A stretch of 64,000 bases of DNA from Chamaelirium japonicum (Eukaryota; Streptophyta; Magnoliopsida; Liliales; Melanthiaceae): contig OX393557.1 in the NCBI GenBank assembly GCA_947650365.1, forward strand, positions 30,621,783 through 30,685,782, read 5' to 3'. The translations under genes and the position numbers were made by a program. Each line of letters begins with the position of its first letter. The stretch's first letter is position 1. The notes below the pieces were generated by a model. That model ran no database searches. It was not told the origin of the DNA and saw only the letters and a program-made list of their open reading frames with translations. Below are positions 1 through 64,000 of this stretch, piece after piece.

Positions 1-580
1 ACTATGAATGAATTAGAATGGATCGTGCGAATGAATTAGAATGGATCGTACGAATGAATTAGAATAGATCGTACGAATGATTTAGAATGGATCGTACGAA
101 GGAATTAGAATGGATCGTACGAATGAATTAGAATAGATATATTCGTGCAAATGAATTAGAATGGATCGTGCGAATGAATTAGAATGGATCGTACGAATGA
201 ATTAGAATGGATCGTACGAATGAATTAGAATGGATCATACGAATGAATTAGAATGGATCGTACGAATGAATTAGAATGGATACATTCGTGCGAATGAATT
301 AGAATGGATCGGACGAATGAATTAGAATGGATCGTACGAATGAATTAGAATGGATCAAATGAATGAATTAGAATGGTTACATTCATGCGAATGAATTAGA
401 ATGGATCGTACGAATGAATTAGAATGGATCGTATGAATGAATTAGAATGGATCGTACGAATGAACTAGATTGGATCAAATGAATGAATTAGAATGGTTAC
501 ATTCATGAGAATGAATTAGAATGGATCATACGAATGGATTAGAATTGATCGTACGAATGGATTAGAATGGATACATTCGA
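1..580 (+). repeat. 23-bp satellite, plus block
   Basis: Tandem 23-bp monomers reading GAATGAATTAGAATGG then ATCGTAC on the given strand. About one unit in six is a 28-bp variant in which ATCGTAC is replaced by AT-ACATT-CGTGC. Variants with GGTTACATTCATGC and with GATCAAATGAATG occur near 370 and 490. The block ends in ATACATTCGAGC, immediately followed by the inverted phase. Confidence 0.97.
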
Positions 581-1700
581 GCGTACGATCCATTCTAATT
601 CATTCGTCCGATCCATTCTAATTCATTCGCACGAATGTATCCATTCTAATTCATTCGTACGATCCATTCTAATTCATTCGTACGATCCATTCTAATTCAT
701 TCGTAAGATCCATTCTAATTCATTCGTACGATCCATTCTAATTCATTCGTACGATCTATTCTAATTCATTCGCACGAATGTATCCATTCTAGTTCATTCG
801 TACGATCCATTCTAATTCATTCGTACGATCCATTCTAATTCATTCGCACGATCTATTCTAATTCATTCATACGATCCATTCTAATTCATTCATACGATCC
901 ATTCTAATTCATTCGTACGATCCATTCTAATTCATTCGCACAAATTTATCCATTCTAATTCATTCGTACGATCCATTCTAATTCATTCGCACGATCCATT
1001 CTAATTCATTTGTACAATCCATTCTAATTCTTTCCCACGATCCATTCTAATTCATTCGTACGATCCATTCTAATTCATTCGCATGATCCATTCTAATTCA
1101 TTCGTACGATCCATTCTAATTCATTCATACGATCCATTCTAATTCATTCGTACGATCCATTCTAATTCATTCATACGATCCATTCTAATTCATTCGCATG
1201 ATCCATTCTAATTCATTCGTACGGTCCATTCTAATTCATTCGTACGATCCATTCTAATTCATTCGTATGATCCATTCTAATTAATTCGTACGATCCATTC
1301 TAATTCATTCGCACGAATGTATCCATTCTAATTCATTCGTACAATCCATTCTATTTCATTCGTACGATCCATTCTTACTCATTCGTATGATCCATTCTAA
1401 TACATTCGTACGATTCATGCTAATTCATTCGCACGATCCATTCTAATTCATTCGTACAATCCATTCTTATTCATTCATACGATCCATTCTAATTCATTCG
1501 CACAATCCATTCTAATCCATTCTAATCCATTCTAATTCATTTGTAAGATCCATTCTAATTCATTTGTACGATCCATTCTAATTCATTCATACAATCCATT
1601 CTAATTCTTTCACATGATCCATTCTAATTCATTCGTACGATCCATTCTAAATCATTCGTGCAATCCATTCTATTTCATTCGTACGATCAATTCAAATTCA
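581..1700 (-). repeat. 23-bp satellite, minus block
   Basis: Same monomer in inverted polarity, seen on the given strand as GTACGATCC then ATTCTAATTCATTC. Slightly more degenerate than later blocks, with direct CCATTCTAAT duplications near 1,510-1,540. It returns to plus polarity around 1,700 without a long palindrome. Confidence 0.97.
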
Positions 1701-2392
1701 TTAGAATGGATCGTACGAATGAATTAGAATGGATCATATTAATGAATTAGAATGGATCGTACGAATGAAATAGAATGGATCGTACGAACGAATTAGAATG
1801 GATCGTACGAAGGAATTAGAATGGATCGTACGAATGAATTAGAATGGATATATTCGTGCAAATGAATTAGAATGGATCGTATGAATGAATTAGAATGGAT
1901 CGTACGAATGAATTAGAATGGATATATTCGTGCAAATGAATTAGAATGGATCGTATGAATGTATTAGATTAGATCGTATGAGTAAATTCGAATGGATCGT
2001 ACGAATGAATTAGAATGGATCGTACGAATGAATTAGAATGGATCGTGTGAAAGAATTAGAATGGATTGTATTAATGAATTAGAATAGATCGTATGAATGA
2101 ATTAGAATGGATCGTACGAATGAATTAAAATGGATCGTACGAATGAATTGGAATGGATACATTTATGCGAATGAATCTAAATGGATTGTATAAATGAATT
2201 ACAATGGATCGTACGAATGAATTAGAATGGATCGTACGAATGAATTAGAATAGCTCGTACGAATGAATTAGAATGAATCGTATGAATGAATTAGAATGGT
2301 TACATTCGTGCGAATGAATTAGAATAGATCGTACGAATTAATTAGAATGGATCGTACGAATAAATTAGAATTGAATCGTATGAATGAATTAG
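1701..2392 (+). repeat. 23-bp satellite, plus block
   Basis: Plus-polarity monomers with mixed 23- and 28-bp units. It ends where a very short inverted patch begins. Confidence 0.96.
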
Positions 2393-2426
2393 ATCCATTC
2401 TAATTCATTCGTACGATCCATTCTAA
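2393..2426 (-). repeat. Micro-inversion of about 1.5 monomers
   Basis: A single minus-polarity stretch of about 34 bp lies between plus blocks: AGATCCATTCTAATTC, then GTACGATCCATTCTAATAG. It is among the smallest polarity reversals seen in the array. Confidence 0.9.
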
Positions 2427-4506
2427 TAGAATGGATCGTGTGAAAGAATTAGAATGGATCGTACGAATGAATTCGAATGGATCGTGCGAATAAATTAGAA
2501 TGGATCGTATGAATGAATTAGAATAGATTTTGTGAATGAATTAGAACTGATCGTACGAATGAATTAGAATGGATCGTACGAATGAATTAGAATGGATACA
2601 TTTGTGCGAATGAATTAGAATGGATCGTACGAATGAAGTAGAATGGATCGTATGAATGAATTAGACTGGATACATTCGTGCGAATGAATTAGAATGGATC
2701 GTGCGAATCCATTTGACTGGATCGTGCGAATGAATAAGAATGGATCATACGAATGAATTAGAATGGATCGCACGAATTAATTAGAATGGATACATTCGTG
2801 CGAATGAATTAGAATGGATTGTATGAATGAATTAGAATGGATCGTACGAATGAATTAGAATGGATCATACGAATTAATTAGAATGGATCATACGAATGAA
2901 TTAGAATGGATCGTACGAATAAATTAGAATGGATCGTACGAATGAACTAGAATGGATCGTACGAATGAAATAGAATAGATTGTACGAATGAATTAGAATG
3001 GATTCGTACGAATGAATTAGAATGGATACATTCGTGCGAATGAATTAGAATGGATACATTCGTGCGAAAGAATTAGAATAGATCGTATGAATGAATTAGA
3101 ATGGATCCTATGAATGAATTAGAATGGATCGTGCGAATGAATTAGAATGGATCGTACGAATGAATTAGAATGGATCGTGCTAATGAATTAGAATTGATCG
3201 AACGAATGAATTAGCATGGATCGGGCTAATGAATTAGAATGGATCGTACGAATGAATTAGAATGGATCAAATGAATAAATTAGAATGGTTACATTCATGC
3301 GAATGAATTAGAATGGATCATACGAATGGATTAGAATGGATCGTACGAATGGATTAGAATGGATACATTCGAGCGAATGAATTAGAATGGATCGTACGGA
3401 ATGAAATAGAATGGATTGTATGAATGAATTAGAATGGATCGTGCGAAAGAATTACAATGGATCGTACGAATGAATTAGAATGGATCTTACGAATGAATTA
3501 GAATCGATCGTACGAATGAGTAAGAATGGATCGTACGAATGAAATAGAATGGATTGTACGAATGAATTAGAATGGATTCGTACGAATGAATTAGAATGGA
3601 TACATTCGTGCGAATGAATTAGAATGGATCATACGAATGAGTAAGAATGGATCGTACGAATGAAATAGAATAGATTGTACGAATGAATTAGAATGGATCC
3701 TACGAATGAATTAGAATGGATCGTGTGAAAGAATTAGAATGGATTGTATGAATGAATTAGAATGGATCGTACGAACGAATTAGAATGGATCGTACGAATG
3801 AATTAGCATAGATACATTCGTGCGAATGAATTAGAATTGATCGTACGAATGAATTAGAATGCATCGTGCGAATGAATTAGAATGGATCGTACGAATGAAT
3901 TAGAATGGATCGTACGAATGAATTAGAATGGATCGTACGAATAAATTAGAATGGATACATTCGTCCGAATGAATTAGAATGGATCATACGAATGAGTAAG
4001 AATGGATCGTACGAATGAAATAGAATGGATCGTACGAATGAACTAGAATGGATACATTCGTGCGAATGAATTAGAATGGATCGGACGAATGAATTAGAAT
4101 GGATCGTACGAATGAATTAGAATGGATCGTACGAATGAATTAGAATGGTTCGTATGAATGAATTAGAATGGATACATTCGTGCGAATGAATTTGAATTGA
4201 TCGTACGTATGAATTAGAATGGATCGTGCGAGTGAATTAGAATGGATCGTACGAATGAATTAGAATGGATCGTACGAATGAACTAGAATGGATACATTCG
4301 TGCGAATGAATTAAAATGGATCGTACGAATGAATTAGAATGGATCGTACGAATGAATTAGAATGGATCTTACGAATGAATTAGAATGGATCGTACGAATG
4401 AATTAGAATGGATAGTACGAATGAATTAGAATGGATACATTCGTGCGAATGAATTAGAATGGATCGTACGAATGAATTAGAATGGATCAAATGAATGAAT
4501 TAGAAT

Positions 4507-4696
4507 GGTTACATTCATGCAAATGAATTAGAATGGATCGTACGAATGTATTAAAATGGATCGTACGAATAGATTAGAATGGATACATTCGAGCGAATGA
4601 ATTAGAATGGATCGTACGAATGAATTAGAATGGATCGTACGAATGGATTAGAATGGATCCTACGAATGGATTAGAATGGATACCTTTGTGCATATG
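4507..4696 (+). repeat. Variant cassette of about 190 bp, copy 1
   Basis: A recognisable string of odd monomers starts with GGTTACATTCATGC, runs through GAATGGATTAGAATGG units and GATACATTCGAGC, and ends with GGATACCTTTGTGCATATG. The next copy, at 4,936-5,124, is about 430 bp downstream. Confidence 0.85.
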
Positions 4697-4935
4697 AATT
4701 AGAATGGATCGTACGAATGAATTAGAATGGATTGTATGAATGAATTAGAATGGATCGTACGAATGAATTAGAATGGATCGTGTGAAAGAATTAGAATGGA
4801 TTGTACTAATGAATTAGAATGGATCCTATGAATGAATTAGAATGGATCGTGCGAATGAATTAGAATGGATCGTACGAATGAATTAGAATGGATCAAATGA
4901 ATGAATTAGAATGGATCAAATGAATGAATTAGAAT

Positions 4936-5124
4936 GGTTACATTCATGCGAATGAATTAGAATGGATCGTACGAATGGATTAGAATAGATCGTACGAATG
5001 GATTAGAATGGATACATTCGAGCGAATGAATTAGAATGGATCGTACGAATGAATTAGAATGGATCGTACGAATGGATTAGAATGGATCCTACGAATGGAT
5101 TAGAATGGATACCTTTGTGCATTT
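4936..5124 (+). repeat. Variant cassette, copy 2
   Basis: Same order of variant units as the copy at 4,507, ending GATACCTTTGTGCATTTG. Confidence 0.85.
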
Positions 5125-5290
5125 GAATTAGAATGGATCGTACGAAAGAATTAGAATGGATCATATTAATGAATTAGAATGGATCGTACGAATGAATTAA
5201 AATGGATCGTGTGAAAGAATTAGAATGCATTGTATGAATGAATTAGAATGGATCGTATGAATGAATTAGAATGGATCGTGCGAATGAATT

Positions 5291-5314
5291 CGAATGGATC
5301 GCATGATCCATTCG
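5291..5314. repeat. 24-bp near-palindrome within plus array
   Basis: Arms CGAATGGATC and GATCCATTCG flank a GCAT centre. This is a monomer-scale polarity flip. Equivalent copies lie at 12,189-12,212, 18,093-18,116, 22,502-22,525 and 35,441-35,464; the last three are each exactly 797 bp from the start of their HOR A unit. Confidence 0.9.
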
Positions 5315-6077
5315 AATAGAATGGATCGTATGAATGAATTAGAATGGATCGGGCGAATGAATTAGAATGGATTATAGGAATGAATTAGAATGGATCGTAT
5401 GAATGAATTAGAATGGATCGTATGAATGAATTAGAATGGATCATGCGAATGAATCAGAATGGATCGTACGAATGAACTAGAATGGATCGTACGAATGAAT
5501 TAGAATGGATCATACGAATGAATTAGAATGGATCATACGAATGAGTAAGAATGGATCGTACGAATGAAATAGAATGGATTGTACGAATGAATTAGAATGG
5601 ATACATTCGTGCGAATGAATTAGAATGGATCGTACGAATGAATTAGAATGGATCGTACGAAAGATATAGAATGCATTGTACGAAAGAATTAGAATGGATA
5701 TATTCGTGTGAATGAATTAGAATGAATCGTACGAATGAATTAGACTGGATCGTAAGAATGAATTTGAATGGATACATTTGTGCGAATGAATCTAAATGGA
5801 TTGTATGAATGAATTACAATGGATCGTACGAATGAATTAGAATGGATCGTACGAATGAATTAGAATGGATCAAATGACTGAATTGGAATGGTTACATTCA
5901 TGCGAATGAATTAGAATGGATCGTACGAATGGATTAGAATGGATCGTATGAGTGAATTAGAATAGATACGAAGGAATTAGAATGGATCGTACGAAGGAAT
6001 TAGAATGGATCATACGAATGAAATAGAATGGATCATACGAAGGAATTAGAAAGGATCGTACGAAGGAATTAGAATGC

Positions 6078-6390
6078 ATTCGTATGATCCATTCTTACTC
6101 ATTCGTATGATCCATTCTAATTCATTCGTACGATCCATTCTAATTCATTCGCACGAATGTATCCATTCCATTCGTACGATCCATTCTAATTCATTCATAC
6201 AATCCATTCTAATTCTTTCACACGATCCATTCTATTTCGTTTGTACGATCCATTCTAATTCATTCGTACGATCCAATCTAATTCATTCGTACGATCCATT
6301 CTAATTCATTCTAATTCATTCGTACGATCCATTCTACGATCCATTCTAATTCATTCGTATATTCCATTCTAATTCATTAGCACGATCCAT
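6078..6390 (-). repeat. 23-bp satellite, minus block
   Basis: Short minus-polarity block, entered through GCATTCGTATGATCC and left through CACGATCCATGC. The open frame running through it is a by-product of the repeat and not a gene. Confidence 0.96.
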
Positions 6391-8522
6391 GCAAATGAAT
6401 TAGAATGGATCGTACGAATGAATTAGAATGGATCGTGTGAAAGAATTAGAATGGATTGTATGAATGAATTAGAATGGATCGTGTGAATGGATCGTACGAA
6501 TGGAATGGATACATTCGTGCGAATGAATTAGAATGGATCGTACGAATGAATTAGAATGGATCATACGAATGAGTAAGAATGGATCGTACGAATGAATTAG
6601 AATGGATTGTATGAATGAATTAGAATGGATCGTACGAATGAGTAAGAATGGATCGTACAAATGAATTAGAATGGATCATACGAATGAATTAGAATGGATC
6701 GTACGAATTAATTAGAATGGATCATACGAATGAAACAGAATGGATCGTAGGAAGGAATTAGAATGGATCATACGAAGGAATTAGAATGGATCGTAAAAAT
6801 GAATTAGAATGGATCGTACGAATGAATTAGAATGGATTAGAATGGATCGTACGAATGAATTAGAATGGATCTTACGAATGAATTAGAATGGATCGTACGA
6901 ATAAATTAGAATGGATCGTATGAATGGTTTAGAATGGATACATTCGTGCGAATGAATTAGAATGGATCAGACGAATGAATTAGAATGGATCGTACGAATG
7001 AATTAGAATGGATCAAATGAATGAATTAGAATGGTTATATTCATGCAAATGAATTAGAATGGATCGTACGAATGGATTAGAATGGATCGTACGAATGGAT
7101 TAGAATGGATACATTCGTGCGAATGAATTAGAATGGATCATACGAATGAGTAAGAATGGATTGTACGAATGAAATAGAATGGATTGTACGAATGAATTAG
7201 AATGGATCGTGCGAATGAATTTGAATGGATCGTACGAATGAATTAGAATGGATACGAATGAATTAGAATGGATCGTACGAATGAATTAGAACGGATATAT
7301 TCGTGCGAATGAATTAGAATGGATACATTCGTGCGAAAGAATTAGAATAGATCGTATGAATGAATTAGAATGGATCCTATGAATGAATTAGAATGGATCG
7401 TGTGAATGAATTAGAATGGATCGTACGAATGAATTAGAATGGATCGTACGAATGAATTAGAATGGATCGTACGAATGAATTAGAATGGATCGTACGAATG
7501 AATTAGAATGGATCATACGAATGAATTAGAATGGATCATACGAATGAGTAAGAATGGATCGTACGAATGAAATAGAATGGATTGTACGAATGAATTAGAA
7601 TGGATCGTATGAATGAATTAGAATGGATCGTGTGAAAGAATTAGAATGAATTGTATGAATGAATTAGAATGGATCATATGAATGAATTAGAATGGATCGT
7701 GCGAATGAATTAGAATGGATCGTATGAATGAATTAGAATGGATTGTACGAATGAATTAGAAAGGATCATACGAATGAATTAGAATGGAACATATGAATGA
7801 GTAAGAATGGATCGTACGAATGAAATAGAATGGATTGTACGAATGAATTAGAATGGATACATTCGTGCGAATGAATTAGAATGGATCGTACGAATGAAAT
7901 AGAATGGATCGTACGAATGAATTAGAATGGATCGTACGAATGAATTAGAATGCATCGTGCGAAAGAATTAGAATGGATATATTCGTGCGAATGAATTAGA
8001 ATGGATCGTACGAATAAATTAGACTGGATCGTACGAATGAATTTGAATGGATACATTTGTACGAATGAATCTAAATGGATTGTATGAATGAATTACAATG
8101 GATCGTACGAATGAATTAGAATGGATCGTACGAATGAATTACAATAGCTCATACGAATGAATTAGAATGAATCGTATGAATGAATTAGAATGGTTACATT
8201 CGTGCGAATGAATTAGAATAGATCGTACGAATGAATTAGAGTGGATCGTACGAATAAATTAGAATGGATCGTGGGAATGAATTGGAATGGATCGTACGAA
8301 TGAATTAGAATGGATCCACCGAATGAGTTAGAATGGATCATACGAATGAATTAGAATGGATTGTACGAATGAATTAGAATGGATTGTGCGAATGAATTAG
8401 AATGGATCGTATGAATGAATAAGAATGGATCGTACGAATGAATTAGAATGGATCGTGCGAATGAATAGCATGAATCGTACGAATGTATTAGAATGGATCA
8501 TACGAATGAATTAGAATGAATC
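6391..8522 (+). repeat. 23-bp satellite, plus block
   Basis: Plus-polarity monomers with interspersed 28-bp units. It flips at GAATCGTACGATCC, a switch that uses the CGTACG palindrome inside the monomer. Confidence 0.97.
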
Positions 8523-9066
8523 GTACGATCCATTCTAATTCATTCGTAGGATCCATTCTAATTCATTCGCACGAATATATCCATTCTAATTCATTCATAC
8601 GATCTATTCTAATTCATTCCTACAATCCATTCTAATTTTTTCACACGATCCATTCTAATTCATTCGTACGATACATTCTAATTCATTCGTGCGATCCATT
8701 GTAATTCATTCGTATGATCCATTCTAATTCATTCCTACGAGCTATTCTAATTCATTCACTCGAATATATCCATTCTAATTCATTCGTTCGATCCATTCCA
8801 ATTTATTTGCACGATCCATTCTAATTCTTTCGTATGATCCATTCTAATCCATTCGTACGATCCATTCTAATTCATTCATACGATCCATTCTAATTCATTC
8901 ATACAATCCATTCTAATTCATTCGCACGAATGTATCCATTCTAGTTCATTCGTACGATCCATTCTAATTCATTCGTACGATCCATTCTAATTCATTCGCA
9001 TGATCCATTCTAATTCATTCGTACGATCCATTCTAATTCATTCATACGATCCATTCTAATTCATTC
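8523..9066 (-). repeat. 23-bp satellite, minus block
   Basis: Minus-polarity monomers, ending at the blunt switch CATTCTAGAATGG. Confidence 0.96.
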
Positions 9067-9411
9067 TAGAATGGATACATTCGTGCGAATGAATTAGAAT
9101 GGATCGTACGAATGAATTAGAATGGATCGTATGAATGAATTAGAATCGATCTTACGAATGAATTAGAATGGATCGTACGAATGAATTAGAATGGATCGTA
9201 TGAATGAATTAGAATTGATCGTACGAATGAATTAGAATGGGTCAAATGAATGAATTAGAATGGATCGTACGAATGAATTAGAATGGATCGTACGAATGAA
9301 TTAGAATGGATCGTACGAATGAATTAGAATGGATCGTACGAATGAACTAGAATGGATACATTCTTGCGAATGAATTAGAATGGATCGTACGAATGAATTA
9401 GAATGGATCGT
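9067..9411 (+). repeat. 23-bp satellite, plus block
   Basis: About 345 bp of plus polarity, flipping at GGATCGTACGATTC, again within the CGTACG core. Confidence 0.96.
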
Positions 9412-10338
9412 ACGATTCATTCTAATTCATTCGTACGATCCATTCTAATACATTCGTACGATTCATGCTAATTCGTTCGCACGATCCATTCTAATTCATT
9501 CGTACGATCCATTCTTATTCATTCATACGATCCATTCTAATTCATTCGCACAATCCATTACAATTCATTCGTACAATCCATTCTAATTCATTCGTATGAT
9601 CCATTCTAACTCATTCGGTGGATCCATTCTAATTCGTTCATACGATCCATTCTAATTCATTCCCACGATCCATTCTAATTTATTCGTACGATCCATTCTA
9701 ATTCATTCGTACGATCTATTCTAATTCATTCACACGAATGTAACCATTCTAATTCATTCATACGATTCATTCTAATTCATTCGTATGAGCTATTCTAATT
9801 CATTCGTACGATCCATTCTAATTCATTCGTACGATTCATTGTAATTCATTCATACAATCCATTTAGATTCATTCGCACAAATGTATCCATTCAAATTCAT
9901 TCGTACGATCCAGTCTAATTCATTCGTACGATCCATTCTAATTCATTCGCACGAATATATCCATTCTAATTCTTTCGTACAATGCATTCTAATTCATTGG
10001 TACGATCCATTCTAATTCATTCATTTGATCCATTCTAATTCATTCGTACGATCCATTCTAATTCATTCGTCCGATCCATTCTAATTCATTCGCACAAATG
10101 TATCCATTCTAATTCATTCGTACGATCCATTCTAATTCGTTTGTACGATCCATTCTAATTCATTCGTAAGATTCATTCTAATTCATTCGTACGATCCATT
10201 CTAATTCATTCGTACGATCCATTCTAATTCATTCGCACGAATGTATCCATTCTAGTTCATTCGTACGTTCCATTCTAATTCATTCGTACAATCCATTCTA
10301 ATTCATTCCGTACGATCCATTCTAATTCATTCGTACGA
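9412..10338 (-). repeat. 23-bp satellite, minus block
   Basis: Minus polarity. It ends at CGTACGATCGTACGA near 10,332-10,346, the same palindromic core found at the HOR A switch points but with less perfect arms. Confidence 0.96.
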
Positions 10339-11486
10339 TCGTACGAACAAATTAGAATGAATTAGAATGGATCGTACGAATGAATTAGAATGGACCTTAC
10401 GAATCAATTAGAATGGATCGTACGAATGAATTAGAATGGATCGTACGAATGAATTAGAATTGATACATTCGTGCGAATGAATTAGAATGGATCGGACGAA
10501 TGAATTAGAATGGATCGTACGAATGAATTAGAATGGATCATATGAATTCATTAGAATGGTTACATTCATGCGAATGAATTAGAATGGATCGTACGAATGG
10601 ATTAGAATGGATCGTACGAATGGATTAGAATGGATACATTCGAGCGAATGAATTTGAATGGATCGTACGAATGAATTAGAAAGGATGGTACGAATGGATT
10701 AGAATGGATCCTACGAATGGATTAGAATGGATACCTTTGTGCATATGAATAAGAATGGATCGTATGAATGAATTAGAATGGACCGTAGAATGGATCGTAC
10801 GAATGAGTTAGAACGAATTAGAATGGATCGTACGAATGAATTAGAATAGATCATAGGAATGAATTAGAATGGATCGTGCAAATGAATTAGAATGGATACA
10901 TTTGTACGAATGAATTAGAATGGATCGTACGAATGAATTAGAATGGATCGTACGAATGAATTAGAATGGATCATACGAATGAGTAAGAATGGATCGTACG
11001 AATGAAATAGAATGGATTGTACGAATGAATTAGAATGGATCGTACGAATGAATTAGAATGGATCGTGTGAAAGAATTAGAATGGATTGTATGAATGAATT
11101 AGAATGGATCATAAGAATGAATTAGAATGGATCGTGCGAATGAATTCGAATGGATCGTACGAATGAATTAGAATGGATCGTACGAATGAATTAGAATGGA
11201 TACATTCGTGCGAATAAATTAGAATGGATACATTCGTGCGAAAGAATTAGAATAGATCGTATGAATTAATTAGAATGGGTCCTATGAATGAATTAGAATG
11301 GATCGTGCGAATGAATTAGGATGGATCGTACGAATGAATTAGAATGTATCGTGCTAACGAATTAGAATTGATCGAACGAATTAATTAGCATGGATCGTGC
11401 TAATGAATTAGAATGGAACGTACGAATGAATTAGAATGGATCGTGTAAAAGAATTAGAATGGATTGTATGAATGAATTAGAATGAA
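10339..11486 (+). repeat. 23-bp satellite, plus block leading into HOR A
   Basis: Plus polarity, holding one copy of the variant cassette (about 10,559-10,747). Its last 600 bp or so resemble the end of HOR A units, including the GTGCTAATGAATTAG variants just before the GAATTC switch, so it is probably the remains of a preceding HOR A unit. Confidence 0.93.
10559..10747 (+). repeat. Variant cassette, copy 3
   Basis: Same order of variant units, ending GATACCTTTGTGCATATG. Confidence 0.85.
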
Positions 11487-14400
11487 TTCGTACGATCCAT
11501 TCGAATTCATTCGCACGATCCATTCTAATTCATTCATACGATCCATTCTAATTCATTCATACAATCCATTCTAATTCTTTCACACGATCCATTCTAATTC
11601 ATTCGTAGGATCCATTCTAATTCATTCGTACAATCTATTCTATTTCATTCGTACGATCCAGTCTTACTCATTCGTATGATCCATTCTAATTCATTCGGAC
11701 GAATGTATCCATTCTAATTTATTCGTACGATCCATTCTAATTCATTCGTACGATCCATTCTAATTCATTCGTATGATCCATTCTTACTCATTCGTATGAT
11801 CCATTGTAATTCATTCGTACGATCCATTCTAATTCATTCGTACGATCCATTCTAATTCATTCGCACAATCTATTCTAATTCATTCGTACGATCCATTCTA
11901 ATTCATTCGTACGATCGTACGAATGAATTAGAATGGATCGTACGGAATGAATTAGAATGGATTGTATGAATGAATTAGAATGGATACATTCGTGCGAATG
12001 AATTAGAATGGATCATACGAATGAGTAAGAATGGATCGTACGAATGAAATAGAATGGATTGTACGAATGAATTAGAATGGGTCGTACGAATGAATTAGAA
12101 TGGATCACGTGAAAGAAATAGAATGCATTGTATGAATGAATTAGAATGGATCGTATGAATGAATTAGAATGGATCATGCGAATGAATTCGAATGGATCGC
12201 ATGATCCATTCGAATAGAATGGATCGTATGAATTAATTAGAATGGATCGGGCGAATGAATTAGAATGGATCGTATGAATGAATTAGAATGGATCGTATGA
12301 ATGAATTAGAATGGATCGTGCGAATGAATTAGAATGGATCGTACGAATGAATTAGAATGGATCGTACTAATGAATTAGAATGGATCATACAAATGAATTA
12401 GAATGGATCATACGAATGAGTAAGAATGGATCGTACGAATGAAATAGAATGGATTGTACGAATGAATTAGAATGGATACATTCGTGCGAATGAATTAGAA
12501 TGGATCGTACGAATGAACTAGAATGGTTCGTACGAATGAATTAGAATGGATCATACGAATGAATTAGAATGGATCTTACGAATGAATTAGAATGGATCGT
12601 ACGAATGAATTAGAATGGATCGTACGAATGAATTAGAATGGATACATTCGTGCGAATGAATTAGAATGGATCGGACGAATGAATTAGAATGGATCGTACG
12701 AATGAATTAGAATGGATCGTACGAATGAATTAGAATGGATCGTACGAATAAATTAGAATGGATACATTCGTCCGAATGAATTAGAATGGATCATACGAAT
12801 GAGTAAAAATGGATCGTACGAATGAAATAGAATAGATTGTACGAATGAATTAGAATGGATTATTATGAATGAATTAGAATGGATACATTCGTGCGAATGA
12901 ATTAAAATGGATCGTACCAATGAGTAAGAATGGATCGTACGAATGAAATAGAATGGATTGTGCGAATGAATTAGAATGGATTGTACGAATGAATTAGAAT
13001 GGATCGTACGAATGAATTAGAATGGATCCTATGAATGAATTAGAATGGATCGTGCGAATGAATTAGAATGGATCGTACGAATGAATTAGAATGGATCGTG
13101 CTAATGAATTAGAATTGATCGAACGAATGAATTAGAATGGATACATTCGTGCGAATGAATTAGAATGGATCGGACGAATGAATTAGAATGGATCGTACGA
13201 ATGAGTAAGAAAGGATCGTACGAATGAAATAGAATAGATCGTACGAATGAATTAGAATGGATCGTACAGAGGAATTAGAATGGATCGTATGAATGAATTA
13301 AAATGGATATATTCGTGCAAATGAATTAGAATGGATCGTATGAATGTATTAGAATGGATCGTATGAGTGAATTAGAATGGATCGTACGAATGAATTAGAA
13401 TGGATCATATGAATGAATTAGAATGGATACATTCGTGTGAATGAATTAGAATGAATCGTATGAATGAATTAGAATAGATTTTGTGAATGAATTAGAACTG
13501 ATCGTACGAATGAATTACATTGGATACATTCGTGCGAATGAATTAGAATGTATTGTATGAATGAATTAGAATGGATCCAATGAATGAATTAGAATGGATC
13601 GTGCGAATGAATTAGAATGGATCGTACGAATGAATTAGAATGGATCGTGCTAATTAATTAGAATTGATCGGACGAATGAATTAGCATGGATCGTGCTAAT
13701 GAATTAGAATGGAACGTACGAATGAATTAGAATGGATCATGTGAAAGAATTAGAATGGATTGTATGAATGAATTAGAATGAATTCGTACGATCCATTCGA
13801 ATTCATTCGCATGATCCATTCTAATTGATTCATACGATCCATTCTAATTCATTCATACAATCCATTCTAATTCTTTCACACGATCCATTCTAATTCTTTC
13901 GTAGGATCCATTCTAATTCATTCGTACAATCTATTCTATTTCATTCGTACGATCCATTCTTACTCATTCGTATGATCCATTCTAATTCATTCGGACGAAT
14001 GTATCCATTCTAATTTATTCGTACGATCCATTCTAATTCATTCGTACGATCCATTCTAATTCATTCGTACGATCCATTCTAATTCATTCGTCCGATCCAT
14101 TCTAATTCATTCGCACGAATGTATCCATTCTAATTCATTCATACGATCCATTCTAATTCATTCGTACGATCCATTCTAATTCATTCGTAAGATCCATTCT
14201 AATTCATTCATACGATCCATTCTAATTCATTCGTACGATCCATTCTAATTCATTCGCACGAACGTATCCATTCTAGTTCATTCGTACGATCCATTCTAAT
14301 TCATTCATACAATCCATTCTAATTCATTCGCACGAATGTATCCATTCTAATTCATTCGTACGATCAGTTCTAATTCATTCACAAAATCTATTCTAATTCA

Positions 14401-17295
14401 TTCATACGATCCATTCTAATTCATTCACACGAATGTATCCATTCTAATTCATTCATACGATCCATTCTAATTCATTCGTACGATCCATTCTAATTCACTC
14501 ATACGATCCACTCTAATACATTCATACAATCCATTCTAATTCATTTGCAGGAATATATCCATTCTAATTCATTCGTACGATCCATTCTAATTCCTTCGTA
14601 CGATCCATTCTAATTCATTCGTACGATCTATTCTAATTCATTCATACGATCCATTCTAATTCATTCGTACGATCCATTCTAATTCCTTCGTACGATCCAT
14701 TCTAATTCATTGGTACGATCCATTCTAATTCATTCATACAATCCATTCTAATTCTTTCACACGATCCATTCTAATTCATTCGTACGATCCATTCTAATTC
14801 ATTCGTGCAATCCATTCTATTTCATTCGTACGATCCATTCTTACTCATTCGTACGATCCATTCTAATTCATTCACATGAATGTATCCATTCGTACGAATG
14901 AATTAGAATAGATTGTACGAATGAATTAGAATGGATCGTACGAATTAATTAGAATGGATCGTACGAAGGAATTAGAATGGATCGTACGAATGAATTAGAA
15001 TGGATCGTACGAATAAATTAGAATGGATACATTTGTGCGAATGAATTAGAATGGATCGTACGAATGAATTAGAATGGATCGTATGAATGAATTCGAATGG
15101 ATCGTACGAATGAATTAGAATGGATCGTGCGAATGAATTAGAATGGATCGTACAAATGAATTAGAATGGATCGTGTGAAAGAATTAGAATGGATCGTACG
15201 AATGAATTAGAATGGATCGTACGAATGAATTAGAATGGATCGTACGAATGAATTAGAATGGATACATTCTTGCGAATGAATTAGAATGGATCGTGCGAGT
15301 GAATTAGAATGGATCGTATGAATGAATTAGAATGGATCGTGCGAATGAATTCGAATGGATCGTACGAATGAATTAGAATGGATCGAACCAATGAGTAAGA
15401 ATGGATCGTACGAATGAATTAGAATGGATCGTATGAATGAATTAGAATGGATCGTACGAATGAATTAGAATGGATCGTGCGAATGGATTAGAATGGATCG
15501 TACGAATGAATTAGAATGGATCGTACGAATGAACTAGAATGGATACATTCGTGCGAATGAATTAGAATGGATCGTACGAATGAATTAGATTGGATACATT
15601 CGTGCGAATGAATTAGAATGGATTGTGCGAATGAATAAGAACAGATCGTGCAAATGAATTAGAATGGATCGTACGAATGAATTAGAATGGATCGTACGAA
15701 TGAATTAGAATGGATACATTCGTGCGAATGAATTAGAATGGATCGGACGAATGAATTAGAATGGATCGTACGAATGGATTAGAATGGATCGTACGAATGG
15801 ATTAGAATGGATACATTCGAGCGAATGAATTTGAGTGGATCGTACGAAAGAATTAGAATGGATCGTACGAATGGATTAGAATGGATCCTACGAATGGATT
15901 AGAATGGATACCTTTGTGATCGGACGAATGAATTAGAATGGATCGTACGAATGAATTAGAATGGATCGTACGAATGAATTAGAATGGATTGTATGAATGA
16001 ATTAGAATGGATCATACGAAGGAATTAGAATGGATCGTACGAATGAATTAGAATGGATCGTACGAATGAACTAGAATGGATCGTACGAATGAATTAGAAT
16101 GGATCGTACGAATAAATTAGAATGGATACATTCGTCCGAATGAATTAGAATGGATCATACGAATGAGTAAGAATGGATCGTATGAATGAAATATAATAGA
16201 TTGTACGAATGAATTAGAATGGATCCTACGAATGAATTAGAATGGATCATGTGAATGAATTAGAATGGATATATTCGTCCGAATGAATTAGAATGGATCA
16301 TACGAATGAGTAAGAATGGATCGTGCGAATGAATTAGAATGGATCGTACGAATGAATTAGAATGGATATATTCGTTCAAATGAATTAGAATGGATCGTAT
16401 GAATGTATTAGAATGGATCGTATGAGTGAATTAGAATGGATCGTACGAATGAATTAGAATTGATCGTACGAATGAATAAGAATGGATCGTGCGAATGAAT
16501 TAGAATGGATCGTACGAATGAATTAGAATGGATCGTACGAATGAACTAGAATGGATACATTCGTGCGAATGAATTAGAATAGATCGTACGAATGAATTAG
16601 AATGGATCATACGAATGAATTAGAATGGATACATTCGTGCGAATGAATTAGAATGGATCGGATGAATGAATTAGAATGGATCGTACGAATGAATTAGAAT
16701 GGATCGTACGAATGAATTAGAATGGATCGTATGAATGAATTAGAATGGATACATTCGTGCGAATGAATTAGAATTGATCGTACGAATGAATTAGAATGGA
16801 TTGTGCGAATGAATTAGAATGGATCGTACGAATGAATTAGAATGGATCGTACGAATGAACTAGAATGGACACATTCGTGCGAATGAATTAGAATGGATCG
16901 TACGAATGAATTAGAATGGATTGTACGAATGAATTAGAATGGATCTTACGAATGAATTAGAATGGATCGTACGAATGAATTAGAATGGATCGTACGAATG
17001 AATTAGAATGGATGCATTCGTGCGAATGAATTAGAATAGATACATTCGTGCGAAAGAATTAGAATAGATCGTATGAATGAATTAGAATGGGTCCTATGAA
17101 TGAATTAGAATGGATCGTGCGAATGAATTAGAATGGATCGTACGAATGAATTAGAATGTATCGTGCTAATGAATTAGAATTGATCGAACGAATTAATTAG
17201 CATGGATCGTGCTAATGAATTAGAATGGAACGTACGAATGAATTAGAATGGATCGTGTGAAAGAATTAGAATGGATTGTATGAATGAATTAGAAT
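11484..17295. repeat. HOR A copy 1 (long form, 5,812 bp)
   Basis: Measured from one GAATTC switch to the equivalent switch of the next copy. Internal layout: minus 11,487-11,914; plus 11,915-13,782; minus 13,783-14,893; plus 14,894-17,298. The minus-to-plus palindrome centre lies 430 bp from the start, as in the other three copies. The 24-bp near-palindrome sits 705 bp in, against 797 bp in the other copies; the 92-bp difference equals four monomers. An extra segment of about 1.5 kb (roughly 15,380-17,010) makes this copy longer than copies 2 and 3. Confidence 0.9.
11885..11944. repeat. 60-bp perfect palindrome at polarity switch
   Basis: Perfect inverted repeat with no spacer, centred on GATC at 11,913-11,916 with core CGTACGATCGTACG. 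Each arm is a whole monomer plus flanking bases. Marks the minus-to-plus switch of HOR A copy 1. Confidence 0.95.
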
Positions 17296-20200
17296 GAATT
17301 CGTACGATCCATTCGAATTCATTCGCACGATCCATTCTAATTCATTCATACTATCCATTCTAATTCATTCATACAATCCATTCTAATTCTTTCACACGAT
17401 CCATTCTAATTCATTCGTAGGATCCATTCTAATTCATTCGTACAATCTATTCTATTTCATTCGTACGATCCATTCTTACTCTTTCATATGATCCATTCTA
17501 ATTCATTCGGACGAATGTATCCATTCTAATTTTTTCGTACGATCCATTCTAATTCATTCGTACGATCCATTCTAATTCATTCGTATGATCCATTCTTACT
17601 CATTCGTATGATCCATTGTAATTCATTCATACGATCCATTCTAATTCATTCGTACGATCCATTCTAATTCATTCGCACAATCTATTCTAATTCATTCGTA
17701 CGATCCATTCTAATTCATTCGTACGATCGTACGAATGAATTAGAATGGATCGTACGAAATGAATTAGAATGGATTGTATGATTAAATTAGAATGGATATA
17801 TTCGTGCGAATGAATTAGAATGGATCATACGAATGAGTAAGAATGGATCGTACGAATGAAATAGAATGGATTGTACGAATGAATTAGAATGGATCGTACA
17901 AATGAATTAGAATGGATCGTACGAATAAATTAGAATGGATCATACGAATGAGTAAGAATGGATTGTACGAATGAATTAGAATGGATCGTACGAATGAATT
18001 AGAATGGATCGTGTGAAAGAAATAGAATGCATTGTATGAATGAATTAGAATGGATCGTATGAATGAATTAGAATGGATCGTGCGAATGAATTCGAATGGA
18101 TCGCATGATCCATTCGAATAGAATGAATCGTATGAATTAATTAGAATGGATCAGGCGAATGAATTAGAATGGATCGTATGAATGAATTAGAATGGATCGT
18201 ATGAATGAATTAGAATGGATCGTGCGAATGAATTAGAATGGATCGTACGAATGAATTAGAATGGATCGTACGAATGAATTAGAATGGATCATACGAATGA
18301 GTAAGAATGGATCGTACGAATGAAATAGAATGGATTGTACGAATGAATTAGAATGGATACATTCGTGCGAATGAATTAGAATGGATCGTACGAAGGAATT
18401 AGAATGGATCGTACGAATGAATTAGAATGGATCGTACGAATGAATTAGAATGGATCTTACGAATGAATTAGAATGGATCATACGAATGAATTAGAATGGA
18501 TCGTACGAATGAATTAGAATGGATACATTCGTGCGAGTGAATTAGAATGGATCGGACGAATGAATTAGAATGGATCGTACGAATGAATTAGAATGGATCG
18601 TACGAATGAATTAGAATGGATCGTACGAATAACTTAGAATGGATACATTCGTCCGAATGAATTAGAATGGATCATACGAATGAGTAAGAATGGATCGTAC
18701 GAATGAAATAGAATAGATTGTACGAATGAATTAGAATGGATTCGTACGAATGAATTAGAATGGATACATTCGTGCGAATGAATTAGAATGGATCGTACCA
18801 ATGAGTAAGAATGGATCGAACGAATGAAATAGAATGGATTGTGCGAATGAATTAGAATGGATTGTATGAATGAATTAGAATGGATCGTACGAATGAATTA
18901 GAATGGATCCTATGAATGAATTAGAATGGATCGTGCGAATGAATTAGAATGGATTGTACGAATGAATTAGAATGGATCGTGCTAATGAATTAGAATTGAT
19001 CGAACGAATGAATTAGAATGGATACATTCGTGCGAATGAATTAGAATGGATCGGACGAATGAATTAGAATGGATCGTACGAATGAGTAAGAATGGATCGT
19101 ACGAATGAAATAGAATAGATCGTACGAATGAATTAGAATGGATCGTACGAAGGAATTAGAATGGATCGTACGAATGAATTAAAATGGATATATTCGTGCA
19201 AATAAATTAGAATGGATCTTGTGAATGTATTAGAATGGATCGTATGAGTGAATTAGAATGGATCGTACGAATGAATTAGAATGGATCGTATGAATTAATT
19301 AGAATGGATACATTCGTGAGAATGAATTAGAGTGGATCATATGAATGAATTAGAATAGATTTTGTGAATGAATTAGAACTGATCGTACGAATGAATTAGA
19401 ATGGATACATTCGTGCGAATGAATTAGAATGGATTGTATGAATGAATTAGAATGGATCCTATGAATGAATTAGAATGGATCGTGCGAATGAATTAGAAAG
19501 GATCGTACGAATGAATTAGAATGGAGTGTGCTAATTAATTAGAATTGATCGAACGAATGAATTAGCATGGATCGTGCTAATGAATTAGAATGGAACGTAT
19601 GAATGAATTAGAATGGATCGTATGAAAGAATTAGAATGGATTGTATGAATGAATTAGAATGAATTCGTACGATCCATTCGAATTCATTCGCACAATCCAT
19701 TCTAATTCATTCATACGATCCATTTTAATTCATTCATACAATCCATTCTAATTCTTTCACACAATCCATTCTAATTCTTTCGTAGGATCCATTCTAATTC
19801 ATTCGTACAATCTATTCTATTTCATTCGTACGATCCATTCTTACTCATTCGTATGATCCATTCTAATTCATTCGGACGAATGTATCCATTCTAATTTATT
19901 CGTACGATCCATTCTAATTCATTCGTACGATCCATTCTAATTCATTCGTCCGATCCATTCTAATTCATTCGCACGAATGTATCCATTCTAATTCATTCGT
20001 ACGATCCATTCTAATTCATTCGTACGATCCATTCTAATTCATTCGTAAGATCCATTCTAATTCATTCATACGATCCATTCTAATTCATTCGTACGATCCA
20101 TTCTAATTCATTCGCACGAATGTATCCATTCTAGTTCATTCGAACGATCCATTCTAATTCATTCATACAATCCATTCTAATTCATTCGCACGAATGTATC

Positions 20201-21704
20201 CATTCTAATTCATTCGTACGATCAGTTCTAATTCATTCACAAAATCTATTTTAATTCATTCATACGATCCATTCTAATTCATTCACACGAATGTATCCAT
20301 TCTAATTCATTCATACGATCCATTCTAATTCATTCGTACGATCCATTCTAATTCACTCATACGATCCATTCTAATACATTCATACGATCCATTCTAATTC
20401 ATTTGCACGAATATATCCATTCTAATTCATTCGTACGATCCATTCTAATTCATTCGTACGATCTATTCTAATTCATTCATACGATCCATTCTAGTTCATT
20501 CGTACGATCCATTCTAATTCCTTCGTACGATCCATTCTAATTCATTCGTACGATCCATTCTAATTCATTCATACAATCCATTCTAATTCTTTCACACGAT
20601 CCATTCTAATTCATTCGTACGATCCATTCTAATTCATTCGTGCAATCCATTCTATTTCATTCGTACGATCCATTCTAACTCATTTGTACGATCCATTCTA
20701 ATTCATTCACACGAATGTATCCATTCGTACGAATGAATTGGAATAGATTGTACGAATGAATTAGAATGGATCATACAAATTAATTAGAATGGATCGTACG
20801 AAGGAATTAGAATGGATCGTACGAATGAATTAGAATGGATCGTACGAATGAATTAGAATGGATACATTCGTGCGAATGAATTAGAATGAATTAGAATGGA
20901 TCGTACGAATGAATTAGAATGGATACATTTGTGCGAATGAATTAGAATGGATCGTACGAATGAATTAGAATGGATCGTATGAATGAATTAGAATGGATCG
21001 TACGAATGAATTAGAATGGATCGTGCGAATGAATTAGAATGGATCGTACGAATGAATTAGAATGGATCGTGTGAAAGAATTAGAATGGATCGTATGAATG
21101 AATTAGAATGGATCGTGCGAATGAATTAGAATGGATCGTACGAATGAATTAGAATGGATACATTCGTGCGAATGAATTAGAATGGATCGTGCGAGTGAAT
21201 TAGAATGGATCATATGAATGAATTAGAATGGATCGTGCGAATGAATTCGAATGGATCGTACGAATGAATTAGAATGGATACATTCGTGTGAAAGAATTAG
21301 AATGGATTGTATGAATGAATTAGAATGGATCATATGAATGAATTAGAATGGATCGTGCGAATGAATTCCAATGGATCGTACGAATGAATTAGAATGGATC
21401 GTACGAATGAATTAGAATGGATACATTCGTGCGAATGAATTAGAATGGATACATTCGTGCGAAAGAATTAGAATAGATCGTATGAATGAATTAGAATGGG
21501 TCCTATGAATGAATTAGAATGGATCGTGCGAATGAATTAGAATGGATCGTACGAATGAATTAGAATGTATCGTGCTAATGAATTAGAATTGATCGAACGA
21601 ATTAATTAGCATGGATCGTGCTAATCAATTAGAATGGAACGTACGAATGAATTAGAATGGATCGTGTGAAAGAATTAGAATGGATTGTATGAATGAATTA
21701 GAAT
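17296..21704. repeat. HOR A copy 2 (short form, 4,409 bp)
   Basis: Layout: minus 17,299-17,726; plus 17,727-19,663; minus 19,664-20,728; plus 20,729-21,707. The second GAATTC switch is 2,365 bp from the first. Order and spacing of rare variant monomers match copies 1, 3 and 4, which shows a true higher-order repeat and not merely local monomer similarity. Confidence 0.92.
17695..17758. repeat. 64-bp perfect palindrome at polarity switch
   Basis: Same switch point in HOR A copy 2, centred between 17,726 and 17,727. Symmetry extends 32 bases on each side before the first mismatch. Confidence 0.95.
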
Positions 21705-22105
21705 GAATTCGTACGATCCATTCGAATTCATTCGCACGATCCATTCTAATTCATTCATATGATCCATTCTAATTCATTCATACAATCCATTCTAATTCTT
21801 TCACACGATCCATTCTAATTCATTCGTAGGATCCATTCTAATTCATTCGTACAATCTATTCTATTTCATTCGTACGATCCATTCTTACTCATTCGTATGA
21901 TCCATTCTAATTCATTCGGACGAATGTATCCATTCTAATTTATTTGTACGATCCATTCTAATTCATTCGTACGATCCATTCTAACTCATTCGTATGATCC
22001 ATTCTTACTCATTCGTATGATCCATTGTAATTCATTCGTACGATCCATTCTAATTCATTCGTACGATCCATTCTAATTCATTCGCACAATCTATTCTAAT
22101 TCATT

Positions 22106-22165
22106 CGTACGATCCATTCTAATTCATTCGTACGATCGTACGAATGAATTAGAATGGATCGTACG
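22106..22165. repeat. 60-bp perfect palindrome at polarity switch
   Basis: Same switch point in HOR A copy 3, centred between 22,135 and 22,136. Confidence 0.95.
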
Positions 22166-24895
22166 GAATGAATTAGAATGGATTGTATGAATGAATTAGA
22201 ATGGATACATTCGTGCGAATGAATTAGAATGGATCATACGAATGAGTAAGAATGGATCGTACGAATGAAATAGAATGGATTGTACGAATGAATTAGAATG
22301 GATCGTACAAATAAATTAGAATGGATCGTACGAATAAATTAGAATGGATCATACGAATGAGTAAGAATGGATTGTACGAATGAATTAGAATGAATCGTAC
22401 GAATGAATTAGAATGGATCGTGTGAAAGAAATAGAATGCATTGTATGAATGAATTAGAATGGATCGTATGAATGAATTAGAATGGATCGTGCGAATGAAT
22501 TCGAATGGATCGCATGATCCATTCGAATAGAATGGATCGTATGAATTAATTAGAATGGATCGGGCGAATAAATTAGAATGGATCGTATGAATGAATTAGA
22601 ATGGATCGTATGAATGAATTAGAATGGATCGTGCGAATGAATTAGAATGGATCGTACGAATGAATTAGAATGGATCGTACGAATGAATTAGAATGGATCA
22701 TACGAATAAATTAGAATGGATCATACGAATGAGTAAGAATGGATCGTACGAATGAATTAGAATGGATTGTACGAATGAATTAGAATGGATACATTCGTGC
22801 GAATGAATTAGAATGGATCGTACGAATGAATTAGAATGGATCGTACGAATGAATTAGAATGGATCGTACGAATGAATTAGAATGGATCTTACGAATGAAT
22901 TAGAATGGATCGTACGAATGAATTAGAATGGATCGTACGAATGAATTAGAATGGATACATTCGTGCGAATGAATTAGAATGGATCGGACGAATGAATTAG
23001 AATGGATCGTACGAATGAATTAGAATGGATCGTACGAATGAATTAGAATGGATTGTACGAATAAATTAGAATGGATACATTCGTCCGAATGAATTAGAAT
23101 GGATCATACGAATGAGTAAGAATGGATCGTACGAATGAAATAGAATAGATTGTACAAATGAATTAGAATGGATTCGTACGAATGAATTAGAATGGATACA
23201 TTCGTGCGAATGAATTAGAATGGATCGTACCAATGAGTAAGAATGGATCGTACGAATGAAATAGAATGGATTGTGCGAATGAATTAGAATGGATTGTACG
23301 AATGAATTAGAATTGATCGAACGAATGAATTAGAATGGATCCTATGAATGAATTAGAATGGATCGTGCGAATGAATTAGAATGGATCGTACGAATGAATT
23401 AGAATGGATCGTGCTAATGAATTAGAATTGATCGAACGAATGAATTAGAATGGATACATTCGTGCGAATGAATTAGAATGGATCGGACGAATGAATTAGA
23501 ATGGATCGTACGAATGAGTAAGAATGGATCGTACGAATAAAATAGAATAGATCGTACGAATGAATTAGAATGGATCGTACGAAGGAATTAGAATGGATCG
23601 TACGAATGAATTAAAATGGATATATTCGTGCAAATGAATTAGAATGGATCGTATGAATGTATTAGAATGGATCGTATGAGTGAATTAGAATGGATCGTAC
23701 GAATGAATTAGAATGGATCGTATGAATGAATTAGAATGGATACATTCGTGTGAATGAATTAGAATGTATCGTATGAATGAATTAGAATAGATTTTGTGAG
23801 TGAATTAGAACTGATCGTACGAATGAATTAGAATGGATACATTCGTGCGAATGAATTAGAATGGATTGTATGAATGAATTAGAATTGATCATATGAATGA
23901 ATTAGAATGGATCGTGCGAATGAATTAGAATGGATCGTACGAATGAATTAGAATGGATCGTGCTAATTAATTAGAATTGATCGAACGAATGAATTAGCAT
24001 GGATCGTGCTAATGAATTGGAATGGAACGTACGAATGAATTAGAATGGATCGTGTGAAAGAATTAGAATGGATTGTATGAATGAATTAGAATGAATTCGT
24101 ACGATCCATTCGAATTCATTTGCACGATCCATTCTAATTCATTCATACGATCCATTCTAATTCATTCATACAATCCATTCTAATTCTTTCACACGATCCA
24201 TTCTAATTCTTTCGTAGGATCCATTCTAATTCATTCGTACAATCTATTCTATTTCATTCGTACAATCCATTCTTACTCATTCGTATGATCCATTCTAATT
24301 CATTCGGACGAATATATCCATTCTAATTTATTCGTACGATCCATTCCAATTCATTCGTACGATCCATTCTAATTTATTCGTACGATCCATTCTAATTCAT
24401 TCGTCCGATCCATTCTAATTCATTCGCACGAATGTATCCATTCTAATTCATTCGTACCATCCATTCTAATTCATTCGTACGATCCATTCTAATTCATTCA
24501 TAAGATCCATTCTAATTCATTCAAACGATCCATTCTAATTCATTCGTACGATCCATTCTAATTCATTCGCACGAATGTATCCATTCTAGTTCATTCGTAC
24601 GATCCATTCTAATTCATTCATACAATCCATTCTAATTCATTCGCACGAATGTATCCATTCTAATTCATTCGTACGATCAGTTCTAATTCATTCACAAAAT
24701 CTATTCTAATTCATTCATACGATCCATTCTAATTCATTCACACGAATGTATCCATTCTAATTCATTCATACGATCCATTCTAATTCATTCGTACGATCCA
24801 TTCTAATTCACTCATACGATCCATTCTAATACATTCATACAATCCATTCTAATTCATTTGCACGAATATATCCATTCTAATTCATTCGTACGATC

Positions 24896-25933
24896 TGTTG
24901 GGGGTAGCTGAAATCTGCCCTGGAGTTCGTCCCCCCCCCCTCGTGCTCACCAAATCACCTTGACAGGGAGCGAGATCCACATTGGGCTGAAGGGGCCTAG
25001 GCCAAGGACACTCATAGGAGCTCGCCTAAGCTCGCTGGAGCTCGCCCAGGAGCCCGCCTAAAGCTCGCTCAGGAGCTCGCCAAGATCGCCCCAGAGCTCG
25101 CCTAAGCTCGCCTAGGAGCTCGCCAAGCCCGCGCAAGAACTCGCTTGCAGTGGTAGCGGGAGTTAGACCGTCACGCATAACAAAGACATCGGCACCGCAA
25201 ACGCACCTAGCTTATACAGGAGCTCGCCCCTAGCTCATGCAGGAGCTCGCCCAAGCTCGTTCAGGAGCTCGCCTAAGCTCTCTCAGGAGCTCGTCCAAGC
25301 TCGCTCAGGAGTTCGCCAAACTCGCTCAGGAGCTCGCCTAAGCTCTCTCGTGAGCTCGCCTAAGCTCTCTCGTGAGGTCGCCTAAGCTCTCTCAGGAGCT
25401 CGCCCAAGCTCGCCCCGACCCCTGTTTATCGAAGAGGTTGCTCCCACGAGGTCCGACTCTTGATAAATATGAGCGAAAGGACGGAGCAGTGCTGGGCGAA
25501 CTGGCTTTTGCTTCCTCCCTGAGACCGCCCGGACTTGAACATTCCAGAATGGCCACCTGGCCGTGACAAGAAAGATTCCCTCCCCCACTCGAACCGTCTG
25601 GCAGGCTTGACGACAGAATGTCAGGGCGCGAGTACCAAGGACTGTCAGACCCACGCGAGCCGGAACGTGGGGGTCTAGAAGGCCCTGGAAGAATCTCCAC
25701 GTGTCGGGGCACGGTAGGCCGCCGATTGCTATAAATGCTCGCCCCCAGGCTCCATAGTACAGGTTCGAAATCCTTTTCCCTACCACTTTGGTATACCGCA
25801 GCTCGCCGTTGTGCCACCGTGACTGACTTGAGCGTTGGAGGGTCTGCGCTCCTAAGGGAGCCAGCCGTTCTCATGTTCCCTTTTCTTTGTCTTGCAGGCA
25901 GCCCGCACGGACCAGCGAAAAATCCCCCGAACA
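24896..25933 (+). repeat. 5' LTR of the gypsy element
   Basis: 1,038 bp, TGTTGGGGG to CCCGAACA, much richer in G and C than the surrounding satellite. Its first half is built from short direct repeats around GAGCTCGCC and AAGCTCGCTCAG (about 25,000-25,420). A TATA-like CTATAAAT is at 25,729-25,736. Confidence 0.96.
25698..25736 (+). promoter_or_regulatory. LTR core promoter: G-box/ABRE-like site plus TATA
   Basis: CACGTGTC at 25,698-25,705 lies 24 bp before CTATAAAT (25,729-25,736), giving a transcription start around 25,760 by usual plant spacing. The 3' LTR has the same pair at 33,116-33,123 and 33,147-33,154. Assignment is by motif only. Confidence 0.6.
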
Positions 25934-25935
25934 TT

Positions 25936-25953
25936 TAGCACCGTCTGTGGGAT
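25936..25953 (+). other. Primer-binding-site-like segment of the gypsy element
   Basis: Two bases after the 5' LTR the sequence reads TAGCACCGTCTGTGGGAT, resembling the GCGCCGTCTGTGGGA stretch found just inside the 5' LTR of many Tat-like plant gypsy elements. I cannot assign the tRNA without an alignment. Confidence 0.6.
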
Positions 25954-26524
25954 CTTTGGTTGGTTCCTGCGAGAACGCCCACGGCCATGCGGTTGAGCGC
26001 CGTTCGCTCTCGTAACCCCAAAGATGGCTCGGGCGACAAGGGGACGCGGGCGACCGAGGACTCGTGCGAGATCTGCGCGCAGCGAGCCTCCTGTTGAGAC
26101 CCCTCAGCCCTAGGTCCCGCTCAGTGACCAACTCTTGTTGGAGATGTTGGCCACCCAGCGGGCCATGATGGAGGAACTGACGTGATTGTGTCAGGTTCCG
26201 GCGGCCACCCGATGATCTGGGCCGGCGAAGACGGCGTCTCCGGTGCGACCACCGATGTCAATATCGCGCCCGCCCACGATCGCTCCGGTGCGGCAGGTTT
26301 CCCATCTGGAACCCCCAGTCGGGAGAGCGGCTGTGCGCGGGGTGCCGGAAACCCCGCTCACGAGGTTGTAGAAGCTAGTAACCCAGTGGTCTAGCAACCA
26401 GGCGACCTCGCGCGCGACCATCCCTTGCCGCCGTAGCCGGAGCGTCAATTCTGACGGGTCGGAGGCAAGGTCTCTAGAGCGGGATCGTGACCCACGCCAT
26501 CGGCGACGAGGGAAAGAGCCCGCG
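25954..26524 (+). other. Leader between primer site and gag-like ORF
   Basis: About 570 bp, GC-rich. Short open frames exist on both strands but none resembles a known protein. It probably represents untranslated leader and divergent 5' coding sequence. Confidence 0.5.
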
Positions 26525-27460
26525 GTGGAAATACCTTCCGAAGCTCGCGAGGTAACGGCCTCCTACAGACCAACTGACGCGCTGAAGGAATCCGCAGGCG
26601 GACAGCAAGGAGGCCACCGAGCGGTAGCCCCCGAGGGTCGCCGCGGGGTGGGTCCGACCATGCCACGAGGGAGCGTACGAGACCGCCTAGGACCTGCGCA
26701 GCCGCCTCTGGGAGTTCTCCCCGGGCACTGGCAGCGATCTAGTGCGCCAGTAGATTTACTGGAAGACCTCGCCGCCCACGGAGGTAGCTCGCCTTTCACC
26801 AGCGAGGTCCACCAAGGGGGTTTTCCGCACCATTGGACCCCCCCGAAGTTTGTGTTGTTCGACGGGTCGCAGGATCCCGTTGACCATCTCTTGGCCTACA
26901 GAAAGCTACTGTTTTTTCGAGACCAAGACCACGTCTTGTGCCGAGCATTCCCGAGCAGTTTGACCGGCTCGGCATTGAACTGGTTCCACAAGTTGCCGCC
27001 TGGAATGATCCCCGACTTTCCAACTCTCTCTAGGCTATTCCTGGAGCAGTATCGCTGCAACAGGCAGCCCAAGAAAAGAATCGAGTCTCTGTTTACTTTA
27101 GCCATGGGAGCTCGCGAAACGCTCCGGTGCTTCGCAACGCGATTCCGAAGCGCCCACCTCGCTCTGGAAGACGCGGCGGGCCAAGATCGTACCGTGGTGA
27201 GTGCTTTCAGAAGCGCCCTCCCCGAGGGAGGCCAGCTTCATGACACCCTGGTAATCAAGGATCCCCGCACGATCGTGGAGCTATTCGCCCTTGTCCAGCA
27301 GCACATCAGGCTCGAGGATGCGGTGTTAGACCGGAAGGGAAAGGCAGTCGAGCAGCGACCTCCTCCGGCTCTGCGACCTCTCATCGTTAAGGCCGTGGAG
27401 AGGCGGGAGGTGCCACAGGTGGCACCTTCGCCCGGACCGCCCACAGCTCCTGCCGTATAG
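26525..27460 (+). CDS. gag: Gag-like ORF (Ty3/gypsy capsid domain)
   Basis: Virus-like structural protein of the element, presumed to form the particle that packages element RNA. The open frame is 311 codons. It starts on a non-ATG codon, and the first in-frame ATG is at 26,660. After a Pro/Gly/Arg-rich N-terminal third, residues about 100-260 match the plant retrotransposon Gag fold: FVLFDGSQDPVDHLLAYRKL, then CRAFPSSLTGSALNWFHKLP, then LSRLFLEQY and SLFTLAMGARETLRCFATRF. These are hallmarks of the Retrotrans_gag family in Tat-like gypsy elements. No CCHC zinc knuckle is visible and no pol domain follows. The C-terminus is Pro-rich. Treated as a fossil or possibly trans-mobilised element part; expression is unknown. 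Confidence 0.85.
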   Translation: MEIPSEAREVTASYRPTDALKESAGGQQGGHRAVAPEGRRGVGPTMPRGSVRDRLGPAQPPLGVLPGHWQRSSAPVDLLEDLAAHGGSSPFTSEVHQGGFPHHWTPPKFVLFDGSQDPVDHLLAYRKLLFFRDQDHVLCRAFPSSLTGSALNWFHKLPPGMIPDFPTLSRLFLEQYRCNRQPKKRIESLFTLAMGARETLRCFATRFRSAHLALEDAAGQDRTVVSAFRSALPEGGQLHDTLVIKDPRTIVELFALVQQHIRLEDAVLDRKGKAVEQRPPPALRPLIVKAVERREVPQVAPSPGPPTAPAV

Positions 27461-27601
27461 CCCGCAGAAGCCCTCCCGGTGGTCGCTGGAAGGACGGCGA
27501 ACTGGCACCTGCCTCCGGGACCCGGGGAGCGGGATTTCACCGAACGACGGAGGTTTCAACAAAGAAGTTAGCTCGGAAGCTCGGCGCAGAAGAGAGCCCG
27601 C

Positions 27602-28246
27602 ATGATCTACAATGTGCAGTCCGCCGATTGTGCGTACTTAAAGCAAGACCGGGATCCTCAGAGGCAGCCAGTGGGCGACCTTGAGCTTCCCGGGGTAGTC
27701 CGCCGTTGTGCGGACTTAAAGCAAGACCGGGATCCTCAGAGGCAGCCAGTGGGCGACCTTGAGCTTCCCGGGGTAGTCCGCCGTTGCGCGGACTCAAAGC
27801 AAGATCGGGATCCTCAGAGGAAGCCAGTGGGCGACCTTGAGCTTCCCGGGGCAGTCCGCCGTTGTACGGACTTAAAGCAAGACCGGGATCCTCAGAGGCA
27901 GCCAGTGGGCGACCTTGAGCTTCCCGGGGTAGTCCACCGTTGCGCGGACTTAAAGCAAGACCGGGATCCTCAGAGGCAGCCAGTGGGCGACCTTGAGCTT
28001 CCCGGGGCAGTCCGCCGTTGTGCGGACTTAAAGCAAGACCGGGATCCTCAGAGGCAGCCAGTGGGCGACCTTGAGATTCCCGGGGAAGTCCGCTGCCTAG
28101 TGGACTCTAAACCTAACCAGGATCCTTCGCGTTCACCTGCCATGAACGGAAGCATCCTGGCGTTGGCATACCCCTCGAAGGGCGAGCCCGCCGAACAGGA
28201 TCATCGAGGGAAATTAACCGGGCAGGGGGCAGCTAGCACTTATTAG
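27602..28246 (+). CDS. ORF of 26-residue repeats downstream of gag
   Basis: 214 codons starting at a real ATG 140 bp after the gag-like ORF. It consists of about six tandem 78-bp units, so the reading frame is kept, each giving a 26-residue module around KQDRDPQRQPVGDLELPG, followed by a non-repetitive tail of about 50 residues. The modules are rich in Asp, Arg, Gln and Pro, have no hydrophobic core and look disordered. I do not recognise a family. It might be a separate product, a detached Gag-like tail, or a noncoding minisatellite that happens to stay open. AATAAA motifs at 28,259 and 28,390 could end a plus-strand transcript before the convergent antisense gene. Confidence 0.45.
   Translation: MIYNVQSADCAYLKQDRDPQRQPVGDLELPGVVRRCADLKQDRDPQRQPVGDLELPGVVRRCADSKQDRDPQRKPVGDLELPGAVRRCTDLKQDRDPQRQPVGDLELPGVVHRCADLKQDRDPQRQPVGDLELPGAVRRCADLKQDRDPQRQPVGDLEIPGEVRCLVDSKPNQDPSRSPAMNGSILALAYPSKGEPAEQDHRGKLTGQGAASTY
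27617..28110 (+). repeat. 78-bp tandem array inside the gypsy element
   Basis: Units begin near 27,641, 27,719, 27,797, 27,875, 27,953 and 28,031 (AAGCAAGACC anchor, exact 78-bp spacing), with a degenerate seventh at 28,109. Units are nearly identical, pointing to recent amplification. Confidence 0.92.
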
Positions 28247-28570
28247 TTTCCTTTTAAAAATAAAAATGGTTTAAGTCTCTGAGTGTAGGGAAGTTTTTGA
28301 AGTCTTTTGGTTCGCTTAAACGTTTTCCGGGCTCAGGGACTATTGAGTTTTTGCGAGCATGCCGAGTTTTTCGTTTGCATATACTTTAAAATAAAAAGGT
28401 TGAATCGAATTAGCTGCCTCGCCCGGGGTATCACTCTCGAGATCGTTGCGAACTCCTAGAGCGGACTCATAAGTGGCACAGAGAAAGAAAGAAATGCATA
28501 TGCGAATTCAAAAAGATTTCATTTCATTGATTAAACCAAAAATTACAAAGGCAGTTGAGAGGCTGCGAGC
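28247..28570. other. Convergent intergenic spacer in the gypsy element
   Basis: AT-richer, about 320 bp, between the plus-strand repeat ORF and the 3' end of the minus-strand gene. It holds AATAAA-like motifs on the plus strand (28,259-28,264 and 28,390-28,395). No gene seen. Confidence 0.5.
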
Positions 28571-31143
28571 TCAAGGCTTGCTAGTCTCCGCTCCACTGCC
28601 GTCCCCTCGGCGCCGCTTCTTCGACCCTTCGGTCCTGTATTTCTCCACAGCGGCCAGGGCGCCTTTCTTGAGGAGATCGTCCAGCTGGGCTTGGATGCGA
28701 CCTTGCTGAGCTCGAAGGCCTTCGGCGTGCGTCTCCTTCAGGGCAGCGATCTCTGTCTTCAGAGCAGCGACCTCGCCTTGAAGTTGAGCCGCCTCCCGCT
28801 GTGCGACCTCCCTGGCGGACACAGCCTCGTCTCTCTCCACCTTAGCTTTGAGGAGGGCGGTAGCGGACAGGCCTTTGGCTGCCTCGGCCATGGTGAGGCC
28901 TGACACCAGGGTTTTGACCCTGTGGTGCAGTGCCTCGGACTCCGCCCTCAGCTCCTCGGAGCCCTTAGCTCGTTGAAGCTCATGGATGTGCTCGTCCACC
29001 TTGCGCTCAGACCCCCGAAGGGAATCGTCGAACAAGGCGGCAAGCGGCCTCCCGGCCCCAGCGACCTCCGAGACCAGCGCCTGGCTCTGCTTCTCCGCCT
29101 GCATAAGGAAGGTGAAAAAGTTAGCAAAAAGCAAAACTTAGCATTCTTGGCGGAAGGGTCAGAGAGAGCAAGATTTACCTCGGCCAGGCGTTCGCTTATT
29201 GAAGCGAAGGGGGCTCGGGCGAAGACGTTGCGGCCCAGCAGCTGCCGCGCGTAGTAGGGCGCCCTCCCCTCCTCCGCATAGGAGCCCGCGCTGGGACCCC
29301 CCGGAGCTTCAGTAGCAGGGGGCACGCCGGGAAGAGTGGAGGCTGACACCTCCCCCGGGCGATCTCCGGCTGCTGGCGGGCTTGGAGGGTCCACCTCGAC
29401 CCCCTTGGCCTCCGACTCCGAGCTGGAGGACTCGGAGTCGGAGCCGATATCCACGAAGGAGGGGGACCTGTAGATCAAGTCCCCCGTATCCTCCGGGAAG
29501 TCCGCCTTCTCCTTACCCCGTCCAGATGACGAGGGCGGAGGAGCGGATATGGAAGCTGTAGGGGGCGTAGAGGTCGCAGCGGCGGCGGGGGTTTCTCGCC
29601 TACTGTCCTCGCAGGAAATTTCCCGAGGAGCAGAGGGTGGCACCCCGCCCTGCTGGACCTCCACCCCGGCGGGAGGAGGTGGAAGCTCCTGCCCGCTCGG
29701 TCCCGCCCCTGGTGCGGGAGCTGATGGAACTGCGGGCTTCTCCACTTGGGCAGGAGCGACGGGCTCCGCCCGAAGAGCTTGAGGGACGGGCCCCTCCTCC
29801 TCAAAGCCTGGCGCCTCCTCCTCGGAGTCCGTCCAACTGGGCTCCGAGTCCAAGCCTGCCTCCTCCAGCACTTTTCGCCGCTGCTCCGTCTGGGTGTTCG
29901 AAGGCGCGGGCCCCGCGCGTTTGGCCTTCTTCTTCCCACGGGCCTCCATCTCCGGCGTCAGCACTGCTACACAAAGAGGGACGATCAGATCGCCCGGGAA
30001 GTAGCCCATTAATATCTGGGCCATCCCGGATTCGACTTCCGCCATGGTTAGCGGGAGGTCGATGTTCGGGTCGTCGGGTTCGACCATTTGGATCTTGTGG
30101 CGGACAATTAGAGTTGGGGCAGAAGGCTGACCTGGGGCGGCGTCCGGGCGAGGAGGTTGCGGAGGAGCGGAGGCTTCACCCTGGCGGAGCATCTCCATGG
30201 TGTCGGGGTCGTTGAGGCGGATGGGCGAAGCCCGCCTCCGGACCGTCTTCTTGCGGGGGTTGCCTCCCGAGCCCCCTGCCCCCTTGCTGGCCACTTTGGA
30301 GGGAGGAGCGTTCTGCATCAGCGGAATAGCGCCGACCTCCTCCTCCTTCTTTTTCCGGACGATCTTCTGCTTCAACAGAATAGCGCCGGTCTTCCCGTCC
30401 TTCAGCTGGAAGGCAAAGTCGGGAGCGGTGATCTTCTCCAGAGTCCGCCCGCCGAGGTAGTGGAGGATCGCCTCGTCCAGAGATCGCTCTCGGTCGGGAG
30501 CGATGCACTTCTTCTTCCCCACCTTGTAGAAGGAGATCTCCCGAAAGACCGCCGTCGGGGGAACCCCGGGGTGAGCAGGGACTCCGCTGTGCCGCCCGCG
30601 CCAGTCGCCGACCGCCACGAAAGGATAGTCCTTCCAGTGGCGGTCCTTGCTCTCGATGGTAGAGAAGGGGAGCACCTCACCAAGTCGCCCGACGAGGTAG
30701 AAGTAGCCGCAGCCCGCGGAGCTGAAGACCGGCGAGGGCTTGAGGAGCCATTTTTTGAGCAGATAGCTCAATGGGATCCTCGCCTTTAGGGCGGTCTCCA
30801 GCTGGGACAACCCGTAAAGTATCCCCCAGGAGTTTCCTGAGAGCTGAGCAGGGCAAAGCCCCGTCAACTCCAGGAGCTCCCCGGCGAGATGACTCAGGGG
30901 GAACCACAGCCCGGACCACAGTAGCCCGACAGAAGCTACTGTGCCCTGGGGCGGCCTCCCCGAGAGTGGCATCTCGGTGACAAGGATCTCCTGAGGGAGA
31001 TCGATCGCCGCCCGGATACTGTCCCCAACGGGCACCCCGCTCGGGTTTTGCAGCCAGACCACCGCCCTCTCTGCGGCGGGCTCAGAATCTTGGGCGGCAG
31101 CAGCAGCAGCAACAGCAGCAGCAACGTCGGAAGCGGAGGCCAT
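28571..31143 (-). CDS. Antisense ORF of a plant gypsy element (PF04195-like), with one intron
   Basis: Encoded opposite to gag. The open frame extends upstream to 31,203, but the first ATG is at 31,143 (MASASDV) in a good ATGG context. Segment 1 (to about 29,179) begins with an Ala-rich stretch. It then has a domain matching the 'putative gypsy type transposon' proteins of plants: LWFPLSHLAGELLELTGLCP, AQLSGNSWGILYGLSQLE, and KDRHWKDYPFVAVGDW. A long Pro/Ser/acidic-rich disordered region follows. Segment 2 (about 29,098-28,571) is Ala/Glu/Gln-rich coiled coil with a basic tail (KKRRRGDG) that could be a nuclear signal. Between them is an 80-bp intron-like gap with GT and AG ends and a pyrimidine tract. 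Function is unknown; antisense ORFs of this kind are known from Tat-lineage elements. Confidence 0.75.
29099..29178 (-). other. Probable intron of the antisense ORF
   Basis: 80 bp with donor GAG|GTAAAT and acceptor TTATGCAG after a T/C-rich tract, typical of short plant introns. Both flanking segments have coding character, and their reading phases agree across the gap. Confidence 0.75.
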
Positions 31144-31257
31144 TAAAGCAAAAAGGCTAAGGCGAGCTAGAAGCAAAAGTGAGCAAAGGCGAGCTGAAAG
31201 CAAAGAAGGAAGGGAGAGCTGTTTTTCATGCAGCGGTAAAAATCGCCCCCCATCCCC

Positions 31258-31265
31258 TATTTATA
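31258..31265 (-). promoter_or_regulatory. TATA box of the antisense gene
   Basis: On the minus strand the sequence reads CCTATAAATAGGGG, a near-ideal plant TATA box, 115 bp upstream of the ATG at 31,143. This predicts a 5' leader of about 85 nt. Upstream on the same strand are G-boxes CACGTG at 31,376-31,381 and within a 14-bp palindrome GAGACACGTGTCTC (31,453-31,466). Confidence 0.7.
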
Positions 31266-31589
31266 GGCAAGTGAGAGACAGGTGAATCGATCCGCAGTTA
31301 ATGCCCAAGCGCGCTCGGCGAGGCGACGTGACGGCAATCGAAGCGACAGCTTGCTTCTTTCCAATCGTCAAGCGCCACGTGGGCCACGCGTGGAAAAGGC
31401 TGCGCCGACTCCGACACTGTCATTTACTGACAAAAGAAGGGCGAATGAGGAGGAGACACGTGTCTCGCGCCGATCGGGATCTCATGATGAGATTCGCTGT
31501 ATCAGCATTGAGCCTCGCGCCGCATTTAAGGTGAAGCGACCGTTGGAGATTTGGTGCGATACCCAAGTCACAAGACCGCCCACGGCTGG

Positions 31590-32192
31590 TGCCCGAAGCT
31601 CGCCCGATGCAGACCCTGACCGCTTGTGACAAGCTCGCACCGGAAGGAGATCGCTCGTGGCTGACGCTCCCGGCCCGCCCAGCGTTTGTGAAATGCTGGG
31701 AGTCAAAGCTCTCGGCGCAGACCGCTCGCGGCAAGTGCCCGCAGCTCGCCCGACGCAGACCCTGACCGCGTGTGACAAGATCGCACCGGAAGGAGATCGC
31801 TCGTGGCTGACGCTCCCGGCCCGCCCAGCGTTTGTGAAATGCTGGGAGTCAAAGCTCTCGGCGCAGACCGCTCGCGGCAGGTGCCCGCAGCTCGCCCGAG
31901 GCAGACCCTGACCGCGTGTGACAAGCTCGCACCGGAAGGAGATCGCTCGTGGCTGACGCTTCCGGCCCGCCCAGCGTTTGAGAAGTACTGGCAGTCAAAG
32001 CTCTCGGCGCAGACCGCTCGCGGCAGGTACCCGCAGCTCGCCCGACGCAGACCCTGACCGCGTGTGACAAGCTCACACCGGAAGGAGATCGCTCGTGGCT
32101 GATGCTCGTGGCCCGCCCTGCGTTTGTGAAATACTGACAGTCAAAGCTCTCGGCGCAGACCGCCCATGGTTGGTGCCCGCATCTCCCCGGGT
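31590..32192 (+). repeat. 146-bp tandem array before the 3' LTR
   Basis: Four units anchored on GCAGACCCTGACCGC at 31,609, 31,755, 31,901 and 32,047, spacing exactly 146 bp, followed by a degenerate fifth start. Overlapping open frames through it repeat with the array and are not genes. It lies upstream of the antisense promoter. Confidence 0.93.
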
Positions 32193-32294
32193 GAAGGTCG
32201 CAAGTGACTAGAACTCCCAATTCGACCGTCGTGTGCAATAAGACTCCTGAGCAAGCGCCAAAGTCTCCTTGGTCGCTCCCTCAGGAGGGGGTAA
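32193..32294 (+). other. Pre-LTR segment with polypurine tract
   Basis: Short unique segment ending in AGGAGGGGGTAA directly before the 3' LTR, the position and composition expected for the plus-strand primer. Confidence 0.75.
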
Positions 32295-33351
32295 TGTTGG
32301 GGGTAGCTGAAATCTGCCCTGGAGTTCGCCCCCCCCCCCCCCCCCCTCCGGTGCTCACCAAATCACCTTGACAGGGAGCGAGATCCACATTGGGCTGAAG
32401 GGGCCTAGGCCAAGGACACTCATAGGAGCTCGCCTAAGCTCGCTGGAGCTCGCCTGAGCTCGCCCAGGAGCCCGCCTAAAGCTCGCTCAGGAGCTCGCCA
32501 AGATCGCCCCAGAGCTCGCCTAAGCTCGCCCAGGAGCTCGCCAAGCCCGCGCAAGAACTCGCTTACAGTGGTAGCGGGAGTTAGACCGTCACGCATAACA
32601 AAGACATCGGCACCGCAAACGCACCTAGCTCATACAGGAGCTCGCCCCTATCTCATGCAGGAGCTCGCCCAAGCTCGTTCAGGAGCTCGCCTAAGCTCTC
32701 TCAGGAGCTCGTCCAAGCTCGCTCAGGAGTTCGCCAAACTCGCTCAGGAGCTCGCCTAAGCTCTCTCGTGAGCTCGCCTAAGCTCTCTCGTGAGCTCGCC
32801 TAAGCTCTCTCAGGAGCTCGCCCAAGCTCGCCCCGACCCTTGTTTATCGAAGAGGTTGCTCCCGCGAGGTCCGACTCTTGATAAATATGGGCGAAAGGAC
32901 GGAGCAGTGCCGGGTGAACTGGCTTTTGCTTCCTCCCTGAAACCGCCCGGACTTGAACATTCCAGAATGGCCACCTGGCCGCGACAAGAAAGATTCCCTC
33001 CCCTACTCGAACCGTCTGGCAGGCTTGACGACAGAATGTCAGGGCGCGAGTACCAAGGACTGTCAGACACACGCGAGCCGGAACGTGGGGGTCTAGAAGG
33101 CCCTGGAAGAATCTCCACGTGTCGGGGCACGGTAGGCCGCCGATTGCTATAAATGCTCGCCCCCAGGCTCCATAGTACAGGTTCGAAATCCTTTTCCCAA
33201 CCACTTTGGTATACCGCAGCTCGCCGTTGTGCCACCGTGACTGACTTGAGCTTCGGAGGGTCTGCGCTCCTAAGGGAGCGAGCCGTTCTCACGTTCCCTT
33301 TTCTTTGTCTTGCAGGCAGCCCGCACGGACCAGGGAAAAATCCCCCGAACA
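32295..33351 (+). repeat. 3' LTR of the gypsy element
   Basis: 1,057 bp. It is longer than the 5' LTR mainly through a longer C run near 32,330 and about 10 extra bases in the GAGCTCGCC repeats. Substitutions between the two LTRs are mostly transitions. Confidence 0.96.
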
Positions 33352-35044
33352 CGATCCATTCTAATTCCTTCGTACGATCCATTCTAATTCATTCGTACGA
33401 TCTATTCTAATTCATTCATACGATCCATTCTAATTCATTCGTACGATCCATTCTAATTCCTTCGTACGATCCATTCTAATTCATTCGTACGATCCATTCT
33501 AATTCATTCATACAATCCATTCTAATTCTTTCACACGATCCATTCTAATTCATTCGTACGATCCATTCTAATTCATTCGTGTAATCCATTCTATTTCATT
33601 CGTACGATCCATTCTTACTCATTCGTACGATCCATTCTAATTCATTCACACGAATGTATCCATTCGTACGAATGAATTAGAATAGATTGTACGAATGAAT
33701 TAGAATGGATCGTACGAATTAATTAGAATGGATCATACGAAGGAATTAGAATGGATCGTACGAATGAATTAGAATGGATCGTACGAATGAATTAGAATGG
33801 ATACATTCGTGCGAATGAATTAGAATGAATTAGAATGGATCGTACGAATGAATTAGAATGGATACATTTGTGCGAATGAATTAGAATGGATCGTACGAAT
33901 GAATTAGAATGGATCGTATGAATGAATTAGAATGGATCGTACGAATGAATTAGAATGGATCGTGCGAATGAATTAGAATGGATCGTACGAATGAATTAGA
34001 ATGGATCGTGTGAAAGAATTAGAATGGATCGTATGAATGAATTAGAATGGATCGTGCGAATGAATTAGAATGGATCGTACGAATGAATTAGAATGGATAC
34101 ATTCGTGCGAATGAATTAGAATGGATCGTGCGAGTGAATTAGAATGGATCGTATGAATGAATTAGAATGGATCGTGCGAATGAATTCGAATGGATCGTAC
34201 GAATGAATTAGAATGGATACATTCGTGTGAAAGAATTAGAATGGATTGTATGAATGATATAGAATGGATCATATGAATGAATTAGAATGGATCGTGCGAA
34301 TGAATTCGAATGGATCGTACGAATGAATTAGAATGGATCGTACGACTGAATTAGAATGGATGCATTCGTGCGAATGAATTAGAATGGATACATTCATGCG
34401 AAAGAATTAGAATAGATCGTATGAATGAATTAGAATGGGTCCTATGAATGAATTAGAATGGATCATGCGAATGAATTAGAATGGATCGTACTAATGAATT
34501 AGAATGTATCGTGCTAATGAATTAGAATTGATCGAACGAATTAATTAGCATGGATCGTGCTAATGAATTAGAATGGAACGTACGAATGAATTAGAATGGA
34601 TCGTGTGAAAGAATTAGAATGGATTGTATGAATGAATTAGAATGAATTCGTACGATCCATTCGAATTCATTCGCACGATCCATTCTAATTCATTCATACG
34701 ATCCATTCTAATTCATTCATACAATCCATTCTAATTCTTTCACACGATCCATTCTAATTCATTCGTAGGATCCATTCTAATTCATTCGTACAATCTATTC
34801 TATTTCATTCGTACGATCCATTCTTACTCATTCGTATGATCCATTCTAATTCATTCGGACGAATGTATCCATTCTAATTTATTCGTACGATCCATTCTAT
34901 TTCATTCGTACGATCCATTCTAATTCATTCGTATGATCCATTCTTACTCATTCGTATGATCCATTGTAATTCATTCGTACGATCCATTCTAATTCATTCG
35001 TACGATCCATTCTAATTCATTCGCACAATCTATTCTAATTCATT

Positions 35045-35104
35045 CGTACGATCCATTCTAATTCATTCGTACGATCGTTCGAATGAATTAGAATGGATCG
35101 TACG
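35045..35104. repeat. Near-perfect palindrome at polarity switch
   Basis: Same switch point in HOR A copy 4, with core CGTACGATCGTTCG. One pair near the centre is mismatched. Confidence 0.9.
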
Positions 35105-38100
35105 GAATGAATTAGAATGGATTGTATGAATGAATTAGAATGGATACATCCGTGCGAATGAATTAGAATGGATCATACGAATGAGTAAGAATGGATCGTA
35201 CGAATGAAATAGAATAGATTGTACGAATGAATTAGAATGGATCGTACAAATGAATTAGAATGGATCGTACGAATAAATTAGAATGGATCATACGAATGAG
35301 TAAGAATGGATTGTACGAATGAATTAGAATGGATCGTACGAATGAATTAGAATGGATCGTGTGAAAGAAATAGAATGCATTGTATGAATGAATTAGAATG
35401 GATCGTCTGAATGAATTAGAATGGATCGTGCGAATGAATTCGAATGGATCGCATGATCCATTCGAATAGATTGGATCGTATGAATTAATTAGAATGGATC
35501 GGGCGAATGAATTAGAATGGATCGTATGAATGAATTAGAATGGATCGTATGAATGAATTAGAATGGATCGTGCAAATGAATTAGAATGGATCGTACGAAT
35601 GAATTAGAATGGATCGTACGAATGAATTAGAATGGATCATACGAATAAGTAAGAATGGATCGTACGAATGAAATAGAATGGATTGTACGAATGAATTAGA
35701 ATGGATACATTCGTGCGAATGAATTAGAATGGATCGTACGAATGAATTAGAATGGATCGTACGAATGAATTAGAATGGATCGTACGAATGAATTAGAATG
35801 GATCTTACGAATGAATTAGAATGGATCGTACGAATGAATTAGAATGGATCGTATGAACGAATTAGAATGGATACATTCGTGCGAATGAATTAGAATGGAT
35901 CCGACGATTGAATTAGAATGGATCGAACGAATGAATTAGAATGGATCGTACGAATGAATTAGAATGGATCGTACGAATAAATTAGAATGGATGCATTCGT
36001 CTGAATGAATTAGAATGGATCATACGAATGAGTAAGAATGGATCGTACGAATGAAATAGAATAGATTGTACGAATGAATTAGAATGGATTCGTACGAATG
36101 AATTAGAATGGATACATTCGTGCGAATGAATTAGAATGGATCGTACCAATGAGTAAGAATGAATCGTACGAATGAAATAGAATGGATTGTGCGAATGAAT
36201 TAGAATGGATTGTACGAATGAATTAGAATGGATCGTACGAATGAATTAGAATGGATCCTATGAATGAATTAGAATGGATCGTGCGAATGAATTAGAATGG
36301 ATCGTACGAATGAATTAGAATGGATCGTGCTAATGAATTAGAATTGATCGAACGAATGAATTATAATGGATACATTCGTGCGAATGAATTAGAATGGATC
36401 GGACGAATGAATTAGAATGGATCGTACGAATGAGTAAGAATGGATCGTACGAATGAAATAGAATAGATCGTACGAATGAATTAGAATGGATCGTACGAAG
36501 GAATTAGAATGGATCGTACGAATGAATTAAAATGGATATATTCGTGCAAATGAATTAGAATGGATCGTATGAATGTATTAGAATGGATCGTATGAGTGAA
36601 TTAGAATGGATCGTACGAATGAATTAGAATGGATCGTATGAATGAATTAGAATGGATACATTCGTGTGAATGAATTAGAATGGATCGTATGAATGAATTA
36701 GAATAGATTTTGTGAATGAATTAGAACTGATCGTACGAATGAATTAGAATGGATACATTCGTGCGAATGTATTAGAATGGATAGTATGAATGAATTAGAA
36801 TAAATCCTATGAATGAATTAGAATGGATCGTGCGAATGAATTAGAATGGATCGTGCTAATTAATTAGAATTGATCGAACGAATGAATTAGCATGGATCGT
36901 GCTAATGAATTAGAATGGAACGTACGAATGAATTAAAATGGATCGTGTGAAAGAATTGGAATGGATTGTATGAATGAATTAGAATGAATTCGTACGATCC
37001 ATTCGAATTCATTCGCACGATCCATTCTAATTCATTCATACGATCCATTCTAATTCATTCATACGATCCATTCTAATTCTTTCACACGATCCATTCTAAT
37101 TCTTTCGTAGGATCCATTCTAATTCATTCGTACAATCTATTCTATTTCATTCGTACGATCCATTCTTACTCATTCGTATGATCCATTCTAATTCATTCGG
37201 ACGAATGTATCCATTCAAATTTATTTGTACGATCCATTCTAATTTATTCGTACGATCCATTCTAATTCATTCGTACGATCCATTCTAATTCATTCGTCCG
37301 ATCCATTCTAATTCATTCGCACGAATGTATCCATTCTAATTCATTCGTACCATCCATTCTAATTCATTCGTACGATCCATTCTAATTCATTCGTAAGATC
37401 CATTCTAATTCATTCATACGATCCATTCTAATTCATTCGTACGATCCATTCTAATTCATTCGCACGAATGTATCCATTCTAGTTCATTCGTACGATCCAT
37501 TCTAATTCATTCATACAATCCATTCTAATTCATTCGCACGAATGTATCCATTCTAATTCATTCGTACGATCAGTTCTAATTCATTCACAAAATCTATTCT
37601 AATTCATTCATACGATCCATTCTAATTCATTCACACGAATGTATCCATTCTAATTCATTCATACGATCCATTCTAATTCATTCGTACGATCCATTCTAAT
37701 TCACTCATACGATCCATTCTAATACATTCATACGATCCATTCTAATTCATTTGCACGAATATATCCATTCTAATTCATTCGTACGATCCATTCTAATTCC
37801 TTCGTACGATCCATTCTAATTCATTCGTACGATCTATTCGAATTCATTCATACGATCCATTCTAGTTCATTCGTACGATCCATTCAAATTCCTTCGTACG
37901 ATCCATTCTAATTCATTCGTACGATCCATTCTAATTCATTCATACAATCCATTCTAATTCTTTCACACGATCCATTCTAATTCATTCGTACGATCCATTC
38001 TAATTCATTTGTGCAATCCATTCTTTTTCATTCGTACGATCCATTCTTACTCATTCGTACGATCTATTCTAATTCATTCACACGAATGTATCCATTCGTA

Positions 38101-39075
38101 CGAATGAATTAGAATAGATTGTACGAATGAATTAGAATGGATCGTACGAATTAATTAGAATGGATCGTACGAAGGAATTAGAATGGATCATACGAATGAA
38201 TTAGAATGGATCGTACGAATGAATTAGAATGGATACATTCGTGCGAATGAATTAGAATGAATTAGAATGGATCGTACGAATGAATTAGAATGGATACATT
38301 TGTGCGAATGAATTAGAATGGATCGTACGAATAAATTAGAATGGATCGTATGGATGAATTAGAATGGATCGTACGAATGAATTAGAATGGATCGTGCGAA
38401 TGAATTAGAATGGATCGTACGAATGAATTAGAATGGATCGTGTGAAAGAATTAGAATGGATCGTACGAATGAATTAGAATGGATCGTGCGAATGAATTAG
38501 AATGGATCGTACGAATGAATTAGAATGGATACATTCGTGCGAATGAATTAGAATGGATCGTGCGAGTGAATTAGAATGGATCGTATGAATGAATTAGAAT
38601 GGATCGTGCGAATGAATTCGAATGGATCGTACGAATGAATTAGACTGGATCGTACCAATGAGTAAGAATGGATCGTACGAATGAATTAGAATGGATCGTA
38701 TGAATGAATTAGATTGGATCGTACGAATGAATTAGAATGGATCATGCGAATGGATTAGAATGGATCGTACGAATGAATTAGAATGGATCGTACGAATGAA
38801 CTAGAATGGATACATTCGTGCGAATGAATTAGAATGGATCGTACGAATGAATTAGAATGGATACGTTCGTGCGAATGAATTAGAATGGATTGTGCGAATG
38901 AATAAGAACAGATCATGCGAATGAATTAGAATGGATCGTACGAATGAATTAGAATGGATCGTACGAATGAATTAGAATGGATACATTCGTGCGAATGAAT
39001 TAGAATGGATCGGACGAATGAATTAGAATGGATCGTACGAATGAATTAGAATGGATCAGATGAATGAGTTAGAAT

Positions 39076-39260
39076 GGTTACATTCATGCGAATGAATTAG
39101 AATGGATCGTACGAATGGATTAGAATGGATCGTACGAATGGATTAGAATGGATACATTCGAGCGAATGAATTTGAATGGATCGTACGAAAGAATTAGAAT
39201 GGATCGTACGAATGGATTAGAATGGATCCTACGAATGGATTAGAATGGATACCTTTGTGA
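39076..39260 (+). repeat. Variant cassette, copy 4 (shortened end)
   Basis: Within the extra block of HOR A copy 4. It ends at GATACCTTTGTG and then joins a GATCGG unit. A partial counterpart occurs near 15,770-15,920 in copy 1. Confidence 0.8.
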
Positions 39261-40401
39261 TCGGACGAATGAATTAGAATGGATCGTACGAATGAATTAG
39301 AATGGATCGTACGAATGAATTAGAATGGATCATACGAAGGAATTAGAATTGATCGTACGAATGAATTAGAATGGATCGTACGAATGAACTAGAATGGATC
39401 GTACGAATGAATTAGAATGGATCGTACGAATAAATTAGAATGGATACATTCGTCCGAATGAATTAGAATGGATCATACGAATGAGTAAGAATGGATCGTA
39501 CGAATGAAATAGAATAGATTGTACGAATGAATTAGAATGGATCCTACGAATGAATTAGAATGGATCATGTGAATGAATTAGAATGGATATATTCATCTGA
39601 ATGAATTAGAATGGATCATACGAATGAGTAAGAATGGATCGTGCGAATGAATTAGAATGGATCGTACGAATGAATTAGAATGGATATATTCGTGCAAGTG
39701 AATTAGAATGGATCGTATGAATGTATTAGAATGGATCGTATGAGTGAATTAGAATGGATTGTACGAATGAATTAGAATTGATCGTACGAATGAATTAGAA
39801 TGGATCGTGCGAATGAATTAGAATGGATCGTACAAATGAATTAGAATGGATCTTACGAATGAACTAGAATGGATACATTCGTGCGAATGAATTAGAATAG
39901 ATCGTACAAATGAATTAGAATGGATCGTACAAATGAATTAGAATGGATACATTCGTGCGAATGAATTAGAATGGATCGGATGAATGAATTAGAATGGATC
40001 GTACGAATGAATTAGAATGGATCGTACGAATGAATTAGAATGGATACATTCGTGCGAATGAATTAGAATTGATCGTACGAATGAATTAGAATGGATTGTG
40101 CGAATGAATTAGAATGGATCGTACGAATGAATTAGAATGGATCGTACGAATGAACTAGAATGGATACATTCGTGCGAATGAATTAGAATGGATCGTACGA
40201 ATGAATTAGAATGGATCGTATGAATGAATTAGAATGGATCTTACGAATGAATTAGAATGGATCGTACGAATGAATTAGATTGGATCGTACGAATGAATTA
40301 GAATGGATACATTCGTGCGAATGAATTAGAATGGATCGGACGAATGAATTAGAATGGATCGTACGAATGAATTAGAATGGATCAAATGAAGGAATTAGAA
40401 T

Positions 40402-40590
40402 GGTTACATTCATGCAAATGAATTATAACGGATCGTACGAATGGATTAGAATGGATCGTACAAATGGATTAGAATGGATACATTCGAGCGAATGAATTAG
40501 AATGGATCGTACGAATGAATTAGAATGGATCGTACGAATGGATTAGAATGGATCCTACGAATGGATTAGAATGGATACCTTTGTGCATAT
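40402..40590 (+). repeat. Variant cassette, copy 5
   Basis: Full cassette just after HOR A copy 4 loses its regular order. Confidence 0.85.
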
Positions 40591-40684
40591 GAATTAGAAT
40601 AGATCGTACGAATGAATTAGAATGGATCATATTAATGAATTAGAATGGATCGTACGAATGAATTAGAATGGATACATTCGTGCA

Positions 40685-40849
40685 CGATCCATTCTAATTC
40701 ATTCGCACGAATGTATCCATTCTAATTCATTCGTACGATCCATTCTAAATCATTAATATGATCTTTTCTAATTTATTCGTACGATCCATTCTAATTCGTA
40801 TGCACAAAGGTATCCATTCTAATTCATTCGTACGATCCATTCTAATTCA
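40685..40849 (-). repeat. 23-bp satellite, minus block
   Basis: Short minus block after HOR A copy 4, entered at ATTCGTGCACGATCC and left at AATTCAGGATCGTACG. Confidence 0.94.
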
Positions 40850-41369
40850 GGATCGTACGAATGAATTAGAATCGATACATTCGTGCGAATGAATTAGATT
40901 TGTTCGTACGAATGAATATATTTGAACGAATAAATTAGAATGGATCATACGAATGAATTAGAATGGATTGTACGAATGAATTAGAATGGATAGTGCGAAT
41001 GAATTAGAGTCGATCGTACGAATGAATTAGAATGGATCGTACGAATGAATTAGAATGGATCATACGAATGAGTAAGAATGGATCGTACGAATGAATTAGA
41101 ATGGATCGTACGAATGAATTAGAATGGATCGTACGAATAAATTAGAATGGATACATTCGTCCGAATGAATTAGAATGGATCATACGAATGAGTAAGAATG
41201 GATCGTACGAATGAAATAGAATAGATTGTACGAATGAATTAGAATGGATCCTACGAATGAATTAGAATGGATCGTGTGAAAGAATTAGAATTGATTGTAT
41301 GAATGAATTAGAATGGATCGTATGAATGAATTAGAATGGATCGTGCGAATGAATTCGAATGGATCGTAC
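40850..41369 (+). repeat. 23-bp satellite, plus block
   Basis: Plus monomers, several of them unusually degenerate near 40,895-40,930. It flips at CGTACGAATTCATTC. Confidence 0.94.
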
Positions 41370-41773
41370 GAATTCATTCTAATTCATTCATACAATCCAT
41401 TCTAATTCTTTCACACGATCCATTCTAATTCATTCGTACGTTCCATTCTAATTCATTAGCACGATCCATGCTAATTCATTCGTTCGATCAATTCTAATTC
41501 ATTAGCACGATCCATTCTAATTCATTCGTACGATCCATTCTAATTCATTCGCACGATCCATTCTAATTCATTCATAGGATCCATTCTAATTCATTCATAC
41601 GATCTATTCTAATTCATTCATACAATCCATTCTAATTCTTTCACACGATCAATTCTAATCCATTCGTACGATCCATTCTAATTCATTCGCACAATCCATT
41701 CTATTTCATTCGTACGATCCATTCTTACTCATTCGTATGATCCATTCTAATTCATTCGCACGAATGTATCCAT
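41370..41773 (-). repeat. 23-bp satellite, minus block
   Basis: Minus monomers, breaking abruptly at GTATCCATAATGG. Confidence 0.94.
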
Positions 41774-41943
41774 AATGGATCATACGAATGAGTAAGAATG
41801 GATCGTACGAATGAAATAGAATAGATTGTGCGAATGAATTAGAATGGACCGTATGAATGAATTAGACGTACGAATGAATTAGAATGGATACATTCGTGCG
41901 AATAAATTAGAATGGATCATACGAATGAGTAAGAATGGATCGT
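41774..41943 (+). repeat. 23-bp satellite, short plus block
   Basis: About 170 bp of plus polarity containing an irregular join near 41,866 and ending abruptly at GGATCGTCATTC. Confidence 0.93.
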
Positions 41944-42936
41944 CATTCTAATTCATTCGTATGATCCATTCTAATTCATTTGTATCCATTCTATTTCATT
42001 CGCACGATCCATTCTAATTCATTCGCGCAATCTATTCTAATTCATTCGTACGATCCATTCTAATTCATTCGTACGATCCATTCTAATTCATTCATACAAT
42101 CCATTCTAATTTATTCGCACGAATGTATCCATTCTAATTCATTCGTACGATCCATTCTAATTCATTCGCACAATCTATTCTAATTCATTCATACGATCCA
42201 TTCTAATTCATTCGCACGAATGTATCCATTCTAATTTATTCATACGATCCATTCTACTTCATTCGTACTATCCGTTTTAATTCACTCATACGATCCATTC
42301 TAATTCATTCATACGATCCATTCTAATTCATTCGCACGAATATATCCATTCTAATTCTTTCGTACGATGCATTCTAATTCATTCGTACGATCCATTCTAA
42401 TTCATTTGTACGATCCATTCTAATTCATTCGTCCGATCCATTCTAATCCATTCGCATGAATGTATCCATTCTAATTCATTCGTACGATCCATTCTAATTC
42501 ATTCGCACGATCCATTCTAATTCATTCGTACGATCCATTCTAATTCATTCATACGATCTATTCTAATTAATTCATACAATCCATTCTAATTCTTTCACAT
42601 GATCCATTCTAATTCATTCGTACGATCCATTCTAATTCATTCGCACAATCCATTCTATTTCATTCGTACGATCCATTCTTACACATTGGTACGATCCATT
42701 CTAATTCATTCGCACGAATGTATCCATTCTAATTCATGCGTACGAATCCATTCTAATTCATTCGTACAATCTATTCTATTTCATTCGTACGATCCATTCT
42801 AATCCATTCTAATTCATTCGTACGACCCATTCTTACTCATTCGTATGATCCATTCTAATTCATTCGTACGATCCATTCTACGATCCATTCTAATTCATTC
42901 GTATATTCCATTCTAATTCATTAGCACGATCCATGC
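41944..42936 (-). repeat. 23-bp satellite, minus block
   Basis: Minus polarity. Open frames through it are repeat by-products. Confidence 0.95.
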
Positions 42937-42960
42937 TAATGAATTAGAATGGATCGTACG
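42937..42960 (+). repeat. Micro-inversion of one monomer
   Basis: A single plus-polarity monomer, GCTAATGAATTAGAATGG then ATCG, between minus blocks. Confidence 0.88.
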
Positions 42961-45567
42961 ATCCAATCTAATTCATTCATACGATCCATTCTTACTCATT
43001 CGTATGATCCATTCTAATTCAATCGTACGATCCATTCTAATTCATTCATACGATCCATTCTAATTCCTTCGTATGATCCATTCTAGTTCATTCGTACGAT
43101 CCATTCTAATTCATTCGTACGATCCTTTCTAATTTCTTCGTACGATCCATTCTAATTCATTCGTACGATCCATTCTAATTCATTCGCGCAATCTATTCTA
43201 ATTCATTCGTACGATCCATTCTAATTCATTCGTACGATCCATTCTAATTCATTCATATAATCCATTCTAATTTATTCGCACGAATGTATCCATTCTAATT
43301 CATTCGTACGATCCATTCTAATTCATTAATATGATCCATTCTAATTCATTTGTACGATCCATTGTAATTCATTCGTAGGATCCATTCTAATTCATTCGTA
43401 CAATCTATTCTATTTCATTCGTACGATCCATTCTTACTCATTCGTATGATCCATTCTAATTCATTCGGACGAATGTATCCATTCTAATTTATTCGTACGA
43501 TCCATTCTAATTCATTCGTACGATCCATTCTAATTCATTCGTACGATACATTCTTACTCATTCGTATGATCCATTCTAATTCATTCATACAATCCATTCT
43601 AATTCTTTCACACGATCCATTCTAATTCATTCGTACGATCCATTCTAATTCATTCGCACAATCCATTCTATTTCATTCGTACGATCCATTCTTACTCATT
43701 GGTACGATCCATTCTAATTCATTCGCACGAATGTATCCATTCTAATTCATTCGTACGAATCCATTCTAATTCATTCGTACAATCCATTCTATTTGATTCG
43801 TATGATCCATTCTTACTCATTCGTATGATCCATTATAATTCATTCGCACGAATGTATCCATTCAAAATCATTCGTACGATCCATTCTAATTCATTCGTAC
43901 GATCCATTCTAAATCATTCGTATAATCCATTCTATTTCATTCGTACGATCAATTCTAATTCATTAGCACGATCCATTCTAATTCATTCGTACGATCCATT
44001 CAAATTCATTCGCACGATCCATTCTAATTCATTCGTACAATCCATTCTATTTCATTCGTACGATCCATTCTTACTCATTCGTATGATCCATTCTAATTCA
44101 TTCGCACGAATGTATCCATTGTAATCCATTCGTACGATCCATTCTAATCCATTCGTACGATCCATTCTAATTCATTCACATGAATGTAACCATTCTAATT
44201 CATTCATTTGATCCATTCTAATTCATTCGTACGATCCATTCTAATTCATTCGTTTGATCCATTCTAATTCATTCGCACGATCCATTCTAATTCATTCGTA
44301 CGATCCATTCTAATTCATTCGCACGAATGTATCCATTCTAATTCATTCGTACATACGATCCATTCTAATTCATTCGCACAAATGTATCCATTCTAATTCA
44401 TTTGTATAATCCATTCTATTTTATTCGTACGATCCGTTCTTACTCATTCGTATGATCCATTCTAATTCATTCGCACGAATGTATCCATTCTAATTCATTC
44501 TTACGATCCATTCTAATTCATTTGCACTATCCATTCTAATTCATTCGTACGATCCATTCTAATTCATTCGTATGATCCATTCTAATTTATTCATTCAAAT
44601 ATATCCATTCTAATTCATTCGTACGATCCATTCTAATTCATTCGCACGATCCATTCTAATTCATTCACACGAATGTATCCATTCTAATTCATTTGCACGA
44701 TCCATTCTAATTCATTCCTATGATCTATTCTAATTCATTCGTACGATCCATTCTAATTCATTCGCTCGAATGTATCCACTGTAATTCATTCGTACGATCC
44801 ATTCTAATTCATTCATATGATCCATTCTAATTCGTTCGTACGATCCATTCTAATTCGTTCGTACGATCCATTCTAATTCATTCGTATGATCCATTCTAAT
44901 TCATTCCTACGATCTATTCTAATTCATTCGCTCGAATATATCCATTCTAATTCATTCGTTCGATCCATTCTAATTCATTCGCACGATCCATTCTAATTCA
45001 TTCGTATGATCCATTCTAATCCATTCGTACGATCCATTCTAATTCATTCGTACGATCCATTCTAATTCATTCGTACGATCCATTCTAATTCATTCGCACG
45101 AATGTATCCATTCTAGTTCATTCGTACGATCCATTCTAATTCATTCGTACGATCCATTCTAATTCATTCGCACGATCCATTCTAATTCATTCGTACGATC
45201 AATTCTAATTCATTCATACGATCCATTCTAATTCATTCGTACGATCCATTCTAATTCATTCATATAATCCATTCTAATGCATTCGTACGATCCATTCTAA
45301 TTCACTCATACGATCCATTCTAATACATTCATACGATCCATTCTAATTCTTTTGCACGAATATATCCATTCTAATTCATTCGTACGATCCATTCTAATTC
45401 CTTCGTATGATCCATTCTAATTCATTCGTACGATCTATTCTAATTCATTCGTACGATCCATTCTAATTCATTCGTACGATCCATTCTAATTCCTTCGTAC
45501 GATCCATTCTAATTCATTCGTACGATCCATTCTAATTCATTCGTACAATCTATTCTAATTCATTCGT
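42961..45567 (-). repeat. 23-bp satellite, long minus block
   Basis: About 2.6 kb of minus polarity with frequent 28-bp units. It flips at CATTCGTTCGAATGG. Confidence 0.96.
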
Positions 45568-46670
45568 TCGAATGGATACATTCGTGTGAATGAATTAGAA
45601 TGGATCGTACGAATGAGTAAGAATGGATCGTACGAATGAAATAGAATGGATTGCACGAATGAATTAGAATGGATCGTACGAATGAATTAGAATGGATCGT
45701 GTAAAAGAATTAGAATGGATTGTATGAATGAATTAGAATGGATCGTACGAAGGAATTAGAATGGATACATTTGTGCGAATAAATTAGAATGGATCGTACG
45801 AATGAATTAGAATGGATCGTATGAATGAATTAGAATGGATCGTACGAATGAATTAGAATGGATCGTGTGAATGAATTAGAATGGATTGTATGAATGAATT
45901 AGAATGGATCGTACGAATGAATTAGAATGGATCGTATGAGTGAATTAGAATGGAAACGAAGGAATTAGAATAGATCGTACGAAGGAATTAGAATGGATCA
46001 TACGAATGAAATAGAATGGATCGTACGAAGGAATTAGAATGGATCGTACGAAGGAATTAGAATGGATCGTACGAAGGAATTAGAATGGATCGTACGAATG
46101 AATTAGAATGGATATATTCGTGCAAATGAATTAGAATGGATCGTATGAATGAATTAGAATGGATCGTATGAATGAATTAGAACGGATAGTACGAATGAAG
46201 TAGAATAGATCGTATGAATGAATTAGAATGGATACATTCGTGCGAATGAATTAGAATGGATCGTATGATTGAATTAGAATAGATTGTGCGAATGAATTAG
46301 AATGGATCGTACGAATGAATTAGAATGGATGCATTCATGCGAATAAATTAGAATGGATCGGACGAATGAATTAGAATGGATCGTACGAATGAATTAGAAT
46401 GGATCGTATGAATGAATTAGAATGGAGCGTACGAATAAATTAGAATGGATACATTCGTCCGAATGAATTAGAATGGATCATACAAATGAGTAAGAATGGA
46501 TCGTACGAATGAAATAGAATAGATTGTATGAATGAATTAGAATGGATCCTACGAATGAATTAGAATGGATCGTGTGAAAGAATTAGAATGGATTGTATGA
46601 ATGAATTAGAATGGATCGTATGAATGAATTAGAATGGGTCGTGCGAATGAATTCGAATGGATCGTACGAA
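45568..46670 (+). repeat. 23-bp satellite, plus block
   Basis: Plus polarity. From about 46,260 it belongs to HOR B copy 1. It flips at a GAATTC site (46,668-46,673). Confidence 0.95.
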
Positions 46671-49600
46671 TTCATTCTAATTCATACAATCCATTCTAAT
46701 TCATTCGTCCGATCCATTCTAATTCATTCGCACAATCCATTCTTACTCATTGGTATGATCCATTATAATCCATTCGTACGATCCATTCTAATTCATTCGT
46801 ATGAACCATTCTAATTAATTCGTATGATGCATTCTAATTCATTCGTACGATCCATTCTAATTCATTCATACAATCCATTCCATATGATCCATTCTAATTC
46901 ATTCGTACGATCCATTCTATTTCATTCGTACGATCCATTCTTAATCATTGGTACGATCCATTCTAATTCATTCGCACGAATGTATCCATTCTAATTCATT
47001 CGTACGAATCCATACTAATTCATTCGCACGATCCATTCTAATTCATGCGCACAATCTATTCTATTTCATTCGTATGATCCATTCTTACTCATTCGTATGA
47101 TCCATTCTAATTCATTCGGACGAATGTATCCATTCTAATTTATTCGTACGATCCATTCTAATTCATTTGTACGATCCAGTCTAATTCATTCGTACGATCC
47201 ATTCTAATTCATTCGTATGATCCATTCTAATTAATTCGTATGATCCATTCTAATTCATTCGTACGATCAATTCTAATTCATTCATACGATTCATTCTTAC
47301 GATCCATTCTATTTCATTCGTACGATCCATTCTTACTCTTTGGTACGATCCATTCTAATTCATTTGCACGAATGTATCCATTCAAATTTATTCGTACGAA
47401 TCCATTCTAATTCATTCGTACGATCCATTCTAATTCATTCGCACGATCCATTCTTATTCATTCGTACGATCCATTCTAATTCATTCGCACGAATGTATCC
47501 ATTCTAATTCATTCGTACGATCCATTCTAATTCATTCGCACGAATGTATCCATTCTAGCTCATTCGTACGATCCATTCTAATTCATTCGTACGATCCATT
47601 CTAATTCATTCGCACGATCCATTCTAATTCATTAGCACGATCCATGCTAATTCATTCGTTCGATCAATTCTAATTCATTAGCACGATCCATTCTAATTCA
47701 TTCGTACGATCCATTCTAACTCATTCGCACAATCCATTCTAATTCATTCATAGGATCCATTCTAATTCATTCATACGATCTATTCTAATTCTTTCGCACG
47801 AATGTATCCATTCTAATTCATTCGCACGAATGTATCCATTCTAATTCATTCGTACGATCCATTCTAATTCATTCGTACGATCCATTCTAATTCATTCGTA
47901 CGATCCATTCTAATTCATTCATACGATCTATTCTAATTCATTCATACAATCCATTGTAATTCTTTCACACGATCCATTCTAATTCATTCATATGATCCAT
48001 TCTAATTCATTCGTACGATCCATTCTAATTCATATGCACAAAGGTATCCATTCTAATCCATTCGTAGGATCCATTCTAATCCATTCGTACGATCCATTCT
48101 AATTCATTCGTACGATCCATTCTAATTCATTCGCTCGAATGTATCCATTCTAATCCATTCGTACGATCCATTCTAATCCATTCGGACGATCCATTCTAAT
48201 TCATTCGCATGAATGTAACCATTCTAATTCATTCGTACGATCCATTCTAATTCATTCGTACGATCCATTCTAATTCATTCGTACGATCCATTCTAATTCA
48301 TTCGCACAAATGTATCCATTCTAATTCATTCATATGATCCATTCTAATTCATTCATACAATCCATTCTAATTCTTTCACACGATCCATTCTAATTCATTC
48401 GTACGATCCATTCTAATTCATTCGCACGAATGTATCCATTCTAATTCATTCATACGATCCATTCTAATTCATTCGTACGATCTATTCTAATTCCTTCGTA
48501 CGATCCATTCTAATTCATTCGTACGATCTATTCTAATTCATTCGTACGATCCATTCTAATTCATTCGTACGATCCATTCTAATTCATTCGTAAGATCCAT
48601 TCTAATTCATTCGTACGATCCATTCTAATTCATTCGTACGATCCATTCAAATTCATTCGCACGAATGTATCCATTCTAGTTCATTCGTACGATCCATTCT
48701 AATACGTTTGTACGATCCATTCTAATCCATTCATACGATCCATTCTAATTCATTCATACGATCCATTCTAATTCATTCATACAATCCATTCAAATTCTTT
48801 CACACGATCCATTCTAATTCATTCGTAGGATCCATTGTAATTCATTCGTACAATCTATTCTATTTCATTCGTACGATCCATTCTTACTCATTCGTATGAT
48901 CTATTCTAATTCATTCGGATGAATGTATCCATTCTAATTTATTCGTACGATCCATTCTAATTCATTCGTACGATCCATTCTAATTCATTCGTACGATCCA
49001 TTCTTACTCATTCGTATGATCCATTCTAATTCATTCGTACGATCCATTCTAATTCATTCGTACGATCGATTCTAGTTCATTCGTACGATCCATTCTAATT
49101 CATTCGGACGAATGTATCCATTCTAATTTATTCGTACGATCCATTCTAATTCATTCATTTGATCCATTCTAATTCATTCGTACGATCCATTCTAATTCAT
49201 TCGTCCGCTCCATTCTAATTCATTCGCACGAATGTATCCATTCTAATTCATTCGTACGATCCATTCTAATTCATTCGTACGATCCATTCTAATTCATTCG
49301 TAAGATCCATTCTAATTCATTCGTACGATCCATTCTAATTCATTCGTACGATCCATTCTAATTCATTCGCACGAATGTATCCATTCTAGTTCATTCGTAC
49401 GATCCATTCTAATTCATTCGTACGATCCATTCTAATTCATTCGCACGATCCATTCTAATTCATTCGTACGATCCATTCTAATTCATTCATACGATCCATT
49501 CTAATTCATTCGCACGAATATATCCATTCTAATTCATTCATACGATCCATTCTACTTCATTCGTACTATCCGCTCAAATTCACTCATACGATCCATTCTA

Positions 49601-50264
49601 ATTCATTCATACGATCCATTCTAATTCATTTGCATGAATATATCCATTCTAATTCATTCGTACGATCCATTCTAATTCCTTCGTACGATCCATTCTAATT
49701 CCTTCGTACGATCCATTCTATTTCATTCGTATGATCCATTCTAATTAATTCGTACGATCCATTCTAATTCATTCGTATGATCCATTCTAATTCATTCGTA
49801 CGATCCATTCTTACTCATTCGTACGATCCATTCTAATTCATTCATACAATCCATTCTAATTCATTCTGTACGATCCATTCTAATTCATTCATACGATCTA
49901 TTCTTTCATACAATCCATTCTAATTCATTCGTGCGAATGAATTAGAATGGATACCTTTGTGCATATGAATTAGAATGGATCGTACGAATGAATCAGAATG
50001 GATCATATTAATGAATTAGAATGGATCGTACGAATGAATTAGAATGGATACATTCGTGCGAATGAATTAGAATGGATCGTGCGAATCAATTAGACTGGAT
50101 CGTGCGAATGAATAAGAATAGATCATACGAATGAATTAGAATGGATCGTACGAATTAATTAGAATGGATACATTCGTGCGAATGAATTAGAATGGATTGT
50201 ATGAATGAATTAGAATGGATCGTACGAATGAATTAGAATGGATCATACGAATTAATTAGAATGG
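46260..50264. repeat. HOR B copy 1 (4,005 bp)
   Basis: Period 4,005 bp is fixed by several anchors: GCATTCATGC at 46,331 and 50,336; the GAATTC switch at 46,668 and 50,673; and the distinctive ATTCTTTCATACAATCC end near 49,905 and 63,967 once the inserted element and its duplication are removed. Layout: plus to 46,670, minus 46,671-49,933, then plus. The left boundary is approximate. Confidence 0.88.
48031..48220 (-). repeat. Variant cassette, inverted, in HOR B copy 1
   Basis: Inverted form, reading CATATGCACAAAGGTATCC through GCATGAATGTAACC on the given strand. It links HOR B to the plus-strand cassettes elsewhere. Confidence 0.85.
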
Positions 50265-52012
50265 ATCAAACGATTGAATTAGAATGGATCGTACGAATGA
50301 ATTAGAATGGATCGTACAAATGAATTAGAATGGATGCATTCATGCGAATAAATTAGAATGGATCGGACGAATGAATTAGAATGGATCGTACGAATGAATT
50401 AGAATGGATCGTACGAATGAATTAGAATGGATCGTACGAATAAATTAGAATGGATACATTCGTCCGAATGAATTAGAATGGATCATACGAATGAGTAAGA
50501 ATGGATCGTACGAATGAAATAGAATAGATTGTACGAATGAATTAGAATGGATCCTACGAATGAATTAGAATGGATCGTGTGAAAGAATTAGAATGGATTG
50601 TATGAATGAATTAGAATGGATCGTATGAATGAATTAGAATGGGTCGTGCGAATGAATTCGAATGGATCGTACGAATTCATTCTAATTCATACAATCCATT
50701 CTAATTTATTCGTCCGATCCATTCTAATTCATTCGCACGATCCATTCTTACTCATTGGTACGATCCATTCTAATCCATTCGTACGATCCATTCTAATTCA
50801 TTCGTATGATCCATTCTAATTAATTCGTATGATCCATTCTAATTCATTCGTACGATCCATTCTAATTCATTCATACAATCCATTCCATACGATCCATTCT
50901 AATTCATTCGTACGATCCATTCTATTTCATTCGTACGATCCATTCTTAATCATTGGTACGATCCATTCTAATTCATTCGCACGAATGTATCCATTCTAAT
51001 TCATTCGTACGAATCCATACTAATTCATTCGCACGATCCATTCTAATTCATGCGCACAATCTATTCTATTTCATTCGTATGATCCATTCTTACTCATTCG
51101 TATGATCCATTCTAATTCATTCGGACGAATGTATCCATTCTAATTTATTCGTACGATCCATTCTAATTCATTTGTACGATCCAGTCTAATTCATTCGTAC
51201 GATCCATTCTAATTCATTCGTCTGATCCATTCTAATTAATTCGTATGATCCATTCTAATTCATTCGTACGATCAATTCTAATTCATTCATACGATTCATT
51301 CTTACGATCCATTCTATTTCATTCGTACGATCCATTCTTACTCATTGGTACGATCCATTCTAATTCATTCGCACGAATGTATCCATTCAAATTTATTCGT
51401 ACGAATCCATTCTAATTCATTCGTACGATCCATTCTAATTCATTCGCACGATCCATTCTTATTCATTCGTACGATCCATTCTAATTCATTCGCACGAATG
51501 TATCCATTCTAATTCATTCGTACGATCCATTCTAATTCATTCGCACGAATGTATCCATTCTAGTTCATTCGTACGATCCATTCTAATTCATTCGTACGAT
51601 CCATTCTAATTCATTCGCACGATCCATTCTAATTCATTAGCACGATCCATGCTAATTCATTCGTTCGATCAATTCTAATTCATTAGCACGATCCATTCTA
51701 ATTCATTCGTACGATCCATTCTAACTCATTCGCACAATCCATTCTAATTCATTCATAGGATCCACTCTAATTCATTCATACGATCTATTCTAATTCTTTC
51801 GCACGAATGTATCCATTCTAATTCATTCGCACGAATGTATCCATTCTAATTCATTCGTACGATCCATTCTAATTCATTCGTACGATCCATTCTAATTCAT
51901 TCATACGATCTATTCTAATTCATTTATACAATCCATTGTAATTCTTTCACACGATCCATTCTAATTCATTCATATGATCCATTCTAATTCATTCGTACGA
52001 TCCATTCTAATT

Positions 52013-52202
52013 CATATGCACAAAGGTATCCATTCTAATCCATTCGTAGGATCCATTCTAATCCATTCGTACGATCCATTCTAATTCATTCGTACGATCC
52101 ATTCTAATTCATTCGCTCGAATGTATCCATTCTAATCCATTCGTACGATCCATTCTAATCCATTCGGACGATCCATTCTAATTCATTCGCATGAATGTAA
52201 CC
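52013..52202 (-). repeat. Variant cassette, inverted, in HOR B copy 2
   Basis: Counterpart of the cassette at 48,031 but 3,982 bp away instead of 4,005, because one monomer fewer lies upstream in this copy. Confidence 0.85.
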
Positions 52203-53263
52203 ATTCTAATTCATTCGTACGATCCATTCTAATTCATTCGTATGATCCATTCTAATTCATTCGTACGATCCATTCTAATTCATTCATACGATCCATTCTA
52301 ATTCATTCGCACAAATGTATCCATTCTAATTCATTCATATGATCCATTCTAATTCATTCATACAATCCATTCTAATTCTTTCACACGATCCATTCTAATT
52401 CATTCGTACGATCCATTCTAATTCATTCGCACGAATGTATCCATTCTAATTCATTCATACGATCCATTCTAATTCATTCGTACGATCTATTCTAATTCCT
52501 TCGTACGATCCATTCTAATTCATTCGTACGATCTTTTCTAATTCATTCGTACGATCCATTCTAATTCATTCGTACGATCCATTCTAATTCATTCGTAAGA
52601 TCCATTCTAATTCATTCGTACGATCCAATCTAATTCATTCGTACGATCCATTTTAATTCATTCGCACGAATGTATCCATTCTAGTTCATTCGTATGATCC
52701 ATTCTAATACGTTTGTACGATCCATTCTAATCCATTCATACGATCCATTCTAATTCATTCATACGATCCATTCTAATTCATTCATACAATCCATTCTAAT
52801 TCTTTCACACGATCCATTCTAATTCATTCGTAGGATCCATTCTAATTCATTCGTACAATCTATTCTATTTCATTCGTACGATCCATTCTTACTCATTCGT
52901 ATGATCTATTCTAATTCATTCGGACGAATGTATCCATTCTAATTTATTCGTACGATCCATTTTAATTCATTCGTACGATCCATTCTAATTCATTCGTACG
53001 ATCCATTCTTACTCATTCGTATGATCCATTCTAATTCATTCGTACGATCCATTCTAATTCATTCGTACGATCGATTCTAATTCATTCGTACGATCCATTC
53101 TAATTCATTCGGACGAATGTATCCATTCTAATTTATTCGTACGATCCATTCTAATTCATTCATTTGATCCATTCTAATTCATTCGTACGATCCATTCTAA
53201 TTCATTCGTCCGCTCCATTCTAATTCATTCGCACGAATGTATCCATTCTAATTCATTCGTACG

Positions 53264-55593
53264 TGTTGGAAATAAATCCATGGTAGAGGCCCGCAGCGGA
53301 AGCAAAGTGAAGGTCCGAGGACCGTGAGCGGTGTGCGTTACATATCAAAATTTTCATCGAAACGATCTACATATGCGTGTATGAATCTAGCATGGCAACT
53401 ACGCGAACCCCTAACGATGATCTAACGTGAAAGAACAAACTAGCATGAATGCATGTTCTAATTATGTTAGATCTACTTGTTAGAGGTCATACCTGCGTGC
53501 GGAATCTTTCACCGCGACAAATTTCTTCTTTGTCGATGGAGACGGGCTACGGATCTGCTCGATATAGCTTCGGTGCGACGGCCATAACTTTCTGCTTCGA
53601 ACTCCGATTGGGCTGAAATTTGGACTGCAGGTAGCCAACGTCGAGACGCAACTTTTCCAACAAGTTTCACGTCGTTTGGACTTCTGTAGCTCCCGGAATC
53701 GCAGAAACAACGTTAATTTTCTATGCAGATTCTGGACAGCAAAAGGTTGCGGGAGACGCCTTCTAGTTCACCCGATCTCACACGATGCACGGCACCTCGT
53801 CGATGGATCTCTGAGTGCCTCCATACGACGAGCCTTCTCCTTCTACAAAACACCACGTGAGGAAGACGAGTCGCCATCCAATGGCGCAAGCGAGGGAGAG
53901 AGAGACGAGAGAGGAGATGCGAAGAGAGGAGTGGGGGCGGCTAGGGTTTCCCCATGCCATGGCTGGCCCTAGGGCTTGCATGGCTCTATTAATTTCGTGC
54001 ACCCTCTCTCTCCTTCTCATATATAGGGCCGGCCTATTCATATGGATAAGGACAGTATGGATAAGGATGATAGATTCAAACCTTATCCCTATATATCTCT
54101 TCTTTATCTCTATCCTTTCCTTGTTTTCGAAAACGGTCAAAACCAGCCCGTTTTCTGCGCCTCATAACCGGCCCCTTCATCGGAGGCAACAACCTCCCGA
54201 AACTAATGGGGCCGGCCTTGACCAGTCTCTCAACACTTTGGGCCGACCCCCTTAGTGCATAGTGGCGCATGGTATGACCAAAACGCCTTTATGCCACTAG
54301 TTGGTCGTTCCTCGTGTACGAGACTTTGCAAGGCACACATAAGTGAAATGCACCTGTAATTTCACTATTCTCTGAGGTTCCCGTAGGGTGCCCCTAGTGA
54401 AGTCAACTAGTCAACTCGCAACATGTCCCGGTGCATCGCACCCATGTGGCAAAGTCCACTTATGGCAAGGAATTGCTACATGCGTCTCTGCACTAACCTA
54501 GGGTTTCCCCTTAGTGCACACACGTAGTTACGCATCTACCGTGCACTAGTGCGAAGCACTCACGGAGTGTAGGCTTGGACTTCTCGCTTCCTCTAACTAC
54601 GTTCTGTGTTTCGAGGAGATGGTATAAGAACCGTACATAATGTCGATAAGGTGGAACCTTCAGGGACCAGGGTTCATGGCTTCCAACTCAAACTCGATCG
54701 ACACACTACCCGAGTGTACCATCGATCCTCTGAGTCCGAGTTAACCTGCGTAGCCACCCAGAGTGCGACACAGGCTGCACTCCAATTCCCCCGGACTTAC
54801 TATGTTCTCTCTCATACCCCTGCTCTCCGCTTAGTATGGTAAACTCGCTGTCCCTCCACTTGGTGCCATGATGCAACTCGAGCAGTGGAGAATACCGTCA
54901 GACTCGAGTGCTCATGTGACTCGATTCCTTCCCGGTTGACCACATACATCATACCTCTGATTACTCTTCCGAGCAACCGGATCCGTCACCAGTCCAACTG
55001 ATGACCACCTGGCCAGGGTTTAATACGACGTAGGTCAGACCAAGGAACGCACCTCCCGTTAGGGGTGTGGATAGCCTGCAGGAGTGACACACTGATGCAA
55101 CGCCAGCCGGGTAACCCAGTACACCGTGGTTTTGGATCACTGCATCCGGATCCTCACACATTGGTGCGCCAAAGCACCACACAACTGGTTAGTCCACCAG
55201 ACATGGTTCCTCAGGGTTTAGGACCGTTTTACCCTAAGCAGAAACACGGTTTAGTGCACCGATGTCTGCTCATCGATCTGTGCACCGTGTTGGTTCCGTT
55301 CGGCCACAAACACTGTGCCTGGTAATGACCGTGGTGGAGACACCTACGCTCTGTCATCCCAACAGCTTATCCTGATAGGGCGACCAACCCTTATCACAGC
55401 TACGAACGTATTTAGGTTACATGGGACCAGTCCCTTGAGTCTCCCACTCAAGTGGATTACCATGTAGCCATGGCTCTCTGTTCTGTAATCAGAACACGTA
55501 CTAAGGTACGTACCAATATGCAATCATATACTATCAACCATACAAAGCTAAACACTAGGTTTTTACGAGCTATAGACCTCACCAATTCTAACA
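53264..55593 (-). repeat. 3' LTR of the copia element
   Basis: 2,330 bp, no length difference from its partner despite about 45 substitutions, mostly transitions. Confidence 0.96.
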
Positions 55594-55607
55594 ATCTCCC
55601 ACTAGGT
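55594..55607 (-). other. Polypurine tract of the copia element
   Basis: The minus strand reads CTAGTGGGAGAT immediately before TGTTAGAATT of the 3' LTR, a typical copia plus-strand primer. Confidence 0.85.
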
Positions 55608-55732
55608 CTAACGAGGAATAACGGTGTTGAGCTCTGTAGCTTCTACATGCTGCCCAAAAGCCTTTGCAGGAATTCCCTAAAGGAATTGACAACATTGTCT
55701 GTAGATTCCACCTCAGTACTGCTACTTGCATT

Positions 55733-55810
55733 TCCTCATATAACTGTCAGATCAAGTGGAGTTTGTACTTGATGGGTTTCACCTCACGGCGGTGCCTAGT
55801 CTCCTTGGAC
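55733..55810 (-). pseudogene. RNase H C-terminal remnant of the copia element
   Basis: The minus strand encodes SKETRHRREVKPIKYKLHLI, comparable to the SKEPRSHKR...KYHLIREI block near the end of copia RNase H. The last part of the domain probably continues towards 55,620. Confidence 0.6.
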
Positions 55811-56341
55811 CTTGCTTACCGCTCTTCTGTTGTAACAACAGATAACTGAGCCTCTGGTACGCGTCCCAAGTTCTCTAAGAACTTCCTAAGCCTTACCACC
55901 TGATATACTACTTCGCACGCAACAACGTGCTAAGCATCTGTGGTAGAGTCTGTGATGCACTTGCTTCACACTCTACCAATTACCGCTTCTAATCCCAAAA
56001 TAAAAAATAATCCCTGAAATCGATTCTCTGAAACACACATCTGACACCAAAGTCAGATCCTGTGTGTCCAATCGATATCAGGACCTGTGAAGTGCAAGCT
56101 AACTCATAATCCTTACTTAACGAGGATTTCTGAGTATACCCTTTATATCGGTCCAAAGATCTGGACCCGGGTTCGACTGAAACCGACTTATCTTCCTGCT
56201 GCGCAATAGATATCTAGCCTCTTAAAATAAATCTGGCTAGAATCTTATCTTCATGCGTAGCCTGTGACAGCAAGAGAATCTTGCTCTGGTTGTCTCGAGT
56301 TACCTTGATTCCCAGAGCATAACTCGCCTCATTAGGGTCTT

Positions 56342-56584
56342 TCACATCGAATTGTGATGACTACAAACCTTTACCGTAAACAATATTCTTACATCATTTT
56401 CAATCAGTAAAATATCGTTAACGTAAAGTACTAAATACACCCTTGTAGCTATTTCACCTTTCTTGTACCAACTTGGTTTATCCTCATTCTGATCAAATCC
56501 GTGTGAGCGGATTCCCTTGATCAAAATAGACATTCCAACCTGGATGCTTGCATTAGTCCATAAATGGACCATTGCAACTTGCAT
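56342..56584 (-). pseudogene. Reverse transcriptase remnant of the copia element
   Basis: An open stretch of about 80 codons containing GFDQNEDKPSWYKK and LVLYVNDILLIEND, the region around the copia RT active-site strand. It lies between the integrase and RNase H remnants, as in the family. Confidence 0.85.
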
Positions 56585-56943
56585 TCCATATCTTCCTAAC
56601 CTACTGACACAAAGCCTGAGGCTACATCATCCATATGTCCCTTTTCAAATTCCCGTTAGGGAATAACTGTCTTGACATCCATCAACCAGATCTCCCAACT
56701 ATAATGGGCTGTGATGGATTAAGAGGATCCGTTATAGACTTAGGCATAGCTACCAGTGAGATGGTTTTGACATAGTCAATCCCTTCTCCTTTGGTAACTA
56801 ATCTAGCTACTTAAGTCTTAACCGGGTGCTCTTCTTATACACCTCCTACACCCTGAAGGGTGATAGTGCTATAAGTGTCAAGACTGTTCCAAGGGACATT
56901 GATGTAAGCTTGCCTCCATGGTCTTTTGTCAGTCAGAGCTGTC

Positions 56944-57207
56944 GGAAGCTCCCACTACTTCTTCGTAGCTCTAGGGATCATCCTCCTGAAACTCTGGATT
57001 AACTATCAAAGTTTCTCCATAGTATCTTTCAGGAGCTCTGATGGTCCCACAACGATGAGGTGGTAGTGGTACAAAGGAAGCTCCCACTACTTCTTCGTAG
57101 CTCTAAGGATCATCCTCCTGAAACTCTGGATTAACTATCAAAGTTTCTCCATAGTATCTTTCAGGAGCTCTGATGGTCCCACAACGATGAGGTGGTGGTG
57201 GTACAAA
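56944..57207 (-). repeat. 132-bp tandem duplication in the copia interior
   Basis: Two adjacent 132-bp copies (starting at 56,944 and 57,076 with GGAAGCTCCCACTAC) that differ at only about two positions. 132 bp is 44 codons. The segment falls in the linker between integrase and RT. Its freshness contrasts with the decay around it. Confidence 0.9.
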
Positions 57208-57658
57208 GTGAATCGTTTCTACAATACCTGGTATACTAGTTTCTTGTATCATCTACTCCCACTACGTTTTTCAAATGCGCACTCTCTACCAGTACCCAGT
57301 AGTTCACCCAGAACAACCTTACTGATAAACTTATGGTCTTATAATATAATCTTGATCTAGGTAGATGGTGTTCGTAGAAACGATTACCTTCCTAACCTCA
57401 AGATCATAAAACAGTCCATTTTATGCCTCCTAAGGGTAACCTACAAACAGATATACCTGGAACTACATCTCCATCTCATCCCTCTTGTCGTTTTGCACAA
57501 GTGCAGGACAACTCTATATCTCGAGACACTATAGTGTCAGCTTTCGTTTAGACCATAGCTCTCTATAGGTCTGAGGTACTGATCTAGATGAGAGATAGTT
57601 TCAGATATAAGCTACTGTTTTAAGGTACAACCCCACCAAAGGTGGGTAGTATACTTGG

Positions 57659-57735
57659 CAATATTCATCATACTACGGACCATGTCAAACAGAGTCCGAT
57701 TCCTTCTCTCGGAGACTTCATTCTGACGTGTCATC
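57659..57735 (-). pseudogene. Integrase core remnant of the copia element
   Basis: The minus strand encodes QNEVSERRNRTLFDMVRSMM, closely matching the conserved copia integrase motif that ends the catalytic core. Surrounding sequence (about 57.3-58.3 kb) is probably more of the same domain but is too decayed to delimit. Confidence 0.8.
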
Positions 57736-58640
57736 CTTAGAGCATTTAACTGGGAGATAATCCCATACTCTCTCAGGATCCTATGGAACTCGTCCGATAG
57801 TGACTTATTTCTTCGATTAAATCGAAGAGTCTTCTATCGTGTAGACGCTCTTGGAACCATAGACGTCAAAATTAACTAACTCCAATACCTTAGTGGCCCT
57901 TTTAGTTATTCTGCCTTCCAGATAACATTCATAGGTTAGAAGGATCTCCGATGAATCTGTGAACAGAAACTCGGCCTTCTTTTACCTTTGAATTTATCTA
58001 AGGCAGAATATCTAAATCAGAGGGGTCACAAATGGGATAGCTTCTCCGAAGGATTTAGATGAATTTAAATTAGACGCTGCAGCTGTCATGATATCTATTT
58101 CCGAATTAGGATTAAATATAAAGAGATTATTCTGATCTATTTCTCTAGTAATGAAGCTATCTATTTAGTTTAAGATACACACCTACGGTGCTGTCTAAAA
58201 CTAAAAACTTCATTTACCAAAGAGGAAACAGAACTACATCTCTAAAAAACAAAATCCGTATTTCGGAAAAACTAAGACAATCATATCTAACAGCTTCCGC
58301 AGCGGCTTATGACATTAGTACCTATGTTAGGATTCCTTCACTATAAAGTAGCCTTCTGCTTTCCTTGAATATCTGTAGACCAGAAGTCTACATTCCAAGA
58401 AGCATAAGAACTGCTACTAGATAGCGACTCAACTCCTAACATCCTGAGGTCATACTCAATCTTCAAATACGCCCTATGCTCGCCACAGCGGAAATACTTC
58501 CGTCCTTGGCGTTACCAGACTTAGGATTCCACACCAGTTTCTGTACTAGAATAGTTTTCGATCTCTTATAAGTTATTCCCTTAGGTTCTTCTAAAGAAGA
58601 CCTAGGTTAAGCACTAAAGGCATTGCCTTTAATCTTGATC

Positions 58641-58916
58641 TCATCCTTTGTCTCTTGGAAATCTCCTTAGAAGTTCTGCGTTTATCATCTCTAACTTGTT
58701 AAAGCTAAAGTCTCTGATAACGCCTTCGAAGGTTCCAGACAAGGATGCAAGACAGACGTCTTCCACCACCTCGTCATCTGGTACCATGTCTTGGGAATCT
58801 AGTTCGTTCTGGAACTCAAAGATGTGTTCCCGAACAAGCATACCCACTGACATCTCGGTACCGACAAGTATCTTAGTGAAAAAGCGATGAGTCGACTGAC
58901 TTCGCCTTCCAGACAT
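58641..58916 (-). pseudogene. Gag remnant of the copia element
   Basis: An open stretch of about 90 codons whose middle, HIFEFQNELDSQ through LASLSGTFEGVIRDFS, follows the pattern of copia Gag (UBN2-type): a helix containing the F-x-N/L spacing, then a 'L..LP..' segment. Position between leader and integrase fits. Part of a decayed element. Confidence 0.5.
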
Positions 58917-60971
58917 CTAATGCAAGTAAAACTTAATTAGAGAAGACCCGGCATATCTCTGACTCGCTTCTAAAGAATTGTCCGCAAGTCTGCTATAACA
59001 TAGCACTTGCACATCTCCTTAGACTCTCGCCAGTCTTCATATGCCCTAGTTAGTGCCCTAGTGATATCTGGACCCATTAGGTCTAGTACAGGGATATTTA
59101 GATTGCATGCCAATGTACATTTACTACCCTAAGCATAAGCTAAAGATTGCGCTTCCACTCTACGTAGTTAGAGACCCGATAACTGGTTCTCTTATAGGAT
59201 AGCGGATAGGGGAACTATATGGTTGAATGAAAATGAATGCAAAATAACTTATTTTATGGATTTTGAAAATAAGCTAATTATATCCAAATGTCAGCGCTAC
59301 CCTCACAGCGAAGACACCTCTATGGATTAATTAACCATGTATGTAAGATCTCGGAATCGACTACACCTGCCCTAGGGGGCATCATGCAGCGTCAATCCGC
59401 TTACACGGGCCTTTCCTTGACCCAGTCCAAATCTGCCAACTAAGGACTTTGATGGACCATGGTTATCTTTTGGCCAGTGCCACGTGATCACCGTTGTCTT
59501 CGCAACGAATACCTCACGTGCACTTAGGATGCTTACCCACGAGCCTAAGCAATTATGACACGGGAGTTCATGCGGCCCCCACTAGGGTGGGATGAAAAGC
59601 CCTTCTCTCCTGGCCTCGTAATCGTCATATCCTTAGGGAGGTCATTAAGTAATTTGGCATGGAAACACACAGCTCCCACCCTAGGGGGTGTGAAGTTATG
59701 CATCCCCACCCAAACACAAAACGACTGGCCGTGGAGGCCAGAGGATCTCTAAAAGTCCTCTCTTACATCCCTTATTAAAGTTGAGGGTTATTTAATGCAA
59801 GTATGAGTGTACACTAAGGTCACGACAACCTATACACTAGACCCTGGTCATACCGTGCTCCCACTAGCATTCAAGCCTTTCACGAAGCATTAATCGATCT
59901 TGGAATATCATAGTCCCTGCCTCGAGTGGATTTCTCCACTCAAGGGTCACATTACATATCCCAAGAACATTGATGCTTTGCAAACTTGGCTATCACGCTA
60001 ATGCCCTGGAGCCTAGCCTAAGGTCAGACTGACAGGAAAGGTCTTCCACTACCATGGCGCCTTGCTTATAAATTTGACGAATGATGTCATAGTAGAATTC
60101 CAACTCATTCTAGGTTTCGATGCTTGCCAAATAGGCACACCCGACTAATCGGGTGTTGACCTAATGGGGGCATAACCAAATGTGAGGAATTCATACTATC
60201 ATCAAGGGTCAATTAAATAATAGGCGTCACTAGTGGAATCCAATCCTAATAAGGTCGCTAGGACCCGAGGGGAAAGGGCATCCCTCTGACACAGATAATC
60301 AAATTATCGCATCGGGGTTCTCTACAGAAATATAAAGAACTACTGAAAGAAATAAGCACACAACTGAATCAAGTTCAGGGTCCGACCCCTGAACCTGACT
60401 GGCACAGCGCAGGCTCTCTGTCTCCTTCACAAGGCTCCTCGATCCGGTGCAAGCCTCTGTATACGATCTTCTGACGCTTTATGCCCTTTGCCGTTATCGT
60501 GTATGCTTCACCGGATCGCCATCGTCCTCCAAGGTTCCGCTCATCTTCCCAGTGGTGGATCTCCACGGTAAGTCCTCCTCTTCAATCTGTAACCGAAAAA
60601 GATCTAGTACGCTTCGAGCAAGTGCTCGCTCGTACACAATTTCCTAGAAAGAAAAGGAAAACAAACCTAGCAAAAGCCTGGGAATCAAGGGTGGTAAATC
60701 TTCACCTCTTGCCCGACTATGGCTCTAAAATCTATCCACACACAGAAGAAAAAACATCCAGACAAAATCGCTAACACGGGGTCCGACCCCCGGTAGCAAG
60801 CAATCACATATCCAGAATAATTTTAGAAGCGGCGCCCTGCAAGAACGATTCATAGAACATACAAAATCTACTATGCATGATCTACTCGTAGAACCCCGAT
60901 GGCGGCACATACTATTCATGCGCGCACATGATGATTTCATGAAAAAAATATGAAACGCACACCACTAGCGT
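58917..60971 (-). other. Long leader / unassigned 5' interior of the copia element
   Basis: About 2 kb between the primer site and the first recognisable Gag remnant. I see no credible protein, tandem repeat or RNA gene in it. It may hold a long untranslated leader and decayed N-terminal gag. Confidence 0.5.
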
Positions 60972-60983
60972 GCTCTGATACCA
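60972..60983 (-). other. Primer binding site (initiator tRNA-Met)
   Basis: The minus strand reads TGGTATCAGAGC, the standard plant copia primer site, two bases inside the 5' LTR. This fixes the element's orientation. Confidence 0.95.
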
Positions 60984-60985
60984 AT

Positions 60986-63315
60986 TGTTAGAAATAAATC
61001 CATGGTAGAGGCCCGCAGCGGAAGCAAAGTGAAGGTCCGAGGACCGTGAGCGGTGTGCGTCACATATCAAAATTTTCATCGAAACGATCTACATATGCGT
61101 GTATGAATCTAGCATGGCAACTACGCGAACCCCTAACGATGATCTAACTTGAAAGAACAAACTAGCATGAATGCATGTTCTAATTATGTTAGATCTACTT
61201 GTTAGAGGTCATACCTGCGTGCGGAATCTTTCACCGCGACAAATTTCTTCTTTGTCGATGGAGACGGGCTACGGATCTGCTCGACATAGCTTCGGTGCGA
61301 CGGCTATAACTTTCTACTCCGAACTCCGATTAGGTTGAAATTTGGACTGCAGGTAGCCAACGTCGAGACGCAACTTTTCCAACAAGTTTCACGTCGTTTG
61401 GACTTCTGTAGCTCCCGAAATCGCAGAAACAACATTGATTTTCTGTGCAGATTCTGGACAGCAAAAGGTTGCGGGAGACGCCTTCTAGTTCACCCGATCT
61501 CACACGATGCACGGCACCTCGTCGATGGATCTCTGAGTGCCTCCATACGACGAGCCTTCTCCTTCTACAAAACACCACGTGAGGAAGACGAGTCGCCATC
61601 CAATGGCGCAAGCGAGGGAGAGAGAGACGAGAGAGGAGATGCGAAGAGAGGAGAGGGGGCGGCTAGGGTTTCCCCATGCCATGGCCGGCCCTAGGGCTTG
61701 CATGGCTCTATTAATTTCGTACACCCTCTCTCTCCTTCTCATATATAGGGCCGGCCTATTCATATGGATAAGGACAGTATGGATAAGGATGATAGATTCA
61801 AACCTTATCCCTATATATCTCTTCTTTATCTCTATCCTTTCCTTGTTTTCGAAAACGGTCAAAACCAGCCCGTTTTCTGCGCCTCATAACCGGCCCCTTC
61901 ATCGGAGGCAACAACCTCCCGAAACTAATGGGGCCGGCCTTGACCAGTCTCTCAACACTTTGGGCCGACCCCCTTAGTGCATAGTGGCGCATGGTATGAC
62001 CAAAACGCCCTTATGCCACTAGTTGGCCGTTCCTCGTGTACGAGACTTTGCAAGGCACACATAAGTGAAGTGAACCAGTGATTTCACTATTCTCTGAGGT
62101 TCCCGTAGGGTGCCCCTAGTGAAGTCAACTAGTCAACTCGCAACATGTCCCGATGCATCGCACCCATGTGGCAAAGTCCACTTATGGCAAGGAATTGCTA
62201 CATGCGTCTCTGCACTAACCTAGGGTTTCCCCTTAGTGCACACACGTAGCTACGCATCTACCGTGCACTAGTGCGAAGCACTCACGGAGCGTAGGCTTGG
62301 ACTTCTCGCTTCCTCTAACTACGTTCTGTGTTTCGAGGAGATGGTATAAGAACCGTACATAATGTCGATAAGGTGGAACCTTCAGGGACCAGGGTTCATG
62401 GCTTCCAACTCAGACTCGATCGACACACTACCCGAGTGTACCATCGATCCTCTGAGTCCGAGTTAACCTGCGTAGCCACCCAGAGTGCGACGCAGGCTGC
62501 ACTCCAATTCCCCCGGACTTACTATGTTCTCTCTCATACCCCTGCTCTCCGCTTAGTATGGTAAACTCGCTGTCCCTCCACTTGGTGCCATGATGCAACT
62601 CGATCAGTGGAGAATACCGTCAGACTCGAGTGCTCATATGACTCGGTTCCTTCCCGGTTGACCACATACATCATACCTCCGATTACTCTTCTGAGTAACC
62701 GGATCCATCACCAGTCCAACTGATGACCACCTGGCCAGGGTTTAATACGACGTAGGTCAGACCAAGGAACGCACCTCCCGTTAGGGGTGTGGATAGCCTG
62801 CAGGAGTGACACACTGATGCAACGCCAGCCGGGTAACCCAGTACACCGTGGTTTTGGATCACTGCATCCGGATCCTCACACATTGGTGCGCCAAAGCACC
62901 ACACAACTGGTTAGTCCACCAGACATGGTTCCTCTGGGTTTAGGACCGTTTTACCCTAAGCAGAAACACGGTTTAGTGCACCGATGTCTGCTCATCGATC
63001 TGTGCACCGTGTTGGTTCCGTTCGGCCACAGACACTGTGCCTGGTAATGACCGTGGTGGAGACACCTACGCTCTGTCATCCCAACAGCTTATCCTGATAG
63101 GGCGACCAACGCTTATCAGAGCTGCGAACGTATTTAGGTTACATGGGACCAGTCCCTTGAGTCTCCCACTCAAGTGTATTACCATGTAGCCATGGCTCTC
63201 TGTTCTGTAATCAGAACACGTACTAAGGTACGTACCAATATGCAATCATATACTATCAACCATACAAAGCTAAACACTAGGTTTTTACGAGCTATAGACC
63301 TCACCAATTCTAACA
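60986..63315 (-). repeat. 5' LTR of the copia element
   Basis: 2,330 bp. On the minus strand it runs from TGTTAGAATTGGTG to ATTTATTTCTAACA. Open frames in it have near-identical partners in the other LTR and resemble no protein. Confidence 0.96.
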
Positions 63316-64000
63316 GTACGATCCATTCTAATTCATTCGTACGATCCATTCTAATTCATTCGTAAGATCCATTCTAATTCATTCGTACGATCCATTCTAA
63401 TTCATTCGTACGATCCATTCTAATTCATTCGCACGAATGTATCCATTCTAGTTCATTCGTACGATCCATTCTAATTCATTCGTACGATCCATTCTAATTC
63501 ATTCGCACGATCCATTCTAATTCATTCGTACGATCCATTCTAATTCATTCATACGATCCATTCTAATTCATTCGCACGAATATATCCATTCTAATTCATT
63601 CATACGATCCATTCTACTTCATTCGTACTATCCGTTCAAATTCACTCATACGATCCATTCTAATTCATTCATACGATCCATTCTAATTCATTTGCACGAA
63701 TATATCCATTCTAATTCATTCGTACGATCCATTCTAATTCCTTCGTACGATCCATTCTAATTCCTTCGTACGATCCATTCTATTTCATTCGTATGATCCA
63801 TTCTAATTAATTCGTACGATCCATTCTAATTCATTCGTATGATCCATTCTAATTCATTCGTACGATCCATTCTTACTCATTCGTACGATCCATTCTAATT
63901 CATTCATACAATCCATTCTAATTCATTCTGTACGATCCATTATAATTCATTCATACGATCTATTCTTTCATACAATCCATTCTAATTCATTCGTGCGAAT
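63316..64000 (-). repeat. 23-bp satellite resuming after the copia element
   Basis: Minus-polarity array that continues HOR B copy 2 exactly where it stopped at 53,263. It ends at the ATTCGTGCGAAT minus-to-plus switch, equivalent to 49,933. Confidence 0.95.

Follow-up and report, generated by a model that had tools for sequence, protein, structure and literature searches.

Higher-order repeats (HORs) of the alpha-satellite type are assembled head to tail from units of several monomers, which are amplified at high identity and normally share one polarity. The satellites Chio1 and Chio2 of the holocentric lilioid Chionographis japonica have monomers of 23 and 28 bp that differ by a 5-bp deletion and one substitution; the centromere units that they form, 100 of which were reported, are mixtures of forward and reverse arrays, comprise a HOR cluster (CL73), and are enriched in CENH3 (PMC10264360). 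The mixed polarity is known from the HiFi assembly of C. japonica, and the Chio monomer is described as rich in dyads (PMC10264360). Its 23-bp form has TTCGTACGA in common with Chama, the satellite of the sister genus Chamaelirium (PMC12722358). In Tribolium madens, TmSat1 and TmSat2 are known for inversion sites that are conserved and for a repeat unit whose subunits are inverted; macro-dyad symmetries had until then been documented only in Tribolium, according to the authors of that study (PMC13081366).

The window (the whole 64-kb stretch of DNA analysed here) was segmented on both strands by a Viterbi procedure, using a 28-bp template with an optional 5-bp deletion. Satellite composed of 23- and 28-bp monomers accounts for 45.4 kb (25,650 bases of plus and 19,726 of minus polarity); the other 18,624 bases consist almost entirely of two inserts (18,507 bases). 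Forward and reverse arrays are intermingled across the window, the Viterbi runs changing strand 35 times (18 plus-to-minus and 17 minus-to-plus switches), and the satellite blocks are 91–96% identical to the template, with the exception of one 34-bp run (100%). The part to the left of the first insert is:

1–24,895, unstranded: left part of the Chio-like 23/28-bp satellite array, of mixed polarity (from the two-strand Viterbi segmentation and the monomer consensuses).

Monomers were cut from the segmentation and scored when they had one of these two lengths; the 23-bp class has 1,584 members and the 28-bp class 244, with a mean identity to their own consensus of 93.7% and 95.4%, respectively. 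The consensus of the 23-mer, GAATGAATTAGAATGGATCGTAC, is that of the 28-mer, GAATGAATTAGAATGGATACATTCGTGC, minus exactly 5 bp (ACATT) and with one substitution (GTAC vs GTGC), and it contains TTCGTACGA. The dominant 23-bp and minor 28-bp monomer, the difference of 5 bp plus one base between them, TTCGTACGA, and the mixed orientation are all found in Chio1/Chio2 as well (PMC10264360; PMC12722358). C. japonica also has a HOR cluster that contains Chio (CL73), and LTR elements in its (peri)centromeric regions (PMC10264360; PMC12722358). By its monomers and orientation, the satellite of the window appears to match Chio1/Chio2, as judged against their published description rather than base by base. 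Chama of Chamaelirium luteum, a centromeric satellite of 60 bp, shares TTCGTACGA and a HOR structure with the window, but its arrays are consistently oriented and devoid of interspersed retrotransposons (PMC12722358).

The initial annotation had described four consecutive units with the block order minus, plus, minus, plus, and the segmentation bears this out from 11,485 to ~40,345. All eight GAATTC anchors are where they had been placed, each coinciding with a plus-to-minus switch that was called independently by the Viterbi procedure. Their net spacings were reproduced (5,812, 4,409, and 4,478 bp for the first set; 5,881, 4,432, and 4,432 bp for the second), that of the third unit after removal of 8,461 bp, i.e., the insert at 24,896–33,351 and one copy of its CGATC target. 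The end of the array near 40,320 is also sound, since the identity between the first and the fourth unit drops from 98.3% to 87.3% at ~40,345. What had escaped the initial annotation is that the first (J1; 11,484, 17,296, 21,705, and 34,644) and the second anchor (J2; 13,780, 19,661, 24,093, and 36,986) of each unit are one and the same junction, here designated J. The array, HOR-A, is composed as follows:

11,055–11,484, plus strand: the last ~430 bp of an earlier HOR-A unit, leading up to the first J and recognized by its likeness to the sequence before J1 of U4.
11,485–17,296, unstranded: U1, a long-form unit of 5,812 bp, with blocks of 430 (minus), 1866 (plus), 1106 (minus), and 2410 (plus).
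17,297–21,705, unstranded: unit U2, short form, 4,409 bp (minus 430, plus 1935, minus 1060, plus 984).
21,706–34,644, unstranded: U3, a short-form unit of 4,478 bp once its retrotransposon is subtracted (blocks of 430, 1958, 1106, and 984).
34,645–40,345, unstranded: U4, a long-form unit that breaks off before reaching another J (blocks of 435, 1907, 1106, and 2589).
12,184–12,214, unstranded: micro-reversal, a near-palindrome ATTCGAATGGATC/GATCCATTCGAAT, one per unit (sequence compared in all four).

The tail preceding U1 resembles the same position before J1 of U4 in each of eight 50-bp bins from −400 to 0 (0.94–1.00), falling to 0.60 at −450. While the first minus, first plus, and second minus blocks are nearly fixed in length, the second plus block varies between 984 and 2589 bp; its extension is mostly common to U1 and U4 (~98% identity up to ~40,345). 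From J1 to the minus-to-plus junction B, the six pairings of U1–U4 are 97.81, 98.27, 97.97, 98.13, 98.09, and 98.35% identical, and these cores differ in length only by indels of 23 or 92 bp, that is, by whole monomers; likeness of this degree in register is not a matter of chance. Between U2 and U3, 150-bp tiles of the first plus block (12 each) gave best matches that averaged 0.978, vs 0.896 (range 0.70–0.96) for a control consisting of one same-polarity segment outside HOR-A (2,427–4,426). The ~98% identity between units exceeds that of the monomers to their own consensus (93.7% and 95.4%), as in a HOR; polarity, however, is not uniformly head to tail but switches four times per unit. HOR-A therefore resembles HORs of the alpha-satellite type in the high-identity amplification of many monomers at once and departs from them in polarity, theirs being normally single. 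The palindrome reported 430 bp into each unit is real (60 bp without mismatch in U1 and U3 and 64 bp in U2, with a single base interrupting it in U4), as is the near-palindrome at +797 in three units (U2–U4); U1 has the latter at ~+705 because of a 92-bp deletion. At this micro-reversal, a 15-bp segment received no strand assignment in U1 and U3.

Junction J and its relatives on the opposite strand are located as follows:

11,474–11,503, plus strand: J, the common plus-to-minus junction (GAATTAGAATG joined to AATTCGTACG), with the same breakpoint at 13,780, 17,296, 19,661, 21,705, 24,093, 34,644, and 36,986.
41,365–41,385, minus strand: inverted J, an exact 21-bp junction word, also at 46,663–46,683 and 50,668–50,688 (three places on the opposite strand).
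40,943–41,619, minus strand: inverted copy of the J1 region that ends at junction A, 97.3–97.6% identical to each of U1–U4 in an alignment of 677 bp without gaps.

The eight copies in HOR-A share the breakpoint as well as flanking private variants and are 95–99% identical over ±150 bp. Taken together, of the 18 plus-to-minus switches that the window contains, 11 have the exact breakpoint of J, eight in direct and three in inverted orientation. Over ±150 bp, the inverted copy at 41,374 is 96–98% identical to J of HOR-A, and those at 46,675 and 50,680 are 85–88% identical; the latter two (junction words at 46,663 and 50,668) carry an extra 4-bp deletion adjoining the join. The seven plus-to-minus switches outside this class are at most 85% identical to any J copy in either orientation.

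The region to the right of HOR-A contains a second inverted-block HOR, HOR-B, which the initial annotation does not mention, and each of the two arrays is interrupted by a retrotransposon:

46,300–53,263, continuing at 63,321–64,000, unstranded: HOR-B, period ~4,005 bp.
24,896–33,351, unstranded: LTR retrotransposon TE1, only gag recognized, target-site duplication CGATC, in the second minus block of U3.
53,264–63,315, unstranded: LTR retrotransposon TE2, Ty1/copia-like, target-site duplication GTACG, inside HOR-B.

The unit of HOR-B, present from ~46.3 kb on, consists of one minus and one plus block (~4,005 bp together). A self-comparison in 200-bp tiles (at least 93% identity) covered the window to the left of about 12,901 and to the right of about 42,400. 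One complete unit is 99.17% identical to as much of its successor as lies within the window (27 mismatches in 3,244 positions, two 23-bp indels). The sequence behind TE2 is identical at 677 of 680 positions (99.56%), showing that the array continues past the retrotransposon. The stretch preceding HOR-B is only 91.8% alike and aligned with many gaps, and was for this reason not counted as a unit. The LTRs of TE1 differ at 22 of 1,038 aligned positions (97.9% identity; gaps of 9 and 10), and the element's one domain match is Retrotrans_gag (1.7e-08). Those of TE2 (2,330 bp) are 98.28% identical; its coding region is broken by stops (longest internal stop-to-stop frame, 118 aa), and its matches, RVT_2 (E 0.0019) and copia-gag (E 0.028), are weak and below the Pfam cut-offs. 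Given the inverted copy of the J1 region at 40,943–41,619 and the inverted J in HOR-B, the left and the right part of the window hold modules that are related but oppositely oriented.

Satellite arrays are easily misassembled, and the reversals could in principle stem from fold-back chimeric reads or wrong joins. Chimeras of this kind should leave near-identical mirrored arms. The arms at the HOR-A junctions, however, pair at 0.81–0.86, compared with 0.829 ± 0.043 for 60 random pairs of opposite-strand segments, and being no more mirror-like than these, they argue against fold-back reads. Across the window, mirror identity exceeded the random 95th percentile (0.888) at 1 of the 35 switches (10,348; 0.914), and the maximum among the 60 random pairs was 0.980. 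Moreover, HOR-A and HOR-B have the same junction although its flanks have diverged between them, units are interrupted by two retrotransposons whose target duplications are clean, and mixed polarity was already published from the C. japonica HiFi assembly (PMC10264360). An artefact is thus a most improbable source of the reversals. By the same measure, no recent fold-back with mirrored arms is visible at J, whose arms do not stand out from random ones and so give no access to the event behind it.

A tree of the 11 J copies (570 columns, rooted at the midpoint only, bootstrap not fully settled) places the four J1 copies in one clade (100/98), separate from J2. The inverted copy at 41,365 joins the J1 clade (98/96), and the two copies in HOR-B stand apart (100/100). 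Copies do not group by unit, and those of J2 show no resolved branching among themselves. The claim that amplification copied the whole inverted series together is well supported by this clade, by the ~98% in-register identity, and by the identical breakpoints in all four units; in the light of these, the internal order most likely predates amplification. Since J copies do not group by unit, the duplication of J inside the module most likely preceded the multiplication of units, which is what copying the series as a block predicts. Homology between J1 and J2 spans only ~−245 to ~+320 bp, which fits an old internal duplication.

The minus-to-plus switches of HOR-A fall into two further classes:

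11,885–11,944, unstranded: junction A, minus-to-plus, a 60-bp perfect palindrome joined at GATC beside TCGTACGA dyads.
14,870–14,905, unstranded: junction B, minus-to-plus, with the same junction at 20,721, 33,660, and 38,092, and inverted at 45,568.

Junction A recurs at 17,726, 22,135, and 35,079 (one base changed in the last), its four copies being 95–100% identical. The four copies of B are 97–98% identical, and the inverted one at 45,568 is 91–92% identical to them with a near-identical breakpoint. The segment 45,569–46,671, with 93.0–94.1% identity to the four units compared with 88.8–91.3% for four controls, may be an inverted copy of the block between J2 and B, although these values are only suggestive. 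The remaining 15 switches (8 minus-to-plus and 7 plus-to-minus) are below 90% identity to the classes J, A, and B and to the copy at 45,569. The nearest, at 9,067, reaches 86–88% to inverted B and 89% to 45,569, and the alignment reveals a different join; the plus-to-minus switches at 8,520 and 9,417 are related to one another in inverted orientation (94%).

If switches arose repeatedly at a hot spot of the monomer, such as TCGTACGA or the AATT dyads, the common order of blocks could reflect convergence. The monomer is indeed rich in dyads (PMC10264360), and at some of the distinct switches bases are common to both sides of the join, as is GATC at junction A; the best-fit search, however, inflates such overlap relative to the null, so that this comparison is biased and does not count as evidence for a hot spot. 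Against convergence stand the same flanking private variants in the J copies of HOR-A, J1 copies that form one clade across units, and 15 switches that remain distinct from J, A, B, and the copy at 45,569. We therefore regard recurrent switching at a hot spot as very unlikely and retain block-wise copying of an existing inverted series as the preferred reading.

Single strands of 300 nt centred on the 35 switches fold at −106.9 ± 17.8 kcal/mol, compared with −27.2 ± 6.8 kcal/mol for 60 random windows within blocks, an approximately fourfold higher hairpin potential. Opposite-strand neighbours might thus be kept by selection, forming long hairpins or cruciforms that aid the loading of centromere proteins, the more so as conserved inversion sites with a proposed function are known from T. 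madens (PMC13081366) and Chio arrays coincide with CENH3 (PMC10264360). Yet such folding energies are expected of any opposite-strand join, and in Chamaelirium, the sister genus, centromeric arrays keep a consistent orientation (PMC12722358). Nor does conservation at junctions consistently exceed that of other parts of the unit: pairwise differences amount to 0.010 near J1, 0.0175 near A, 0.030 near J2, and 0.030 near B. As these values straddle that of the rest of the unit (0.018), the neighbourhoods of the four junctions give no consistent sign of special constraint. Selection for the switches is accordingly unlikely, and they were probably carried along as passengers rather than as selected parts.

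Based on four HOR-A units and two HORs within the 64-kb window, we consider the following course of events very probable. The window would be part of a centromeric satellite array of a holocentric Chionographis, C. japonica or a close relative. Strand switching, as a rare event (through inversion, or when monomers of opposite strands folded back), would have given rise locally to J, A, and B. A module of minus, plus, minus, and plus blocks, with J already duplicated inside, would then have been multiplied whole, perhaps by the ordinary routes of satellite amplification, such as unequal exchange, copying during replication, or gene conversion, yielding HOR-A and the adjoining HOR-B with J in inverted orientation.

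How unusual is this arrangement? The degree of surprise that the initial annotation attached to strand reversals is not upheld, as inverted subunits are published for Tribolium and centromere units of C. japonica are known as mixtures of forward and reverse Chio arrays with a HOR cluster (PMC10264360; PMC13081366). T. madens is similar in structure: its satellite arrays include inverted subarrays, their inversion sites are highly conserved, and the TmSat2 unit has inverted subunits; it is, however, a beetle, with a ~110-bp element, a 704-bp monomer, and mostly two subarrays per array, whereas HOR-A units of 4.4–5.8 kb switch four times (PMC13081366). In keeping with a conserved inversion site of the Tribolium type, J is 95–99% identical among its eight HOR-A copies, but two opposed subarrays that tend to equal length are not found, the blocks of HOR-A measuring 430–435, 1866–1958, 1060–1106, and 984–2589 bp. 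The passages of text on Chio1/Chio2 that were compared mention neither a HOR unit with fixed reversals nor common junctions, both of which HOR-A has (PMC10264360; PMC12722358). Among the matches listed (titles and abstract openings) in the literature on satellite HOR inversions and palindromes, Chionographis, and macro-dyad symmetry, none reports a HOR of a plant in which the unit has reversals in a fixed series. New here is a HOR of 4.4–5.8 kb with four strand reversals in every copy, which were propagated with the DNA instead of originating anew each time; this adds detail to a centromere type whose mixed orientation was known. One could go further and view the polarity module as the unit of centromere evolution in this holocentric lineage, its rare switches captured, inverted, and multiplied as cassettes, and modules with switches favoured because their opposed blocks would allow the array to form long hairpins that help to specify centromere units, but we find this unlikely. 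Mixed orientation in this type of holocentromere was known before; its switches now appear as heritable markers. With J accounting for 11 of the 18 plus-to-minus switches, they can be used in the manner of private alleles, as tracers of the spread, inversion, and multiplication of modules between the 100 reported centromere units of C. japonica, and the proposed spread by non-allelic conversion or inversion becomes directly testable from existing HiFi data.

Left of HOR-A (the four-unit higher-order repeat of inverted satellite blocks), a distinct local inverted duplication was observed at 7863-10074. Its arms (7863-8466 and 9471-10074) are 97% complementary and separated by a spacer of 1,004 bp; directly inward of them lie the strand switches at 8,520 and 9,417, which are themselves inverted relatives of each other (94%). 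The shortest opposite-strand block in the segmentation of the window is a minus segment of 34 bp (2393-2426) enclosed by a plus block. Within HOR-A, every unit has a micro-reversal of ∼15 bp inside a plus block (12184-12214 in the first unit). Two further stretches of 13–15 bp, at approximately 5302-5316 and 42941-42953, were also left unassigned by the segmentation and may represent the same feature.

Two LTR retrotransposons lie inside the satellite array, the second within HOR-B, the other inverted-block higher-order repeat:

24896-33351, TE1, LTR element
46672-53263 and 63321-64000, HOR-B stretches
53264-63315, TE2, between these stretches

When two TE1 open frames were searched, gag was the sole recognisable coding domain; the opposite strand contains an open frame of 751 aa without Pfam match. 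The interior holds tandem repeats of 78 bp and 146 bp. TE1 is possibly non-autonomous.

HOR-B units, one of which contains TE2, differ by 0.83% (27/3,244), whereas the TE2 LTR pair differs by 1.72% (40/2,330; Fisher p 0.004); for non-CpG differences, the values are 0.67% and 1.50%, respectively. That the HOR-B units are less diverged than the LTRs suggests that satellite homogenisation occurred later than TE2 insertion, or that rates are unequal.
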